From: Chryseobacterium antibioticum
GTDB taxonomy: Bacteria > Bacteroidota > Bacteroidia > Flavobacteriales > Weeksellaceae
Assembly: GCF_012927325.1 (NCBI RefSeq)
Contig: NZ_JABBGI010000001.1
Location: forward strand, 124,001-188,000
Direction of reading: 5' to 3'
DNA length: 64,000 nucleotides
Below are positions 1-64,000 of this stretch, one piece after another. Each line of letters opens with the position of its first letter. The first letter of the stretch is position 1. Position numbers and translations under genes: made by a program. The notes under the pieces were generated by a model. The model was not told the DNA's origin. It made no database searches and saw only the letters and a program-made list of their open reading frames with translations.

Positions 1-639
1 GCTCTTTACCGGGAAGCTTTTTCTTTAAAAAGTTCTTCTAAAAATCAAGACAGCAATTACGAACGACTTGAATTTTTGGGGGATTCTGTTTTGGGTACAA
101 TTATTTCCTGTCATCTGTTCCAGACCTATCCTCAGGCCAACGAAGGATATCTGACCCAGATGAAATCTAAAATTGTTAATAGGAAGAATCTTAATAAATT
201 AGGTGAAGACCTGAAGCTTATCGATCTTTTGCAGAAGCAGGGATCCGCAGCGTTGGGCGAAAATATTTCCGGAAATTTATTTGAAGCACTCATCGGTGCA
301 GTCTATCTCGACTTCCATTATGAAGCCTGTAAAAGGATCATTCTGGAAAGATTGCTGACACCTAACGAAATTAATAAGCTTGAAAATAAAATTGTAAGCT
401 ACAAAGGCCTTCTGCTCGAATGGAGCCAGAAGAAAAAAGTAAATATAAAGTACGAAACCTGCGAAGAAATTCAGGCCAATAAATCCATTGTATTCAGATG
501 CCACGTCTGGTTGGGAGAAGAAAAAATTGCCAACGCGACGGAAACTTCCAAAAAGAAGGCAGAAGAAAAAGCAGCGCAGAGAGCATTTTATATTTTAAAT
601 AAAAAAGAAAACATACTTGGAAATCCAAAAACTTTATGA
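1..639 (+). CDS. rnc: Ribonuclease III, 5' end outside the window
   Basis: Double-strand-specific endoribonuclease that matures rRNA precursors and other structured RNAs. The frame is open from base 1, so the N-terminus is missing and 212 residues are visible. The RNase III signature ERLEFLGDS lies near residues 21-29, followed by the second catalytic helix region (GNLFEALIGAVYLD). A C-terminal double-stranded RNA-binding domain follows, ending in KKKAEEKAAQRAFYIL. An ATG-like reading that begins at base 76 is really an internal leucine codon inside the signature, so it is not the start. The end overlaps the next gene by 23 bases, which suggests translational coupling. Confidence 0.95.
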   Translation, partial: ALYREAFSLKSSSKNQDSNYERLEFLGDSVLGTIISCHLFQTYPQANEGYLTQMKSKIVNRKNLNKLGEDLKLIDLLQKQGSAALGENISGNLFEALIGAVYLDFHYEACKRIILERLLTPNEINKLENKIVSYKGLLLEWSQKKKVNIKYETCEEIQANKSIVFRCHVWLGEEKIANATETSKKKAEEKAAQRAFYILNKKENILGNPKTL

Positions 640-1090
640 TCTAGACGATATAGAATTTGAAGATATTGCCATAGGATTGGTAAGATTAGCAAAAGATGTA
701 CCTGCTCATGAGTTTTTCTACAAAATAAATCAAATCAACGGCCTTACCTTTTCCAGAAAGAAAGATGTGATTATTCACGGGGCGTATTATGATTATTATT
801 TTCCGAGATTTGAAGCTTATCACAAGTTTACAAAGACGTGTTTTACATTCATTTCAAACCAGTCTTCGGAAAGTAAGCAAAAAAAACTGCAGACTGAGCT
901 CTTTACAGAAGAAGAAAACATTAAATTTTTATTAAATAATCAGGTAGATGTAGAATATATTCTGCATACTTCGGAACAAATTCCTGATTTTTCCGTAATT
1001 TTGCTCCCGGAAAATCTTGTGTTTCCGATACAAGATTACACATTAGGTTCTGAAGAGGAACTTTATCAAATTATCCAGTATTATGAATAA
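617..1090 (+). CDS. IPExxxVDY family protein
   Basis: Small protein of unknown function, 157 residues, with no signal peptide or membrane segment. I assign it to the Bacteroidota IPExxxVDY family from its length, its acidic N-terminus (YDLDDIEFED), a late proline-rich motif (LLPENLVFPIQDY) and its usual position between rnc and pyk. The only plausible start is TTG at 617, inside the end of rnc; no in-frame ATG gives a full-length product. It overlaps pyk by 8 bases, so rnc, this gene and pyk are probably one operon. Family assignment is from memory and not searched. Confidence 0.7.
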   Translation: MEIQKLYDLDDIEFEDIAIGLVRLAKDVPAHEFFYKINQINGLTFSRKKDVIIHGAYYDYYFPRFEAYHKFTKTCFTFISNQSSESKQKKLQTELFTEEENIKFLLNNQVDVEYILHTSEQIPDFSVILLPENLVFPIQDYTLGSEEELYQIIQYYE

Positions 1091-2528
1091 GTATTTAAAG
1101 AAGACAAAAATTATTGCAACACTAGGGCCAGCTTCGTCATCGAAGGAGGTAATGTTAGGACTGATGAAAGCAGGTGTTGATATTTTCAGAATAAATTTTT
1201 CACATGCAGACTACGACTTAGTTCGAAATAATATTGAAATTATCAGAGAGCTTAATAAGGAATATGGCTATTCTATAGGAATCTTAGGAGACCTGCAGGG
1301 CCCAAAACTTAGAGTAGGCGTTGTAAAAGAAGGTTCTTACCTGAACCCGGGAGACATCCTGACCTTTACCAATGAGAAAATAGAAGGTGATTCCACGAAG
1401 GTGTATATGACTTACCAGCAGTTTCCTCAGGACGTAAAAGTAGGGGAAAAAATCCTTATTGATGACGGAAAACTGATGTTGGAGGTTATTGAAACCAACG
1501 AAATAGATACAGTAAAAGCAAAAACCATCCAGGGTGGACCATTAAGCTCTAAAAAAGGAGTTAATTTACCTAATACGAACGTTTCTCTTCCAGCTTTAAC
1601 AGAGAAGGATATTCAGGATGCTAATTTCATGCTTGACATGGAGGTTGACTGGATTGCATTGTCATTCGTTCGTCATGCCCAGGATATTATCGATTTAAAA
1701 AAGTTGATCAATGCACATCCGAACGGTAAATTCAAAACACCAATCATTGCTAAGATTGAAAAGCCGGAAGGCGTTAAAAATATTGACGAAATTTTATTGG
1801 AATGTGACGGATTGATGGTTGCCCGTGGTGACCTTGGTGTGGAAGTTCCGATGGAAGAAGTTCCCGCTATCCAGAAAACTCTGGTAGAGAAGGCAAGATT
1901 CTATTCGAAGCCGGTTATTATTGCTACGCAGATGATGGAAACAATGATCAACAGTCTTACGCCTACCAGAGCGGAAGTAAATGACGTTGCCAACTCTGTA
2001 TTGGACGGTGCGGATGCAGTAATGCTTTCAGGAGAAACGTCTGTAGGAAGATATCCGATTCAGGTCGTTGAAAACATGACGAAAATTGTAAAGAATATCG
2101 AAACCACTCATTTTTACCAACATAAAAATGAGCCTATGGAAAAAGATTACAACTGCATCGATGAAAGATTCATTACCAACAGAGTATGTCTTGCAGCGGT
2201 TAGAATTGCTAAAACAACGAATGTTTCTGCTATCGTTACCTTAACACACTCAGGATATACCGCATTCCAGCTTGCCGCTCACCGACCGAATTCACAGATC
2301 ATTGTATACAGTGGAAACAGAAGAGTAATCACAATGTTGAACCTTCTTTGGGGAGTTCATGCGTATTACTATGACATGAAAAAGTCCACGGATGAGACAA
2401 TCATTCAGGTGAATATGCTGACTCATAACCACGGTTATATCGAAAGCGGAGACTTTGTAATCAATATCAACGCTACTCCATCTTATGAAGGCGGTAAAAC
2501 AAATACGTTGAGACTGACGACAGTATAA
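1083..2528 (+). CDS. pyk: Pyruvate kinase
   Basis: Converts phosphoenolpyruvate and ADP to pyruvate and ATP in the last step of glycolysis. The 481 residues cover the usual bacterial length. Visible motifs are the N-terminal KTKIIATLGPASS strand, the Arg-Asn substrate loop (FRINFSH), the barrel motif IIAKIEKPEGV with its catalytic lysine, MVARGDLGVE, and the TPTRAEVNDVANSVLDGADA segment. The C-terminal regulatory domain is present. The ATG overlaps the upstream gene, and a strong hairpin terminator follows. Confidence 0.97.
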   Translation: MNKYLKKTKIIATLGPASSSKEVMLGLMKAGVDIFRINFSHADYDLVRNNIEIIRELNKEYGYSIGILGDLQGPKLRVGVVKEGSYLNPGDILTFTNEKIEGDSTKVYMTYQQFPQDVKVGEKILIDDGKLMLEVIETNEIDTVKAKTIQGGPLSSKKGVNLPNTNVSLPALTEKDIQDANFMLDMEVDWIALSFVRHAQDIIDLKKLINAHPNGKFKTPIIAKIEKPEGVKNIDEILLECDGLMVARGDLGVEVPMEEVPAIQKTLVEKARFYSKPVIIATQMMETMINSLTPTRAEVNDVANSVLDGADAVMLSGETSVGRYPIQVVENMTKIVKNIETTHFYQHKNEPMEKDYNCIDERFITNRVCLAAVRIAKTTNVSAIVTLTHSGYTAFQLAAHRPNSQIIVYSGNRRVITMLNLLWGVHAYYYDMKKSTDETIIQVNMLTHNHGYIESGDFVININATPSYEGGKTNTLRLTTV

Positions 2529-2568
2529 GCAATAAGCAATAAGTAAAATTACTTTTTGGCTACCATAT

Positions 2569-2604
2569 AAAAATTCCCGGAATTTGATATTTCCGGGAAT
2601 TTTT
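2569..2604. terminator. Bidirectional terminator between pyk and the aldehyde dehydrogenase
   Basis: A perfect 14-bp stem (AAAAATTCCCGGAA at 2569-2582, complement at 2591-2604) with an 8-base loop. A/T runs on both sides serve both converging genes. Confidence 0.92.
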
Positions 2605-2663
2605 ATATTAGTGAGTATAATTTTACATTAATACATTATACTTTTTACATCATACATTATACA

Positions 2664-3956
2664 TCAATTTCCCACGATCGTTCTCGCCGTTACAAACTCT
2701 TTTAAAGCCAATAAAGACAATTCCGTTCCATATCCTGAACCCTTGCTTCCGCCGAATGGAAAACGCGGATCAGAGCTCGTCATTCTATTGATATTTACCG
2801 TTCCTGATTCCAGATTTTCGATAAAAAATAACTGACGGTCTGCTTTCTTCGTCCACACGGAATTTGAAAGTCCAAAAGGAATATCATTGGCCATTTGTAA
2901 AGCTTCTTCATCACTTTTAGCGATCATTATCATTCCAAGAGGTCCAAAAAGTTCTTCTTTTAAAATAGGATTTCCTGCCTGAACACGAATTAAACCGGGT
3001 TTAAATTCATTTTCAGAAATTCTTTCCAAAGGAATAATAATTTCCGCACCATTTTCCAATGCCCGGTTGAATTGAGCTTCCAACTCATCGGCAAGGTCAG
3101 GTCTAGCCATTCCCGCTAATTTAGTTTCCTTATTTAAAGGATCTCCAACTTCATACGTTTTATATTCTTCAATGAATTTCGGCAAAAACTCACCTTCAAT
3201 TTTTTCATCAATAATAAATCTTTTAGCGGCAGTACAAGTTTGTCCGCAATTTTGAAGTCTGGATTTCGCTCCTGCTTTTGCAGCAGCATCCAAATCTGCA
3301 TCGTCGAAAATAATGAAAGCATCACTTCCTCCCAATTCCAACAAAGATTTTTTGATATTTAAACCAGCGATTGAAGCGACTTCTCCACCAGCTTTTCCGC
3401 TACCTGTAAGACTCACTCCTTTTACAGCATCATGCTCAAGAATTTCTTTTACAGCTTTATGTCCCACTTCCAGATTCTGGAAAACACCTTCCGGAAAACC
3501 TGCCTCTAAAAGAACCTCTACAATGGCATTTCCACTTCCGAAACAAATTGAAGCGTGTTTCAGAACTACTGTATTTCCAGCCAAAATCGCAGGAACAGCA
3601 AATCTCAATACCTGCCAGAAAGGAAAATTCCAGGGCATTACTCCTAAAATCACACCTTTCGGAACATAATGAACTTCAGAATAAGAAAATTCAGATTCAA
3701 CTTTTTCGGGTTTTAAAATATTTTCAGCATCTGCATAATAATTCATCATCAAAGCACATTTTTCTACCTCAGCAATCGCTTCTGAAATAGGTTTATTCAT
3801 TTCAGTCGTGATGATTCTGCCGAATTTTTCCGAATTATTCTTTAAAATTTCTGCCACTTTAGTGATTAGCTTTTGCTTTTCTTCAAACGGCACTTTTCTC
3901 CATTCTGAAAATGTCTTATCTGCTTGAATAAGCTTATTTTCAATTAACTGTTCCAT
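2664..3956 (-). CDS. NAD(P)-dependent aldehyde dehydrogenase, succinate-semialdehyde type
   Basis: Cytoplasmic aldehyde dehydrogenase of 430 residues, about 20-60 shorter than most members because the N-terminal region is compact. Visible family features are the cofactor-side motif VMPWNFPFWQ, the glycine motif SLTGSGKAGG, the general base in LLELGGSD, the catalytic cysteine in NCGQTCTAAKRF, and the late motifs EELFGPLG and FPFGGSKGSGYG. The closest type I recognise is the short succinate-semialdehyde dehydrogenase group, but the substrate cannot be read from sequence. It stands alone, convergent with pyk and facing the same way as the hut genes. Confidence 0.88.
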   Translation of the reverse strand: MEQLIENKLIQADKTFSEWRKVPFEEKQKLITKVAEILKNNSEKFGRIITTEMNKPISEAIAEVEKCALMMNYYADAENILKPEKVESEFSYSEVHYVPKGVILGVMPWNFPFWQVLRFAVPAILAGNTVVLKHASICFGSGNAIVEVLLEAGFPEGVFQNLEVGHKAVKEILEHDAVKGVSLTGSGKAGGEVASIAGLNIKKSLLELGGSDAFIIFDDADLDAAAKAGAKSRLQNCGQTCTAAKRFIIDEKIEGEFLPKFIEEYKTYEVGDPLNKETKLAGMARPDLADELEAQFNRALENGAEIIIPLERISENEFKPGLIRVQAGNPILKEELFGPLGMIMIAKSDEEALQMANDIPFGLSNSVWTKKADRQLFFIENLESGTVNINRMTSSDPRFPFGGSKGSGYGTELSLLALKEFVTARTIVGN

Positions 3957-4094
3957 AATCTAATTTCTGTTTTAAATTCAAAAATGAATTTATTAATGCC
4001 TTTATTCTAAAAGCATCGTGAAAGTAACAAATTTTGTTCCTTAAAGGGTAAATAAAGGAATGATTTTCTCTATTGAAATAATATAATTTTATCC

Positions 4095-5018
4095 TCAGAT
4101 CATAAACCATTCATTCACAAGACACGCTGCAAGCCTCGTCGTTCTTTCCTGAATATCCAGGGAAGGATTGACTTCTGCTGCATCCAGCGCTATCAGTTTT
4201 TTACTCTTCAAAATATGCCTGTACAAATGCATAAAAGGCGTATCTGCAAAGATACCATTATATGCGGAAGCAGAAACTCCCGGAGCGATTGATGCGTTGA
4301 AAACATCCATACAGATGGTAAGGTAAATAAAATCTACACTTTCCATCAGTTCATCAATGCGCTGATAGATCGAAGGAAGATTTTCAAAAAAGAGTTCATC
4401 GGCAAGGATATATTTCATTCCGTACTGATGCGCTGTATCAAACAGTTTCAGGGTATTCGAATTTCTCTGGATCCCGATGTGCAGTGAGTTGATTTGCCCT
4501 TCCTGTGCAATCTGCCAGAATCCTGTTCCAGAGCTTGCTCCTACCCCATTTTCAGGCTGTCTGTTGTCAAAATGAGCATCGATATTGATAATCCCGATCT
4601 TTTGTTCCGGAAAGGCTGTTTTCACGCCTAAATAGTGGGCATAAGTCACCTCATGGCCTCCGCCCAAAACGAGTGATTTACCCCCTTTCAGCAGTACTTT
4701 TGATACGTTTTTAGCAAGACTATTCTGACTACTTTCCAGGTCACCGTCTTCACAAGTTACATTTCCAAAATCCAAAAGGGAAAAATCCGGGCGGATGACA
4801 GGAAAGTTAGACATATTCCTTCGGATCACATCCGGAGCATCTTTAGCACCCTGCCGTCCTTTATTCCGTCTCACTCCTTCATCTACGGCAAAACCGTGCA
4901 GTACAAAATCATCTGCTGCAATATGGTCGTAATTATGTTCTTCTTTAACTCTTTGGAATATTCTGTGGAAAAGAAGTTCTTCCCCGTCTAATCTGCCTTG
5001 CCAAGTGTCCTGAAACAT
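4095..5018 (-). CDS. hutG: Formimidoylglutamase of the arginase family
   Basis: Hydrolyses N-formimidoyl-L-glutamate to glutamate and formamide, the last step of one histidine-degradation route. Arginase-superfamily manganese motifs are visible: GGGHEVTYAH, NIDAHFDNR, and a C-terminal CMDVFNASIAPG, equivalent to the SxDxDxxDP region. The 307-residue length fits. Assignment to HutG rather than arginase or agmatinase rests on resemblance and on hutI about 3.5 kb away on the same strand. hutU and hutH are not in the window. Confidence 0.85.
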   Translation of the reverse strand: MFQDTWQGRLDGEELLFHRIFQRVKEEHNYDHIAADDFVLHGFAVDEGVRRNKGRQGAKDAPDVIRRNMSNFPVIRPDFSLLDFGNVTCEDGDLESSQNSLAKNVSKVLLKGGKSLVLGGGHEVTYAHYLGVKTAFPEQKIGIINIDAHFDNRQPENGVGASSGTGFWQIAQEGQINSLHIGIQRNSNTLKLFDTAHQYGMKYILADELFFENLPSIYQRIDELMESVDFIYLTICMDVFNASIAPGVSASAYNGIFADTPFMHLYRHILKSKKLIALDAAEVNPSLDIQERTTRLAACLVNEWFMI

Positions 5019-5156
5019 AGGTTTTAAATTAAATTTTAGTTACATCGTTTTATCCGGTAAATCTAAATAATATTGTTTAGATATTAAAACGCTCCTGCAT
5101 TCAATTTCAACAGCGTTCCATGACATCCGTCATTCAATAAAAATGTCCTTTTAAGG

Positions 5157-7172
5157 TTATTCTTTTCCCTGATTGGCATTACTGCTGATAAACATTTCGT
5201 TGCGTTCTTCCGAAACAATTTCCAGAAATCGCTCATAATGCTTGAGGACATCAGAAATCAATTCATTTTTGGTAAAGTACTGCACATCATATCCTTCCCT
5301 TCCATCTCCAAAATAGGATCTTGGATAGTGGGTTTTCTTATTATCCAGATCGGGTAGATTCTCTTCATTCATCATGTATTCAGAAACGGTTTTCACCTTG
5401 TTTTCAACGCCATAAATAAAATTATTGACAACGCCCTGATGAATTTCTATTTCTGTTCTGACAGGATTTTCATAATGATTAATTTTTGCATCGATCCCAT
5501 TGGCTGCAAATTCCTGCTGCAGATCTGTAAAGGCTTCTTTTGTTTTCACCTGAATAAAATGATCTACTGAAGAATTATCTTTAAAGGAAACAATGTTTTT
5601 TAAACGCTCTTTCCAAAATTCGCCTGACCAGGGAACAGTGGATGCAGAAAAGTTGGTATCATAATATTTCTGATCGATAATAAGTCCCTTCATCAAACTT
5701 ACTATAAACAAAAGGACAATGATTGAAAAGGGCAATGCCGTAATTAAAGTCATACTTTGAAGGGCTTTTAAACCACCTGCATTTAATAATAGAAGGGAAA
5801 GAACAGCGAGTAAAATACCCCAGAATACAATTTGCCATTTGGGAGACTTTTTGGCATTTTTAGTAGCGATACTGTTCATTACAAATATTCCTGAATCGGC
5901 GGATGTCACGAAGAAAATAATAATGATGGCAATAACAAAAAAACCGGTCAGGCTCGATAAGGGCATATACTCTAAAAACCGGAACATCAATGCATCAGGA
6001 TCGGATGCCATCTGACTTAATTTTCCGTTGGCCACATTCAGATCGAACCAAATAGCACTGTTTCCAAACACGGACATCCAGATAAAATTGAATAAGGTAG
6101 GAAGTACCAAAACTGCCAGAATAAATTCCCTGATGGTTCTTCCTTTGGAAATTCGTGCGATAAATAACCCTACATAAGGCGACCATGAAATCCACCACGC
6201 CCAGTATAAAATAGTCCAGTCATAGAACCAAGGCAACGCATTTTTTTCGTAAACATGGGTATTGAAGGTAAGGTTGAAAAAATTATTGATATAGTTTCCC
6301 AATCCATCCGTAAAGCTTCCTATCAAATAAACCGTTGGTCCTAATATCAGTACAAAAAGTAAGAGGACAATGACGCCCATTACATTGATATTGCTTAAAA
6401 TCTTTACGCCTTTATCTACTCCGCTAATCGCTGAAAATACAGAAAGAGAAATAAGGCTGATCACAATAATCACCTGATTGGTAAAACTGTTTTCCGCAGT
6501 GATATGGAGTATATTTAATCCTGAACTAATCTGTACCACTCCAAATCCTAACGTCGTGGTCAATCCAAAGAAAGTACAGCATAATGCAAACACATCAATT
6601 GCATTTCCCCATTTACCATTAATCTTATCTTTCAGCAATGGATAAAAGCAGCTTCGTAATGAAAGCGGCAATCTGTATCGGTAAGCAAAATACGATAAGG
6701 AAAGTCCTACCACTCCGTAAATAGCCCAGGCATGAATTCCCCAGTGAAAAAAAGTATATAGCTGTGCCTGTTTTGCCCTGCTAACGTAATGATTATCTGC
6801 AAAAACTTCGGAAGAATAGTGTTGCATGGGTTCTGCCACACTAAAATAAATCAGTCCGATTCCCATCCCTGCTGCAAACAGCATTGAAATCCAGGAAAAG
6901 AATGAATATTCAGGTTTGCTATCGTTAGACCCCAGCTTAATGTTCGCATATTTACTAAACAGCAGATACACTAAAAAGATCACAAACAGAGTGACCGCCC
7001 AGACATACACCCAGTTCAGATTAACAAATATGAACTGTTTAATCTCATTCAGGATATTTTCTGTCGGCTTAGGATATAGGGCCGAAAGAAAACATGTTCC
7101 AATAATAAAAATCAGACTTGGGATGGTTACCCCTTTATTGAAAGTAGATTTTACATTTTTAAATTTCATCAT
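5157..7172 (-). CDS. BCCT family osmolyte/betaine-choline-carnitine transporter
   Basis: Inner-membrane transporter of the betaine-choline-carnitine family with about 12 hydrophobic segments. The BCCT signature is visible around WTILYWAWWISWSPYVGLFIARISKGRTIREF, here split as WTILYWAWWISWSPYVG and FIARISKGRTIREF. A roughly 150-residue hydrophilic C-terminal tail resembles BetT-type regulators of osmotic activation. I place the start at the ATG at 7172 (MMKFKN), because the longer reading to 7202 needs a GTG. It sits between hutG and the DUF695 gene. The substrate is not determined; a link to histidine breakdown is only positional. Confidence 0.9.
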   Translation of the reverse strand: MMKFKNVKSTFNKGVTIPSLIFIIGTCFLSALYPKPTENILNEIKQFIFVNLNWVYVWAVTLFVIFLVYLLFSKYANIKLGSNDSKPEYSFFSWISMLFAAGMGIGLIYFSVAEPMQHYSSEVFADNHYVSRAKQAQLYTFFHWGIHAWAIYGVVGLSLSYFAYRYRLPLSLRSCFYPLLKDKINGKWGNAIDVFALCCTFFGLTTTLGFGVVQISSGLNILHITAENSFTNQVIIVISLISLSVFSAISGVDKGVKILSNINVMGVIVLLLFVLILGPTVYLIGSFTDGLGNYINNFFNLTFNTHVYEKNALPWFYDWTILYWAWWISWSPYVGLFIARISKGRTIREFILAVLVLPTLFNFIWMSVFGNSAIWFDLNVANGKLSQMASDPDALMFRFLEYMPLSSLTGFFVIAIIIIFFVTSADSGIFVMNSIATKNAKKSPKWQIVFWGILLAVLSLLLLNAGGLKALQSMTLITALPFSIIVLLFIVSLMKGLIIDQKYYDTNFSASTVPWSGEFWKERLKNIVSFKDNSSVDHFIQVKTKEAFTDLQQEFAANGIDAKINHYENPVRTEIEIHQGVVNNFIYGVENKVKTVSEYMMNEENLPDLDNKKTHYPRSYFGDGREGYDVQYFTKNELISDVLKHYERFLEIVSEERNEMFISSNANQGKE

Positions 7173-7405
7173 ATTTATTTTCGTATTAATATTGACAGAC
7201 ACCTGGCATAGCCCCGGTAGAAGTACTCAAAGAAATAATATGACTGCGTTATTTTCCTTATCAAGGATGTACTTAAGAACTATAGAAAATTACTGTTTTA
7301 TACAATGAATCAACAGTAATGGGGGCACAATATAAGAAAACTTATATAAAAAATAAAAATCGAAGGCTGTTATTCCGCCTCATCTACCTTTTCAAAAAAT
7401 CTGAT

Positions 7406-8503
7406 TTAATTTACATTATAGTGTTCAAAACTCTGCCAGTATTTATCTTTATAAATTTCGAGTGAAATTTTATATTGAGGGTTTTCTTTTATGATCTGAT
7501 CAAAGACTTTTGAGGGTTGTCTGAAATCTTTGCTGGCAAAATAAATACTTTTACAACTGTCTGCCGTTTCTCTCCCGATGTACAGATGCCCATCTTTAGG
7601 AGTGAGAACTTCCACTGCATAATCTTCGATGATGTTCATGGTATTGTAATCTTTTTCTTCCGGGAAACCATCATTTCTGCTTCCGTCATAAGAAAATTTC
7701 AGAACTGAGATCCACGGATAGGAAGCTTTTGCATCATATTTTAATAAAGAAGCATTCACCGTAGCCATAAGAGGCATCCCATTTTCTAAAGTGGCTTCAA
7801 GAAGAGAAAACTGGTCTTCATTTTCTAAAATCTGCGAATCTTTATACTTTTCTGTAAATTCTCTTTCTCTCCAGAGAAGAAATTCCCTTAGCTTTTCTAT
7901 AGGGATCAGTTCCTGCTCCGCTTCGTTTTTACCGATAATGCTAAAGGTATCTATTTGAGTGGCAAAATTCAGTTCGCCGAGGAAGTTATCCAGAAAAATA
8001 CAGATTCCCGTCGTAGCTGATTCTCTGTTTTCTTCGGTTAAATTTTCATAAACAAAGGCCAGGTCTATCTCATCCGGATAACCATCTATGTCGTTAGAGT
8101 AAAAGTATATATTGTTTTTTGTAAACTCACAGTCATTCATTCTCACCCCAACATTTTCAATATTTGTTTCAGGTTTGAGAGCGGTAAATTTCCAATGATC
8201 AATCTTTGGAGCAGCAGCAATAAGTTCTTCAGCAAAAATTATTTTTTTCACATCTCCTTCTACCGTAATAATAAGTTCTGCTGTATTTTCATCACACATT
8301 CCTGCAAGGAAATAATAACCATCGTTGATCTTGCGAAGTTCTGGAGACATGACATCAAAGAATTGCTCTTCAATATGTTCTCTACCTTTTACCACTTCAA
8401 AAAAAGTCTTTTCTTTTGTCAAAAACCAATCCCAAAACTCGTTATAGGTTCTGGTCTCTTTTTCCGGCTGTTTTTTGCCCAAAAGTTTATCAAATAATCC
8501 CAT
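7406..8503 (-). CDS. DUF695 domain-containing protein
   Basis: Predicted soluble cytoplasmic protein of 365 residues, without signal peptide or membrane segment and rich in acidic and aromatic residues. The N-terminal part (EFWDWFLTKEKTFF) and the region from about residue 225 (LLWREREFTEKYKDS, then MATVNASL) resemble DUF695-type proteins. Function is unknown. It ends 2 bases upstream of hutI in map order, so it lies immediately downstream of hutI and is probably cotranscribed with it. Confidence 0.6.
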   Translation of the reverse strand: MGLFDKLLGKKQPEKETRTYNEFWDWFLTKEKTFFEVVKGREHIEEQFFDVMSPELRKINDGYYFLAGMCDENTAELIITVEGDVKKIIFAEELIAAAPKIDHWKFTALKPETNIENVGVRMNDCEFTKNNIYFYSNDIDGYPDEIDLAFVYENLTEENRESATTGICIFLDNFLGELNFATQIDTFSIIGKNEAEQELIPIEKLREFLLWREREFTEKYKDSQILENEDQFSLLEATLENGMPLMATVNASLLKYDAKASYPWISVLKFSYDGSRNDGFPEEKDYNTMNIIEDYAVEVLTPKDGHLYIGRETADSCKSIYFASKDFRQPSKVFDQIIKENPQYKISLEIYKDKYWQSFEHYNVN

Positions 8504-8505
8504 AT

Positions 8506-9732
8506 CTAATGAACTTGATTTCCATTGATATACACGTTCTCTGCTTTCAGGCTTCCTTGATTGTAGAGCACATTCTGGAAGTTATCCGTTTTAAAAGTCA
8601 CAAAATCTGCCTTTTTACCGGCTTCCAGTTTTCCTATGTCTTCAAGACCTAAGGCATATGCAGCACGGAAGGTCATTCCTGCCAACACTTCAGCTGTTGT
8701 TAATTTTTCAAATGTTGCTAAAATGGAAGCTTGGATAATTAAATTTCCCATGGGTGCAGATCCCGGATTCCAGTCACTGGCAATCGCTACGATGGCACCT
8801 GCATCCAATAATTTTCTGGCCGGTGTGAATTTTTCTCCCAATCCTAAACTTGCTCCCGGAAGTGCTGTTGCTACAGTATCTGATTTAGCTAAAAAATCAA
8901 TATCTTCATCAATAGTCGCTTCCAGATGGTCTGCAGATTTAGCCCCTACTTCTACTGCTATTCTAGAACTTCCCGGTGTAAACTGGTCTGCATGAACAGT
9001 AATATCAAAACCTAAATCCTTAGTTTTAAGTAAAAAATCTTTACTTTCTTCAGGCTGGAAAGCAGATTTCTCAATAAATATATCTACACGTGTTGCAAGT
9101 TCTTCTTCTTTTACTTTAGGTAAAATTTCGGTAAGGATATACTCTAAATATTCCTGATTGCTTCCTTCAAAATCTCTAGGCTTAAGGTGTGCAGAAAGAC
9201 ATGTAGGAACCAGTTTAGCTTCGGTCTGTCCTTGTGCTTTTTTAATTATCCTAAGCATTTTCAGTTCATTCTCTACATCCAATCCGTAACCGCTTTTTAC
9301 TTCAATGGTTGTAATTCCCAATGCTATCAGGAAGTTGATTCTTTCCAGCAAAGTTTTTAGTAATTCTTCTTCCGAAGCACTTCTTGTATGCTGTACAGAA
9401 CTCCAGATTCCCCCACCGCTTTCAGCGATTTCCAGATATGTTTTTCCTGCATTACGCATGGCAAAATCATTGGCCCGGTTTCCTCCAAAACAGATATGGG
9501 TATGTGAGTCTACCAATCCGGGAAGAACAATCTGCTGCCCTTCAATGGTTTCTATGTTTATATTTTGATTTTCATATTTCAGTGTTTCGAAATTTCCAAT
9601 TTCCTGGATGGTACCGTCATTCACTACAATTCCTCCGTCTACGACAATATCGATCTGCTCATCGGAAAGTTTTCCTCTTAAAGGAAGATTGGCCAATGTT
9701 ACGATCTGTTTGAAAGGTCCTATTAATTTCAT
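8506..9732 (-). CDS. hutI: Imidazolonepropionase
   Basis: Opens the ring of 4-imidazolone-5-propionate to give N-formimidoyl-L-glutamate, the third step of histidine degradation and the substrate of HutG. The 408 residues show amidohydrolase metal motifs: DSHTHICFGG near the N-terminus, the conserved VKSGYGLDVENELKML region, a central ITVHADQF histidine and SADHLEAT, plus the late IASDWNPGS aspartate. Length and motifs fit the family well. The gene starts with ATG and is closely followed by the DUF695 gene. Confidence 0.95.
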   Translation of the reverse strand: MKLIGPFKQIVTLANLPLRGKLSDEQIDIVVDGGIVVNDGTIQEIGNFETLKYENQNINIETIEGQQIVLPGLVDSHTHICFGGNRANDFAMRNAGKTYLEIAESGGGIWSSVQHTRSASEEELLKTLLERINFLIALGITTIEVKSGYGLDVENELKMLRIIKKAQGQTEAKLVPTCLSAHLKPRDFEGSNQEYLEYILTEILPKVKEEELATRVDIFIEKSAFQPEESKDFLLKTKDLGFDITVHADQFTPGSSRIAVEVGAKSADHLEATIDEDIDFLAKSDTVATALPGASLGLGEKFTPARKLLDAGAIVAIASDWNPGSAPMGNLIIQASILATFEKLTTAEVLAGMTFRAAYALGLEDIGKLEAGKKADFVTFKTDNFQNVLYNQGSLKAENVYINGNQVH

Positions 9733-9737
9733 TAGTT

Positions 9738-10292
9738 AGGTTTAGATTAAGATTAAGGCTAAGGTTGTTTAGGTATAGATTAAGTTTGACTGTTATTTTT
9801 TAGGTAATTCGTAATTTTATTTAAATCGAATATCACTTCATCAATCAATATCTGTATTTCTAAACAATCATTTTCTGAAAAATATTTTACTCTGTTTCCA
9901 TACATCAAATGATTTTTAGTTTCAAATGCTGAGCCTCTGGAAATATCATAGAACCTGCTTTTATCTTTAGCAGTCCTTCTTCCAAAACCTTCGGCAATAT
10001 TTGCAGCCATACTTTGCGCAGACCTTCTTAGTTGCGAAGTAAGTGCATAGTCTTCCTCTTTAGGTAAGTCAGCAGATATAAGGAAACACCGTTCAGCAAT
10101 ATCCATTGCTTTTTGCCAAACAGGCATTTCGGTAAAATCTTTTATCAATTTATTATCTCTATTTTTCCTCTCAAAAATACTTAAAATATATTAATATCCT
10201 CAATCTAAATTAGCCTCTGCCTTTACCTTAGCCTCTATCTCAGCCTCACTATTCGCCTTTTTCCTATCCTTGAATTTTCTTAATCTAAACCT
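9738..10292. repeat. 15-bp inverted repeat bracketing the four-helix-bundle gene
   Basis: AGGTTTAGATTAAGA at 9738-9752 occurs as its exact reverse complement at 10278-10292. Each copy sits in a longer low-complexity tract, purine-rich on the left (about 9733-9779) and pyrimidine-rich on the right (about 10200-10310), with many variants of TTAAGG, CTAAGG and CCTTAG. The single gene between them may therefore be a discrete unit. Confidence 0.7.
9780..10148 (-). CDS. Four helix bundle protein (23S rRNA intervening-sequence type)
   Basis: 122-residue helical protein of the S23/intervening-sequence family, which forms a four-helix bundle and is related to the Avd subunit of diversity-generating retroelements. 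Typical features are the N-terminal PVWQKAMDIA, the central LTSQLRRSAQSMAANIAEGFGR and the aromatic-polar stretch before the last helix. Molecular function of stand-alone copies is not established. The start is TTG at 10148; the first ATG would remove the first helix's lead residues. It is a lone gene flanked by inverted repeats, facing away from ruvB. No reverse transcriptase is nearby. Confidence 0.88.
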   Translation of the reverse strand: MIKDFTEMPVWQKAMDIAERCFLISADLPKEEDYALTSQLRRSAQSMAANIAEGFGRRTAKDKSRFYDISRGSAFETKNHLMYGNRVKYFSENDCLEIQILIDEVIFDLNKITNYLKNNSQT

Positions 10293-10312
10293 CAACCTTA
10301 GTCTAAATTTGC

Positions 10313-10320
10313 TATCTTTG
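10313..10320 (+). promoter_or_regulatory. -7 promoter element of ruvB
   Basis: TATCTTTG matches the Bacteroidota TAnnTTTG element and lies 19 bases before the ruvB ATG. A second match, TAAATTTG, lies at 10304-10311. I see no clear -33 TTTG. Confidence 0.55.
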
Positions 10321-10339
10321 AGGTAAATGAAATGAATTA

Positions 10340-11362
10340 ATGCCAGATTTTTTACATCCAGATAAGGAAAACTACTCGCATGAAGAGCTTATGCAGGAGG
10401 AGCAGATCCGTCCCCAGAGTTTTAAAGACTTTGCCGGGCAGAGAAAAACTTTGGAAAACCTTGAAGTTTTCGTGAGTGCTGCCAAACGACGCGGTGGAGC
10501 TCTTGATCATGTACTTCTGCACGGTCCGCCGGGTCTGGGTAAAACAACTTTAGCCAATATTATCGCTAATGAACTTGGTGTAGGCTGTAAAATTACTTCC
10601 GGTCCTGTTTTGGACAAACCGGGAAGTTTAGCAGGCTTGCTTACGAATCTGGAAGAAAATGACGTTCTTTTTATTGATGAGATCCACCGTCTTTCTCCTA
10701 TTGTAGAAGAATATCTGTATTCTGCTATGGAGGATTATAAGATAGACATTATGCTGGAAACCGGCCCTAATGCAAGAAGTGTTCAGATTGGTCTGAATCC
10801 TTTTACATTGGTGGGAGCAACTACAAGAAGCGGAATGCTGACGAAGCCGATGTTGGCAAGATTCGGGATCCAGAGCAGACTTGAGTATTATTCGGTTGAG
10901 CTTTTATCGATGATCATTCAGAGGAGTTCAAGGGTTTTAGGAAGTAAGATTTATGAAGATGCAGCGATAGAAATCGCGAGAAGAAGCCGTGGAACTCCGA
11001 GAATTGCGAATGCTTTGTTAAGAAGGGTACGTGATTTTGCTGAGATCAAAGGAAATGGTGAAATTGAGATCAACATTACCAAATATGCATTGAATTCTCT
11101 TAATGTCGATGAGTTCGGATTGGATGAAATGGATAATAAGATCATGCGTGTCATGATAGAAAATTTTAAAGGAAAACCTGTAGGAATTTCTGCGCTTGCT
11201 ACTTCTATTGCTGAAAATCCTGAAACATTGGAAGAGGTTTACGAACCTTTTTTGATTCAGGAAGGATTCATTATCAGAACACCAAGAGGAAGAGAGGTGA
11301 CCGATAAAGCCTATAAGCATTTAAATATAGCCATCCCGAGAAGTCCTGGAGAATTATTTTAA
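10340..11362 (+). CDS. ruvB: Holliday junction branch migration ATPase RuvB
   Basis: Hexameric motor that, with RuvA, drives branch migration of Holliday junctions during recombination and repair. The 340 residues include the N-terminal [11 protein letters not shown] box, Walker A (GPPGLGKTT), Walker B (FIDEIHRL), sensor and arginine-finger region ([14 protein letters not shown]) and the C-terminal winged-helix domain ([19 protein letters not shown]). The protein is complete, starts with ATG and is followed 6 bases later by the PaiB-like gene. Confidence 0.98.
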
Positions 11363-11368
11363 CCATCT

Positions 11369-11980
11369 ATGTTTATTCCAAAACTATACAGAAGTGAAGA
11401 TTACAACCTGATGAAAGAAATCATCAGGGAAAATGCTTTTGCTTTACTTATTTCTTCCGTTGAAAAAATAAGGGCTACTCATTCTATGATGATGCTTAAT
11501 GAAGATGACCCGGAGAATATCTATGTGGAAACTCATATTTCAAGAGCCAATCCTCAGGCAAAAACATTAAAGGACGGAGACGAAGTACTTTGTGATTTCC
11601 TTGGAGCCCATACTTATATCTCAAGCAGCTGGTACGACCATATGAACGTATCAACCTGGAATTATGAGGCGGTACAGATCCACGGAAAGGTACAACTGAT
11701 GAATCATGACGAATTGTATCAGCATCTGGACAAATTAACGTCCAAATATGAAAATTTCCAGAAGTGTCCGGTGATGGTGAAAGATATGGGAAGGGAATTT
11801 GTAGAAAAGGAAATGAAAGGCGCTTTCGGGCTGAAAATAATTCCGACAGAAATATTCATCAAGCAAAAACTTTCTCAGAACAGAAAGGAGCATGATTTTC
11901 AAAATATCATTTCGGAGCTTGAAAATTCTGATGAGAATGGAAGAAAGATTGCTGAAAAAATGAAATTAATAAAGAAATAA
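11369..11980 (+). CDS. PaiB-like FMN-binding negative transcriptional regulator family protein
   Basis: 203-residue protein of the split-barrel flavin-binding fold. The opening MFIPKLYR, the following helix (LMKEIIRENAFALLIS) and the motif THISRANPQ are typical of the PaiB family, as is the later SSSWY...VSTWNYEAVQIHG stretch. Bacillus PaiB represses sporulation and protease genes, but the function of homologues in Bacteroidota is unknown. It lies 6 bases after ruvB and 14 before the MBL hydrolase, so the block is probably cotranscribed. Confidence 0.85.
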   Translation: MFIPKLYRSEDYNLMKEIIRENAFALLISSVEKIRATHSMMMLNEDDPENIYVETHISRANPQAKTLKDGDEVLCDFLGAHTYISSSWYDHMNVSTWNYEAVQIHGKVQLMNHDELYQHLDKLTSKYENFQKCPVMVKDMGREFVEKEMKGAFGLKIIPTEIFIKQKLSQNRKEHDFQNIISELENSDENGRKIAEKMKLIKK

Positions 11981-11994
11981 TAATCAAAATATAT

Positions 11995-12861
11995 ATGAAA
12001 TTATATCCAATACAATGTGGAAAATTTAAACTGGATGGCGGTGCCATGTTTGGAGTCGTCCCAAAGAGTTTGTGGGAAAAAACCAATCCTGCAGACGAAA
12101 AAAACCTAATCGAACTGGGAACAAGATCCCTGCTTATAGAAGACGGCAAGAAACTGATTCTTGTGGACTGCGGTCTTGGCAATAAACAAGATGATAAATT
12201 CTTCGGTCATTATTCTCTTTGGGGAGATGACAGTCTTGATAAAAATTTAAAGAAATTCGGTTTTGTAAAAGAGGATATCACCGATGTTTTCCTTACTCAC
12301 CTTCACTTTGACCATTGCGGAGGTGCCATCGAATGGAATGACGACAGAACAGGATATAGACCTGCTTTTAAAAATGCCCAGTTCTGGACCAATGAAAACC
12401 ACTGGAAATGGGCTACAGAGCCTAATCCAAGAGAAAAAGCAAGTTTCCTGAAGGAGAATATCCTTCCGATACAGGAAAGTGGACAACTTAACTTTTTACC
12501 TCTTCCAACTACAGGAAATTACGGTTTTGCACCTGATTTGAAAATGGATGTGATCTTTGTAGACGGACATACGGAAAAGCAAATGCTTCCGGTGATCCAA
12601 TACCAGGAAAAAACAATTGTTTTCGCAGCGGATCTTATTCCTACTGCGGGACATATCAACCAGGTGTATGTGATGGGATATGATACCAGACCTCTTCTCA
12701 CTATGGAAGAAAAAGGAAAGTTCCTGAAACAGTGCGTAGATAATGAATATTTACTGTTCTTTGAACATGACGCTCACAATGAATTAGCGAGCCTTAAAAT
12801 GACTGAAAAAGGAGTAAGATTGGATGAAATTCACAGTTTTAATGACGTTTTTGGATATTAA
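11995..12861 (+). CDS. MBL-fold metallo-hydrolase
   Basis: 288-residue cytoplasmic hydrolase with the metallo-beta-lactamase fold. The metal-binding HxHxDH motif is intact (THLHFDHCGG, about residues 100-110), preceded by a VDCGLGN strand and followed by a later histidine in FVDGHTEKQ and an aspartate in FAADLIPT. The overall pattern is of the lactonase/glyoxalase-like branch, but the substrate cannot be read. It lies between the PaiB-like gene and coaE on the same strand. Confidence 0.88.
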   Translation: MKLYPIQCGKFKLDGGAMFGVVPKSLWEKTNPADEKNLIELGTRSLLIEDGKKLILVDCGLGNKQDDKFFGHYSLWGDDSLDKNLKKFGFVKEDITDVFLTHLHFDHCGGAIEWNDDRTGYRPAFKNAQFWTNENHWKWATEPNPREKASFLKENILPIQESGQLNFLPLPTTGNYGFAPDLKMDVIFVDGHTEKQMLPVIQYQEKTIVFAADLIPTAGHINQVYVMGYDTRPLLTMEEKGKFLKQCVDNEYLLFFEHDAHNELASLKMTEKGVRLDEIHSFNDVFGY

Positions 12862-12870
12862 CTTTTGATT

Positions 12871-13500
12871 ATGGAAGAATTACATTCAGAAACACAGAAA
12901 GCAGAACCGGAACCATCACCCAAGATCATTGGGCTTACCGGCGGTATAGGCTCAGGAAAGACTACTGTAGCCCATTTTATTGAGGAGTTTGGTTTCCCGG
13001 TTTATTATTCTGATGACAGGGCGAAAACCATTGTAAATGACAGTGAAGACCTCAAAATAAAGATCAAAGAATTGCTGGGCGAAGAAGCTTATGATTCAAA
13101 CGGCTTTTACAATAGAAAGTATGTAGCAGAAAAGGTGTTTAACAATAAAGATCTGCTTCATGAATTGAACGAAATCATTCATCCCGCTGTAAAGATTGAT
13201 TTTGAAGAATGGCTGAAAAAACAGACCAAATATTTAGTCTTCAAAGAAACAGCGTTATTGTTTGAATTAAAACTGAACAGACAGTGCTACAAATCTCTTC
13301 TGGTGACTGCGGAAGATAATATCAGAACCAAAAGGGTAATGGACAGAGACGGAAAAACCTACCGTGAAGTAGAATCCGTTATGGAAAAGCAAATGCCTGA
13401 AAAGGATAAGATCAAACTGGCAGACTGTATTATTTACAACAACACCAACCTGGAGGATCTTAAGGAACAAACCGAACGGATCATCTTCAGTATTGAATAA
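12871..13500 (+). CDS. coaE: Dephospho-CoA kinase
   Basis: Phosphorylates dephospho-CoA to CoA, the last step of CoA synthesis. The P-loop GLTGGIGSGKTT lies near residues 24-35, followed by the CoaE pattern PVYYSDDRAK, the HPAVK motif and the lid region. A non-standard N-terminal extension of about 20 charged residues (with PEPSPK) precedes the first strand. I choose the ATG at 12871; an in-frame TTG two codons upstream is less likely. The gene ends at a strong terminator that separates the housekeeping block from the peptide cluster. Confidence 0.95.
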   Translation: MEELHSETQKAEPEPSPKIIGLTGGIGSGKTTVAHFIEEFGFPVYYSDDRAKTIVNDSEDLKIKIKELLGEEAYDSNGFYNRKYVAEKVFNNKDLLHELNEIIHPAVKIDFEEWLKKQTKYLVFKETALLFELKLNRQCYKSLLVTAEDNIRTKRVMDRDGKTYREVESVMEKQMPEKDKIKLADCIIYNNTNLEDLKEQTERIIFSIE

Positions 13501-13504
13501 AAAG

Positions 13505-13536
13505 AACCTCGTTAGAAATACTCTAACGAGGTTTTT
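13505..13536. terminator. Bidirectional terminator between coaE and the dehydratase operon
   Basis: A perfect 12-bp stem (AACCTCGTTAGA at 13505-13516, complement at 13522-13533) with loop AATAC, A-rich before and T-rich after. It closes both coaE and the convergent peptide-modification operon. Confidence 0.95.
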
Positions 13537-13543
13537 ATTTATA

Positions 13544-14392
13544 TTATTGATTGTTTTGGTAAACAGAGGTTTTGTAGTGTCTCAATAGATAATCATAGAT
13601 TACCATTTCAAATAATCTTTGATTGGAAACAAAGAGTCTGTTGATATTCATATGAAAAATACTCTGGAAAAAATGTTGTAAAGGGATTCCCAAAGATCCA
13701 TTTTTATTATGAATTAGTATGTTTTGAAAAACAGCACTGCTTTCTTCAATATTGGAAATAACAGCATTTCTTTCTTCTGAAAATTCTTCAGACCGGACAA
13801 ATTCTGTAAATTTTGGCTTAAATTCTCTATATTTTTTATCCAATTGACTATTCAATTTTTTATCCGCCTTGAATTCGGTTTTAAAAGCATGATTAAAATT
13901 TTTTATCCAATCCAGTTTTTCATGAACCGTTATTTTAAGTTGCTTTAATATTTCATCAATATAAAAGAGACTGATAATAATTTTTTCCTCATCATCATAA
14001 TCTAAACATAGAAGTGTAAATTCACTGTTTTTACAGAATAACTGTTCAGCATCTTCGATCGTATTTTCTCCATATCTTTCAATTTCCCTGCTATATGTAT
14101 CGATTAAAATATTCGAAATTTCACCGCTATTAAGGTATTCCAGCAAAGCCTGGTTTATTCTGTCAAGTACTGTTCCATAATACTCAATAATATTTAATCT
14201 GAATCGTATGCGGATGTGAGGTTTAGGATCAGTATAACGAAGAAAAAACCATTGTGAGATATAATTGTTCTTTTGAAAATCTTCCACTAAAGACTGTATC
14301 GCTTCTTCCAAAATTCCATCTGCCGTTTTTATTCCCGTATAAATTTTCAGGTAAAGCCATTCGGTTCCCGGACTAAATTTTCTTTTTACCAT
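13544..14392 (-). CDS. Split lantibiotic dehydratase, elimination-domain protein (thiopeptide-type bacteriocin biosynthesis protein)
   Basis: 282-residue stand-alone equivalent of the C-terminal domain of LanB, which in the family removes glutamate from glutamylated Ser/Thr to leave dehydroalanine or dehydrobutyrine. The residues corresponding to the known catalytic set appear intact: LRYTDPKPHIRIRFR (Arg52 region), YSREIERYG (Arg102 region) and a C-terminal HMNINRLF (His247). The correspondence to NisB Arg786, Arg826 and His961 is by motif, not alignment. It begins 3 bases after the glutamylation gene and is the last gene before the terminator. The split form is known from thiopeptide clusters and some Bacteroidota lanthipeptide clusters. 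Confidence 0.9.
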   Translation of the reverse strand: MVKRKFSPGTEWLYLKIYTGIKTADGILEEAIQSLVEDFQKNNYISQWFFLRYTDPKPHIRIRFRLNIIEYYGTVLDRINQALLEYLNSGEISNILIDTYSREIERYGENTIEDAEQLFCKNSEFTLLCLDYDDEEKIIISLFYIDEILKQLKITVHEKLDWIKNFNHAFKTEFKADKKLNSQLDKKYREFKPKFTEFVRSEEFSEERNAVISNIEESSAVFQNILIHNKNGSLGIPLQHFFQSIFHMNINRLFVSNQRLFEMVIYDYLLRHYKTSVYQNNQ

Positions 14393-14395
14393 AAC

Positions 14396-16606
14396 CTATT
14401 TCCTGTTTTTATACATTGGAAAGATAAACTCATGCTTATAATCATCATTTTCGTTGCATAAAAATTCTTCAATGATAATAGATTTTTTTAGCTTTATGGT
14501 TTCGATAAAAAGTTTTGCCATATCATAATTTTCCAGATTCATTGTTAAAGTATTATCAAAATTTACCCATTGAATCCATGATGGAATTTTCCTCTTAATT
14601 CTCCAATTTTCAAGCTGGATCAGAAAATGTTCTCTATCCAGTAAATCAAAAGAAATAATATCTTTTTCCGCTATCTTCCATTGGGCTTTTGACAGTATAA
14701 TATTCCCATACTCTACTCTTGGTAAAAATTTATAAATATGTTCTAATCCTCCCCATGTAAAATATAATCCTTTTCGTATATCCTGAGAATAAAGATCAGA
14801 GAGGAAGTGATACATAGGTAAAGTGTTACCGGAATAATTATGGGCATTTGTTAAATAAGGTCTTATTTCTTTATTCAGCTTTTTGGAACGTAAAACAATT
14901 CTTTCATTTTTCAAAGAAATATATAAATCATCTACCGGTATTTGTTTTTCTTTTGGTAGTACAGATTGGGACAAATAAGGGATTTCATATTGTCTTAAGG
15001 TTGGCCTTCTGATCAAATTTCCGATTCTTGCTTCGGGTAAATGAACGATTTCTGCCAAAATATAATCAGAATTTAATTCCTGCTCTTTTTTTGCAATTGC
15101 TTTTGAAAGGGTTTGCAGCTCTGACCTTTCCGAACAAAATCTTCCCAGCAGATTCGCTGCGCTGCTTCCTGTACTGGTATTTAAGAATAGCTTTTCGCGA
15201 TTATTATCCGAAATAATCTCTGTTAAAAAAGAAATAGTGTCAGGTAAATCATCCCAATTTTCTTCAAAATATTTGAAATCGTCGTCCAACAATTCTATTT
15301 TATACGCGTCTTCCAGTAAAGCATTTTGTAATTTTTCATTAAGAATTGCATGAACCGGAGTAAGTTTAATATGCAAATTCTCATCTTTTTTGGAAGTTGA
15401 TAGCTGCAAATCTTCCAAATAGGGATGAAGTCCTTTTGCTGCATTATCTTGCTTATAGCCAATTCCAACTTCTGCATCAAGAACATACACTAAAGGCACT
15501 TCTTGTGTTTCAAATCTTTCGTTAAATGCTTTTTTGAATTTTTCTAAGTAATTATTTTTTTTGTTCCGGTTTAGTTTATTTAAAAAGACAACTCCTTTTT
15601 TTACCTCTTTTTTCCAATGATTGGGTAAAACAAATTGTCTTTCCGAATACAAATCGGTCTGAAAAAGATATTTTTTTTCATACTCAGCACCAAAAGATTT
15701 AATTAATTCTTCTGTTTGAGTATATTTTAAAACTGGATTTCCAATGTTTTGATCCAATTCAGTTAATTTATTCTTTACAGAAATTAGAATATTCAACTCT
15801 TTATATTCCTCTATTTTTTCCAGAATAAAAATAAGGATGTCTAAAAAATCTTTTCCGGATACATTCGGCTCTAATTCACTTACAAGAACCTGATTATCTA
15901 TCAGCTCATTAATAAATTCCAAAGATTCTTCTTGGGTTATTTCATGATTAATAAGGGTTTCTGCTAGCTGTTGCAGTGTTTTACCTTCTTTTGACAGTTC
16001 AAGCACTTGCTCTAATTCTGCAGACAGAGGTACCGATGAAATAACATAATCTCTTTTCCCACCAGTATATTGATATTCCACATAACGGATTTTGTTTCCT
16101 ATCCTGTAAATACTATTGTTTGGAAATAGCAACAACCTATTTCTTATTTCAGGTAATTGTATAAAATGCTGAGCCAGGGAAACAAGAAAATACATATCCA
16201 ATTTGGTATCTCTAACTAACTGTCCATCTTTTGTCTGATCCGGATGACTCGCAGATTCCCTATTTATTACCCCTTCACCAAATTCCCCTAAACTAACACA
16301 AGAAAATAAGCCGAATGGTGTACAACGGGTACTCATTCGGCTATAGTATTTTAATATGGTATTTTTTAGTTTTTGATCGTCTTTTGGTAAAAACTTTTTT
16401 TCGGAATTTACCCATTTAGCCAATTCTTCATATAAGTATGGCGAAGCTAAGTAAATGGCTTCCTTAAAAATAGAACTCCCCGTAATTTCTTTTAATTCGC
16501 TATCCGAAATTTCTTTTTTATTAAATCTTTCTACAAAATTTTTGCAAGAAAATATGGGAGTACGCACAACATACTCATTAAAAAATTGGTAAGGAAAACG
16601 AGACAT
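14396..16606 (-). CDS. Split lantibiotic dehydratase, glutamylation-domain protein (LanB N-terminal)
   Basis: 736-residue equivalent of the N-terminal part of LanB, which uses glutamyl-tRNA to esterify Ser/Thr in a peptide substrate. The family hallmark RMSTRCTPFGLFS is present, with Arg90, Arg94 and Thr96 in the same spacing as NisB Arg83, Arg87 and Thr89, and an Asp in RDTKLDMYFL follows. The opening PYQFFNEYVVRTP is typical of Bacteroidota LanB. The leader-binding region lies in the N-terminal third. The gene abuts the upstream peptidase (stop and start on adjacent bases). Together with the next gene it totals 1018 residues, close to a full-length LanB, so this is a clean split and not a truncation. 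Confidence 0.93.
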   Translation of the reverse strand: MSRFPYQFFNEYVVRTPIFSCKNFVERFNKKEISDSELKEITGSSIFKEAIYLASPYLYEELAKWVNSEKKFLPKDDQKLKNTILKYYSRMSTRCTPFGLFSCVSLGEFGEGVINRESASHPDQTKDGQLVRDTKLDMYFLVSLAQHFIQLPEIRNRLLLFPNNSIYRIGNKIRYVEYQYTGGKRDYVISSVPLSAELEQVLELSKEGKTLQQLAETLINHEITQEESLEFINELIDNQVLVSELEPNVSGKDFLDILIFILEKIEEYKELNILISVKNKLTELDQNIGNPVLKYTQTEELIKSFGAEYEKKYLFQTDLYSERQFVLPNHWKKEVKKGVVFLNKLNRNKKNNYLEKFKKAFNERFETQEVPLVYVLDAEVGIGYKQDNAAKGLHPYLEDLQLSTSKKDENLHIKLTPVHAILNEKLQNALLEDAYKIELLDDDFKYFEENWDDLPDTISFLTEIISDNNREKLFLNTSTGSSAANLLGRFCSERSELQTLSKAIAKKEQELNSDYILAEIVHLPEARIGNLIRRPTLRQYEIPYLSQSVLPKEKQIPVDDLYISLKNERIVLRSKKLNKEIRPYLTNAHNYSGNTLPMYHFLSDLYSQDIRKGLYFTWGGLEHIYKFLPRVEYGNIILSKAQWKIAEKDIISFDLLDREHFLIQLENWRIKRKIPSWIQWVNFDNTLTMNLENYDMAKLFIETIKLKKSIIIEEFLCNENDDYKHEFIFPMYKNRK

Positions 16607-18790
16607 CTATTTTTTTGTATTTTCTTTTGGTTGGTAATCAGGATGCCCCAATTGCCAGAAGGCAAATGCAAAGATATCTCCTATACCGGCATATTGCTGG
16701 GCCACAGGAATATTAGCTCCATGCCCTCCCTCAAAATCTATTTTTAGTAATATTGCGTTGTCGGAGGCATCATCAGCCATTAATTTTGCTGCAAATTTTG
16801 CAGGCATCCATGGGGAAACTCTCTGATCATTTATTCCTGCTGTGATCAAAGTTGCAGGATACTTCACTCCTTTTTTAATGTGATGATAAGCATCCATTTC
16901 TAATAAGGCTTTAAATTCTTTTGGATCTTTTACACTTCCAAATTCTTGCGGTTGCCCATTAGAAGTTACTTCTTCCCTAAGCATATTTAGAGATCCCACT
17001 TCTGCAATAACAGCTTTAAAAAGATCCGGTCTTTCGGTCATTGCTCTACCCACTGTAATTCCTCCTGCACTACCTCCCCAAATCGCTATTTTCTCTTTTG
17101 AAGTATATTTTTCTTTTACAAGGTATTCTGTACAATCTATTAAATCTCTCCAAGTGTTAGACTTTGTCTCTTTATATCCTCCCAAACGCCACCGTTCTCC
17201 TTTTTCTCCCCCTCCTCTGACATGAGCAATTGCCATTATACCTCCTTGACTTACCCATAATAAATAACTTTTAGCAAAAGCAGGACTGTCAACTACTCCA
17301 TAAGAGCCATAAGCTTCTATTAACATTGGAGATTTACCATTTTTAACTAAGTTTTTATTATAAATCAAAGATAATGGGATTTCTTCGCCATCTCTGGCTT
17401 TTACAGTTATCTCTTTTGCTACTATATCTTTGAATTCAGGGTATTCTATAATTGGTACAAGATTTTCCGGCTTGAAAGTATTGGTTTTAGCATCATATCT
17501 AAAACGCTGTTCATCATTTGCCCATCCTGAACATGTCATCCAGATATCCGGGAAATCTTGTCCTTTAGATTGTAAGTCAATATTTCCTGATGGATATGGA
17601 AGTCCGATAGGAATATCTTCCCCATTTTTATATAAATATAATTTAGCCTCTACGCCGTTTTTAGTGGTAGTATAATAGATGCCGTCTTTCGTAATTTTAT
17701 AACCTTTTATAATTTCATCTTTTTTTTCAGGAATTAAAACCTCAGCATTTTTAAAATCTGGATTATCAATGCTGGTTTTACATAATTTATTAAGAGATGA
17801 ATTATAGGATGATTGAAAAATAACCTTATCATTCCAAAAATCTAAATTTTTAGCTTTATCATTTGATTCGGAAAACGGTTTCCAATTTTTCTTACCGGCT
17901 AACAGATCTTTTTTACTTATTATAAATGTCTTTCTGTAAGGTTGAAAGTCCACCAGCATTCCTTTATAATACTGATCCTCAATATTATACTCCAAAATCA
18001 TAGGAAACTGGTCTGCAGTAATTTTTAAATCTGGATTATTTTTGGCAGAAAAAACGTCAATTAATTTTTTGGGATCTGTTCCTAACTTATATAAAACAGT
18101 CTGGGTATTTTTATAAAAATCTATAGATTTTGGATCAATTGTTGAAAAAGCGACATAAATAAAACCACTATTATCATCTAGCCATTTTATCCCATCCAAA
18201 GTAGCGGGCGCTGTATTTGCAATAAATTCAGGATAAACTTGTTTTTTTTTCACATCGATGATAATCAAATCTGAAAGCTCTGCTCCCTTCTCTGCCATTG
18301 AAACAGCAATTTTACCACCATCCCAACTAGGGCTAATATAATTGATTACAAATTCATGATTAGGTTCTGAATTTTTGTAATTGATAGGATCATAAAGTAA
18401 TTCTTCTTTCCCTGAATCTCTTTCTCTATAATATAGTTTTGCTATTTTTTCATCAGCATTCCTTTTTAGATAAAAATATTTATCATTATTAGTTATTTTC
18501 AATTCAGATATAGAATAGCCTCTCCTTTTATCAAACTCTAATCTTTTTTCTACATAATAGTTTCTTTTAGAAATTAGATTAAGAACAGAATTTGTATAAG
18601 CAGTCTGCGACTTCATCCAATTGATCGTCTGAGGATTTTCTAAATCTTCCAGATTTCTGTACTCATCCAATATTTTAGTTCCAAAATATTCATCAGTAGT
18701 AGGTTTTGAAAGTGCTAAATTTGTTTTTTGAGCATTGATAAAGTTGCAGAAAACAAAATTAATCAGAAGAATAAAATGTGTTTTTTTCAT
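16607..18790 (-). CDS. Secreted prolyl oligopeptidase, S9 family (copy 1)
   Basis: 727-residue serine peptidase that cuts short peptides after proline. A signal peptide ends at about residue 20 (NFINAQ), so it should act in the periplasm or outside. The beta-propeller domain is followed by the alpha/beta-hydrolase domain, with the nucleophile in IWGGSAGGI (about Ser573), aspartate in INDQRVSPW (about 654) and histidine in EGGHGANI (about 690). It is a close paralogue of the next upstream gene. In other lanthipeptide systems (for example FlaP) such enzymes trim leaders, so a maturation or degradation role here is a reasonable inference. Confidence 0.93.
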   Translation of the reverse strand: MKKTHFILLINFVFCNFINAQKTNLALSKPTTDEYFGTKILDEYRNLEDLENPQTINWMKSQTAYTNSVLNLISKRNYYVEKRLEFDKRRGYSISELKITNNDKYFYLKRNADEKIAKLYYRERDSGKEELLYDPINYKNSEPNHEFVINYISPSWDGGKIAVSMAEKGAELSDLIIIDVKKKQVYPEFIANTAPATLDGIKWLDDNSGFIYVAFSTIDPKSIDFYKNTQTVLYKLGTDPKKLIDVFSAKNNPDLKITADQFPMILEYNIEDQYYKGMLVDFQPYRKTFIISKKDLLAGKKNWKPFSESNDKAKNLDFWNDKVIFQSSYNSSLNKLCKTSIDNPDFKNAEVLIPEKKDEIIKGYKITKDGIYYTTTKNGVEAKLYLYKNGEDIPIGLPYPSGNIDLQSKGQDFPDIWMTCSGWANDEQRFRYDAKTNTFKPENLVPIIEYPEFKDIVAKEITVKARDGEEIPLSLIYNKNLVKNGKSPMLIEAYGSYGVVDSPAFAKSYLLWVSQGGIMAIAHVRGGGEKGERWRLGGYKETKSNTWRDLIDCTEYLVKEKYTSKEKIAIWGGSAGGITVGRAMTERPDLFKAVIAEVGSLNMLREEVTSNGQPQEFGSVKDPKEFKALLEMDAYHHIKKGVKYPATLITAGINDQRVSPWMPAKFAAKLMADDASDNAILLKIDFEGGHGANIPVAQQYAGIGDIFAFAFWQLGHPDYQPKENTKK

Positions 18791-18809
18791 AGGTTATAAA
18801 ATGGGAAAA

Positions 18810-20984
18810 CTATTTTTTAATTTCCTCTTTGGGCTGGTAATCAGGATGACCTAATTGCCAAAATGCAAAGGCGAAAATGTCTGAAAGATTTGAATGCCCA
18901 TGAAAATCAGTAGTATTGTTCCCATGCCCTCCCTCATAATCTATTTGAAGTAATACTGGATTTTTTGATGTATTATTCGATTGTAGTTTAGCCGCAAATT
19001 TTACAGGTTCCCAAGCAATAACTCTTGGGTCGTTTATTCCTCCTGTTATAAATGTTGCTGGGTATTTTACTCCTTTTTTGATATGGTGGTAAGCATCCAT
19101 TTCCAGTAAAGCTTTAAACTCTTCAGGATCTTTCAATGCTCCATATTCATCTGCATTACTACCAATAGCAAGCACATCTCTTAATGTATTAGTTGTTGGT
19201 ACTTCTAAAATTGCAGCTTTGAACAAATCTGGTCTTTCTGTTAATGCTCTTCCTACTGTAATCCCTCCTGCACTAGTTCCCCAAATTGCTACTTTATCCT
19301 TTGAGGTATACTTTTCATTAATTAAATACTCTGTACAGTCTATTAAATCTCTCCAAGTATTGGGTTTAGTTTCTTTATATCCTCCCAAACGCCATTTTTC
19401 TCCTTTTTCTCCACCTCCTCTCACGTGGGCAGTGGCAAAAACGCCGCCTTCTTTTACCCATAATAAATAAATTCTCGCAAAAAATGGGTTCCGAGATATT
19501 CCATATGCTCCATAAGCATCTATTAATACCGGATTTTTACTATCCCTTTTAATATTTTTATTATATATAAGGGATAATGGTATCTCTTCACCATCTCTTG
19601 CTTTTACAGTAATTTCCTCAACTACAATATCTGTAAACTCAGGATATTCGGTAATAGGAGTAATATTTTGAGCAAAAAAAGAATTTGTTTTTAGGTCATA
19701 CTTAAAATGCTGTTCCTCATTTGCCCATCCCGAGCAGCTTACCCATATATCTGAAAAATCTTTTCCTTTTGCCTGTAAATTTATATTCCCTGATGGATAG
19801 GGAAGCTTAATTGGAATATTTTTCCCGTCTTTATATAAGTATAATTTTGCTTCCACTCCGTTTTTTGTGGTAGTGTAATAAATACCATCTTTAGTGAATC
19901 TATATTGTCCTATAACCTCATCATTTCTTTCTGGGATAAGAATTTCAGGGTTTATAAAATCTGGAACTGTTATACTGGTTTTGCAAAGCGTATAATTTTG
20001 AGTATTATATTGAGATAAAAAATACAGATCATTATCTATAAGTTGTAAGGATCTTACTTTATCTTCTTTAGTATAGAGAGACTTCCATGTTTTTTTACCC
20101 TCTAATAAATCTTGTTTAGGAATTATAAATGTTTGCCTGTAATAGCTATTATCAAGCAACATTCCTACGTAATATTTATCATTAGAATCTAAGATAATAG
20201 GAGATTTTTTTTCATCTATTTTTAGTTCAGGATTATTTTTAGCAGAAAAAACATCTGTTAATTCATTCGGAGGTGTCCCTATTTTGTATAAAATAGCCTG
20301 TGTGTTTTTATAGAAATTTTGAGATTTGGGATCATTGATTGGAAAATAAGTATAGAAAAATCCTGAATTATCATCCACCCACTTTATACCTCCTATATTC
20401 GCCGGCATTGTATTGGTAATCACTTCAGGATGAACATATTTGTTCTGCACATCCATAATAATTACCTCTGCCAGTTCTTTCCCTTTTTCAGCCATCGCAA
20501 TGGCAACTTTATCCCCAACTAAGTCTGGGCTAATGTAATTAATTACAAATTCATGATTCTGTTCGTTACTTTTATAATTGACAGGGTCATAAAGCAATTC
20601 TTCTTTTCCTAAAAATCCTTCACGATAATAAAGCTTCGCAGCTTGTTCATTACCGCTTTTTTTTAAATAAAAATATTTATCATTATTAGTTATATTTATA
20701 TTTGATACAGAATACCCCTGCCTTTTATCAAACTCCAGCCTTTTCTCTAAATAAAATTTTCTTTTAGGAATTTGATTAAGAATTGAATTTGTATAATCTG
20801 TTTGAGTCTCCATCCATTTCTTTGTTGAAGGACTCTCTAAATTCTCTAGGTTTCTATACTCATCTACTATTGTAGTCCCAAAATATTTATCTGTTACAGG
20901 AACAGATGGTGCTGGATTGCTTTTTTGAGCATTTACAGTGAATATATATAAAACACAAACAATGATAAATATTGATTTCTCCAT
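18810..20984 (-). CDS. Secreted prolyl oligopeptidase, S9 family (copy 2)
   Basis: 724-residue paralogue of the neighbouring S9 peptidase, similar along its whole length, so a tandem duplication. The signal peptide ends near FTVNAQ (about residue 20). The catalytic set is intact: IWGTSAGGI (about Ser570), INDPRVIAW and YEGGHGNN. Differences cluster around the active site: GTS instead of GGS before the serine, and VIAWEP instead of VSPWMP after the aspartate. That could reflect different substrate preference. It starts 3 bases after the precursor peptide gene, the strongest sign that its job concerns that peptide. Confidence 0.92.
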   Translation of the reverse strand: MEKSIFIIVCVLYIFTVNAQKSNPAPSVPVTDKYFGTTIVDEYRNLENLESPSTKKWMETQTDYTNSILNQIPKRKFYLEKRLEFDKRQGYSVSNINITNNDKYFYLKKSGNEQAAKLYYREGFLGKEELLYDPVNYKSNEQNHEFVINYISPDLVGDKVAIAMAEKGKELAEVIIMDVQNKYVHPEVITNTMPANIGGIKWVDDNSGFFYTYFPINDPKSQNFYKNTQAILYKIGTPPNELTDVFSAKNNPELKIDEKKSPIILDSNDKYYVGMLLDNSYYRQTFIIPKQDLLEGKKTWKSLYTKEDKVRSLQLIDNDLYFLSQYNTQNYTLCKTSITVPDFINPEILIPERNDEVIGQYRFTKDGIYYTTTKNGVEAKLYLYKDGKNIPIKLPYPSGNINLQAKGKDFSDIWVSCSGWANEEQHFKYDLKTNSFFAQNITPITEYPEFTDIVVEEITVKARDGEEIPLSLIYNKNIKRDSKNPVLIDAYGAYGISRNPFFARIYLLWVKEGGVFATAHVRGGGEKGEKWRLGGYKETKPNTWRDLIDCTEYLINEKYTSKDKVAIWGTSAGGITVGRALTERPDLFKAAILEVPTTNTLRDVLAIGSNADEYGALKDPEEFKALLEMDAYHHIKKGVKYPATFITGGINDPRVIAWEPVKFAAKLQSNNTSKNPVLLQIDYEGGHGNNTTDFHGHSNLSDIFAFAFWQLGHPDYQPKEEIKK

Positions 20985-20987
20985 TTT

Positions 20988-21167
20988 TTAACGTCTCACT
21001 GATGTGGTATTATTATTCTGAGGTATTAATGTTGGAGGTTCATCACCTCCATTGATATTCATTAATTGATCATTCCCACCATTAATTGCTTTCATTTCGC
21101 TAATTTTCATGATTTGCACTTTTTTCAACGATAATTTTTTTTCTTGTTTGATTGTTTTTTTCATCAT
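20988..21167 (-). CDS. RiPP precursor peptide with class I lanthipeptide-like leader, core without cysteine
   Basis: 59-residue peptide and first gene of the operon. The leader has the Bacteroidota class I pattern (KKLSLKKVQIMKISEM, residues 10-25) and ends in INGG at residues 28-31. A second INGG occurs at 38-41, leaving the 18-residue tail DEPPTLIPQNNNTTSVRR. Thr46, Thr54, Thr55 and Ser56 could be dehydrated, but there is no cysteine anywhere, so lanthionine rings cannot form. Counting back from the first GG, Met(-12), Glu(-8), Met(-7) and Ile(-4) also fit the leader consensus of C39 exporters. Start ATG at 21167 (a second ATG follows); no Shine-Dalgarno site. Confidence 0.85.
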   Translation of the reverse strand: MMKKTIKQEKKLSLKKVQIMKISEMKAINGGNDQLMNINGGDEPPTLIPQNNNTTSVRR

Positions 21168-21188
21168 AAATTATTTTAATATTTCATG

Positions 21189-21250
21189 CAAATAAAAGGA
21201 TATTTTTCAAATTAACAATGAAAACACACTATAGATTTATAAATCTATGG
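21189..21250 (-). promoter_or_regulatory. Operator and -7-like element upstream of the precursor operon
   Basis: On the minus strand CCATAGATTTATAAATCTA occupies 21250-21232 and contains a perfect 18-bp palindrome (21231-21248). After 35 bases comes TTTATTTGC (21196-21188), a degenerate TAnnTTTG element, 22 bases before the start codon. The same element with the same spacing precedes the exporter operon. Confidence 0.72.
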
Positions 21251-21342
21251 TATCTAATTATATTTTCAAATTACTGTTTTCCAATATCTTGTAAGCATCT
21301 ACGCTATATTTTTATTTTATCATTTTTTGATTAAGAAAAATG

Positions 21343-21350
21343 TAAATTTG
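21343..21350 (+). promoter_or_regulatory. -7 promoter element of the TPR-AraC regulator
   Basis: TAAATTTG matches TAnnTTTG exactly and ends 15 bases before the ATG at 21366, which argues for that start. No good -33 element is seen. Confidence 0.6.
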
Positions 21351-21365
21351 TATTGTATTTACAAA

Positions 21366-23114
21366 ATGATGAAATTTATATCCCTCTTTTTATTTCTTAC
21401 CAATTTATTATGTGCACAGAGTCAAGTATCTGGTAATTTAAAAAAACTCAAATATGAAGAGTTGAAAAATAATTTTTACAATTATTATGATAATAATAAA
21501 ATTGAACAATCTAAAAGTATAGCTCACTTTTATCTACAAAAAGCAAAAAACGAAAAAAACAATCTTCAAATTGCAGATGGCTACATCCTTATCCATTTTA
21601 ACGAAAACTATTCTAATGCTTTCAAATATTTAGATAGTGTAGCTTTAGTTACAAAAAATTTAAAAGGAACCATATATCCCTCTCAAACTTATTTAATGAA
21701 AGGGAATTTATATTATAAATATGACAATTTAAAAGCCGCATTAGACAATTATATTTTAGGTTTGCAGTATGCTAAGAAACAGAAAAATCAAAAACTGACT
21801 GCTTATGCTAATATGAATATTGCTTACATCAATAGCTATATAGGCAAAAATTTAGAGGCCGCAAAAATCTTTAGATATTATCTCTATCGTGGAAATAACA
21901 TAACAGATGATTATCAGCATAACCAAATACGCATAGCCCTTATAAGCTGTTATCTTGAGATTAACAAATTAGATTCTGCCGATTTTTTAATTAAAGAAGG
22001 TCAAGAATCTGCTCTCATCGGTAAAAACAAATACAATCCTAACTTATATTCTTATTTGTCTGGAACTTATAATCTCAAATTAAAAGAATATAAAACGGCT
22101 ATTAGAAAGCTGTCAGATGCTTATATTTATTTTACTAATTCCAAGGAAAACACTAGTGCTAATTATGCCCTTTATAACTTAGGTAAAGCTTATGAAGGAG
22201 AAAAGAATAAAGAAAAGGTTGTAGAAACCTATATTCAGTTAGACTCCAATGTGCAAAAATACGACATTACATTTCCTGAACTTCGTGAGGCATATACCTA
22301 TCTCATAGACTATTACAAAGAAAAAAATAACACAAAAAAACAACTTTATTATATTGATCGGTTTTTAAAAGTAGATAAAAAGCTCGATGAACAGTTCCAA
22401 TATTTATCCACAGAGCTTCCTAAGAAATATGATACGCCCAATCTTTTGCAGGAAAAAGAAAGCATTATCAATGAGTTAAAGAACAGAAAAACAATTCTAA
22501 ATGTATCTGTTGGTTTTCTATTGATAATACTTCTGCTACTCTCATTCTTATATTACAGATCTAAGAAAACAGAGAAGCAGCATAGAAAAATTGCGCAGGA
22601 CCTCATCAATTCCATTGAGATGAAAAATCTTGAAACGCCTCCGGTAGCTCAATTAATTACAAGTCCATCTCCTGCTATTGTACAAATAGAAACAGAGGAG
22701 GATAAGGCAACAGAAGATAAAACATCCAAAATAACTTCAGAGGATATCACGCAACTCATTTTAAAAGAACTGGAAGTTTTTGAAGCTAAAGAGCTTTTTT
22801 TAAAGAAAGGTATTACATCTTCCAGCTTAGCAAAAAGTATAAAAACCAATACTACGTATCTATCAGAGGTCATCAATACCCAGAAAGGGAAAAACTTTGC
22901 AGCTTATCTCAATGATCTTCGTATAGATTATGCACTAAACAGGCTGATAAAAGATAAAAAGTTCCGTTCCTACAAATTATCTGTGATTTCAGAAGAATTA
23001 GGATACAATAATGATCAGGCATTTTCTCTGGCATTTAAGAAAAAAACGGGTACTACTCTTTCTATTTACATTAAAGAAATTGAAAAAACACATCAATCTT
23101 CAATTAATCCATAA
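21366..23114 (+). CDS. Membrane-bound TPR sensor with cytoplasmic AraC-type DNA-binding domain
   Basis: 582-residue regulator. An N-terminal signal or membrane segment (FISLFLFLTNLLCAQ) is followed by about 330 residues of TPR-like helical repeats (YYKYDNLKAALDNYI, then NLGKAYEGEKNKEKVV). One transmembrane helix lies at about residues 378-398 (VGFLLIILLLLSFLYY), and an AraC helix-turn-helix pair at about 475-575 (ISEELGYNNDQAFSLAFKKKTG). The layout predicts an outside sensor and an inside DNA-binding domain. It sits between the two peptide operons and is the obvious candidate to bind the shared palindrome. The ATG at 21366 is preferred over a TTG at 21327. Confidence 0.88.
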   Translation: MMKFISLFLFLTNLLCAQSQVSGNLKKLKYEELKNNFYNYYDNNKIEQSKSIAHFYLQKAKNEKNNLQIADGYILIHFNENYSNAFKYLDSVALVTKNLKGTIYPSQTYLMKGNLYYKYDNLKAALDNYILGLQYAKKQKNQKLTAYANMNIAYINSYIGKNLEAAKIFRYYLYRGNNITDDYQHNQIRIALISCYLEINKLDSADFLIKEGQESALIGKNKYNPNLYSYLSGTYNLKLKEYKTAIRKLSDAYIYFTNSKENTSANYALYNLGKAYEGEKNKEKVVETYIQLDSNVQKYDITFPELREAYTYLIDYYKEKNNTKKQLYYIDRFLKVDKKLDEQFQYLSTELPKKYDTPNLLQEKESIINELKNRKTILNVSVGFLLIILLLLSFLYYRSKKTEKQHRKIAQDLINSIEMKNLETPPVAQLITSPSPAIVQIETEEDKATEDKTSKITSEDITQLILKELEVFEAKELFLKKGITSSSLAKSIKTNTTYLSEVINTQKGKNFAAYLNDLRIDYALNRLIKDKKFRSYKLSVISEELGYNNDQAFSLAFKKKTGTTLSIYIKEIEKTHQSSINP

Positions 23115-23162
23115 GCAATACACTATCAACACTATAAGTACTATATTTTTATAAATTTATAG

Positions 23163-23224
23163 CCATAGATTTATAAATCTAGACTTCATTTACTTTTTTC
23201 ATGTCACCATCTTCTGTATGTTTG
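23163..23224 (+). promoter_or_regulatory. Operator and -7 element upstream of the double-glycine peptide/exporter operon
   Basis: CCATAGATTTATAAATCTA at 23163-23181 is identical to the element before the precursor operon. After exactly 35 bases comes TATGTTTG (23217-23224), a perfect TAnnTTTG. A further AT palindrome, TATAAATTTATA, lies at 23150-23161. Transcription from here would leave an untranslated leader of about 125 bases that includes the palindrome GCTGATCAGC at 23289-23298. Confidence 0.75.
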
Positions 23225-23355
23225 CTTCAGGTAAAAACACAAAGATTTTATTTTTTGTATGTGTACAGTATAAAAAATAAAAATACCCGCTGATCAGCCC
23301 CCCATGTCAGGGATTGTATGACAAAAAGCATAATTATTAATTTAAAAAATCTAAA

Positions 23356-23484
23356 ATGAATTTAAAAACTTTAGATACAGAAGATCTTAGAAAGATTGAA
23401 GGAGGTTTTGGAGAAGAGCCTAAAGCAATTGTAATTCTCGGAAATGTAATTTATACAAATGGGGTTGGAAATCAAAATCCTTAA
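23356..23484 (+). CDS. Double-glycine leader peptide A, bacteriocin-like
   Basis: 42-residue peptide. The 17-residue leader ends LRKIEGG and fits the C39 substrate consensus (Leu-12, Asp-8, Leu-7, Ile-4, Gly-Gly). The predicted 25-residue product, starting FGEEPKAIVILGN, is mildly hydrophobic with Thr and Tyr but no Cys or Ser. First of three small genes followed by a dedicated exporter. The activity (antibacterial, signalling or other) is not visible. Confidence 0.75.
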   Translation: MNLKTLDTEDLRKIEGGFGEEPKAIVILGNVIYTNGVGNQNP

Positions 23485-23503
23485 TTATTAAAAACAAAAA
23501 AAA

Positions 23504-23683
23504 ATGAATTTAAAAAATTTAAAAGTAGAAGAATTGACTTCTATCGAACAACAATCTACAGAAGGTGGATGGTTAGGATTATTATTAGCTATTGCGGAAA
23601 TAGCTTGGGAAGCTACACACGACCCAAAAGACATGCAAGCAGGTTATAATGCAGTTCATGGTTCATATCACGGATCAAAATAA
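23504..23683 (+). CDS. Double-glycine leader peptide B, bacteriocin-like, unusual leader spacing
   Basis: 59-residue peptide. The leader begins like peptide A (MNLKNLKVEELTSIE) but has five extra residues, QQSTE, before the Gly-Gly, which moves the conserved hydrophobic positions away from the cut site. The predicted 37-residue product starts with a helix-prone hydrophobic stretch (WLGLLLAIAEIAWEA) and ends in a polar tail with histidines at residues 39, 52 and 56. No cysteine is present. It starts 19 bases after peptide A. Confidence 0.75.
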   Translation: MNLKNLKVEELTSIEQQSTEGGWLGLLLAIAEIAWEATHDPKDMQAGYNAVHGSYHGSK

Positions 23684-23704
23684 TTATATAAAATTTTTAT
23701 TAAA

Positions 23705-23872
23705 ATGGAAAAATTAAAAGAATTAACTCAAGAAGAGTTAACACAAGTAGAAGGAGGTACATTTATAGGGTATCTTATTGGATGTGTAGTTGGAGCTTTA
23801 GTAGTAGCTGGAGAACACGAACATTATTTAAATCAGCATGGTGTACCAGGAGGGCATGCGATGATGCAATAA
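23705..23872 (+). CDS. Double-glycine leader peptide C, bacteriocin-like with GxxxG helix and His-rich tail
   Basis: 55-residue peptide. The 18-residue leader (ends ELTQVEGG) fits the C39 consensus perfectly. The predicted 37-residue product opens with a membrane-like helix containing overlapping GxxxG motifs (GYLIGCVVGALVVAG), as in two-peptide class IIb bacteriocins. It then turns polar with four histidines (EHEHY, QHG, GHA). The single cysteine is in the helix. Peptides B and C could be partners; this is inference. Confidence 0.78.
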   Translation: MEKLKELTQEELTQVEGGTFIGYLIGCVVGALVVAGEHEHYLNQHGVPGGHAMMQ

Positions 23873-23880
23873 ATAATAAT

Positions 23881-23910
23881 AAGCATGAGTATTTAACTAT
23901 ACTCATGCTT
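23881..23910 (+). terminator. Hairpin between the peptide genes and the exporter genes
   Basis: Perfect 12-bp stem AAGCATGAGTAT / ATACTCATGCTT with a 6-base loop, 8 bases after the peptide C stop. The following bases are T-rich but interrupted (TTAATTAATTTT), so it may be a leaky terminator or an RNA-stabilising stem that makes peptide messages more abundant than exporter messages. Confidence 0.75.
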
Positions 23911-23925
23911 TAATTAATTTTCCTT

Positions 23926-24723
23926 ATGAATAAAATAATCCCATTATTTGTAAAAATATTTTTTTTGCAATTTATTATTTCTATACCATTTTTCTTTATA
24001 GCTTTTAAAGACTTTTCTAAAAAAGAATTAACTGTTAATTTATGGATCTCCTCATTTTTCCCAGAATTAATTTGTGGGATATATTTTCTTTATAAATTAG
24101 ATTTGATAAAAGATTTTAGAACCAACTTATTTTTAAAATTTTGGAATTTTAAAAACTTGAAAATTATCTCATTAGGAGTATTTATTCCAACAGCTATTAG
24201 TTTTATATTAAATTATTTTAATTTAATTAATATAAGCTTAATTGAGAATATCGATTACTTGAATATTGTTATATTTTTTTTACTCCTATTATTATCCGCA
24301 TTTATGGAAGAAATATTTTTTAGATTTATTCCATATAGTATATTAAAGGATGAACTTTCATTTAAAAATATTATTTTAACATCATTAATATTCAGCTCCT
24401 TTCATTTATTTAATCCAAACTTTAATATTATTGGGTTGATAAATATTTTTATTGCAGGTATATTTTTAAGCTTAGTATATGTCAAAACTAATTCTATTAT
24501 AATATCTACTATTGTCCATTTTTTGTGGAATTTTTTAATTGGTTGTATCTATGGCAGTAACATAAGTGGATTGAAAATATATAGTATAGCTAATTATAAT
24601 TTTATATCAAATAATAAATTTTTAACAGGTGTTGATTTTGGTTTTGAAGGTTCTATATTAACTACTATAATATTTTCAATTTTCTGTTTTGTTTTAATTA
24701 GATCTACTGTTTTTTCAAAATAA
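23926..24723 (+). CDS. CPBP family intramembrane glutamic protease
   Basis: 265-residue integral membrane protein with about eight hydrophobic segments. The CPBP/Abi motifs are visible: EEIFFR (Glu128, Glu129, Arg133), then FSSFHL and a C-terminal HFLWNF histidine. Family members process CAAX-type proteins or, in bacteriocin clusters, give self-immunity or help maturation. The gene is strikingly AT-rich compared with its neighbours, with long T and A runs. It lies after the three peptide genes and 10 bases before the HlyD gene, so immunity is the simplest guess. Confidence 0.85.
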   Translation: MNKIIPLFVKIFFLQFIISIPFFFIAFKDFSKKELTVNLWISSFFPELICGIYFLYKLDLIKDFRTNLFLKFWNFKNLKIISLGVFIPTAISFILNYFNLINISLIENIDYLNIVIFFLLLLLSAFMEEIFFRFIPYSILKDELSFKNIILTSLIFSSFHLFNPNFNIIGLINIFIAGIFLSLVYVKTNSIIISTIVHFLWNFLIGCIYGSNISGLKIYSIANYNFISNNKFLTGVDFGFEGSILTTIIFSIFCFVLIRSTVFSK

Positions 24724-24733
24724 CTTAAAAATA

Positions 24734-25816
24734 ATGTTAAAAAACATAATCTATATAGGAATTTTAATTCTTATAATTACCTCTCTATGCACTTTACCGA
24801 TTATTTCTGTTCCTATCTCCTCCTCTTCTAGAGGAACAATACGATCTATACAGGAGAATACACAAATTTCTGCAGTTGTCTCAGGAAAAATAATACAAAG
24901 CAGGTTAGGAAAGAATAATCAGGAGATAAAACAAGGCGACACCTTACTTGTTGTAACAGCTGAACAACTGGACACACAAAAGAATTTACAAAACAATCAA
25001 AGTCAAGATTACAATGCACAGCTTTCGGATTTACAAAAAATCTCCCTTGGGAATTTTATTGGTTTACAGACCGGACAATACCAAAAAGAAGTGTCCGCCA
25101 TGCAGGAAAAAATGGCACAAGTTCAAACTCAGCTCTCTTTAGCACAAAAAGATTATGACAGAGCTGCCAGCCTGTATAATCAAGGGGTAATTCCTAAAGC
25201 GGAATACGATAAATATTATTATGACTACCAAGGCTTAAAAAAACAAATTTCCGGTGTCAGAGAACAACAGATAGCTCAATGGCAAGCTCAAAAAAGGGAA
25301 ACAGAAAGACAGCTTCGTTCTTTAGGTTCTGAAGTACAGCGTATCAGTCAGGAACAAAAAAACTATATCATCACTGCACCGGTTTCGGGAAGACTTGTTA
25401 ATTTTTCAGGAATACAGAAAGGTAATTTTCTTGTGCAAGGTCAAAACATCGGAGAAATATCTCCTGACCAATCTTTGGTTGCAGAATGTCTTGTTTCTCC
25501 AAAAGACATAGGCTTTATCCATACAGGCCAAGATGTTAAATTTCAGATTGACACTTATAATTATAATCAATGGGGATTGTTGAAAGGGAAAGTACAGGAA
25601 ATAGATAAAAATATTAAAGTAAACCAACAAACAGGAGAAGCCTTCTTTAGAGTACTTTGTAAGATGGACAATAATTACCTACAACTGAAAAATGGGTACA
25701 AAGGAGACATAGGAAAAGGAATGAGTTTTACAGCTCGTTTTCATTTAATAGACCGGACTTTGTGGCAGCTATTATTTGATAGGGTTGATGATTGGTTTAA
25801 TCCAAAACTAAAATAA
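24734..25816 (+). CDS. HlyD-family periplasmic adaptor of a peptide exporter
   Basis: 360-residue membrane fusion protein. One N-terminal transmembrane segment (IIYIGILILIITSLC) anchors it, followed by a first lipoyl half (ISAVVSGKIIQSRLG), a long coiled coil at about residues 80-215 rich in Gln and Lys, the second lipoyl half (YIITAPVSGRLVNFSG) and a beta-barrel. It should connect the ABC exporter to an outer-membrane TolC-type channel, which is not encoded here. Its stop overlaps the exporter start by one base. Confidence 0.92.
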   Translation: MLKNIIYIGILILIITSLCTLPIISVPISSSSRGTIRSIQENTQISAVVSGKIIQSRLGKNNQEIKQGDTLLVVTAEQLDTQKNLQNNQSQDYNAQLSDLQKISLGNFIGLQTGQYQKEVSAMQEKMAQVQTQLSLAQKDYDRAASLYNQGVIPKAEYDKYYYDYQGLKKQISGVREQQIAQWQAQKRETERQLRSLGSEVQRISQEQKNYIITAPVSGRLVNFSGIQKGNFLVQGQNIGEISPDQSLVAECLVSPKDIGFIHTGQDVKFQIDTYNYNQWGLLKGKVQEIDKNIKVNQQTGEAFFRVLCKMDNNYLQLKNGYKGDIGKGMSFTARFHLIDRTLWQLLFDRVDDWFNPKLK

Positions 25817-27975
25817 TGAAAAAAGATACATTAATAAAGCAGCATGATCTAAAAGATTGCGGTGCTGCATGTCTGGCTTCTGTTTCAGCACATTATGGTT
25901 TGAAGCTACCTATTGCTAAAATCCGCCAATTCTCCCATACCGATACCAGAGGAACTAATGTATTGGGAATGGTTCAAGGACTAGAAAAAATGGGATTCAA
26001 TGCAAAAGGTGTAAAAGGAGGAGTAGACGCTCTTCCTGAAATTCCACTTCCTGCAATAGCGCATATTATTTCAAAAGAACAATACCATCACTATATTGTT
26101 ATATATAAAGTGCAGAAAAATAAGATTTCTGCAATGGATCCTGCCATTGGTAAAATGGAGGAATATTCTATAGAAGAGTTTTCTAAATTATGGACAGGCG
26201 TATTAGTTCTTTTAGAGCCAAATGAATACTTTGAACAAAAAGATGAAAAAACAAGTCTTTATAAGAGATTTTGGAATCTGATTCAGCCTCATAAAAGCAT
26301 TCTGATCCAAGCATTATTAGGGGCATTAGTCTATACCATTTTAGGTCTTTCCACATCCATTTACATTGAAAAAATAACAGATTACGTTTTGATAGACGGG
26401 AACAAACGTCTCCTTAACTTACTTTCAGTAGGGATGATTATCATCCTACTTTTCCAAATCTTTATTGGTGCGATGAAAAGTATTCTTGTTTTGCAAACAG
26501 GACAGCAAATAGATAAGCATCTTATTTTAGGTTATTACAAACACCTATTGAAGCTTCCGCAACGTTTTTTTGACACTATGAAGGTGGGAGAAATCATATC
26601 AAGAGTTAATGATGCTGTAAAAATAAGAACATTCATCAATGATGTATCAATCCAAATTTTTGTAAATATTTTTATTATTATTCTTTCTTTTGCTTTAATG
26701 TTTACATATTATTGGAAATTGGCATTAATTACAGCCTTGGTTATTCCATTTTATTTTTTAGTGTATTGGATCACTAATAAGCTCAATAAAAAAGTAGAAA
26801 GAAAGTTAATGGAAGATAGTGCAGAGCTGGAATCTCATTTGGTAGAATCCATCACTTCTGTAAGAACGATTAAACAATTTGGAGTAGAAACCTTTGCCAA
26901 TAATAAAACAGACAATGCATTTTCAAAACTATTGAAAACGATTTATGCCTCTGTAATGAATTCTTTGTTTTCAGCAAATTCATCAGAGTTCTTATCACGA
27001 ATCTTCACCATTATATTATTATGGGTTGGTTCAGGATATGTTATTGATAGGCAGATAACACCTGGGGAACTTCTTTCTTTTTATGCTTTGATTGGATATT
27101 TTACCAGTCCTGTTTCACAATTAATCGGAATGAATAAAACCATCCAAAATGCCCTAATTGCAGCTGATCGTCTTTTTGAGATTATGGATTTGGAAAGAGA
27201 GGAAACAACTGATAAGATAGATTTAACAGCAAAAAATATAGATCATATTCAATTTAAAGATGTCACTTTTTCATACGGAAGCAGGGTTGAAGTTTTTACC
27301 AATTTCAACTGTCTTATAGAAAAAGGGAAAACAACAGCTATTGTTGGAGAAAGTGGCAGTGGAAAAACTACATTAGCCTCTTTAATTCAAAATCTGTATC
27401 CGTTAAAGACAGGCAAAATCATGATTGGAGATTATGACATTAATTATATTTCTAATTATTCATTAAGAAATTTAGTCTCAGTAGTCCCTCAGCAGATCGA
27501 TCTGTTTTCAGGAAATGTCATTGAAAATATAGCTTTGGGAGAAGATTTTCCAGATGTCCAGCGCATTTTGGATATTACTAAAAGACTCGGAATCCTGAAT
27601 TTTGTTGAAAAATTACCAAATGGTTTTCAAACATATTTAGGTGAAAACGGGGCTTTATTATCTGGTGGACAGAAACAAAGAATTGCCATCGCAAGAGCTT
27701 TGTATAAAAATCCTGAAATTTTAATACTGGATGAAGCTACCTCTTCACTTGATACAGAATCAGAGCTAGTCATTCAAAATACATTACAGGAGTTTAGGAA
27801 TCAAGGAAAAACAATGATCGTTATCGCCCATCGCTTGAGCACTATTGCTAATGCGGATACTATTCTGGTAATGAAAGAAGGACAGATTATAGAACAGGGA
27901 AGCCACCTTGAGCTTATCTCCAAAGACTCTGTTTATAAATTTATGTGGGAAAAACAGGGCACAAAACTAAATTAA
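25816..27975 (+). CDS. Peptidase-containing ABC transporter (C39 peptidase, bacteriocin exporter)
   Basis: 719-residue exporter that cuts double-glycine leaders in the cytoplasm and moves the product across the inner membrane. The C39 domain (about 1-140) has Cys15 in KDCGAACLAS, His92 in HHYIVIY and Asp108 in MDPAIG. A six-helix membrane domain follows (about 150-440). The ATPase domain has Walker A GESGSGKTT, signature LSGGQKQR and Walker B ILILDEATSSLD. All functional motifs are intact. Substrates are most likely peptides A-C, and possibly the LanB-type precursor. Confidence 0.95.
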   Translation: MKKDTLIKQHDLKDCGAACLASVSAHYGLKLPIAKIRQFSHTDTRGTNVLGMVQGLEKMGFNAKGVKGGVDALPEIPLPAIAHIISKEQYHHYIVIYKVQKNKISAMDPAIGKMEEYSIEEFSKLWTGVLVLLEPNEYFEQKDEKTSLYKRFWNLIQPHKSILIQALLGALVYTILGLSTSIYIEKITDYVLIDGNKRLLNLLSVGMIIILLFQIFIGAMKSILVLQTGQQIDKHLILGYYKHLLKLPQRFFDTMKVGEIISRVNDAVKIRTFINDVSIQIFVNIFIIILSFALMFTYYWKLALITALVIPFYFLVYWITNKLNKKVERKLMEDSAELESHLVESITSVRTIKQFGVETFANNKTDNAFSKLLKTIYASVMNSLFSANSSEFLSRIFTIILLWVGSGYVIDRQITPGELLSFYALIGYFTSPVSQLIGMNKTIQNALIAADRLFEIMDLEREETTDKIDLTAKNIDHIQFKDVTFSYGSRVEVFTNFNCLIEKGKTTAIVGESGSGKTTLASLIQNLYPLKTGKIMIGDYDINYISNYSLRNLVSVVPQQIDLFSGNVIENIALGEDFPDVQRILDITKRLGILNFVEKLPNGFQTYLGENGALLSGGQKQRIAIARALYKNPEILILDEATSSLDTESELVIQNTLQEFRNQGKTMIVIAHRLSTIANADTILVMKEGQIIEQGSHLELISKDSVYKFMWEKQGTKLN

Positions 27976-27993
27976 CTTTAACTAAATAAAAAA

Positions 27994-28056
27994 ATGATTG
28001 ATTTTATACTAACTGTCTTTTTATTAATAATGGAATTTTTAGCTAATATGTCATGA
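27994..28056 (+). CDS. Possible 20-residue hydrophobic peptide
   Basis: A short open frame 18 bases after the exporter stop would encode MIDFILTVFLLIMEFLANMS, a single membrane-helix peptide. Support is only its position at the end of the operon and its hydrophobic, gap-free composition. AT-rich DNA easily yields such frames, so this is tentative. Confidence 0.25.
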   Translation: MIDFILTVFLLIMEFLANMS

Positions 28057-28201
28057 TCATCCTTTGAATAGAATATATTAAAGATTTATAAAAATGATAT
28101 TTTAAACCTCCATGTTTACAAAAAGTCCCTTTACATGAAGAAGTAGCACTATTTGTATGTGGGTAAATTTACCTGCTTCAACACAGTCTTCAATAACAAA
28201 A

Positions 28202-28226
28202 AAAGCCCTCATTTCCTGAGGGCTTT
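28202..28226 (-). terminator. Terminator of the T9SS metallopeptidase gene
   Basis: 10-bp stem AAAGCCCTCA / TGAGGGCTTT with a 5-base loop, followed on the minus strand by a run of seven T. It may also stop the exporter operon from the other side. A near-identical copy lies at 33435-33458. Confidence 0.9.
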
Positions 28227-28246
28227 CTATATTTAAAATTTATCTA

Positions 28247-31200
28247 TTATTCTTTAATAAATTTCTTCTGTACCGATTTACCATTGTCTTCGATATCTAA
28301 GACATAAACTCCGTTGATCAGTTTGCTTACATTGATCTGGTTGTTCAGTAAAATACCCTGACCAATGATCTGTGCTGCTGAATTGTAGATCTTATATTTC
28401 GCTCTTTTGCTGATATTCTTCACATACAATACTGAGCTTACCGGGTTAGGATAAATCATGATATCCGTCTGATTAACTGGATTCGCTATGGCTGGCTTGG
28501 AAATTCTTACTGAGTAATCTTCCACTTCACCATTGGCAAATCTTGTACAGTTCACCGGAACTCCATCTCTCATCAATGCAATTCTCATGACCACATACTT
28601 ATAGCTTGTCATACTTACAAAAGCATCGGCTGGTACACTGAAGGTTCCTGTCACCGGACTCGTGGTATTCGGAGGTGAAGTAAATACTCTTTCATCAATA
28701 TCGAAATATCCGTTTCTGTTGAAGTCTATCCATACTGCGATCCCTTCATCGTGATTGGTCCCGTTCCATTTCTTCTCAATCGTGATCTGATTTCCTGTAG
28801 ATCCCTGAACCATCTCTATGAAAGTATCAGGTACTCCTGTATAATCTGTATAGGTAGAGGGTCCGGAAGCATTTTCCATCTTAGGTCTTCCGTTTGGCGT
28901 CACTGTAACTTTGGCAATATGCTCGTTCACAGAGCTCCCTGAAGACATTTGACAGTAGATCACTGTAGGGGTCGTGAAATAATACGGAGGCGTATAAGTT
29001 CCCGGTGTTCCGTTACAGATATTCACGACCTGCATTTCATATTTCGTATCTTCTAATAATCCTGTTATGGTATAAGCATTATTCGCTACCGGAACATTGG
29101 TCCAGCTCGGAATACCTACTTTTCTGTATCTCAGGATATACGTTGCCCCAGGGAAACCTTCCCATATCACTTCAGCTGATGTAGGAGTAAGCTGGGTAAT
29201 CGTTAATCCCGGAGGAGGCAATTCACATGTTCTCAGGGTCGTAAATACGACAGGGTTTGAATATGGATTAGGTAAAGTTTCTCCTGTACACTGATTGGCA
29301 ACCTGTACTTCATATTTTGTATACGGATCTAAACCGGATAATGAATAGGTGCTTGCAGGTGGAGCTGGCAGATTAACAAGATTCCATGTTGTTGTGCCTA
29401 CTTTTCTCCATCTCATGACGTAGGTAGAGCCTGTTACTAATGGAGTCCATGTTACCAGTGCAGAGTTTGTCGTGATATTCGTCACCGAAACACCCGGAGG
29501 TGTAGGATCACATTTTGTAGTAAATGCCTTGATTGGTGTAAAGGCGCCTGTAGAAGTTCCGCAGTTGGCTGCAATCTGTACTTCATAGGTAGTAAAAGGA
29601 ACCAGATTGTTCAATGTATGAGGTACCGCAGTAACATATATGGAAGTCCATGTTGCTGTTCCCTGTATTCTATATTGAAGCAGGTAAGTAAGGTTATTCG
29701 TGGCAGCTGTCCAGTTAACAACAGCTGAATTGTACGTTATTGCTGTAACGGTAGGATTTGTTGGCGTAACCGTGCTGCAAGGTTTTAGTCTTACGGTATA
29801 GTCTTCAACTTCTCCGTTTACTGCATTTTGACATATGACAGGAGCGCTGGAACGTTTCAGTACCACTCTCATTGTTGTTGTCAACGGACCGTTATATATT
29901 CCTGTAGGAACTGCAAAATTAGCCGTAACAGGAGTGGTTGTATTGGATGCTGAAGTAAGGATCTGTTCTGTTGTTTCAAACACTCCATTTCTATTGAAGT
30001 CTATCCAGGCAGTAACCGCATCGCTGCTGGTTACACCTGTCCATCCTTTTGCTACAGAGATTTGATTACCTGCAGACCCTATTTCCAATGTAATAAGCGT
30101 AGCTGGGGTATTATAACTGGTATAGTTATTCTGTACAGAGGTGTTACTCATTACCGGAAGTGCAGGGTTTACAGACGTAATGGTTACATTTGAAATGTGA
30201 TCATTAGTTCCGGTACCTGTCATCGGGCAGTATGTAACCGGAGGAGTCGTAAATTGTATGGAAGGTGAGAATGCACTCTGGCTGCCGTTACATTTTGTGG
30301 CTACCTGTACTTCATATTGGGTCTGTTCTGTTAAGTTCGGAATGGTGTAGCTATTTCCGGGAGCAGGTACAGGATCTACTGTAGTCCAGGCTGTAGTTCC
30401 TACTTTTCTGTATCTTAATACATAGGTGGATCCCGTTGCTGCTATCCAGGAAACATCGGCAGTAGCAGGGGTAAGATTCGTCACAGTAATATTGGCAGGC
30501 GGCGCATTTGTACATGCCGGCTGATCTGTTAGCTTTACTGCATAATCTTCTACTTCACCATTGGTAAAGCTACCACATACGGCAGGATTAGCAGAATCCC
30601 GGAGAACAACACGCATACGGGTTGTAAGCGGACCTGAATAAGCGGTAGCAGGGACCGTAAATATCGCATTTACCGGAGTCGTTGTATTATTGGCAGCATT
30701 TAAAACGCGTTCAATAGTCTCAAAAGTACCATTTTTGTTAAAATCTATCCAGACACTTACCGCTTTGCTTGATGCAGCAGCTGGCCAGGATTTAGAAATA
30801 GAAATATTATTATTTGCTGATCCTCGAACCAGTGTTATCAATTTTGTGATATCAGCAGAATAATCTGTATAGTTGGCAGCAGCTGAATTGTTACTCATCG
30901 TATATGAGTTTGTGGCCGCTACGGTTACATTGGAAATATATCCATTATCTGTACTCGTAGAAGTTGCAGCACAATATAGGGTTACAAAAGTTGAAACCGG
31001 TGAAAAAGCGCCTGCTGTTCCTGCGCATACATTAGCAATTTGAAATTCATAATGAGTCCCTGCTGCCAGACCGCTAAGTGTAACGGTATTCGTTATGGGT
31101 GCCGGTGTCACTGTTGTCCATGCTGTAGTTCCTGCAACACGGTATTGGAAAATGTAGGTTGCATTGAATGACGCATTCCAGGTCACCGTTGCCTGCGCCT

Positions 31201-33223
31201 GGGTAATCGCTGAAACTATGATTCCTCCCGGTGCAGTGGTGGTACAGATTGGAAGTGTAGCTATTGAAGCAGTACCGATCGCGTAGAATACATTATTGAT
31301 CGCGCTAACTCTGATTTTAGCAGTCCCTCCTACTGTTAATGGAAAGGTAGTGAAATCTACAGCCTGGCTTCCATCATTCGGTGTCGATGCTGCTACAACA
31401 TTCCATGTAGTTCCGTTATCTGTTGTAAAATCTATTTTGACATTAGCCGCATTGTAAGGTGCTGCGTTTGTATTAACCACATTCCAGGTGACGTTGGTAG
31501 GACCATTATTGTAGATGGTTGTTGGATTTACAATAAAAGGACCGTTGTTGTCTACAATAATAGTCTGTGTTGCTGATTGGGTCTGCTGCTGATTGGCAAC
31601 AGGATTGTTATCTCTTGCTGTAACAGTAAATTTGGTGGTTCTTGCTACCGTAGATACGGCTTCCCACAGGTTGTTGGCATTGTTTAAAACGCCTGCAAGT
31701 ACAGAAGACAGTCTGGGAAAATAACGGGTAGGGCTCACTGTCGGAGCCACAGATCTGAAAGACGGACCTGTCGTTGTATTTCCTAAGTTAGCATTATTAA
31801 TCACCTCATTGGCAATATCTACCTCCTCCCAGTTAAAAGTCATGGGATCACTCTCAGCGTCTGTAGCAGATGCTGTCAGGACAAAAGCTGTTCCTTTTGG
31901 AATATTATAGGTCGTGAGTGGTGTAATTGCCGGAGGTGTATTGGTAATAACCGTTTCAACATCACACGTTTTGCTGATCAGATTAGCCTGAATCTGGGTG
32001 ATATTGGTTACATTAAAATAGGGATCTGAATGGGCCTGTACATCGGTAGTGGGCCCGGTAATACCGGCATATCCCATTATACTTGATCCTGAACCCGGCT
32101 CCACACTTGTAGAAGAGCCTAACTGAGGGGCAGAATATGAAAAGCTGTGGACTCCACCCAGCTGGTGACCTATTTCATGGGCTACATAGTCAATGTCAAA
32201 ATTATCTCCGACAGGAGGATTACCGCCTGGAGATGTCCATCCCGATCCTTTATCATTGGATGTAGGCACTATATTATCGCGGCATATACAACCCACACAC
32301 CCTGCATTTCCTCCAGCTCCCGGAGGAGAAAATAAATGTCCTATATCATAGTTGGCGTTACCTACTGCTGCGGTAATGACATTCTGCACCTGAGAATTCC
32401 AGCCAACAATACCGTTAGCTGTTCCGTTTTCTGTTGCGGAATAAGGATCGGTAGTAGCATTGGTATAAATTAAGTTCGGATAATTCTGCAGGTTTAAATG
32501 GAGTGCAAAATCTTTTTCATAAACCCCATTGATTCTTGTTAAGGTGGCATTCATCGCAGCTAATGCTCCAGCTACAGTACCTCCATGATATTGGGTATAT
32601 TCTCCGCAGACTGAGAGTGCCAGTCTTAATGTTCTGAATTTCTTATCTGAATTTTTTGAAAAGTCAGTAGCCTGATTGAAGAAGGCTTTTCCTTTTTTTT
32701 GAAGCGTCTCGATATCATATTTTGCACTTTCACTTTCCTCAGTAGAACATACAAAACCTTTTTTATCTTTTCCTGTTTTCGGATGAACTTTATAGATTGT
32801 CTTAGCAGCATTGGCCGGTTCTATAAATTCATAGCCTCCATCCTGAATGATCATTGACTGGAAATCATTAGGAGATAAGCTGAATCTTAAATATTTAGAG
32901 GGATTATCTATCCCTACTCCAGCATAAGAGCCCAACTGATATTGATCTGCGAGCTCTTTTACTACAACAGGAAAGCTGTAGACTGCAAATTTTTCGATTT
33001 TTCCATCCGTCGTAGGAAGGGATATAATCACAGGTTTTGCATTTTTACCTGATTCTTCTGCTTTGGCTAGCTGCAATTTGAGCTGTGAAATGTCCAAAGA
33101 GTAATACTTGTCAGATTTTGAATCTTCAGTAGCTTCTTTTCCATGATGCACTGCGGGTATCCATTGGGCATGGATCATCGCAAATAAACACAGGAAGAAG
33201 AAAGAAAGAGAGATTTTCTTCAT
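28247..33223 (-). CDS. T9SS-secreted reprolysin-like zinc metallopeptidase with FN3 and GEVED repeats
   Basis: 1658-residue secreted protein. A signal peptide ends at about residue 20 (AMIHAQ), and a propeptide-like region runs to about 190. The zincin domain has HEIGHQLGGVH near residues 352-362 and a Met-turn (SIMGYAG). Then come an Ig/PKD-like part, at least five fibronectin III modules (patterns like TYVLRYRKVGTTAWT) and three GEVED modules (GEVEDYAVKL, GEVEDYTVRL, GEVEDYSVRI). The C-terminal ~75 residues are a type A T9SS sorting domain (ILIYPNPVSS-like start, ending in KKFIKE). The paralogue upstream shares the C-terminal half. Confidence 0.92.
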   Translation of the reverse strand: MKKISLSFFFLCLFAMIHAQWIPAVHHGKEATEDSKSDKYYSLDISQLKLQLAKAEESGKNAKPVIISLPTTDGKIEKFAVYSFPVVVKELADQYQLGSYAGVGIDNPSKYLRFSLSPNDFQSMIIQDGGYEFIEPANAAKTIYKVHPKTGKDKKGFVCSTEESESAKYDIETLQKKGKAFFNQATDFSKNSDKKFRTLRLALSVCGEYTQYHGGTVAGALAAMNATLTRINGVYEKDFALHLNLQNYPNLIYTNATTDPYSATENGTANGIVGWNSQVQNVITAAVGNANYDIGHLFSPPGAGGNAGCVGCICRDNIVPTSNDKGSGWTSPGGNPPVGDNFDIDYVAHEIGHQLGGVHSFSYSAPQLGSSTSVEPGSGSSIMGYAGITGPTTDVQAHSDPYFNVTNITQIQANLISKTCDVETVITNTPPAITPLTTYNIPKGTAFVLTASATDAESDPMTFNWEEVDIANEVINNANLGNTTTGPSFRSVAPTVSPTRYFPRLSSVLAGVLNNANNLWEAVSTVARTTKFTVTARDNNPVANQQQTQSATQTIIVDNNGPFIVNPTTIYNNGPTNVTWNVVNTNAAPYNAANVKIDFTTDNGTTWNVVAASTPNDGSQAVDFTTFPLTVGGTAKIRVSAINNVFYAIGTASIATLPICTTTAPGGIIVSAITQAQATVTWNASFNATYIFQYRVAGTTAWTTVTPAPITNTVTLSGLAAGTHYEFQIANVCAGTAGAFSPVSTFVTLYCAATSTSTDNGYISNVTVAATNSYTMSNNSAAANYTDYSADITKLITLVRGSANNNISISKSWPAAASSKAVSVWIDFNKNGTFETIERVLNAANNTTTPVNAIFTVPATAYSGPLTTRMRVVLRDSANPAVCGSFTNGEVEDYAVKLTDQPACTNAPPANITVTNLTPATADVSWIAATGSTYVLRYRKVGTTAWTTVDPVPAPGNSYTIPNLTEQTQYEVQVATKCNGSQSAFSPSIQFTTPPVTYCPMTGTGTNDHISNVTITSVNPALPVMSNTSVQNNYTSYNTPATLITLEIGSAGNQISVAKGWTGVTSSDAVTAWIDFNRNGVFETTEQILTSASNTTTPVTANFAVPTGIYNGPLTTTMRVVLKRSSAPVICQNAVNGEVEDYTVRLKPCSTVTPTNPTVTAITYNSAVVNWTAATNNLTYLLQYRIQGTATWTSIYVTAVPHTLNNLVPFTTYEVQIAANCGTSTGAFTPIKAFTTKCDPTPPGVSVTNITTNSALVTWTPLVTGSTYVMRWRKVGTTTWNLVNLPAPPASTYSLSGLDPYTKYEVQVANQCTGETLPNPYSNPVVFTTLRTCELPPPGLTITQLTPTSAEVIWEGFPGATYILRYRKVGIPSWTNVPVANNAYTITGLLEDTKYEMQVVNICNGTPGTYTPPYYFTTPTVIYCQMSSGSSVNEHIAKVTVTPNGRPKMENASGPSTYTDYTGVPDTFIEMVQGSTGNQITIEKKWNGTNHDEGIAVWIDFNRNGYFDIDERVFTSPPNTTSPVTGTFSVPADAFVSMTSYKYVVMRIALMRDGVPVNCTRFANGEVEDYSVRISKPAIANPVNQTDIMIYPNPVSSVLYVKNISKRAKYKIYNSAAQIIGQGILLNNQINVSKLINGVYVLDIEDNGKSVQKKFIKE

Positions 33224-33434
33224 AATTTAAATATTTTGTAATGATTTCACAAATCTAATATATTTTTTATTAAAAAAAAACCTATTCGCACAAATTATTA
33301 AAAATAAAGCAACAAAACACCATGAAACTAAAAAAACAAATAATATTTTATATTTTATATAAAAAAATTCAACGTTTATTGAATTATTAATTAAAAATAC
33401 CACAACAATATAAAATATGTTTATATAATAAAAA

Positions 33435-33458
33435 AAAGCCCTCATTTCTGAGGGCTTT
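33435..33458 (-). terminator. Terminator of the second T9SS gene
   Basis: 10-bp stem AAAGCCCTCA / TGAGGGCTTT with loop TTTC and, on the minus strand, a long T run. Stem and flank (AGGGCTTTCTATATTT) repeat the terminator at 28202-28226. The AT-rich 255-base space between the two T9SS genes otherwise holds no convincing gene. Confidence 0.9.
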
Positions 33459-33478
33459 CTATATTTGAAATTTATATA

Positions 33479-36400
33479 TTATTCTTTAATAAATTTCTTT
33501 TGAACTGTTTTACCTTCGTCTTCGATATCTATTACGTAAACTCCGTTGATCAGTTTGCTTACATTGATCTGGTTGTTCAATAGAATACCGTCACCGATAA
33601 CCTGTCCTGTAGAATTGTAGATCTTATATTTCGCTCTTTTGCTGATATTTTTCACATACAATACTGTGCTTACCGGGTTAGGGTAAATCAGAATGTCAGT
33701 CTGGTTAACAGGGTTTGGTACTCCCGGTTTAGCGATTCTTACTGAGTAATCTTCTACTTCACCGTTGGCAAAATTAGTACAGTTCACAGGAACTCCATCT
33801 CTCATCAATGCTACTCTCATTACTACATACTTGTAGTTTGTCATACTTACATAAGCATCCACCGGTACACTGAATGTTCCTGTAACAGGACTTGTGGTAT
33901 TCGGAGGTGAAGTAAATACTCTTTCATCGATATCGAAATTTCCATTTCTGTTGAAATCTATCCATACTGCAATACCTTCGTCATGATTAGTTCCGTTCCA
34001 TTTTTTCTCAATCGTAATGCTATTTCCAGTAGATCCCTGAACCATTTCTATGAATGTATCAGGTACTCCTGTATAATTTGTATAGCTAGACGGTCCAGAA
34101 ATATTCTCCATTTTAGGTCTTCCGTTTGGTACCACTGTCACTTTAGCGATATGTTCGTTCACAGCGTTTTGAGAAGCCATCTGGCAATAAACCACTGTAG
34201 GTGTCGTGAAATAGTATGGAGGAGTGTATGTACCCGGTGTACCGTTACAAACGTTCACTACCTGCATTTCATATTTCGTTTCTTCCAATAATCCTGTTAT
34301 AGTATAAGTATTCGTTGTTAAAGGAACGTTAGTCCAGCTCGGAATACCTACTTTTCTATATCTCAGGATATACGTTGCCCCAGGGAATCCTTCCCAAGTC
34401 ACTTCAGCCCACGTAGGGGAAAGTTGAAGAATAGTCAATCCTGGAGGAGGAAGTTCACAAGTTCTTTCCGTAGTAAACACTTTCGGATTTGAATACGGGT
34501 TAAGAGTCGTTTCTCCAACGCATTTGTTTGCTACTCTTACTTCATATTTTGTATACGGATCTAAACCGGTTAACAAATAAGTATTGGTAGGAGGCGCGAT
34601 GTTGCTCACCGGAGTCCAAACCGTAGTTCCCACTTTTCTCCATTCTAGTGTATACGTAGAGCTTGCTGCAAGCGGTGCCCATGTAATCAATGCAGAGTTT
34701 GTGGTAATATTACTTACCGTAACATTTGGAGGTGTAGGGTCGCATCTTGTTACAAATGGTTTGATTGCTGTAAATGCACCTGGAACATCTCCACACACAG
34801 CAGCAACCTGAACTTCATAAGTAGTAGCCGGCGTTAAACCAGTCAATACAAGTGGAATATTATTTAACAATGCTGAAGCATATACTTGTACCCATGGTCC
34901 TGGAGGAGGTCCCTGAAGTCTGTATCTTACAAGATAAGTAACGGTATTGGCAACTCCTGAGAAAGTAAGTGTCGCAGAATTATGGGTTGCAACGATTCCA
35001 GGTTGGTTTGGTGTACCATTACTACATGGTCTAATTTTTACAGCGTAATCTTCAACCTCTCCGTTTACTACATTCTGGCATAATACCGGTGCACTGGTAC
35101 GTTTCACCACAACTCTCATTGTTGTTGTCAACGGACCTGTATAAGCAGTTGCCGGAACACTGAAACTATTATTAGTAACAGGAGTTGCAGAACTTGCTGC
35201 TGAAGTTAAGATTTGTTCTAAAGGTTCAAAAACTCCGTTTCTGTTATAGTCAATCCAAGCTGAAACAGCAACATTACTCGTAGCCCCTGTCCATCCTTTT
35301 GATACAGACAGTTTATTATTTGCAGAACCTGCATCAAGAGTAATTAGTGTTTGAGGCGTTGAATAACTTGTATAGTTCGTCTGTACCGTTGTATTACTCA
35401 TTACCGGTACACCAGGGTTAGAAGAAGTAACAGTTACATTTGAGATGTGTTCGTTAGTTCCTGTACCTGTCATTGGGCAATAAGAAAGCGGCGGTGTTGT
35501 AAACTGTACTGTTGCGGAAAATGCACCTGTAGAAGTTCCACATGTTGTAGATACCTGTACATCATACTTAGTCTGTTCAGTAAGTCCCGGAATTGTATAG
35601 TTGTTAACTCCAGCAGCTAAAACCTGGGTAGTCCAAGCTCCACTAGGAGATAATCTCCATCTGATGGTATAGGTTGCGTTGGCAGCAGCCAGCCAGTATA
35701 CCGTAGCCGTAGTTGCTGTAAGGTTTGTTACTGTAATGTTTGTAGGTGGCGCTGTAGTACAAGCAGGCTGATCGATAAGTTTCACAGCGTAATCTTCTAC
35801 TTCACCCCAGGTAAAGGTTCCACAAGCAGCAGCAGCAGCACTTTCTCTTAATGCAACACGCATACGTGTCGTAAGATTTCCCATATATACTCCCCCGGCA
35901 GCACTAGGTACAGGGAAAATAGCAGTAACAGGTGACGTTGTATTACTTGGTGAATTCAGAACCTGTTCAGAAGCTTCAAAAATCCCATTTCTGTTAAAGT
36001 CAATCCATACTCCTGTTCCGAACGACCATTGGGTTCCTGGCCAACTTTTCTCGATAGTAACAGTATTGCTTGGCAGACCTCTTACTAAGGTAATCTGTCT
36101 TGCAGGATCTGCACTATAATCTGTATAATTGCTGAAATCTGAAGTACTGATCATTGGTATTGCAGCATTCGGAACAACAGTAACTTTACTGATGAAACCA
36201 TCAATAGTGGTACTTGTAGAACCAGAAGTACAATACGAAATCGCAGGTGTTGTAAAATTAGTACTTGGAGAGAATGCTCCCGTTGTACCTCCACAGATTG
36301 TAGCAATCTGAACTTCATACTGTGTCTGTTCTGTAAGGCCAGGTATCGGATAGCTGCTTGATAGTGGCGCAGTAATATTTACTGTAGTCCATGCTCCTGA

Positions 36401-37864
36401 AGGTGAAACTCTGTATCTCAATACATAAGTTGCTCCTATTGAAGGCATCCAGCTTACAAGTGCTGAAGTTGGTGTAATATTTGAAACTGCAATATTAGCT
36501 GGTGGCGCAGTACTACAAGGTTGCAGAGCAATAACATTTAATGTAAAGTCTACAAAATTACCCCATGCTGCAGGCCCACATGAAGTATTGGCACCAATAA
36601 ATGATGTAGAAGTTCTTACTCTATAATTTCCCGGAGCCTGTGTTCCAGGTATAACAATTGATGCTGTTCCATTTGTAGTATATGTCGTCGTTGCCAGAAT
36701 GGTTTCGCCCGGGTCATTAAAGCTCATATTATTATTCCAGTCAACCCAAACATAATAATAGTAAGTGCTGGTTCCACTGTTCAAGTTCATGGTTATCGTA
36801 TTGGTAGGTAACCCTGAAAAGACTGTTGCGGAGTTATTAACGTACGCAGTGTAGGAATTCGCTGTATAATTTAAATTCGTAAGTCCTCCGGTTGTTGTAA
36901 TCGTTTTCAGATAATACGAAGTTGAGCTGCTACCTCCTGAAGGTACACAATACCCTGTAAAGAAAGTAACTGGTCCTATCCATGTACTCTGATCTGTTCC
37001 GCTACATCTTGATCTCACCCATACATAATAATTGGTATTGGCTGTTAATGGAGAAAGTGTGGCACTTGTTCCTGTTGTCACAGTTTGTGAAGGAGGAGTT
37101 CCAGCCGTTGGAGCTGTAGGTGATGTACTATAATACACATCATATCCTCCTGCTGGTACAGATGAAGGAGCTGTCCAGCTGATTCCTGCGCTCGTAGGTG
37201 TTACGGCTCCCAAAGTTACTCCTGAAGGAGGCAAACATGTAGGAGGTGCACCAAAAGTCAACTGAACGTTGGGTCTGTTGGCATTAACTGTACCTGTACC
37301 TGTAGGCGCTGAATTATCACCTTCAATATACATATGTCTTGATGTAGCACTGGAGTAGGTAAAGCCATTTCCGGCTAGAGTTCCGGTTCCGCTTCCACCA
37401 TAATCTGCTTCTACCAATACCATCAGGTTTTCTGTCCCATTATAATAAAAAGGACTTTGCAGCGTGACCGTATTCCATCCTGTAGGGATACTATTTATTG
37501 TACCGGTATACACCAAAGTAGCACCCGTGGTTGCAGTAGCCCAGTTTTGAGCTGTAATCGTGTTGGTTGCAGTCGGAACAGATTTTAAATAAATCTTTAC
37601 CGGAGTAGCAATAGTTGTCGCTACTGTTGCATTCCATGCTACGGACTGTACATTTCCGCCCGCGGGCAGATTTATTTCCGTTGCAGTATAAAGTGATGCA
37701 TCTCTTTGATATCCGAAATACACACCCAAAGGATATCTTTGAGTAGTAGTTCCTGCACCAATTGTAACCGTTTGTGCTTGTGTGAACAGTCCGAAGACCA
37801 TACAAAGCAATGTTATGAGCACCCTAAAGGGCCTGCTCATTTTACAGAGTAAAAATCCACTCAT
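33479..37864 (-). CDS. T9SS-secreted adhesin-like protein with FN3 and GEVED repeats
   Basis: 1461-residue cell-surface or secreted protein. The signal peptide lies at about residues 9-31 (LITLLCMVFGLFTQAQ); the start may be the internal ATG at 37840. No catalytic motif is seen; the N-terminal ~200 residues look like a beta-rich adhesin domain. It has at least six FN3 modules and four GEVED-type modules, the first degenerate. The last ~75 residues are a type A T9SS sorting domain ending KKFIKE. From the second half on, it is very similar to the neighbouring metallopeptidase. Confidence 0.88.
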   Translation of the reverse strand: MSGFLLCKMSRPFRVLITLLCMVFGLFTQAQTVTIGAGTTTQRYPLGVYFGYQRDASLYTATEINLPAGGNVQSVAWNATVATTIATPVKIYLKSVPTATNTITAQNWATATTGATLVYTGTINSIPTGWNTVTLQSPFYYNGTENLMVLVEADYGGSGTGTLAGNGFTYSSATSRHMYIEGDNSAPTGTGTVNANRPNVQLTFGAPPTCLPPSGVTLGAVTPTSAGISWTAPSSVPAGGYDVYYSTSPTAPTAGTPPSQTVTTGTSATLSPLTANTNYYVWVRSRCSGTDQSTWIGPVTFFTGYCVPSGGSSSTSYYLKTITTTGGLTNLNYTANSYTAYVNNSATVFSGLPTNTITMNLNSGTSTYYYYVWVDWNNNMSFNDPGETILATTTYTTNGTASIVIPGTQAPGNYRVRTSTSFIGANTSCGPAAWGNFVDFTLNVIALQPCSTAPPANIAVSNITPTSALVSWMPSIGATYVLRYRVSPSGAWTTVNITAPLSSSYPIPGLTEQTQYEVQIATICGGTTGAFSPSTNFTTPAISYCTSGSTSTTIDGFISKVTVVPNAAIPMISTSDFSNYTDYSADPARQITLVRGLPSNTVTIEKSWPGTQWSFGTGVWIDFNRNGIFEASEQVLNSPSNTTSPVTAIFPVPSAAGGVYMGNLTTRMRVALRESAAAAACGTFTWGEVEDYAVKLIDQPACTTAPPTNITVTNLTATTATVYWLAAANATYTIRWRLSPSGAWTTQVLAAGVNNYTIPGLTEQTKYDVQVSTTCGTSTGAFSATVQFTTPPLSYCPMTGTGTNEHISNVTVTSSNPGVPVMSNTTVQTNYTSYSTPQTLITLDAGSANNKLSVSKGWTGATSNVAVSAWIDYNRNGVFEPLEQILTSAASSATPVTNNSFSVPATAYTGPLTTTMRVVVKRTSAPVLCQNVVNGEVEDYAVKIRPCSNGTPNQPGIVATHNSATLTFSGVANTVTYLVRYRLQGPPPGPWVQVYASALLNNIPLVLTGLTPATTYEVQVAAVCGDVPGAFTAIKPFVTRCDPTPPNVTVSNITTNSALITWAPLAASSTYTLEWRKVGTTVWTPVSNIAPPTNTYLLTGLDPYTKYEVRVANKCVGETTLNPYSNPKVFTTERTCELPPPGLTILQLSPTWAEVTWEGFPGATYILRYRKVGIPSWTNVPLTTNTYTITGLLEETKYEMQVVNVCNGTPGTYTPPYYFTTPTVVYCQMASQNAVNEHIAKVTVVPNGRPKMENISGPSSYTNYTGVPDTFIEMVQGSTGNSITIEKKWNGTNHDEGIAVWIDFNRNGNFDIDERVFTSPPNTTSPVTGTFSVPVDAYVSMTNYKYVVMRVALMRDGVPVNCTNFANGEVEDYSVRIAKPGVPNPVNQTDILIYPNPVSTVLYVKNISKRAKYKIYNSTGQVIGDGILLNNQINVSKLINGVYVIDIEDEGKTVQKKFIKE

Positions 37865-38372
37865 ATTTTTTAAAATTTAATGATAACAATAGTATAAAGT
37901 AATTGTAGTGTTTCCTATTTTGGTGTTCAAATGTTAATTTGAAACATCCATTTTACATATAATCTGTATTGAAAAGAATAGTTTTTTAATTCATACGCTA
38001 ATATTTTAATAATTACACAAATCTAATAATTTTTTCATTATTAATATATCCATTCAAATATTTTTTTGTAAAAATTTCACAATAATAATACATTTAATAC
38101 ATTAAAACATAAAATCCTCCGGAGAGCCTGAGGATTTTATATTATTTTGAATTACTCTAACTTTTCAATAAACCCGGGCCTTAGCCAATCCCTTCCTTTT
38201 CATCGACTGTAATGATGTATCAGTATGAGACATTGATTTTTACTCCACTTATTGCTTTCATATTCATCAAAAAATCCCCAGATAAAAATCTGAGGATTCA
38301 TGATGATATACTTTGTTACTTTTAATAAAGACGGATTGTCTAATTAATAGTAAGAATCAGTCTCATTTTATT
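37865..38372. other. 508-base gene-free region with two hairpins
   Basis: AT-rich spacer between the adhesin promoter side and the DUF6048 gene. It contains hairpins at 38111-38138 (9-bp arms AAAATCCTC / GAGGATTTT) and 38273-38298. No open frame with a recognisable product or RNA gene was found. Confidence 0.7.
38273..38298 (-). terminator. Terminator of the DUF6452-DUF6048 genes
   Basis: 11-bp stem (AATCCCCAGAT / ATCTGAGGATT, one mismatch), loop AAAA, T run on the minus strand, about 75 bases after the DUF6048 stop. Confidence 0.8.
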
Positions 38373-39041
38373 TTAAAATTTATAGGCAATATTCCATGCA
38401 AACCCCATATTGAATTTAGCTGAACTTTTACCGAATCCCGGCACTATCATGGGTGTAATATCATCCTGTTTGGAAGTATACACTAAATATCTTGGCTGAA
38501 GATTGACATCTATATAAAAATTGGACTCGAATAGCTGCACTCTTCCACCCAGCGTACCTTCTACCCAGGCGGAAGTTTGGGAAGAAGATGGGAATGCTAC
38601 AGAGGAACCACTTCCTCCAAAACCACGCACAGGGACTGCCATATATTCCTGGTTGTAGAATGCACCGCCAATTTTACCTCCGGCATAGAAACCGTTGAAT
38701 TCATTTTCAAGATCTTTTGCGAGCATATAAAATGCACCCAGTTTTACAAAAGGACCGCTTGCTTTAGCATCATAACCGTTCTTCTGATAAACATTTTTCT
38801 CAAAACCGGCTTCTGCAATGGCATGAACATTTCCTCTCACTTTTGAGGAGATAAAACCCTGGTAAAGCTTTCTATCTGAAAAAAAAGAAGCTCCGGTATT
38901 AAGAACATCAAAACCCACCATAAAATTCGGTTTGTATTTCTCCTGAACTTTTTTGGCTTCTTTGGTCTCTTTTTTTTCCTGGGCCAGCCCCAGTATTCCT
39001 ATTATGCTAAAAAAGAAGGAAAAGATTAGTCTTGTCTTCAT
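38373..39041 (-). CDS. DUF6048 family protein, probable outer-membrane beta-barrel
   Basis: 222-residue exported protein with signal peptide (FFFSIIGILGLAQ) then a lysine/glutamate-rich linker (EKKETKEAKKVQEKYK). The rest is alternating, glycine- and aromatic-rich, ending in FNMGFAWNIAYKF, a beta-barrel-like C-terminal strand. I assign DUF6048 from this pattern and the neighbour order rlmD-DUF6452-DUF6048 common in Flavobacteriia. Its start lies 35 bases inside the DUF6452 gene, indicating coupled translation. Function unknown. Confidence 0.7.
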   Translation of the reverse strand: MKTRLIFSFFFSIIGILGLAQEKKETKEAKKVQEKYKPNFMVGFDVLNTGASFFSDRKLYQGFISSKVRGNVHAIAEAGFEKNVYQKNGYDAKASGPFVKLGAFYMLAKDLENEFNGFYAGGKIGGAFYNQEYMAVPVRGFGGSGSSVAFPSSSQTSAWVEGTLGGRVQLFESNFYIDVNLQPRYLVYTSKQDDITPMIVPGFGKSSAKFNMGFAWNIAYKF

Positions 39042-39483
39042 TCTCTATTTGGTTTTGTCCTGCTTCCACTTTCAGGACAGGATTTGATTGTATTAATTCT
39101 GAACTTAAATTCTCGTAGCTTTTTTTAATCCCGCATCCCGGAGATACATATTTGGTTTTCGTTGTATAAGTAACCCGAACGTGAGATTCAGTCCCTTTAT
39201 CTGCAAGCCTGAAATAAACATCCGTATAAGGTGAATCGTCTACCCTTAACGGGATCAGCCTTGAATCAATTTTCGTTAGTTTCCCTAGTTGTACTTTGCC
39301 AGAACCGTAGTCTACTGCTACATATAATGAATCTAAGGTTCTCACTTTATCGTTCGCCAGATTTTTAAAAGAAACTTTCATTCTGGGTGTACCTTCACCG
39401 CTCTCACAGATATCGTCTTCTCCGCCACAGGAGAAAAGCATTCCTATGAAGCAGATCATAACGAGAAATTTAAAGTATTTCAT
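39007..39483 (-). CDS. DUF6452 family lipoprotein
   Basis: 158-residue lipoprotein with lipobox FSCGGEDD (Cys about residue 19), so it is anchored in a membrane. The mature part is beta-rich, with conserved-looking cysteines at CESGEG and SPGCGIKKSYENL. The C-terminus overlaps the DUF6048 gene by 35 bases. Family name inferred from sequence look and context; function unknown. Confidence 0.7.
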   Translation of the reverse strand: MKYFKFLVMICFIGMLFSCGGEDDICESGEGTPRMKVSFKNLANDKVRTLDSLYVAVDYGSGKVQLGKLTKIDSRLIPLRVDDSPYTDVYFRLADKGTESHVRVTYTTKTKYVSPGCGIKKSYENLSSELIQSNPVLKVEAGQNQIENEDKTNLFLLF

Positions 39484-39561
39484 CTGTATATTTTTATTTT
39501 TTATTGAGCCAGATGGAACTGACGTTTCATATTAAGATTTGAAATTCAAATTTAAATAAAA

Positions 39562-40968
39562 TTATTTTTTAATCAGCAACGCTATGTTTTCAACATGGTG
39601 CGTTTGCGGGAACATATCAACAGGTAATATTTTCACCAAGGTATAATGTTCTTTCATTAAAGCTAAATCTCTTGCCTGCGTTGCAGAATTACAGCTTACA
39701 TAGACTACTTTTTCAGGAGCCAGTTTCAGGATTTGCTCAACCACTTTCTGGTGCATTCCATCTCTTGGCGGATCGGTAATTAAAACATCAGCTTTTGGAT
39801 GATTTTCCATAAATTCATCGTTAAAGACATTTTTCATATCTCCACAATAGAATGTTGTATTGGTAAGGCCATTTAATTCTGCATGTTCAATGGCAGCGTC
39901 TATAGCTTCCTGAACAGATTCTATACCGATAACATGTTTTGCATTTCTGGCAACATATTGTGCGATAGTTCCTGTTCCTGTATACAAATCATAAACTACT
40001 TCATCACCTTTCAGATCAGCAAATTCCAATGTTTTTCTGTAAAGCTCCAATGCCTGTTTGTAATTGGTCTGAAAGAATGATTTCGGACCGATTTTAAACT
40101 TCAGTCCATCCATTTCTTCCATTAAGAATCCTTCTCCGTAATAAATATTAACATTTAAATCGTAGATAGAATCATTTTGTTTTGGATTAATGGCATACAC
40201 CAACGTTTTGATCTGCGGGAATTTCTCTAATAAGTATTGGAAAAGCTGCTCTCTGTTGTTCTTCTCTTCTCTGTAAAGCTGGAATAAAACCATCCACTCT
40301 CCTTTAGAGTTTTGTCTCATCATTAAGGTTCTCAAAAAGCCTTCCTGATTTTTCACATCAAAGAAATCCAGTCCGTTGTCTACTCCAAACTTTTTCACAG
40401 CCAGACGTATCGCATTGGATGGATCTTCCTGAAGGAAACATTCTTTAAGATCTAAAATCTTACTCCACATTCCCGGAATATGGAACCCAAGGGCATCTTT
40501 GCTTCCGAAGTTTTCTTCTGAACTTATTTCATATTGAGTAAGCCATCTCGCGTTTGAGAAAGAAAACTCCATTTTATTTCTGTAAAAATACTGTTCTTCA
40601 GCGCCTAAGATCGGAACGGTTTCAAAGTCTTCAATTCCGCCGATTCTTTTGATATTATTGTATACCTCTTCCTGTTTGAAATCCAGTTGTTTTTCGTAGC
40701 TCATATTCTGCCACTTACATCCGCCGCATGTCCCGAAATGAATACATTTAGGCTCTACTCTGAATGGTGAAGGCTCTACAACTTCTACGGTTTCTGCCTC
40801 ATAGTATTTGGACTTGGATTTTTTCACTCTTGCATTAACAACATCTCCCGGGACTGCGCCTGAGATCAGTACTGTTTTTCCTTCTTCTGTTCTTCCTATC
40901 GCAACACCTTTTGCCCCTGCACCGAACAACTTAATATTTTCAAGAATTATATCTTTCTTCTTTCTCAT
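39562..40968 (-). CDS. rlmD: 23S rRNA (uracil-5-)-methyltransferase RlmD
   Basis: Methylates a 23S rRNA uridine (U1939 in E. coli). The 468 residues comprise an N-terminal TRAM domain, the iron-sulfur cysteine cluster CxxxxCGGCKW (CIHFGTCGGCKWQNM), the SAM motif DLYTGTGTIAQ, DPPRDGMHQKV, and the catalytic-cysteine motif YVSCNSATQARDL. I choose the ATG at 40968; a TTG four codons upstream is also in frame. The exact target position is inferred from homology, since related enzymes (RlmCD, TrmA) share these motifs. Confidence 0.9.
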   Translation of the reverse strand: MRKKKDIILENIKLFGAGAKGVAIGRTEEGKTVLISGAVPGDVVNARVKKSKSKYYEAETVEVVEPSPFRVEPKCIHFGTCGGCKWQNMSYEKQLDFKQEEVYNNIKRIGGIEDFETVPILGAEEQYFYRNKMEFSFSNARWLTQYEISSEENFGSKDALGFHIPGMWSKILDLKECFLQEDPSNAIRLAVKKFGVDNGLDFFDVKNQEGFLRTLMMRQNSKGEWMVLFQLYREEKNNREQLFQYLLEKFPQIKTLVYAINPKQNDSIYDLNVNIYYGEGFLMEEMDGLKFKIGPKSFFQTNYKQALELYRKTLEFADLKGDEVVYDLYTGTGTIAQYVARNAKHVIGIESVQEAIDAAIEHAELNGLTNTTFYCGDMKNVFNDEFMENHPKADVLITDPPRDGMHQKVVEQILKLAPEKVVYVSCNSATQARDLALMKEHYTLVKILPVDMFPQTHHVENIALLIKK

Positions 40969-41094
40969 CCGTAAACTCAATTTCTTTTAATGGTCGGAAG
41001 AAACCCTCCGGCTTCATTCCTAAATCTCTATTTCTATTTTTTCTAATACATCCGAAAAAACTTCCGGTTTGATTCCGCAAAAATACAATAAAAA

Positions 41095-41118
41095 AAACCT
41101 TATCCGAAGATAAGGTTT
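41095..41118 (-). terminator. Terminator of the thioredoxin-fold lipoprotein gene
   Basis: 10-bp perfect stem AAACCTTATC / GATAAGGTTT, followed by eight T on the minus strand, 20 bases after the stop at 41138. Confidence 0.95.
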
Positions 41119-41137
41119 CCATCTATATTAAAGTTTA

Positions 41138-42661
41138 TTATTTTGTAGGGGCAGGCTGTGGATTTGCAGGCTGTGCTGCAGGAGCCATTTGCATTCCCGG
41201 CTGCATTTGTATATTAGGTTCTGCTCTTGGCGCAGAAAGACCTGTAAGTTTATCAAGAATTGTGACAACCTCCTGCTCACCTAAGTTTACAAAAGATCTG
41301 CTGGCAATTTTCCCGTCTTTATCTACTACTACAAAGCAAGGCAGTTTGAATCCGTAAACGCCATATTTTTTAGCGATATCAGATTCCAGACCTTTTTCTC
41401 CGTAAACATTTGTTCCAGGAATTCCTTTTAATAAGGCGCTGCTGGTTTTTACAAACTGATCTTTTGTATCATCAACGTTTACAAAAACAAAATTCATTTT
41501 TGATTTGTAGAAATTCACAACTTCTTTTAATACCGGAACTGTAGCTTCACTGATGTAAGGGTTCCAAGATGCATAGAAGAACAACATATAAGGTTTCCCT
41601 TTATTTTCAGAAAGCTGGTAAGATTTACCGTCTGCTTTTACCAATGAAGCTTCCGGAGCAGCTTCTCCTACTTTAAGTCCATTGATCGCTACCTGCATTT
41701 TTACAAGGTCAGCTTTGATAGAAGCATCTTTAATATCTGTATCAATAATTTTTTTGATTTTCTCTGTATTCTTTGCAGGAGCGCCCGGATGAATATCCTG
41801 AGCCACAACAAATGCTAAAAGATATTCTTTAGCGGTCTGTGAAATTCCTTTTCTGTCTTTCAGGAACTGTGCGAACACTTCAGAAGTAGTAACATCTGTT
41901 TTTCCTTTAGTTTTAGCTTCTGCAAACTTTTGAAAGTCAGGGCTCATTTTCACAAGTAAATATTGTCTGTATAATGGAATTGTTTTTACCATTACCTCTT
42001 TGTTCTCTTCCAGTTTGGTTTCATAATCCTGGAAAGGCTTGGAAACTTTAAATGAAGGATTTCCTGACATCTGACGTTGTGCCATTTCATAATTGGCAAG
42101 AAGGTTCAGAATGGTTACTTTCACATCATTCTTTTTCCACTCAAGGATTCCTTTACCCGGGTTATTTTTTTGAGCAAGATCATCTACATTTTTGTTAATA
42201 TCAGCTTCGATTTTCTGCGCTCCTTTTAAGAACGTTTTCTCGTCTCCTGCCATTAACTGCTGAATATTGATTTTACTTCCGTACTCCCCTAAAAATTTTT
42301 GGCTGGCCTGAAGGAAATCGTTATTTTTCTTGGCATCTCCTGTTACTACGAATTCATTTGGGAAGGTCATTGCGTTTCCTGAAATATTCAGTTTCTGCCC
42401 GCCTTCAAGATAAATAAGATTTTGTCTTCCTGCATAGTTGATCACGTACATTCCATCTTTAGGAGCATCGAAGCTTCCTGTAAAGTTTCCATTTTTATCT
42501 AAACCTATATTAACAAGTGGAAGTGTTGCTACACCGGAAGCTTCAACAAATTCAATTCTTTCGAGCGGTGAACTTCCAGCAATTTTTCCTTTTACTTCAA
42601 CTTTTTTTGAACAAGACATCACAAAAGCTGTGATGATAAACAATAAAAGATATTTTTTCAT
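41138..42661 (-). CDS. TlpA/AhpC-like thioredoxin-fold lipoprotein lacking the CXXC motif
   Basis: 507-residue lipoprotein; lipobox FVMSCSKK places the lipid cysteine at about residue 17. An N-terminal DUF4369-like domain (about 20-110, with FTGSFDAPKDGMYVINY) precedes a helical middle and a C-terminal thioredoxin-like domain at about 345-475 (MLFFYASWNPYISEATVPVL). In TlpA relatives the WCxxC motif carries two redox cysteines; here it reads WNPYI, so no disulfide chemistry is expected. The tail is Pro/Gln/Ala-rich. The start is the ATG at 42661, not a TTG seven codons upstream. Confidence 0.85.
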   Translation of the reverse strand: MKKYLLLFIITAFVMSCSKKVEVKGKIAGSSPLERIEFVEASGVATLPLVNIGLDKNGNFTGSFDAPKDGMYVINYAGRQNLIYLEGGQKLNISGNAMTFPNEFVVTGDAKKNNDFLQASQKFLGEYGSKINIQQLMAGDEKTFLKGAQKIEADINKNVDDLAQKNNPGKGILEWKKNDVKVTILNLLANYEMAQRQMSGNPSFKVSKPFQDYETKLEENKEVMVKTIPLYRQYLLVKMSPDFQKFAEAKTKGKTDVTTSEVFAQFLKDRKGISQTAKEYLLAFVVAQDIHPGAPAKNTEKIKKIIDTDIKDASIKADLVKMQVAINGLKVGEAAPEASLVKADGKSYQLSENKGKPYMLFFYASWNPYISEATVPVLKEVVNFYKSKMNFVFVNVDDTKDQFVKTSSALLKGIPGTNVYGEKGLESDIAKKYGVYGFKLPCFVVVDKDGKIASRSFVNLGEQEVVTILDKLTGLSAPRAEPNIQMQPGMQMAPAAQPANPQPAPTK

Positions 42662-42679
42662 TTCAATTTTAATATTACA

Positions 42680-42687
42680 CAAAAATA
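42680..42687 (-). promoter_or_regulatory. -7 promoter element of the thioredoxin-fold lipoprotein gene
   Basis: TATTTTTG on the minus strand matches TAnnTTTG, 18 bases before the ATG. No clear -33. Confidence 0.5.
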
Positions 42688-42927
42688 CCGTTTTTTACGG
42701 CTTGTTGATTAAGACTATTTATTTTTTTTGAAAATTTTATGAAAACCTATGAAAAGGGACGTTGAGAGCTTTTTCTCAGCATAAATTTTAATAGATAAAA
42801 AGAACTCCGTGAATGATAATTCTTCTTCTTTTCATAAAAAGTGCTCACCAAATATAGACTTATTAAATAAAGAATATCTTATCCTCTCAACAACTTAACA
42901 AATTTTAACAGCTAAAGGCATAGCATA

Positions 42928-42960
42928 AAAAAATCGTCTCCATAGTGAAGACGATTTTTT
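42928..42960 (-). terminator. Terminator of the sdhCAB operon
   Basis: 12-bp perfect stem AAAAAATCGTCT / AGACGATTTTTT, 17 bases after the sdhB stop. The remaining space to 42679 is AT-rich and holds no gene that I can support. Confidence 0.93.
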
Positions 42961-42977
42961 ATGTATTTGAATAGGTT

Positions 42978-43745
42978 CTATCCGTTATCTACCATAGCAG
43001 CCATGTATTCTCTGTTCATTCTGGCAATGTTTTCAAGAGAAATTCCTTTCGGACATTCAATTTCACAAGCACCGGTATTTGAACAGTTTCCGAATCCTTC
43101 TTCGTCCATCGCTTTCACCATGTTCAGAACTCTTCTCTTAGCTTCTACTCTACCTTGTGGTAATAAAGCAAACTGAGAAACTTTAGCTCCAACGAATAAC
43201 ATTGCAGATCCGTTTTTACAAGTAGCCACACAAGCTCCACATCCGATACAAGCAGCAGCATCCATGGCTTTGTCTGCATCTTCTTTAGGAACCGGAATAG
43301 CATTAGCATCCAAAGTATTACCTGACGTATTCACTGAAATGAAACCTCCTGCAGCCATTACTCTGTCGAATGCACTTCTGTCTACCATTAAGTCTTTAAT
43401 AACCGGGAAAGCAGCACTTCTCCATGGCTCGATAACGATGGTTTCACCATCTTTGAACATTCTCATGTGCAACTGACAAGTCGTGATACCCGTATCCGGA
43501 CCGTGAGCTCTACCATTGATGTATAGAGAACACATTCCGCAAATTCCTTCACGACAATCGTGGTCGAAAGCGATAGGTTCTTTTCCCTCGTTAATAATAT
43601 TCTCATTAAGGATGTCTAACATTTCTAAGAATGAAGAATCTGTAGAAACATCTGATATTTTATAGGTCTCAAACTGACCTTTAGTTTTGCTATTTTTCTG
43701 TCTCCAAATTTTCAGTGTAAGATGAAGGCCTTTTTTTGCACTCAT
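42978..43745 (-). CDS. sdhB: Succinate dehydrogenase/fumarate reductase iron-sulfur subunit
   Basis: Electron-transfer subunit of respiratory complex II, 255 residues. The cysteine sets for all three clusters are visible: [2Fe-2S] in [12 protein letters not shown] with a later TTCQ, [4Fe-4S] in [11 protein letters not shown], and [3Fe-4S] in [15 protein letters not shown]. Last gene of the operon; follows sdhA by 24 bases. Confidence 0.97.
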
Positions 43746-43769
43746 AATGTTATATTTATAGGTTGGAGA

Positions 43770-45782
43770 TTATTTGTAACTTCTCGCTTTAACTTCGATG
43801 TTGTCATAGATAAGATCTTCTTTGTGCAGAACTTCCTGTTTGATATCATCACCCTGATATTCCCAAGCTCCTACATATTTAAAGTTGACGTCATCTCTTT
43901 CTGCTTCCCCTTCCGGAGTAGCATGATCTTCTCTGAAATGCCCACCACAAGATTCGTTTCTGTGTAATGCATCGATAGCCATTAATTGTCCAAGTTCAAT
44001 AAAATCTGCTACTCTGAATGCTTTTTCAAGCTCAGTGTTCATACCTTCAACGTCTCCCGGAACTTTTACGTTTTTCCAGAAATCGTTTTTCACTTCTTCA
44101 ATTTCTTTAATTGCTTCTCTTAATCCTTCAGGAGTTCTTCCCATTCCTACTTTATTCCACATAATGTTTCCTAATTGCTTATGGAAGTGGTCTACAGAAT
44201 GAGTTCCTTTATTATTTAAGAAGAAATCTATTTTATCTTTAATTCCTTTTTCAGCTTCAACGAAATCAGCTGAATCTGTAGGAATAGTTCCTGTTCTGAT
44301 ATCTGAAGAAAGATAATCTGCAATCGTATAAGGAAGTACGAAATATCCGTCAGCAAGTCCCTGCATCAATGCAGAAGCTCCCAATCTGTTGGCTCCGTGG
44401 TCTGAGAAGTTAGCTTCCCCAATTACAAAACATCCAGGGATGGTAGACTGAAGGTTATAATCAACCCAAACACCACCCATGGTATAGTGAACGGCAGGAT
44501 AAATCTTCATTGGAGTTTTGTAAGGATCATCAGCAGTAATCTTTTCATACATTACGAATAGGTTACCGTATTTTTCTTCAATCCAAGCTTTTCCGAGGTC
44601 GTAAATTTGCTGGTCACTAGGATTATGAATATGCTTTTCAATAGCAGATTCTTTACCTTTTTTGATGATTTCTGTAGAGAAATCTAAGTAAACTCCTTCT
44701 TTAGTGTCATTATTTTCGATTCCGAAACCGGCATCACATCTTTCTTTACCCGCTCTAGACGCAACGTCACGAGGAACTAAGTTTCCGAATGCAGGATATC
44801 TTCTTTCTAAATAGTAATCTCTATCTTCTTCTTTAATATTTTCAGGTCTTAATTTACCTTCTCTGATGGCTACTGAATCTTCAATCTTTTTAGGAACCCA
44901 GATTCTTCCTGAGTTTCTTAATGATTCAGACATCAAAGTCAGCTTAGACTGCTGCGTTCCGTGAACAGGAATACAAGTCGGGTGGATCTGCACATAACAA
45001 GGGTTTGCAAAATAGGCTCCTTTTTTATGAATTTTCCATGCTGCAGAAACGTTTGAACCCATTGCATTGGTAGAAAGGAAGTATACGTTTCCGTATCCTC
45101 CTGATGCAATAACTACAGCATGAGCAGAATGTCTTTCAACCTCACCTGTTACAAGGTTTCTTGCGATGATCCCTCTTGCTTTTCCGTCTACAATCACTAA
45201 ATCTAGCATTTCGTGACGGTTATACATTTTTACTCTACCCTTACCGATTTGACGGCTTAAAGAAGAATAAGCACCTAATAATAACTGCTGACCTGTTTGT
45301 CCTTTAGCATAGAAAGTTCTTTTAACCTGAACCCCACCAAATGAACGGTTATCTAACTGTCCGCCGTAATCTCTTCCAAAAGGAACACCTTGTGAAACAC
45401 ACTGGTCGATGATATTAGCAGAAACTTCAGCCAATCTGTAAACGTTTGCCTCTCTTGCTCTGTAGTCACCACCTTTGATGGTATCATAGAATAATCTGTA
45501 GGTAGAGTCACCATCACCCTGATAGTTTTTAGCAGCATTGATTCCCCCTTGTGCAGCGATTGAGTGTGCTCTTCTTGGAGAATCCTGGTAGCAGAATGCT
45601 TTTACGTTATATCCCTGTTCAGCTAATGTAGCTGCAGCAGAACCTCCTGCCAAACCTGTACCTACAACAATAATATCAATCTTATCTCTGTTGTTTGGTG
45701 CAACAAGGTTCATATGGTCTTTATGATTTTTCCATTTATCCTTTAGAGGACCAGCTGGAATTTTTGAATCTAATTTACTCAT
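43770..45782 (-). CDS. sdhA: Succinate dehydrogenase/fumarate reductase flavoprotein subunit
   Basis: 670-residue catalytic subunit. The FAD-binding [19 protein letters not shown] motif and the flavin-linking histidine region [15 protein letters not shown] are visible, with active-site stretches [21 protein letters not shown] and [10 protein letters not shown]. Length and order fit the Bacteroidota/epsilon type of complex II. It sits 15 bases downstream of sdhC. Confidence 0.97.
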
Positions 45783-45797
45783 ATTGGTATATTGATA

Positions 45798-46460
45798 TTA
45801 TTGAGTTACGAAGTGAAAAATTGCAATAAAAATAAAGCCTGCAGGAATAAGGATTGAATACCATTTTCCAAAAGCTTTAATTACCGGAGTATATTTCGGA
45901 TGTCTGGCACCAATCGACTGGAACGAAGATTGGAAACCGTGAGCCAAATGTAGTCCAAGCAAAACAAAAGAGATCACATATAAAGCGACTCTCCAAAGGT
46001 CTGCAAACTTCTCATGTAACTCCGGCCAGAAACGTTCTGCATCAGGAGCTAATCCTTCTACGTACTTGTAATTGATTTCATGTAGCCAGAAATCATATAA
46101 GTGAAGCGCTAGGAAAGCCAAAACAACTGCTCCGGAAATAATCATATTTCTGGACATCCATGAAGAGTTCACGGAAGGGTTGTTTGAAGCGTACTTTATC
46201 GGACGCGCTTTATTGTTCTTAATTTCCAGTACAAATCCCATAATGAAATGGAAAAGAACTGCAAAACCAAGAACAGGCTGCATTAAGAACTGCACAAAAG
46301 GATTATAGCCCATAAAATCTGATGCTGTATTGAATGCATCACGATTCAGGACTGATAACAAATTGGTCGTCAAATGCAGTATAAGAAAGATCAGCAAAAA
46401 TAGAGCTGATAATGCCATCGCATATTTTCTACCTATCGTAGAACTCGTTAAACCTGCCAT
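45798..46460 (-). CDS. sdhC: Succinate dehydrogenase cytochrome b subunit
   Basis: 220-residue membrane anchor with five predicted helices, the single-subunit type found in Bacteroidota. Candidate haem-ligand histidines lie inside helices (FLILHLTTN, VLFHFIMGF, FLALHLYDFW, LLGLHLAHGF, IAIFHFVTQ). First gene of the operon, with a promoter and a CRP-like site upstream. Confidence 0.95.
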   Translation of the reverse strand: MAGLTSSTIGRKYAMALSALFLLIFLILHLTTNLLSVLNRDAFNTASDFMGYNPFVQFLMQPVLGFAVLFHFIMGFVLEIKNNKARPIKYASNNPSVNSSWMSRNMIISGAVVLAFLALHLYDFWLHEINYKYVEGLAPDAERFWPELHEKFADLWRVALYVISFVLLGLHLAHGFQSSFQSIGARHPKYTPVIKAFGKWYSILIPAGFIFIAIFHFVTQ

Positions 46461-46484
46461 ATAAGTTTAAATTTGAATTTCCCA

Positions 46485-46530
46485 CAAAATTAAGAAATGT
46501 TAACAATATCGGGAAGTGAGAAATCTCACA
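46485..46530 (-). promoter_or_regulatory. sdhCAB promoter with CRP-like inverted repeat
   Basis: TAATTTTG (46492-46485 on the minus strand) matches the -7 element, 24 bases before the sdhC ATG. Upstream, TGTGAGATTTCTCACT (46530-46515) matches nine of ten positions of the classical TGTGA-N6-TCACA Crp site. Its centre lies about 42 bases before the likely start point, where a class II activator would bind. Confidence 0.6.
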
Positions 46531-46603
46531 ATTAGCCAGTTTGTAATCTTTCTAAATAACAATCTACCGCATTATATAAGGAAAAAATGAAAAATGCCAG
46601 TTA

Positions 46604-48373
46604 TTATTTCAAATCATACATCTTACCGTTGTACATTACTTTTTGTGCCGTGTGAGGAAAAGTCTTTATTTCCACACTCCGAATACGCCTTGAAGCACAA
46701 TATGGACTGGCTATCAATCTGACCATTTTCTTTTTATCCGCGTTTTCATCCATCCAAAAACAGGCTCTATCACCTTTCTTTACAGATAACACTTTGGTTT
46801 TATTAAAGTCATGAAGCAGCATTTCTTCTTTTTTATTTTCAAAAATATCGGATCCTGTTCTGATCATAAAAAATACCAAAATCATGGTCAGCAGCCTGAG
46901 TGAATTTTTCAAATCGACATTTAAAAGCAATGGTTTCAACTTATAGACAATAACCGATAAAAACAAGACTTCCGCTATATTCATAGGGATTTCAGAAAAA
47001 AACAGTAAATCCGACTCTGAAAACCAGTGAATAAGTTTTAATAAAACTTGGATTGATATGTCATATGCAAAATTGATCCATGTAAAATCGACCTGCAGTG
47101 CTATAAAAATTGTCATCAAAAAAGAAAATACAATGAGCAGTTCTGAAAAGGGGACAATCAGAATATTGGCAGGAATAGAAACCAAAGAAAACTGGTGAAA
47201 ATAATAAAGAACCAGCGGAAGCGTCGCCAGTTGCGCGGACAGAGAGATAGTAACGGTACTGATTATTAATTTTTTAAAATAACCATCCTGCCGGGGGAAA
47301 TATTTTAAAAGAGGCTGATTCAGCCAAAAGATTCCTAAAACAGCGAGAAAGCTCAACTGAAAACCTACATCAAAAAGCTGCTGTGTATCAACAACCAGGA
47401 TCATCATAGCCGACAGTGACAGTGAGTGGAGTAAATCCGGTTTTCGCTGAAGAATTACATAGACGAAATACACTGTAAGCATGATACAGGAGCGTATTAC
47501 AGAGTTTCCAAAGCCTATAAATCCGGCAAACAGCCAGATAAAAGCTATACTTGAAATAACCGCATATTTCCTGAAACGCAAGGGACTGAAACGGGTCAGC
47601 AGGAAGTAAAACATCCCAAAAATAACCACGATATGGGTCCCGGAAATAGCCAGGAGATGAACCATTCCGGACCTGTTAAAATCCTGTACCGTATCAGCGT
47701 CCATTTCTGTTCTGTCTGCCAGAATAATTCCCTTCAAAAACTCCCGGGTCTTTGCAGATAATGCAGCCGTATCAATCTTTTTCAAGACTTCAAATCTCTG
47801 CTGTTGAATTCGCTCGCTCAGGCTTAAATCAGTTCTAATCACTGAAGAAATATCGCTTGATATATAACATTGATATTCAATCTCTTTCCGCTGCAAATAG
47901 GCCGCGTAATCAAACTGAAAATTATGCTTTGGGGGTTTTGGTTTTGACAGATATGCCTCTGCTTTGTAATAATGTTTAAAATCCAACTCCTGATGCGTTT
48001 TGGGCATATAAAGTAGGGCATTGAAATTTTCTTCTCCGGCACGGGCATAGACTTCGTATTTTTTATTTTTCTCTGTAGAATTTAATTTCTTTGAGATCTT
48101 AAAGGTTACAGCTACTTTTTCAGAAACCGAAAGAGTATGTGACGAAAAAGTATGGAAAAAATGAAGGATTATCCCTGCTCCAAAAAACAGTAACCCCAAC
48201 ATTCCTGCTTTTATTTTATGCAGGAGATAAGAATGGAAGAATGTGAAGACGAAAAGCAGCAAACAGCATCCGGATACAAAATAAACGGAGTTTTTATCCA
48301 CCTTCAACTGATCCTGAAAAAAAATCCCGAGGATAAAACAGATGGCCAGAATAAGAATAGGTTGCTTGTCCAA
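46604..48373 (-). CDS. ComEC/Rec2-family DNA-uptake channel protein, without MBL domain
   Basis: 589-residue polytopic membrane protein. The N-terminal membrane and DUF4131-like part is followed by the competence domain with its hallmark LLAISGTHIVVIFG and about ten helices. The C-terminal metallo-beta-lactamase domain of many ComEC proteins is absent; only about 90 residues follow the last helix. The start is TTG at 48373: an in-frame stop lies two codons upstream and the next ATG is 57 codons in. Confidence 0.9.
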   Translation of the reverse strand: MDKQPILILAICFILGIFFQDQLKVDKNSVYFVSGCCLLLFVFTFFHSYLLHKIKAGMLGLLFFGAGIILHFFHTFSSHTLSVSEKVAVTFKISKKLNSTEKNKKYEVYARAGEENFNALLYMPKTHQELDFKHYYKAEAYLSKPKPPKHNFQFDYAAYLQRKEIEYQCYISSDISSVIRTDLSLSERIQQQRFEVLKKIDTAALSAKTREFLKGIILADRTEMDADTVQDFNRSGMVHLLAISGTHIVVIFGMFYFLLTRFSPLRFRKYAVISSIAFIWLFAGFIGFGNSVIRSCIMLTVYFVYVILQRKPDLLHSLSLSAMMILVVDTQQLFDVGFQLSFLAVLGIFWLNQPLLKYFPRQDGYFKKLIISTVTISLSAQLATLPLVLYYFHQFSLVSIPANILIVPFSELLIVFSFLMTIFIALQVDFTWINFAYDISIQVLLKLIHWFSESDLLFFSEIPMNIAEVLFLSVIVYKLKPLLLNVDLKNSLRLLTMILVFFMIRTGSDIFENKKEEMLLHDFNKTKVLSVKKGDRACFWMDENADKKKMVRLIASPYCASRRIRSVEIKTFPHTAQKVMYNGKMYDLK

Positions 48374-48522
48374 TGAATGCTATTATTTACAATCAAAAAG
48401 TACTTATTTATTTGATTATTAAATAACACGGATTTTGCAGGATTTCAAATCTATCTCCCCTATTGATGAATAATATGAGGCGTGATTATTTACTATGAAA
48501 TTACATTTTATATAAAAAAATA

Positions 48523-48547
48523 AAAGTTGCCCGCGTCAGACAACTTT
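48523..48547 (-). terminator. Probable terminator of the GH99 gene
   Basis: 7-bp core stem AAAGTTG / CAACTTT, extendable with a G-T and a C-G pair, followed on the minus strand by a T-rich run; about 108 bases after the stop. Confidence 0.6.
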
Positions 48548-48654
48548 ATATTTTCAAATTGCCTGTAAAAGCATTTTTATTCTTTAAATTAAAATTTTCA
48601 ATACAATTTCTTTTTCTGCGAATTAAATCTATTGATAATTTGTAATTCTTAGAA

Positions 48655-49743
48655 TTATTTGCTTCTTAAAAATTGATCTTTTAACCTCTTTGTTTCTTTG
48701 ATGTAAAACCAAGAATCTTTTCCGTAATCTTCATATTTGAAATCTCCAGCTTTTTTAGGAATTGCCGGTTCTATTTGTGTTCCTTCATGCCACTCATTGA
48801 AAGAAGTGATCCCGATAAAATCCGGATTTACTTTTGCAGCAGCATTAAACATTTTTTCGTAATATTTTCCGTTTTCCCTGCTTTTGAAATTGGCTTCATT
48901 CCAGGGTCTTATTCTTGTATCTGAATAACCAGGCCCAACACATGGAATGAAAATAAGGTGATGGTCTTTTGCATATTGGGAAAGGTAACTCCAATTGGAA
49001 GTGGTACTTCCAAAAACGAAGCCTTCGCTGGCAAAGTAGGTGTAGAAACCATCAAAACCTGATTTATCGAAAAAATATGAATGCTCTTTTTCTACCCATA
49101 AACCTATGTAAAGTCCGTCTAATTCAGTATTTCGAACTGTTTTTTCTCCATTTTCAGAAAGCAGCTTTGACCATTCTGACGGAGAAATTTTGTAGCTGTC
49201 GTATATATAATACAAGGGCTTTCCATCTTTTTTGTAAAAAGCATGGTGATGAGAATAGGTTTTGACAAGATAGGAAAGCTGATCTCTAAGTTCAGTAATG
49301 TTTTTATAAAAGGGTTCTATATGAAAAGCAATTTTCAAATCAAACTGATCGGCTATATCAAGATATTTGATGATACTTTTATCTACAAAAGGATCTTTTC
49401 CGAGCCAGCTTAAAACAACGACGCCGACTCCAGATTCTTTGATCATTTTCATGTGCTTTTTAATGATCTCAGGATCATTGGAACTGTAATTTCCCAAAGC
49501 CGGATAGAAATTCGCACCAATATCGTCTGCTCCCTTGTAATTTCCGAGGTTATTCCATTTTGGATTGCTCCAATGCGGTAAAATATCGTGATTCCAGTGA
49601 TAATATCTCCCATCAATTGTGGGATTTCCGTACCATCCGTAATAGAAAATCTGTACGTTATCACGGGATTTGGTATTTTGAGCAAAATTTGTCAGAAAAA
49701 CACCTGTTACCAGGATGAATGCTAATAAGCTTTTAAAATTCAT
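48655..49743 (-). CDS. Glycoside hydrolase family 99-like protein (endo-alpha-mannosidase type)
   Basis: 362-residue secreted protein with signal peptide (FILVTGVFLTNFAQ). Motifs fit GH99: IFYYGWYGNP at the first strand, WNHDILPHW, an AFHIEPFY acid region at about residue 135, and the C-terminal FNEWHEGTQIEP that carries catalytic glutamates. GH99 enzymes cut internal alpha-1,2-mannose linkages in mannans or N-glycans. It is alone, with no SusC/SusD pair nearby, so it is not part of a polysaccharide utilisation locus in this window. Confidence 0.85.
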   Translation of the reverse strand: MNFKSLLAFILVTGVFLTNFAQNTKSRDNVQIFYYGWYGNPTIDGRYYHWNHDILPHWSNPKWNNLGNYKGADDIGANFYPALGNYSSNDPEIIKKHMKMIKESGVGVVVLSWLGKDPFVDKSIIKYLDIADQFDLKIAFHIEPFYKNITELRDQLSYLVKTYSHHHAFYKKDGKPLYYIYDSYKISPSEWSKLLSENGEKTVRNTELDGLYIGLWVEKEHSYFFDKSGFDGFYTYFASEGFVFGSTTSNWSYLSQYAKDHHLIFIPCVGPGYSDTRIRPWNEANFKSRENGKYYEKMFNAAAKVNPDFIGITSFNEWHEGTQIEPAIPKKAGDFKYEDYGKDSWFYIKETKRLKDQFLRSK

Positions 49744-49798
49744 TTTAATAAAAATTTAAATCTACAAAAACCATCAGCATTATCAATAAGATTGTGTT

Positions 49799-50902
49799 TT
49801 AAACATTTAGGATGACCTCAGCAGCCTTCTCACTGGCTCCTTTTCCGCCTAATTTTTCTCTTAAAAGACTGTAATCATCCAGAATCTGATTTCTTTTCCC
49901 TCCATCTATAATTTTATTGAGCTCTTCAACCAGATTTTTGCTATTCAGCTCATTTTGGATCAGCTCCTTCACCACTTCCCGATCCATGATCAGATTGACC
50001 AGTGAAATATACTTAATGTTTTTCACCAATCTCTTGGCAATGGCATAAGAAATTTTACTTCCACGATAGCAAACCACTTCAGGAATATTGAGTAATGCTG
50101 TTTCTAATGTCGCGGTTCCTGAAGTCACCAGTGCCGCTTTCGAGCATCTTAGCAAATCATAGGTTCTGTTGGAAACAAAATGAACATTGTCGTCCACATA
50201 TTTTTGATAGAATTCTTTTGGAAGACTTGGTGCCCCGGCAATCACAAACTGGTACTTTTTAAAATGGGGTCTCACAGAAAGCATTATTTCAAGCATTTTC
50301 TCTACCTCCTGTTTTCTGGAACCCGGGAGAAGCGCAATGATCTCCTTTTCGTTTAGTCCGTTTTCTTTTTTAAATTCTTCTGTACTGATATCTTTCAGAC
50401 TGGAAATAGCATCGAGGAGCGGATGTCCTACAAAATGGGAATGGACACCATGTTTTTTATAAAAATCTTCTTCGAAGGGAAGAATGACCATCATTTCATC
50501 TACATACTTTTTAATAGTCTCTACCCTACTTTCTTTCCAGGCCCAGAGTTGAGGCGAAATATAATAGACCACTTTGATCCCAAGTTCTTTTGCAAACCTT
50601 GCGATCCTTAAGTTGAATCCGGGATAATCGATCAGAATAAGAATATCAGGCTTATTTTTTTTTATATCCTCTTTACAGAACTTGATGTTGTTCAGAATCG
50701 TCCTCAAATTCATAGCTACTTCGAGGAATCCCATAAAAGCGAGATCCCGGTAATGTTTTACCAATGTTCCCCCTTGGGCTTTCATGAGATCACCACCCCA
50801 GAATCTGATATCCGCCTGCGGATCTTTCTGTAAAAGGGCTTTCATTAAATTGCTCCCATGAAGATCTCCGGAAGCTTCTCCTGCAATAATGTAATATTTC
50901 AT
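49799..50902 (-). CDS. lpxB: Lipid-A-disaccharide synthase
   Basis: Joins UDP-diacylglucosamine and lipid X to form the lipid A disaccharide. The 367 residues show IIAGEASGDLHG at the start, IDYPGFNLRIA, a LLPGSRKQEVEKML nucleotide motif and the late TSGTATLE and PEVVCYRG motifs of GT19. Monotopic inner-membrane enzyme. Transcribed away from the DUF2480 gene. Confidence 0.96.
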   Translation of the reverse strand: MKYYIIAGEASGDLHGSNLMKALLQKDPQADIRFWGGDLMKAQGGTLVKHYRDLAFMGFLEVAMNLRTILNNIKFCKEDIKKNKPDILILIDYPGFNLRIARFAKELGIKVVYYISPQLWAWKESRVETIKKYVDEMMVILPFEEDFYKKHGVHSHFVGHPLLDAISSLKDISTEEFKKENGLNEKEIIALLPGSRKQEVEKMLEIMLSVRPHFKKYQFVIAGAPSLPKEFYQKYVDDNVHFVSNRTYDLLRCSKAALVTSGTATLETALLNIPEVVCYRGSKISYAIAKRLVKNIKYISLVNLIMDREVVKELIQNELNSKNLVEELNKIIDGGKRNQILDDYSLLREKLGGKGASEKAAEVILNV

Positions 50903-51037
50903 TTCTTCCGAAATCTTTATTTGTTTTTTATGGCCATCAGGAACCTTTTGATTTCATTTTATAGAATGATTTTGAATCATGGGAGGTTTCTATGGTAAGG
51001 ATAGAGAACAAATTAAGGTTTTCATGATCTTAATTTG

Positions 51038-51045
51038 TAAATTTG
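51038..51045 (+). promoter_or_regulatory. -7 promoter element of the DUF2480 gene
   Basis: TAAATTTG, exact TAnnTTTG match, 20 bases before the ATG at 51066. Confidence 0.55.
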
Positions 51046-51065
51046 TCCAAAGATAATGATAAAAA

Positions 51066-51575
51066 ATGTCAGAAGAATTTGAAATCCGAAATAAAGTTGC
51101 CGAAAGCGGTCTTGTTAATTTCGACCTAGCCACTCTGGTTCCTAAGGGGATAAGAAAAGGTATTGATCTTAAAGATTTTCTTTTCCAGGAGATGATCCTG
51201 AAGGAAAAAGATTTCAGGGAAAAAGTAGATGCGATAGATACTGAGGAATATAAAGACGCATACATATACATTTACAATTCTGTGGACACTATCATCCCCT
51301 TGTGGGCTTATTTTGTGCTAACGGCTAAGCTAACGGATGTAGCTAAAAAGATTGTCTTCGGAAATCAGGAAGATCTGGAAGTTATTTTGATGCATAATGC
51401 GATCCAGACCTTCGATTTTGAAGATATGAGAGGCAAGAGAGTTCTGGTAAAGGGCTGCTCTGATAAAGAAATTCCTGAAAATGCTTATATAGAACTGGTC
51501 GAGCAATTAAAACCTTTGGTAAAATCACTGATGTTTGGTGAGGCATGCTCAAATGTTCCTATTGTAAAGAATTAG
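51066..51575 (+). CDS. DUF2480 family protein
   Basis: 169-residue soluble protein of unknown function found widely in Bacteroidota. The opening EFEIRNKVAESGLVNFDL and the later LVKGCSDKEIPENAYIELV are typical as I remember the family. No signal peptide, helix or catalytic motif. It is followed one base later by the first DUF2723-type gene. Confidence 0.8.
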   Translation: MSEEFEIRNKVAESGLVNFDLATLVPKGIRKGIDLKDFLFQEMILKEKDFREKVDAIDTEEYKDAYIYIYNSVDTIIPLWAYFVLTAKLTDVAKKIVFGNQEDLEVILMHNAIQTFDFEDMRGKRVLVKGCSDKEIPENAYIELVEQLKPLVKSLMFGEACSNVPIVKN

Positions 51576-51576
51576 T

Positions 51577-52836
51577 ATGAAGAAATATGTATCGGCTATA
51601 CTTCTTCTGCTGATTTTTTCAGTGATTTATTATGCCGGAAGTTTTTCTAAAATTCCGTTTGTAGACTCTATCGGTTTTATCCTGGATGTAGAAAAAGGCC
51701 AATGGATTACCACTTCTGCAGCTACAACACACTCTCTTTACATCAATACGGCTATTGTTATTAAAAATCTGACCGGTCTCAATGCCATTGAGGCATGCCG
51801 GTTTCTTGTTGTTTTTTGTGGGGCAGTAACGGTTTCAGTCGTCTATCTCACCATTAAAAGTATTACGAAAACAGAATGGGCATCACTCACCGCCGCCTTT
51901 GTCTTTGGATTCAGTTTTTCGTTTTGGAAAAATGCGGAAATTGTAGAGGTATACACCTATAATTGTCTGTGGCTGAGTCTTTTTTTCTTTTCAGTGATCA
52001 AAACGTTTGTAGACAACAAAAAAACATATATTCTTTTAAGTGGATTATTCTTGGGAATCAGCCTATGGGTGCACATCGAAAATATACTGCTGATCCCTGC
52101 ATTTTTAATTTTTCTTTTTTACTTCAGAAAAGAGAAAACATACATATATGGCTCACTGTTGATTTTCGGACTGTTTTTTTCATCCCTGTTCATCGTGAAT
52201 ATGTCACAGGGACTGCCTTTCAATTCTGTTTATAATTCTGATTACGGAACCTGGGTGGAGGATTCTTTCAAAAAGACGTTCTTTCAATATGTCAAAGATT
52301 TTTTCAAATCCATTGCCTATCTTATTTATAACTTCAACCTGTTTACCTTTTTTGGTATAACAGGCGCTTTTCTATTATATCGTGCGAACAGAAAAATATT
52401 TTTTGTATTCCTTGCCGGAGCTGTCTGTGTGTATGGCTTTTCTACATTTTATGCAGTTTCGGATAATTATGTTTTCTTTCTTCCTTTTAATATTATTTTT
52501 GCACTCTCTGTGGGATACGGACTTTCGGCTCCAAAATATACCGCGTTGAAAAAGGTTTCATGGATATGCCTGCTTATCCCTCTGGGATATCTGGCTGTTT
52601 ATAAAACGGTTTTTTTAACGGAAAAAGGAAGGGCATTCCACGCGTTTAAAAAACATAAGGGAGGTCTCAATTATTTTATCCTTCCATGGATGAACAACAA
52701 CGCAGGTATTCTGGAATTCACTATTGATAAAAAAACGGCTCCGGAGCCTGTAGAATGGATGACAACGATTGCCCGTGAATATATAGAGCTGATGAAAACC
52801 AAAGGGTATACGGAAGAAGAACTCAGAAAACTTTAA
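51577..52836 (+). CDS. DUF2723 family membrane protein, GT-C glycosyltransferase-like (copy 1)
   Basis: 419-residue protein with about 10 membrane helices. The pattern IPFVDSIGFI...THSLYINTAIV, then FGFSFSFWKNAEIVEVYTYN, matches DUF2723, related to protein O-mannosyltransferases, with an acidic residue (Asp31) near the first helix. Shorter than usual family members, because the soluble C-terminal part is only about 70 residues. The donor and acceptor are unknown. It has a tandem paralogue 40 bases downstream. Confidence 0.8.
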   Translation: MKKYVSAILLLLIFSVIYYAGSFSKIPFVDSIGFILDVEKGQWITTSAATTHSLYINTAIVIKNLTGLNAIEACRFLVVFCGAVTVSVVYLTIKSITKTEWASLTAAFVFGFSFSFWKNAEIVEVYTYNCLWLSLFFFSVIKTFVDNKKTYILLSGLFLGISLWVHIENILLIPAFLIFLFYFRKEKTYIYGSLLIFGLFFSSLFIVNMSQGLPFNSVYNSDYGTWVEDSFKKTFFQYVKDFFKSIAYLIYNFNLFTFFGITGAFLLYRANRKIFFVFLAGAVCVYGFSTFYAVSDNYVFFLPFNIIFALSVGYGLSAPKYTALKKVSWICLLIPLGYLAVYKTVFLTEKGRAFHAFKKHKGGLNYFILPWMNNNAGILEFTIDKKTAPEPVEWMTTIAREYIELMKTKGYTEEELRKL

Positions 52837-52876
52837 CAATTATAGTTCTGCTTTCCTAATTATAAAGAATTAATTT

Positions 52877-54136
52877 ATGTTTAAAAACTTATACGCTGTA
52901 TTTATATTTTTCATTTTCATAGCTATTTATTATGCAGGAAGCTTCACAAGGATTCCGTTTGCAGATTGTGTGGGATTTGTGCACAGTGTAGAGCTTGGTG
53001 AATACAAAACAGTAGCTACAGCTATCACACACATTCTTTACGTAAATACAGCTATTCTGCTGAAGAATATCACCGGACTGGATGGTATTGCTACAAGCAG
53101 GCTTTTAATTATTGGTTCTGCTGCTGCTACGGTATCTGTTATTTATCTTACGGTAAAAAGCATTACAAAAAAAGATTGGGTGTCTATCACAGCTGCTTTT
53201 GTTTTCGGATTCAGTTTTTCATTTTGGCGAAATGCAGAAATTGTAGAGGTATACACCTATAATTGTCTATGGCTGAGTCTTTTCTTTTTCTCAATGGTCA
53301 AAACCTTTACGGAGCATAAGAAAAATTACATCATTTTAAGTGGACTATTTTTAGGGATAAGTCTTTGGCTTCATATTCAGAACATCTTACTGATTCCTGC
53401 CCTATTGGTATTTTTATATTATTTTAAAGATGAAAAAAAATATGCCTACCCTTCCCTGATTATTTTTGTGGTACTGTTCTTATTATTAACTGTTGTAAAT
53501 GTTTCACAAGGCCTTTCCTTTAACTCTCCCTACACTTCTGAAGGAGAGGATTGGATACAGAATACGTTTAAGAAAACACCTACACAGTATCTCATAGACT
53601 TTGTACAATCCTTTGCCTATCTTATCTATAATTTCAATATATTCGTATTCTTCGGAATCATGGGAATGATCGCATTGTATAAATCGGATAAGAAAATGTT
53701 CTTTGTATTCTTCGCCGGTGCTTTCTGCGTGTACGGATTCTCTACTTTTTATGCTGTTTCAGATAATTATGTGTTTTTCCTTCCCTTCAATATGATCTTT
53801 GCACTGTCTATCGGATATGGACTTTCATTACCTAAATATGTCACACTAAAAAAATTCTCGTGGGCCTGTCTTCTCATTCCTCTGTTCTATTTTGTTTCTT
53901 ATAAGGCAGCATTTTTAACAGAAAAAGGAAGAAACTTTCATGCTGCTAAAGAATACAAAGGCGGTCTTAATTATTATTTAGTTCCCTGGATGAATAACAA
54001 TGTGGGTATTTTGGAATTCATTATTGATAAAAAGAAATCTCCGGATCCAATGCGCTGGATGATCAATGGAGCCAACGATTATATCAAGCTCTTAAAAAGC
54101 AAAGGATATTCAGAAGAAGAGATTAAAAAACTTTAA
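52877..54136 (+). CDS. DUF2723 family membrane protein, GT-C glycosyltransferase-like (copy 2)
   Basis: 419 residues, the same length as copy 1 and colinear with it. Identical blocks include FGFSFSFW, NAEIVEVYTYNCLWLSLFFF, YGFSTFYAVSDNYVFFLPFN and LTEKGR. A recent tandem duplication, with both copies intact and each keeping Asp (IPFAD) at the first loop. Probably the same type of glycosyl transfer at the inner membrane, with possibly different acceptors. Confidence 0.8.
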   Translation: MFKNLYAVFIFFIFIAIYYAGSFTRIPFADCVGFVHSVELGEYKTVATAITHILYVNTAILLKNITGLDGIATSRLLIIGSAAATVSVIYLTVKSITKKDWVSITAAFVFGFSFSFWRNAEIVEVYTYNCLWLSLFFFSMVKTFTEHKKNYIILSGLFLGISLWLHIQNILLIPALLVFLYYFKDEKKYAYPSLIIFVVLFLLLTVVNVSQGLSFNSPYTSEGEDWIQNTFKKTPTQYLIDFVQSFAYLIYNFNIFVFFGIMGMIALYKSDKKMFFVFFAGAFCVYGFSTFYAVSDNYVFFLPFNMIFALSIGYGLSLPKYVTLKKFSWACLLIPLFYFVSYKAAFLTEKGRNFHAAKEYKGGLNYYLVPWMNNNVGILEFIIDKKKSPDPMRWMINGANDYIKLLKSKGYSEEEIKKL

Positions 54137-54158
54137 CAATAATTGTGAGTGAAAAGAT

Positions 54159-54187
54159 TTTGCGAATCACATTTTTTGATAACTTTG
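54159..54187 (+). promoter_or_regulatory. Promoter of the DUF937 gene
   Basis: TTTG (54159-54162), a 17-base spacer, then TAACTTTG (54180-54187): both Bacteroidota elements at a suitable spacing, 32 bases before the ATG. Confidence 0.7.
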
Positions 54188-54219
54188 ATTTACTTAATAC
54201 TTTAAAATAAACACAAACT

Positions 54220-54879
54220 ATGAGTTTAATCGACCTACTTACAGGTAGTACCAGCAATCAGGTTGCTGAGCAGGCAGAAAACAAATTTGGGATCAGCAGA
54301 AACCAGATTATCGCTTTATTGGCAGTAGCTGCGCCATTGGTTATTTCTTATCTTAGAAATAAATCTCAGGATGCTAATGAAGCAGAAGCTTTAAATAACG
54401 CCCTGGATAAAGACCACGACGGAAGTATCCTTGATGATGCATCACAAGCTGAAGCAAGACAGGCTGAAGGAGGATCAATCCTTGACCACGTTTTTGGAGG
54501 ACAGAAAAGTACCGTAGAAAATCAGTTGTCTCAAAATACAGGAATTTCAATTGACAAAATAGGACCTATTCTGGCCATGCTGGCTCCGGTGATCATGGGC
54601 TATATTGGTAAGGAGAAACAACAGAATAATGTAGGAGCAGGAGGTTTAGGAGACCTTTTAGGAGGGATTCTTGGAAACGCATCCAGCCAGGCTCAAACAC
54701 AGCAGTCAAGTCCATTGAATGATATCTTGGGAAGTGTTTTAGGAAACGGACAGTCGCAGTCCGGAGGAAACCCACTTAACGATATTCTGGGAAGTGTGCT
54801 CGGCGGAGGCGGAGGACAGCAACAACAACAGGGAGGCGGCTTAGGAAGTATCTTGGGTAACCTTTTAGGAGGAAAATAA
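54220..54879 (+). CDS. DUF937 domain-containing protein
   Basis: 219 residues, no signal peptide. Two DUF937-like helical segments (FGISRNQIIALLAVAAPLV and TGISIDKIGPILAMLAPVI) are joined by an acidic DHDGS linker that resembles a calcium loop. The C-terminal third is low complexity, with two near-identical LNDILGSVLG repeats, then Gln runs and a Gly-rich end. Function unknown. A strong terminator follows. Confidence 0.85.
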   Translation: MSLIDLLTGSTSNQVAEQAENKFGISRNQIIALLAVAAPLVISYLRNKSQDANEAEALNNALDKDHDGSILDDASQAEARQAEGGSILDHVFGGQKSTVENQLSQNTGISIDKIGPILAMLAPVIMGYIGKEKQQNNVGAGGLGDLLGGILGNASSQAQTQQSSPLNDILGSVLGNGQSQSGGNPLNDILGSVLGGGGGQQQQQGGGLGSILGNLLGGK

Positions 54880-54895
54880 TTTAATTTTGTATATC

Positions 54896-54929
54896 AAAAA
54901 AGGCTGAAGATTCATCTTCAGCCTTTTTT
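54896..54929. terminator. Bidirectional terminator between DUF937 and THX genes
   Basis: 15-bp perfect stem (AAAAAAGGCTGAAGA, loop TTCA, complement). Confidence 0.96.
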
Positions 54930-54933
54930 ATGT

Positions 54934-55053
54934 TTAGCTTTTTGCTTTAGTTTCAGAAGAACCAATTGACTTAGAACCCTTTCGTGGTCTTCTTTTACCA
55001 TAACTTCCCGAATTGATTTTTCCTCTTCTGGATTTTTTGTCTCCTTTTCCCAT
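54934..55053 (-). CDS. 30S ribosomal protein THX
   Basis: 39-residue very basic protein that starts MGKGDKKSRRGKINSGSYG and continues with RRPRKGSK, the known Thx pattern. Thx sits in the head of the small ribosomal subunit in Thermus and is common in Bacteroidota. Only 3 bases separate it from the terminator stem. The gene is easily missed because of its size. Confidence 0.88.
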   Translation of the reverse strand: MGKGDKKSRRGKINSGSYGKRRPRKGSKSIGSSETKAKS

Positions 55054-55138
55054 AATGATAACTGTTTTGTTGGTTTACCACTAAATTAAATAATATGGTT
55101 TATAACCAAAAATTAAGCCTGTTAAAATTTTTATAAAT

Positions 55139-56536
55139 CTATACTTTCACAGTCTTCCACTTTCCTTTTTTAAACAAAATAAAAGCAACGATGGTAATTA
55201 AAGTTTCTGCAGCCGGAATAGAAATAAATACTCCTTTCGGTCCCATCCCGAAATGCCTGGAAAGAAAATACGCCAATGGAATTTGAAACAGCCAGAATCC
55301 GAAGAAATTCACCCAGGTTGGGGTCCACGTATCTCCCGCTCCGTTAAAAGCATTGATCAGCACCATTCCCATTCCATAGAAAATAAATCCTACGCTCATA
55401 ATGTGCAATGCATTTTTAGCAACCTCTTTAATTTCAGTTTCCTGTGTGAAAAAACCTACCAGAAAATCTCCAAGCAGGAAAAATATTAAACTTACAGCCA
55501 GCATAAAGATCACATTATATTTTACGGTCTTCATCACAGACTGTTCTGCCCTCAACATTTCATTGGCACCCATATTCTGGCCAACCAGTGTTGAAGCTGC
55601 ATTGCTCAACCCCCAGGCGGGAAGAATAAAGAACATCATCAGTCTTAAAGCGGTTTGATACCCTGCAGACGCATTTTCACCTCCGGTAGTTGCAACCAGC
55701 TGAGCAAGAAAGATCCAGCTGCATGAGGCAATCACAAACTGAAAAATTCCAGGTGTCGCAATTTTTACAATAGCTTTTATCTGCTTGAAATCAGGACTGA
55801 AGTAAGGAAGTGCAATACGAATCTGGGTATCTGCCACCAGAAGATGGTACAGTTGATAAATCACCCCAATGCTCCGTCCTACCGTAGTTGCCAGGGCTGC
55901 TCCCGTGAGCCCCATGGCAGGGATAGGCCCGAAACCTTTAATCAGAACAGGGCATAATATAATGTTGACAATATTGGCAATCCATAGAGACTTCATCGCA
56001 ATGGCTGCATTTCCTGCTCCCCTAAATATCCCGTTGATCAGAAATAAAAGCATTATGATGACACTGCTTCCCATCATAATCCTCGTGAAATCTTTTCCGT
56101 AGGCTGCAGCTTCAGGTTTCGAACCCATCAGAATCAAAATTTCTTCGGCATAAATGACTCCGAATAAGCTTAGAATAAATGTAATGACAAATGAAACCAA
56201 CAAAACCTGTGCAGCACTTCTCGAAGCCTGTTCCGGATTCTTTTCTCCGATTCTCCTCGCAACCACAGCGGTGGCCGCCATACTCATCCCTATTGCAATG
56301 GAATACATTACGGAAAGCACGGATTCCGTTAAACCCACCGTCTGAATCGCATATCCACTTTCTTTCAAGTGTCCTACAAAGTACAGATCCACCAGGGCAA
56401 AAACAGATTCCATAGCCATTTCCAGCATCATAGGAACAGCCAAAAGCAGTACCGCACTTCTTATCGTTATTTTGGTATAATCTACATTTTCGCTACTGAA
56501 TGCTTTCTTAAAGAAATTAATATACTTTGTCATCAT
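55139..56536 (-). CDS. MATE family efflux transporter
   Basis: 465-residue protein with 12 predicted membrane helices in two MatE halves (VPMMLEMAMESVFALVDLYFVG near the start as VPMMLEMAMES and VDLYFVGHL, then GIFQFVIASCSWIF in the second half). It should export drugs or metabolites using an ion gradient. Substrate not predictable. The ATG at 56536 is followed by a second ATG. Confidence 0.93.
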   Translation of the reverse strand: MMTKYINFFKKAFSSENVDYTKITIRSAVLLLAVPMMLEMAMESVFALVDLYFVGHLKESGYAIQTVGLTESVLSVMYSIAIGMSMAATAVVARRIGEKNPEQASRSAAQVLLVSFVITFILSLFGVIYAEEILILMGSKPEAAAYGKDFTRIMMGSSVIIMLLFLINGIFRGAGNAAIAMKSLWIANIVNIILCPVLIKGFGPIPAMGLTGAALATTVGRSIGVIYQLYHLLVADTQIRIALPYFSPDFKQIKAIVKIATPGIFQFVIASCSWIFLAQLVATTGGENASAGYQTALRLMMFFILPAWGLSNAASTLVGQNMGANEMLRAEQSVMKTVKYNVIFMLAVSLIFFLLGDFLVGFFTQETEIKEVAKNALHIMSVGFIFYGMGMVLINAFNGAGDTWTPTWVNFFGFWLFQIPLAYFLSRHFGMGPKGVFISIPAAETLITIVAFILFKKGKWKTVKV

Positions 56537-56660
56537 TTTTTATGTTCTTAAAAGTACAAATTCGAAATTTAGGACAAAGAAACATAAGAATATTTTATAA
56601 TTAGATTTTTTCTGAATAAAAAATATTTTAAAATATTTATCGTATTACAATAAATATTTA

Positions 56661-56668
56661 TATATTTG
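56661..56668 (+). promoter_or_regulatory. -7 promoter element of the DUF2975-XRE operon
   Basis: TATATTTG, exact TAnnTTTG match, 22 bases before the ATG at 56691. No clear -33. Confidence 0.55.
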
Positions 56669-56690
56669 CGATGATTAAAAACAACATGTT

Positions 56691-57320
56691 ATGAAATTAT
56701 TAGGGAAAAATTCTATTTCAACAGCGATAAGCTGGATCTTCTTTTTATTATCTGTTCTTACCGCTTTTGTTTTTGCATACATCCTGCTGGGTTATGCCGT
56801 TTGCTATTATAACCACGAAACAGGAGGACATTTTTTACAGGACATTTTTCAAACCGGGCTAGTATCTGATAAATCGAATGACCTTGTGGATGGAAAACCG
56901 GAGCACTTTTTTCCAGTTTTCAGTATTAGAGAGCCTTGGGGAAAAATACATACCGTATTACATGGAGTTTTGGTATTTAATGTATTCTTGCATTATTTGA
57001 TACAATTTACATTTTACATCCTTTTTCTCTTTTCAATGTATAAAATTTTTAATGGAATGAGCAAAGACATTCTCTTCAATCCTGAGGTCCTGAAATGGCT
57101 GAGAAGATTTTCATGGCTTAGCTTCATTTATGTTCCGATATCTATTGGTAATTGGTATTACAATCCTAAACCCACTTATTCTAATTTTGACTACACCCGG
57201 GATACAGGTATATTACTGACCTCTTTTATCGTTCTTATGTTTGGAATTATAGTTCTATTTATTGTTGAATTTTTCAAAAAAGGACTAGAGCTTCAAAACC
57301 AAACTGATTTAACCATTTAA
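56691..57320 (+). CDS. DUF2975 domain-containing membrane protein
   Basis: 209 residues with four predicted helices (first at about 13-38, AISWIFFLLSVLTAFVFAY; last IVLMFGIIVLFIVEFF). The region MYKIFNGMSKDILFNPEVLKWLRRFSW is typical of DUF2975. The pairing with a small XRE regulator 3 bases downstream is the usual arrangement, as in Bacillus YoaS-YozG. Function unknown. Confidence 0.88.
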   Translation: MKLLGKNSISTAISWIFFLLSVLTAFVFAYILLGYAVCYYNHETGGHFLQDIFQTGLVSDKSNDLVDGKPEHFFPVFSIREPWGKIHTVLHGVLVFNVFLHYLIQFTFYILFLFSMYKIFNGMSKDILFNPEVLKWLRRFSWLSFIYVPISIGNWYYNPKPTYSNFDYTRDTGILLTSFIVLMFGIIVLFIVEFFKKGLELQNQTDLTI

Positions 57321-57323
57321 ACT

Positions 57324-57530
57324 ATGCCAATTATTATCAATGTAGATGTCATGCTTGCCAAACGCAAGATGCAATCACAAGAACTTGCTGAGAAAATAGG
57401 AATTACCCAGACCAACCTTTCCATTTTAAAAACCGGTAAAGCAAAAGCAGTGAAGCTATCAACTCTGGAAGCAATTTGTAAAGCCTTAGACTGCGAGCCG
57501 GGTGATATTTTGGAATACGTACAAAATTAA
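57324..57530 (+). CDS. Small XRE-family transcriptional regulator (YozG-like)
   Basis: 68-residue protein consisting of one helix-turn-helix domain (MQSQELAEKIGITQTNLSILKTGKAKAVKLSTLEAICKAL region; key part LAEKIGITQTNLSILKTGK). It ends with the typical LDCEPGDILEYV. Starts 3 bases after the DUF2975 gene and probably regulates that operon. Confidence 0.92.
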   Translation: MPIIINVDVMLAKRKMQSQELAEKIGITQTNLSILKTGKAKAVKLSTLEAICKALDCEPGDILEYVQN

Positions 57531-57685
57531 GAATGTATATTTGAAAACAATATAAGAATAGTGTTATAAAAAGCTTTCATCGGATGGGTAATAAATAAAA
57601 TATTAATACTAAATTAGCTCCATCTTTATTTAAATTAAAATTCAATTCTTATAAAAATCTAGTTACTCATATCAAAAAAATAATT

Positions 57686-57693
57686 TAGATTTG
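57686..57693 (+). promoter_or_regulatory. -7 promoter element of the ankyrin-repeat gene
   Basis: TAGATTTG, exact TAnnTTTG match. It overlaps the TTG codon at 57691, which excludes that codon as the start. Confidence 0.55.
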
Positions 57694-57714
57694 TATATTC
57701 TTAAAATGAATCTT

Positions 57715-58074
57715 ATGAAAAAAATAATCTCTACCGCCTTTATACTTGTAGTTTCAGTATCTGACAATATGCTTTCTGCTCAGATGCTTAGTAAAGCTCA
57801 GATGCAATCTATTCAGTCTGACAATGTTGCTTCATTTAAAAAGAATTTTCAAAAAGCAGATTACAATAAGTGCTTCCCACTTAAAGATGAAACGTTCAGT
57901 GCATTAGGTTTCAGTTCTCTTTATGGTAGGAATAATATTGTTAAATTCCTTCTGGAAAACCAGGCAGACGTTAATAAAGAATGTAATGGCAAAACGCCTC
58001 TTGCATTAGCTAAATTAGGCAAGAAAGAACAAACCGCACAACTATTGATACAAAAAGGAGCTGTGAATAATTAA
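57715..58074 (+). CDS. Secreted ankyrin-repeat protein
   Basis: 119 residues. A signal peptide (MKKIISTAFILVVSVSDNML then SAQ) is followed by about three ankyrin-like repeats, clearest in FSALGFSSLYGRNNIVKFLL and NGKTPLALAKLGKKEQTAQLL. Such proteins act as periplasmic binding or inhibitor proteins; the partner is unknown. An alternative ATG at 57706 adds three residues. Confidence 0.78.
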   Translation: MKKIISTAFILVVSVSDNMLSAQMLSKAQMQSIQSDNVASFKKNFQKADYNKCFPLKDETFSALGFSSLYGRNNIVKFLLENQADVNKECNGKTPLALAKLGKKEQTAQLLIQKGAVNN

Positions 58075-58097
58075 AAAGCCCTCAAATAATATACAAG

Positions 58098-58120
58098 ACT
58101 TCCGAAAGGAAGTTTTTTTT
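58098..58120 (+). terminator. Terminator of the ankyrin-repeat gene
   Basis: Stem ACTTCC / GGAAGT closed by a GAAA tetraloop, followed by seven T. Confidence 0.88.
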
Positions 58121-58151
58121 GTTTACAGAACCTCCAAAAATCTTATCTTTG
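58118..58151 (+). promoter_or_regulatory. Promoter of aspS
   Basis: TTTG (58118-58121), 22-base spacer, TATCTTTG (58144-58151). The -33 element lies in the T tail of the preceding terminator. The leader to the ATG is about 75 bases. Confidence 0.65.
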
Positions 58152-58232
58152 CATCCGGAATTTATGGTTGAAAACTTCATGATCAGAAAGCTAGACCCTA
58201 TATCTTAAACATTGAACCTTAAACAAATAATT

Positions 58233-59987
58233 ATGTTTCGATCACACACGAACGGAGAATTGTCTCTGAAAAATCTTAATGAAGAAGTTACACTTTCCGG
58301 ATGGGTACAGGCTATCCGTGATACAGGATTTATGATTTGGATAGATCTTCGAGATCGTTATGGAATTACTCAATTATATTTTAGCCAAGAACTTTCTTCA
58401 ATAGAATTATTTGAAGATGTCAAAAAACTGGGACGTGAATTTGTGATTCAGGTTACAGGAAAAGTAATTGAAAGAAAGAATAAGAATGAAAATATTTCTA
58501 CAGGAGAAATTGAAATTTTAGTTGAAAAATTAACGGTTCTTAATGAATCTCAGCTTCCGCCTTTCACAATCCAAGATGAAACGGATGGCGGTGAGGAATT
58601 AAGAATGAAATACCGTTATCTGGATATCAGAAGAGCTCCGGTAAGAGATAAATTGATCTTCCGTCACAAAATGGCGCAGAAGGTGAGAAATTATCTTTCA
58701 GACGAAGGATTTATCGAAGTGGAAACTCCGGTTTTAATCAAATCTACCCCGGAAGGAGCGAGAGACTTCGTAGTTCCAAGCAGAATGAATCCGGGACAAT
58801 TCTACGCATTACCACAATCACCACAAACTTTCAAACAATTGTTGATGGTTGGTGGAATGGATAAATATTTCCAGATTGTAAAATGTTTCCGTGATGAAGA
58901 CTTAAGAGCTGACAGACAGCCGGAATTTACACAAATCGACTGCGAAATGGCTTTCGTAGAGCAGGAAGATGTCATGAATGTGTTTGAAGGAATGACGAAA
59001 ACACTGATCAAAGATATTACAGGTCAGGAATTCGGAGCATTCCCTAGAATGACATTTGCAGAGGCCATGCAGAAATACGGAAACGACAAACCGGATATCC
59101 GTTTCGGAATGGAGTTCGTTGAATTGAATGATTTAGTAAAAGGAAAAGATTTTAAAATATTCGATGACGCTGAATTGGTGGTCGGAATCAATGTAGAAGG
59201 ATGTGCCGATTACACAAGAAAGCAGATCGATGAGCTTGTTGATTGGGTAAAACGCCCACAAATTGGAGCTTCAGGAATGGTTTGGGCTAAGTTTCAGAAT
59301 GACGGTGTGAAAACCTCTTCTGTCAACAAATTCTACAACGAAGAAGATTTAGCAAAAATCATTGAAAAATTCGGAGCTAAAGAAGGCGACTTAATGTTGA
59401 TCTTATCCGGAAACGAAAATAAGGTAAGAGCCCAGCTTTCAGCCTTAAGAATGGAACTTGGAAACCGTTTGGGATTAAGAAAAGGAAATGTATTTGCACC
59501 ACTTTGGGTTGTAGATTTCCCATTATTGGAATTCGACGAAGAAAGCGGACGTTACCATGCCATGCACCACCCTTTCACCTCTCCTAAACCTGAAGATATT
59601 CATTTACTGGAAACAGATCCGGGCAAAGCAAGAGCGAATGCTTATGATATGGTTCTTAACGGAAACGAGATCGGTGGAGGTTCTATCCGAATTTTTGACA
59701 AAGATCTTCAGTCTAAAATGTTTGACCTTTTAGGATTTACCAAAGAGGAAGCAGAAGCTCAGTTCGGATTCCTGATGAATGCCTTCAAATACGGAGCACC
59801 TCCTCACGGTGGTTTGGCTTTCGGATTTGACCGTTTGGTGGCTATTCTTGACGGAAACGAAGTGATCAGAGATTATATCGCATTCCCTAAGAATAACTCA
59901 GGGCGAGATGTAATGATCGACGCTCCCGCATCTATCGCTGATGCCCAGCTGGATGAACTGGAAATACAATTGAATTTAAAAGCATAA
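58233..59987 (+). CDS. aspS: Aspartyl-tRNA synthetase, bacterial type
   Basis: Charges tRNA-Asp. 584 residues: OB-fold anticodon-binding domain ([24 protein letters not shown] in part: [11 protein letters not shown]), class II motif 2 ([18 protein letters not shown]; key part [15 protein letters not shown]), a bacterial insertion domain, and motif 3 ([19 protein letters not shown]). Motif 1 is within [10 protein letters not shown] use the ATG at 58233; a TTG seven codons upstream is unlikely. Confidence 0.97.
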
Positions 59988-59991
59988 ATTG

Positions 59992-60019
59992 AAAGCGGAG
60001 AAAAAATCTCCGCTTTTTT
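59992..60019 (+). terminator. Terminator of aspS
   Basis: 10-bp perfect stem AAAGCGGAGA / TCTCCGCTTT with a 5-base A loop and T tail, directly after the stop codon. Confidence 0.93.
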
Positions 60020-60031
60020 ATTGATATAAAA

Positions 60032-60763
60032 ATGAAAATCGCAGCAGCACAAATCAAACCTGTAAAAGGAGATATCCTTAAAAACATTGAAAATCACAAA
60101 ATAGTAATCGAAGCCGCAATTAATAAAAATGTGGATTTAATCATCTTCCCCGAACTTTCAATTACCGGCTATGAGCCTGAATTGGCAGAGCAACTCTCCA
60201 TTGATTATAAAGATCCCATTTTAGACGTTTTTCAAAAGATGGCAGACGAAAATAACATCAGCATCACTGTTGGGATGCCTACAAAATTTAATAATCAATT
60301 ATTGATCAGCAGTATTATATTTCAACCGAAAAAAGGAAGAGAAGTTTATTCAAAACGTCATCTTTTCCCAACGGAAACCGCTGTATTTTCAAAAGGAGAT
60401 CCCTTCTGTCAGCTGGAAATTGTACAGAATAAAATTTCATTAGCCATCTGTTATGATTTATCGGATCCGATGCATTCTCAGGAAGCTTATAACTCAGGGT
60501 CAAATATCTACACGGCAAGTGTTCTCAATTCTGTTAATGGTATCGATGACGACCTCGCTAAACTATCTAATATTGCAGAAAAATATCATATGCATGTTTT
60601 GATGGCTAATTTTACAGGAGAATCCGGAGGTTATGAATGTGCCGGAAAATCTTCTGTCTGGAATACCAATGGAAGTTTACTTGGACAACTTAATAGTGAT
60701 GATGAAGGCATCCTGATTGTGAACACAGATAATGACCGGATCGAAAAAATTTATATCTACTAA
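60032..60763 (+). CDS. Carbon-nitrogen hydrolase (nitrilase superfamily)
   Basis: 243-residue cytoplasmic amidase-type enzyme. The Glu-Lys-Cys triad is visible: Glu in FPELSITGYE (about residue 43), Lys in YSKRHLFPTE (about 110) and Cys in LAICYDLSDP (about 145). A MANFTGESGG region follows. The substrate is unknown. The gene sits alone between two hairpins with related stems. Confidence 0.92.
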   Translation: MKIAAAQIKPVKGDILKNIENHKIVIEAAINKNVDLIIFPELSITGYEPELAEQLSIDYKDPILDVFQKMADENNISITVGMPTKFNNQLLISSIIFQPKKGREVYSKRHLFPTETAVFSKGDPFCQLEIVQNKISLAICYDLSDPMHSQEAYNSGSNIYTASVLNSVNGIDDDLAKLSNIAEKYHMHVLMANFTGESGGYECAGKSSVWNTNGSLLGQLNSDDEGILIVNTDNDRIEKIYIY

Positions 60764-60788
60764 AGCGGTGAAAATCTCCGCTTTTTTT
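60762..60788 (+). terminator. Terminator of the carbon-nitrogen hydrolase gene
   Basis: Stem AAAGCGGTGA / TCTCCGCTTT (one T-T mismatch) and a seven-T tail. The stop codon overlaps the left arm. The arms are a one-base variant of the aspS terminator. Confidence 0.85.
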
Positions 60789-61149
60789 CATCCAAAATTA
60801 CAATATTGTTCAATTTAACTCTGCATTCATTGATAATATGGGATTGCCTTAGCTCTTATATCAAATATTTGTGAAATAACTAAAATTACAATTTAATAGA
60901 AAAAAAACAACAAAAAATAAATTTATTGACGAAATAAATACACAACACAATATAATAAACAACAAAAAAAATATTATATTATGTTATATTTAAATATGGC
61001 TTTTATTAATACATTTACCATACACAGCCTAGTTATAATAACAATTAAATCAAGATGCGGCATTGATTTACTGCGGAATAGATTCCGTATTCTTATAATA
61101 AGGCTGTTCGTATTCGGAAAAATTGATCGACAAACCAATATTAAATGAT
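60789..61149. other. 361-base AT-rich region without a gene
   Basis: Spacer before the astacin gene, with A runs around 60900-60980 and no supported open frame, RNA gene or clear TAnnTTTG element. It presumably contains the astacin promoter. Confidence 0.6.
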
Positions 61150-62481
61150 ATGAAAAGCAAACTATTACTCTTATCTGGATGCCTTGTTTTGGCATTGAAT
61201 TCATGTAGGTCGGATATGGAAAATGCTCAGGCAGATTCTATTGATCATACAACGGCGAAGCTAGACAATACAACGGTTCACAAATTATTAATTAACGGAA
61301 CTTATACCTATGTCAATGAAGTAAATGGTGAATATTTTTACGCAGATGACATTACTATTACATCTGAACAGTTTAACAAATTAAAGATGCAGGCCAATTC
61401 TGAATTGTCAACAGCGGAGAAAAGTACCATCGTAAGCTCCTTTATTAAGACATGGCCAAGTGCAACGGTCTATTATACACTACCCAGCCAGGGAACCTTG
61501 AGTACTCAGAACTATAATACGTTCCTTACTAACATCAATAAAGCGTTTGATATGATTTCTTCTCAAACTAGTGTCCAGTTTGTTGAACGCACCAATCAGA
61601 CAGAATATATCACCTTTACTTATTCTACAGGTAACAGTTCTCCACTTGGATGGCAGCAAAACAGGGTTAATGGTATCAAAATTTATAATATTACCTATCC
61701 GGCAATTATTGCCCACGAAGTTATGCACTCTATGGGAATCATGCATGAACAATGCCGTCCAGACAGAGATCAGTATATTATTGTAGATGTCAACAGGGCA
61801 ACAGAAGGCAGCCGTCATAACTTTAACCTTTACAATGATTATGCAGGACATGGTGCATTTGATTTCGGTTCAGTCATGATGTATCAGTCTACAGACTTTG
61901 CTATAGACTCAAGTCAACCTGTAATGACTAAACTGGATGGTTCTACTTTCACCAAGCAAAGAACAGGATTATCTGCCGGTGATTATGCGGGAATTAACCA
62001 TTTGTATGGGCCTGTTAATGCGACTTCTGTAATCAACGGAACTTATACAATGACAACATCTTTAGCGAATGATAAAAATTTAGACATTTCCGGAAGCTCC
62101 ACTACAGATGGCACCAGCGTGATTCTATATTCAGCCTCTACAGGGAATAATCAGAGATTTACTTTCAGCAAATCAGATCATGGTTATTATACCATCAAAT
62201 CTTTATTGGATCCTACAAAGGTTTTAACAGTAAAAAATAGCGGAACATCAAATGGAACAGCCGTAGAGTTAAGAACTAATTCTAATACAGATTCCCAGAA
62301 ATGGTTATTATTCAACCTGGGAAATAATGGCTTTGGATTCGCTCCTAAGAATGCGCCATCTTTGAGATTAGAAGTGAAGAATGGTCTAACAACTAACCTT
62401 ACGCCGATTGTAATCGGTAGTACGGATCAAGCGGTTCAGCCGTCTGCAAAGCAACGTTTTAAACTTACAAAAGTCAACTAA
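61150..62481 (+). CDS. Astacin-family (M12A) zinc metallopeptidase lipoprotein with ricin-type lectin domain
   Basis: 443-residue lipoprotein; lipobox LALNSCRSD puts the lipid cysteine at about residue 20. A short propeptide precedes the astacin domain (about 95-285), with zinc motif HEVMHSMGIMHEQCRPDRD at about residues 190-208 and Met-turn SVMMYQS. A C-terminal beta-trefoil (about 295-443) shows ricin-like NDKNLDISGSSTTDGT and QKWLLF repeats. Similar architecture is known for flavastacin-type proteases of this bacterial group. Start ATG 61150 rather than TTG 61123. Confidence 0.92.
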   Translation: MKSKLLLLSGCLVLALNSCRSDMENAQADSIDHTTAKLDNTTVHKLLINGTYTYVNEVNGEYFYADDITITSEQFNKLKMQANSELSTAEKSTIVSSFIKTWPSATVYYTLPSQGTLSTQNYNTFLTNINKAFDMISSQTSVQFVERTNQTEYITFTYSTGNSSPLGWQQNRVNGIKIYNITYPAIIAHEVMHSMGIMHEQCRPDRDQYIIVDVNRATEGSRHNFNLYNDYAGHGAFDFGSVMMYQSTDFAIDSSQPVMTKLDGSTFTKQRTGLSAGDYAGINHLYGPVNATSVINGTYTMTTSLANDKNLDISGSSTTDGTSVILYSASTGNNQRFTFSKSDHGYYTIKSLLDPTKVLTVKNSGTSNGTAVELRTNSNTDSQKWLLFNLGNNGFGFAPKNAPSLRLEVKNGLTTNLTPIVIGSTDQAVQPSAKQRFKLTKVN

Positions 62482-62501
62482 ATTAAACTTTTTCATCAAA
62501 T

Positions 62502-62536
62502 AAAGAGGTTAGGAAATTTATTCCCTAACCTCTTTT
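62502..62536. terminator. Terminator between the astacin gene and purA
   Basis: 12-bp stem AAAGAGGTTAGG / CCTAACCTCTTT with a 10-base loop and T run; can serve both converging genes. Confidence 0.92.
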
Positions 62537-62571
62537 GTTTGTCAGATCAGTATACACTTCCTGCTTTATAA

Positions 62572-63852
62572 TTAGTTACTGTTTAATTTCAATATTTCCT
62601 TTCTTCCCGGACCAGTAGAAAGATAAGTAATGGGAACTCCAAGTTCATAATTTAAAAAAGACAGGAAATCCTTTAATTCCTCAGGCAGAACAGAAGCATC
62701 TTCAATAGCGGTAATATCTCCTTCCCAGCCTTTCATCTGTTTTAAAATCGGACGGGCATTTTCAGGAAGAGTTCCGGAAATAGTTGCTATATTTCCGTCT
62801 TCAAGCTCATAATGGGTACAGACTGCTACTGATTTCATTCCGCTTAAAACATCAGCCTTGGTCAGGATCACCTGAGTAACACCATTGATCATAATAGCAT
62901 ATCTTAAAGCAGGAAGATCCAGCCAGCCTATTCTTCTGGGACGTCCGGTATTGGAACCAAACTCATGGCCTTTATTTCTGATCTCTTCACCCAGGTCATC
63001 CAAGATCTCTGTCGGAAACATACCATTCCCTACTCTTGTACAATATGCTTTTGCAATTCCGAATATTTCGCCGACTTTTTTAGGAGAAATACCTAATCCG
63101 CTGCAGCCCCCTGAAGCTGTGGTGGAAGATGAAGTTACATAAGGATAAGTACCATGGTCTATATCCAGCATTGCAGCCTGGGATCCTTCTGCCAGAATTC
63201 TTTTTCCTTCAGATAAAGCTACATTTAAAAACAGCTCTGTTTCCGTACGAATGAACTTCTTCAAAAATTCTATAGCCTCGAAAAACTCCATGCTGATTTC
63301 TTCCAATGAAGGAAGCACCTTATCACCGCCTGCAAGTAATCTATAATCTCTCTTTAAAATATGTCCTACCCTGCTTTCAAAATCCGGAGACTCTATGTCT
63401 TCAACTCTTACATTCTGTCTTAAAATTTTATTGGAATAAGCCTGTGCAATACCGTTTCTTGTAGTTCCGATGGTGGTGTAATCAGGATTATCTTCCATAA
63501 AGATATCCAAAAGCCTATGCGTAGGAAGCACCAGGTGTGTTTTTCTGGAAATAATTAGATTCTGTTCCGGGTCAACAGTTCCGTCAAATTCTTTAAGATT
63601 TAAAATCTCTCTTTTCAGACTTACGGGATCCAACACTGTTCCTGTTCCGATCACATTCTGAACACCTTTCATGAAAATCCCTGAGGGAAGAGATTTCAGC
63701 GTGATTCTTTTTCCGTTACGTTCTATACTGTGTCCTGCATTGGCCCCTCCATTAAAGCGAGCCGTGATGTCATAACCCTCACTGATAAGGTCAATAAACT
63801 TACCTTTACCTTCATCACCCCACTGCAATCCTAAGACAATATCCATATTCAT
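62572..63852 (-). CDS. purA: Adenylosuccinate synthetase
   Basis: Condenses IMP and aspartate with GTP, the first committed step to AMP. 426 residues with the N-terminal GLQWGDEGKGKFIDL, the NGGANAGHS motif, a GTTRNGIAQAYSNK region and late VTSSSTTASGG. Full length. ATG at 63852, with a second ATG two codons in (63846). Confidence 0.97.
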   Translation of the reverse strand: MNMDIVLGLQWGDEGKGKFIDLISEGYDITARFNGGANAGHSIERNGKRITLKSLPSGIFMKGVQNVIGTGTVLDPVSLKREILNLKEFDGTVDPEQNLIISRKTHLVLPTHRLLDIFMEDNPDYTTIGTTRNGIAQAYSNKILRQNVRVEDIESPDFESRVGHILKRDYRLLAGGDKVLPSLEEISMEFFEAIEFLKKFIRTETELFLNVALSEGKRILAEGSQAAMLDIDHGTYPYVTSSSTTASGGCSGLGISPKKVGEIFGIAKAYCTRVGNGMFPTEILDDLGEEIRNKGHEFGSNTGRPRRIGWLDLPALRYAIMINGVTQVILTKADVLSGMKSVAVCTHYELEDGNIATISGTLPENARPILKQMKGWEGDITAIEDASVLPEELKDFLSFLNYELGVPITYLSTGPGRKEILKLNSN

Positions 63853-63921
63853 ACTTTACATTTATACTGCAAAGCTATGGCAGCTGACATAGGAGGCCAT
63901 TGTCATTTGGCAAAAAAGTAT

Positions 63922-64000
63922 TTATACGATATTTCTTCTGATCCGGCTTAATGAAGAAGGAGTAATGCCGAGATAAGAAGCCAGCATAGACTGTGGCACC
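63922..64000 (-). CDS. Crp/Fnr-type transcriptional regulator, C-terminal end only
   Basis: The last 25 residues of a minus-strand gene that continues beyond the window. VPQSMLASYLGITPSSLSR is the helix-turn-helix of the Crp/Fnr family as seen in Bacteroidota, followed by IRRNIV and a TAA. The cyclic-nucleotide-binding domain would lie outside the window. It would be cotranscribed toward purA, 70 bases away. Confidence 0.75.
   Translation of the reverse strand, partial: VPQSMLASYLGITPSSLSRIRRNIV

Follow-up and report, generated by a model that had tools for sequence, protein, structure and literature searches.

Class I lanthipeptide clusters of Bacteroidetes, such as those of the pinensins, have a split LanB dehydratase and precursors with double-glycine leaders that carry the motif LxLxKx5L, as given in the available part of PMC7268733. 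The locus described here resembles these clusters in its split dehydratase and in a nearby C39 protease, and its precursor leader comes near the described motif, being Lys-rich, having the last Leu replaced by Ile and ending in GG. It differs from them, as far as that account is available, in the lack of LanC, in a core without Cys and in the presence of one or more S9 peptidases, as well as in its divergent TPR-TM-AraC regulator, its exchangeable second arm and a common operator. Grasp-with-spasm, or chryseoviridin, graspetide loci have been described from Chryseobacterium (PMC8939145), and such genes form one type of second arm beside the regulator; a link of graspetide loci to LanB, S9 and TPR-AraC genes, or a shared operator, was not found in the available text of that source.

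The other half of the locus, with small GG-leader peptides, a CPBP protease, HlyD and a C39-ABC exporter, is like double-glycine bacteriocin operons exported by C39 transporters. Unlike in those operons, the set is placed next to a LanB unit and to an operator common to both, and this exporter arm can also be found by itself.

In the Gram-positive pneumococcal blp locus and in nisin autoinduction, peptide and receptor co-vary and promoters of a single type serve exchangeable bacteriocin cassettes. Peptide-receptor co-variation and exchangeable cassettes are also displayed by the locus presented here. However, blp and nisin employ a histidine kinase and a response regulator, whereas the putative receptor here is a single periplasmic TPR-TM-AraC protein, the signal candidate is a LanB substrate and the host is Gram-negative. 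RRNPP receptors (Rap, PlcR, Rgg) are cytosolic TPR peptide receptors whose HTH, where present, is N-terminal. The regulator shares with them a predicted TPR-like superhelix, with Rap and Rap-Phr among its fold matches, but is predicted to be periplasmic, with a signal-like start, a TM stretch and a C-terminal AraC-type HTH. No description of the LanB/S9/TPR-AraC two-arm arrangement was found in the open-access literature searched, as far as its text was available.

Two arms around a receptor-like regulator

The window, i.e., the whole 64,000 nt stretch of Chryseobacterium antibioticum DNA that was analysed, contains the following features. All genes that an earlier, sequence-only reading had listed for this locus were recovered by profile searches and translations between positions 13544 and 27975.

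13544..14392, minus strand: Lant_dehydr_C, LanB elimination-domain protein, one half of the split dehydratase (PF14028 213 bits, cut-off 24.4; TIGR03891 207 bits)
14396..16606, minus strand: Lant_dehydr_N, LanB glutamylation-domain protein, the other half (PF04738 464 bits, cut-off 28)
16607..18790, minus strand: S9 prolyl-oligopeptidase-type peptidase b, signal-like N-terminus (PF00326 161 bits, PF02897 113 bits; GGSAGG)
18810..20984, minus strand: S9 prolyl-oligopeptidase-type peptidase a, adjoining the precursor (PF00326 162 bits, PF02897 122 bits; GTSAGG)
20988..21167, minus strand: precursor peptide, 59 aa, leader ..EKKLSLKK..NGG (TIGR01847 double-glycine signal 15.8 bits, cut-off 15.7)
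21231..21248, no strand assigned: palindrome ATAGATTTATAAATCTAT between precursor and regulator, putative operator
21369..23114, plus strand: TPR-TM-AraC receptor-like regulator with signal-like N-terminus, TPR-like superhelix, TM and C-terminal AraC-type HTH (PF12833 42 bits)
23165..23182, no strand assigned: second palindrome ATAGATTTATAAATCTAG, 51 nt past the regulator stop, putative operator
23222..23341, plus strand: conserved leader element of the second arm, starting in the TATGTTTG box (a member of model R1, scoring 117.8 bits with it)
23356..23484, plus strand: double-glycine-type peptide 1, 42 aa (TIGR01847 15.0 bits, just below the cut-off of 15.7)
23504..23683, plus strand: double-glycine-type peptide 2, 59 aa (GG in the sequence, no family match)
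23705..23872, plus strand: double-glycine-type peptide 3, 55 aa (TIGR01847 17.5 bits, above the cut-off of 15.7)
23926..24723, plus strand: CPBP/Rce1-like membrane protease (PF02517 65 bits)
24734..25816, plus strand: HlyD-type periplasmic adaptor (PF13437 59 bits)
25816..27975, plus strand: C39-peptidase ABC exporter (PF03412 122 bits, PF00664, PF00005; TIGR01193 522.5 bits, cut-off 523.9)

The Lant_dehydr_C protein can be aligned with NisB and 9g04, and the Lant_dehydr_N protein with NisB, the MibB-type 5ehk and 9g04. Catalytic motifs were read with residue roles that we take over from NisB. Those of the Lant_dehydr_C protein are wholly or almost wholly conserved across 97 relatives, and the Lant_dehydr_N motif R..R.TPFGLF is kept in 96 relatives, with Thr changed to Ile in 6. 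With PF04738 and PF14028 matches far above cut-off, the alignment to NisB and the conserved motifs, the pair has the sequence characters expected of a LanB dehydratase.

The leader type of the precursor is conserved and recurs in relatives, and the core is variable. There is no Cys in the core of the window's precursor; among 94 precursors, 51 have no Cys and 43 have one. The class I leader model NF038153 scores 11.6 bits on the precursor, under its cut-off of 22. No LanC is present within the locus, and the sole LANC_like match of the genome lies on contig 2, in a LanB/LanC/C39 locus of its own. In 122 fetched loci no gene was best-matched to the contig-2 LanC by BLAST at 1e-5, a search that a distant LanC could escape. 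With LanC missing from the locus and Cys from the core, its features are not those of an ordinary lanthipeptide locus, and that reading was rejected. The precursor is proposed here to be a signal peptide.

The plus-strand arm has what is expected for double-glycine bacteriocin export, i.e., a C39-ABC exporter with its adaptor and GG-leader peptides. TIGR01847 is above cut-off for peptide 3 and also for the LanB-arm precursor, which, judging from its double-glycine leader, could be exported by the neighbouring C39 exporter.

The regulator has one predicted TM stretch, at about residues 373-391, and its TPR part, predicted to be periplasmic, gives a weak Pfam match. The predicted model, built on 6 sequences (pLDDT 75, pTM 0.55), is a TPR-like superhelix, and in a fold search this sensor model resembled peptide-binding TPR proteins, including Rap and Rap-pheromone structures. 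With the regulator as query against named genomes, five loci were found.

Paired putative operators and a common leader

The palindrome TAGATTTATAAATCTA precedes each arm; with up to one mismatch allowed, the 4.9-Mb genome has no further copy, and a reversed control pattern is found in 1 place. A relaxed form occurs in 6 places, 5 of them inside the two regulator loci of the genome (reversed control, 3 places). A matrix trained on precursor-side sites alone was used to scan 67 regulator loci, the two own ones and 65 in relatives. It detects a precursor-side site in 62 of the 67 and a second site directly behind the regulator in 58, compared with 8/770 control stretches and 4/611 and 62/3350 in further controls. 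Nine loci have no second site behind the regulator. Three of these (L044, L045, L102) carry one further off, before other small-gene groups, and the leader is associated with these far sites, being detected by the leader model as well in two of the loci and by pattern in one; in the other six (L042, L043, L082, L083, L086, L089) no second site was detected. The site class, with or without a TATA centre, is the same at both sites in 53 of 54 loci.

In held-out loci a second site is present in 11/17 against 3/250 in the control. Seven held-out regulator genes precede a tRNA-synthetase and a sigma-54 gene; the second site is present at these genes, whereas precursor and cassette are missing. Neither site was found in held-out loci L150-L153 and L158.

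The sequence-only reading had placed both arms around one regulator. The palindrome before each arm, confined to these two places of the genome at up to one mismatch, and the second site behind the regulator in 58/67 loci bear this out, and shared regulation of the two arms is well supported as a prediction. Matched operators are predicted from sequence before both the putative signal operon and the putative bacteriocin operon. That the arms are two unrelated peptide clusters, neighbours by virtue of a hot spot, is highly improbable. The arms are indeed found apart, as in the LanB arm on contig 8 and the exporter arm of L120-L124 and L126-L131, and some chromosomal sites recur, but paired, class-matched operators surround the regulator before unrelated cassettes. 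In addition, where the same exporter arm sits elsewhere without the regulator (the eleven loci just named), the operator is absent, the best score being 10.9 bits. Neighbours without any link are contradicted by these two observations.

The conserved leader element has 2 copies in the window's genome, of which 23222..23341 is one. The Bacteroidota -7 box is TAnnTTTG. The distance from operator to leader is 56-58 nt in 36 of 47 cases, 77-80 in 6 and 88-89 in 4; by the spacing rules for activators, these values would fit an activator bound on one face of the helix. For 7 of the 54 copies of the leader, no operator lies within 120 nt. A known RNA family was rejected, as 20900-23600 gave nothing in Rfam at E values of up to 1. 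The RNA fold is unconvincing (z -1.5; changes on both sides in 1 of 13 pairs), and for this reason the element is termed a conserved leader and not a riboswitch.

The second arm in relatives

Relatives were compared in fetched stretches that extend roughly 14 kb from LanB in one direction, with genes taken as script-called, non-overlapping open frames of at least 60 aa. Precursors were identified by pattern, 94 in 92 loci. In 16 core loci that pattern gave none; among these, a looser pattern recovers one in L099, and the loci L021 and L024 stop close to a contig end.

The second arm is exchangeable across the regulator loci. The exporter arm is replaced by grasp-with-spasm, second-LanB, fatty-acid-type, outer-membrane-protein and other cassettes, the labels being based on one representative per cluster. 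The grasp-with-spasm representatives score 416 bits with TIGR04193 (cut-off 175) and 202 bits with TIGR04192 (under its cut-off of 230). The fatty-acid-type cassette presumably comprises a 4'-PPT, FabZ and a second ketoacyl synthase, as recognised from sequence beginnings. In 5 of 67 loci (L042, L043, L082, L083, L086), judged from gene lists, a cassette was not seen at this place. L022 and L025 have the same precursor core and 95% identical sensors, and their second arms are unrelated.

Among 101 loci with the window's LanB type, 55 have a C39-type exporter (by similarity, at least 600 aa, within the fetched stretch) upstream of LanB on the opposite strand. The chance of such a neighbour is roughly estimated at ~1%, given a few such exporters per 5-Mb genome and ~14 kb viewed. 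The adjacency of the LanB-type arm and the exporter arm is thus more than chance. It should be noted that a second LanB arm of the same genome, on contig 8, has no exporter arm, and that the orthologous exporter in 21 genomes of the genus is beside the window's LanB type in 6, beside a different LanB in 1 and, in the other 14, either apart from it or at a contig end. An S9 or S15-type peptidase is found in nearly all units, with neither in 3 of 101. Dehydration may be optional, as some units (L118, L134-L138, L154, L155) have no adjoining LanB.

The earlier view of the two arms as one system stands as to the shared regulator, but not as to a fixed pair, as seen from the lone contig-8 arm, the 6/21 exporter adjacency and the L022/L025 pair. 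The arms thus occur independently in relatives, and regulation nevertheless appears to be shared. The further suggestion that one system makes dehydrated and unmodified peptides together does not hold as a general design, since the second arm is swapped and the co-variation described below favours input and output. In a two-product system the LanB arm would make a dehydrated antimicrobial and the other arm unmodified peptides, one exporter would serve both, and the regulator would answer another cue. The same operator at both arms, the double-glycine leader of the precursor and the C39 proteases of Bacteroidetes class I clusters, as described in the available part of PMC7268733, are in keeping with this. 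We nonetheless regard it as fairly unlikely, given that core, S9 and sensor change in concert whereas second arms are swapped freely, that L022 and L025 combine a common core with different second arms, and that LanB arms exist without a visible cassette in the five loci listed above.

Co-variation of the precursor core and a possible signalling role

The precursor core co-varies with the predicted periplasmic TPR part of the regulator (rho 0.68, and 0.44 after controls, with permutation p values that ignore kinship of the loci), and this persists in 46, 35 and 25 dereplicated loci. Core and DNA-binding part show 0.00 once the sensor is controlled, and core and LanB 0.015 given S9 and sensor. 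The S9 sequence also co-varies with the core. In 19 second arms the ATP-grasp shows 0.07 with the sensor, compared with 0.70 for the core in the same loci; for that cassette type, the second-arm product as ligand was rejected.

These values suggest that the LanB-arm peptide is a signal, a role that rests on the co-variation. An immunity or clean-up function, in which the regulator would sense the second-arm product or its envelope damage and the peptidase of the LanB/S9 arm would degrade such peptides, would account for the near-constant presence of S9/S15-type peptidases, for their signal-like N-termini here and for several units that keep S9 and regulator without LanB. It is decidedly unlikely, as the ATP-grasp type does not track the sensor in the 19 loci whereas the LanB-arm core does, and this model leaves no obvious role for a precursor whose leader is conserved.

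Alternatively, the LanB product may act outside the locus, e.g., as a developmental or antagonistic peptide, with core and sensor co-varying through joint transfer of neighbours. Precursor, S9 and regulator are indeed neighbours, permutation tests ignore descent, and the lowest correlations with the core are at the far ends (0.28 for the far DNA-binding part of the regulator, 0.25 for the far end of S9). However, the middle parts, residues 121-240 of the regulator (0.63, 0.61) and 181-300 of S9 (0.54, 0.53), exceed the precursor-adjacent residues 1-60 (0.42 and 0.33, respectively), and we find this explanation very unlikely. Signal sequences change fast, which may depress the values for residues 1-60 of both proteins. 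Because of this and of the low far ends, linkage and shared ancestry as the sole cause are weakened only.

A receptor-gated peptide locus, with a constant LanB/S9 input arm that would supply the regulator's ligand and an exchangeable, gated output arm, is the reading preferred here, and we hold it to be about evenly poised between right and wrong. In such a locus the split LanB pair would dehydrate the short precursor on Ser/Thr, and a C39 exporter would secrete it with a cut behind the double glycine; this would be the neighbouring exporter here, and another of the genome where none is adjacent. An S9 peptidase would trim the peptide outside the cytosol, and the regulator, a single-pass TPR-TM-AraC protein, would take up the trimmed peptide at its periplasmic TPR part. 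With the peptide bound, it would then activate, rather than repress, from the two matched palindromes, giving positive feedback at the precursor operon and switching on the output at the second arm. The output here would be the three double-glycine peptides, the protease, HlyD and the C39 exporter, and is probably bacteriocin-like. In its more specific form the proposal is tentative and falls somewhat short of an even chance: LanB-dehydrated, mostly ring-free peptides would be type-specific autoinducers for periplasmic TPR-TM-AraC one-component receptors, which gate interchangeable secreted-peptide cassettes by paired, helically phased operators and a common conserved leader, a Gram-negative peptide-pheromone family found in much of Chryseobacterium and a few neighbouring genera.

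If this is true, it would be an unusual way for this bacterial group to communicate or compete, and Bacteroidota would gain a system of peptide signalling in which ligand gene, receptor, operator and output are all defined. LanB dehydratases without LanC would have a possible role as signal makers. It could also explain RiPP and bacteriocin cassettes of Chryseobacterium that are perhaps silent in culture, awaiting the matching peptide, and would predict which peptide induces which locus. Cryptic clusters could then be woken by simple means. The paired operator and leader may serve as markers for cassettes that a search for biosynthetic enzymes alone would not join to a LanB arm.

Genes of the two arms and their occurrence in relatives

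Family searches found all of the genes named in the sequence-only reading, and that observation is confirmed. They are arranged as follows:

LanB arm, minus strand: precursor, two S9 peptidases (S9a, S9b), Lant_dehydr_N (LanBn) and Lant_dehydr_C (LanBc)
Regulator, between the two arms: signal-TPR-TM-AraC architecture
Exporter arm, plus strand: three double-glycine-type peptides, CPBP protease, HlyD, C39-ABC exporter

The source genome (4.9 Mb, 73 contigs) has three family matches to Lant_dehydr_N, four to Lant_dehydr_C, one to LanC and four to C39. Contig 8 carries a second unit, with a divergent regulator, precursor, one S9 and a LanB pair; its regulator is followed by two small secreted-type peptides and a GLPGLI/Porph_ging-type protein, and no exporter is among the genes there. 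On contig 2, a LanB/LanC cluster includes a C39 exporter of its own. On contig 28 there is a truncated Lant_dehydr_C copy (L012 765-1232) near genes that we take to be transposase-like. Elsewhere in the window (51577-54136), two neighboring 419-aa genes begin alike and are probably a tandem duplication.

Searches of 173 genomes of the genus, including the source genome, gave some match to the window's LanB_N in 131; outside the source genome, 97 places share at least 49% identity with it along most of its length. The exporter orthologue (at least 63%) is found at 22 places in 21 genomes, with the next-best matches at about 36%. A C39-type exporter is upstream on the opposite strand in 55 of 101 loci with the window's LanB (two of them from the source genome). 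By coordinates, the exporter orthologue itself adjoins this LanB in 6 of the 21 genomes that have it, the source genome included. The two are apart in 11 and a contig end intervenes in 3; in one genome (G063) the exporter orthologue adjoins a different LanB. The LanB arm and the exporter arm are separable.

Among 120 genomes sampled from the family, this LanB is found at E 1e-150 or better in 14 (5 outside the genus) and the regulator at 1e-100 or better in 10 (2 outside). One locus from another genus, L147, has a LanB unit adjoined by an exporter relative (85%). A search with the regulator gave five named loci, four from Chryseobacterium and one from Flavobacterium.

A palindrome and a leader around the regulator

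The following elements flank the regulator gene:

21232-21247: palindrome TAGATTTATAAATCTA, in the gap between precursor and regulator (first site)
23166-23181: the palindrome repeated, behind the regulator (second site)
23222-23341: leader element of about 120 nt, behind the second site

With up to one mismatch, TAGATTTATAAATCTA has no further place in the 4.9-Mb genome and the reversed pattern has one. With two mismatches, 0.16 matches are expected by chance in the window, and two matches occurred in 1 of 100 shuffles. A relaxed palindrome (up to one mismatch) is at six genome places, five of them within the two regulator loci, and its reverse at three.

A matrix for this putative operator was learned from the precursor-side site alone, with a match threshold of 10 bits, and applied to 67 loci with the window-type regulator (the window, contig 8 and 65 others, several chosen by regulator or exporter and not by LanB). 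The precursor-side site is present in 62 and the second site, within 170 nt around and behind the regulator stop, in 58; among controls the threshold was reached by 8 of 770 stretches downstream of other genes, 4 of 611 upstream of other genes and 62 of 3350 shuffles. In five loci (L042, L043, L082, L083, L086) neither a second site nor a cassette is seen behind the regulator. Three (L044, L045, L102) have no site directly behind the regulator, but one of at least 16 bits elsewhere, either behind LanB_C before a group of 90/212/306-aa genes or behind an extra 300-aa gene; L089 is the ninth without a second site at the regulator stop. The operator (and leader) at L044 17218 and L045 2440 lie behind LanB_C, ahead of the 90/212/306-aa genes, i.e., the second arm would sit beyond the LanB genes. 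The 2.26 Mb examined contain 194 sites scoring at least 13 bits, of which 152 are at a window-type regulator gene or in its flanks and 42 at other places. The site class (TATA center or not) is the same at both positions in 53 of 54 two-site loci, a count that ignores kinship.

Among 17 further regulator loci kept out of training, the first site is found in 6 and the second in 11 (controls 3/250); the four with an S9 arm have the first site in all and the second in three. Seven of the 17 (L156, L157, L159-L163) have a lone regulator with second operator and leader sequence, ahead of class II tRNA-synthetase and sigma-54 genes (domains checked in one). No precursor was seen at these seven, and the gap there, some 700 nt long, contains no cassette; perhaps they are sites that have been emptied. 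Five more of the 17 (L150-L153, L158) have neither site. Where the exporter arm occurs without a regulator (L120-L124, L126-L131), the best upstream site reaches at most 10.9 bits. A regulator type about 32% identical (among L029-L115) has its own palindrome, akin to the window's but distinct, e.g., CGAAATTGATCAATTTCG; it flanks the regulator as a pair in 17 of 35 loci vs. 9 of 350 shuffles.

From these site patterns, regulation is very probably shared by both arms. The earlier interpretation of one two-armed system is partly supported: one regulator for both arms is retained, but fixed pairing is not, as the arms are separable and the second arm varies.

The leader starts in a TAnnTTTG/CAnnTTTG-like box, followed by GGTAAAAACACA...TTTTGTATGTGTACAGTAC, and the same leader precedes unrelated cassettes. 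A covariance model (R1, from 25 sequences) detects two copies in the source genome, each before the second arm of a regulator locus, and one or more in 29 of the 40 genus genomes searched; in 56 sources searched it also found the leader upstream of two regulator-less exporter arms (L120, L126). A pattern search gave 27 copies and the model, at E 1.5e-5 or better, 27 more; 47 of these 54 lie within 120 nt of an operator of at least 10 bits, at offsets of 56-58 nt (36), 77-80 (6), 88-89 (4) and 50 (1). Such steps, close to two and three turns of the helix, suggest that the regulator is an activator bound on one helix face. An Rfam search of 20900-23600 gave no match up to E 1, and a specific RNA fold was unsupported by fold tests.

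Constant unit and variable second arm

For the 97 LanB places and three more, upstream sequence was examined to a distance of at most about 14 kb, and 20 exporter-only or regulator-only places were added. The precursor leader type is constant across loci. An S9 or S15-type peptidase is in 98 of 101 loci (S15 in 29) and a regulator in 94, 60 of the window's type and 34 of the type about 32% identical; the LanB pair is constant in these 101 as the selection criterion of the set. Some units that keep precursor, S9 and regulator have no LanB next door (e.g., L118, L135-L138). The second arm is of several types:

Second-arm types
Exporter set as in the window
Thioredoxin-like/C39 set
Grasp-with-spasm sets
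VKOR-thioredoxin/C39/HlyD sets
Sets with TonB-type outer-membrane proteins
Second LanB sets
AMP-ligase/ketoacyl-synthase set
GLPGLI with small secreted peptides
SdpB-like sets

In L040, L048, L049 and L061 the second arm under the operator has an AMP-ligase, ketoacyl synthases, a ketoreductase and a PqqD/M50-like protein, and its output is possibly an acylated peptide or polyketide.

One chromosomal site is marked by the 211/288/203-aa genes that lie left of LanB in the window. This exporter arm is present there in the window and in L019, another C39 arm in L020 and L059, and none in L043. L022 and L025 have identical cores (the variable precursor part) and sensors (the predicted periplasmic TPR part of the regulator) 95% identical, with unrelated second arms. 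In L080 the sides are swapped, with an operator site on each. In S9b, LanBn and LanBc the window shares about 90% identity with L019, while the regulator is only 67% identical and the core different (16607-20984); by this comparison the window locus appears to have been recombined from two types.

Expected product of the LanB arm and its possible relation to the sensor

Both LanB proteins align with NisB. Their putative catalytic motifs are retained in 96 relatives of one protein and 97 of the other, one Thr being exchanged in 6. Every core among the 94 precursors found contains Ser or Thr, and none contains more than one Cys. No gene in the 122 examined loci was best matched to the genome's LanC (BLAST, 1e-5, a cut-off that a distant LanC may escape). 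A dehydrated, mostly ring-free peptide is therefore the expected product, with the reservation that some units have no LanB. The locus departs from class I lanthipeptides in LanC and Cys, and the regulator's architecture differs from that of RRNPP receptors. By analogy, the locus may work like a pheromone-gated bacteriocin locus.

Published work describes Bacteroidetes clusters in which LanB is split, class I precursors have GG leaders and C39 proteases occur (PMC7268733), a Chryseobacterium class I lanthipeptide with LanC produced in E. coli (PMC9993889) and Chryseobacterium graspetide loci (PMC8939145). A different RiPP cluster is mentioned as having a secreted prolyl oligopeptidase (PMC12636315). 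TPR genes are noted in Bacteroidales RiPP clusters, with mention of pheromone binding by such domains, and LanB was not found in those clusters (PMC10352776). No arrangement like this locus appears in the excerpts of PMC10734526 or PMC12636315, and no description of it was found in the open-access literature searched.

Core distances were compared in 53 loci with one window-type receptor, S9, full LanB_N and precursor. They correlate with the receptor TPR part at 0.68, S9 at 0.59, the DNA-binding part at 0.40 and LanB at 0.39. The core-sensor partial, with the other three controlled, is 0.44 (permutation p 0.001, the smallest possible), and stays at 0.44, 0.45 and 0.42 when similar loci are removed (46, 35 and 25 left). 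The core correlates at 0.00 with the DNA-binding part given the sensor, and at 0.015 with LanB given S9 and sensor. In 19 second arms the ATP-grasp correlates at 0.07 with the sensor and 0.03 with the core, vs. 0.70 for core and sensor in the same loci. Within the genes, the highest correlations fall at regulator residues 121-240 (0.63, 0.61) and S9 residues 181-300 (0.54, 0.53). Segments adjoining the precursor gene give lower values (0.42 regulator, 0.33 S9) and the far ends the lowest (0.28 and 0.25), so that linkage may be a source of the co-variation. That the LanB arm acts as a signal has, on these comparisons, an about even chance.

A model of the regulator (6 sequences, pLDDT 75, pTM 0.55) shows a superhelix of helical repeats, a long helix containing the TM stretch, and an HTH at the C-terminal end. 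Its Foldseek matches are headed by LGN-peptide complexes and include Rap and Rap-Phr pheromone complexes, a likeness that weakly favors peptide-sensing by the regulator.
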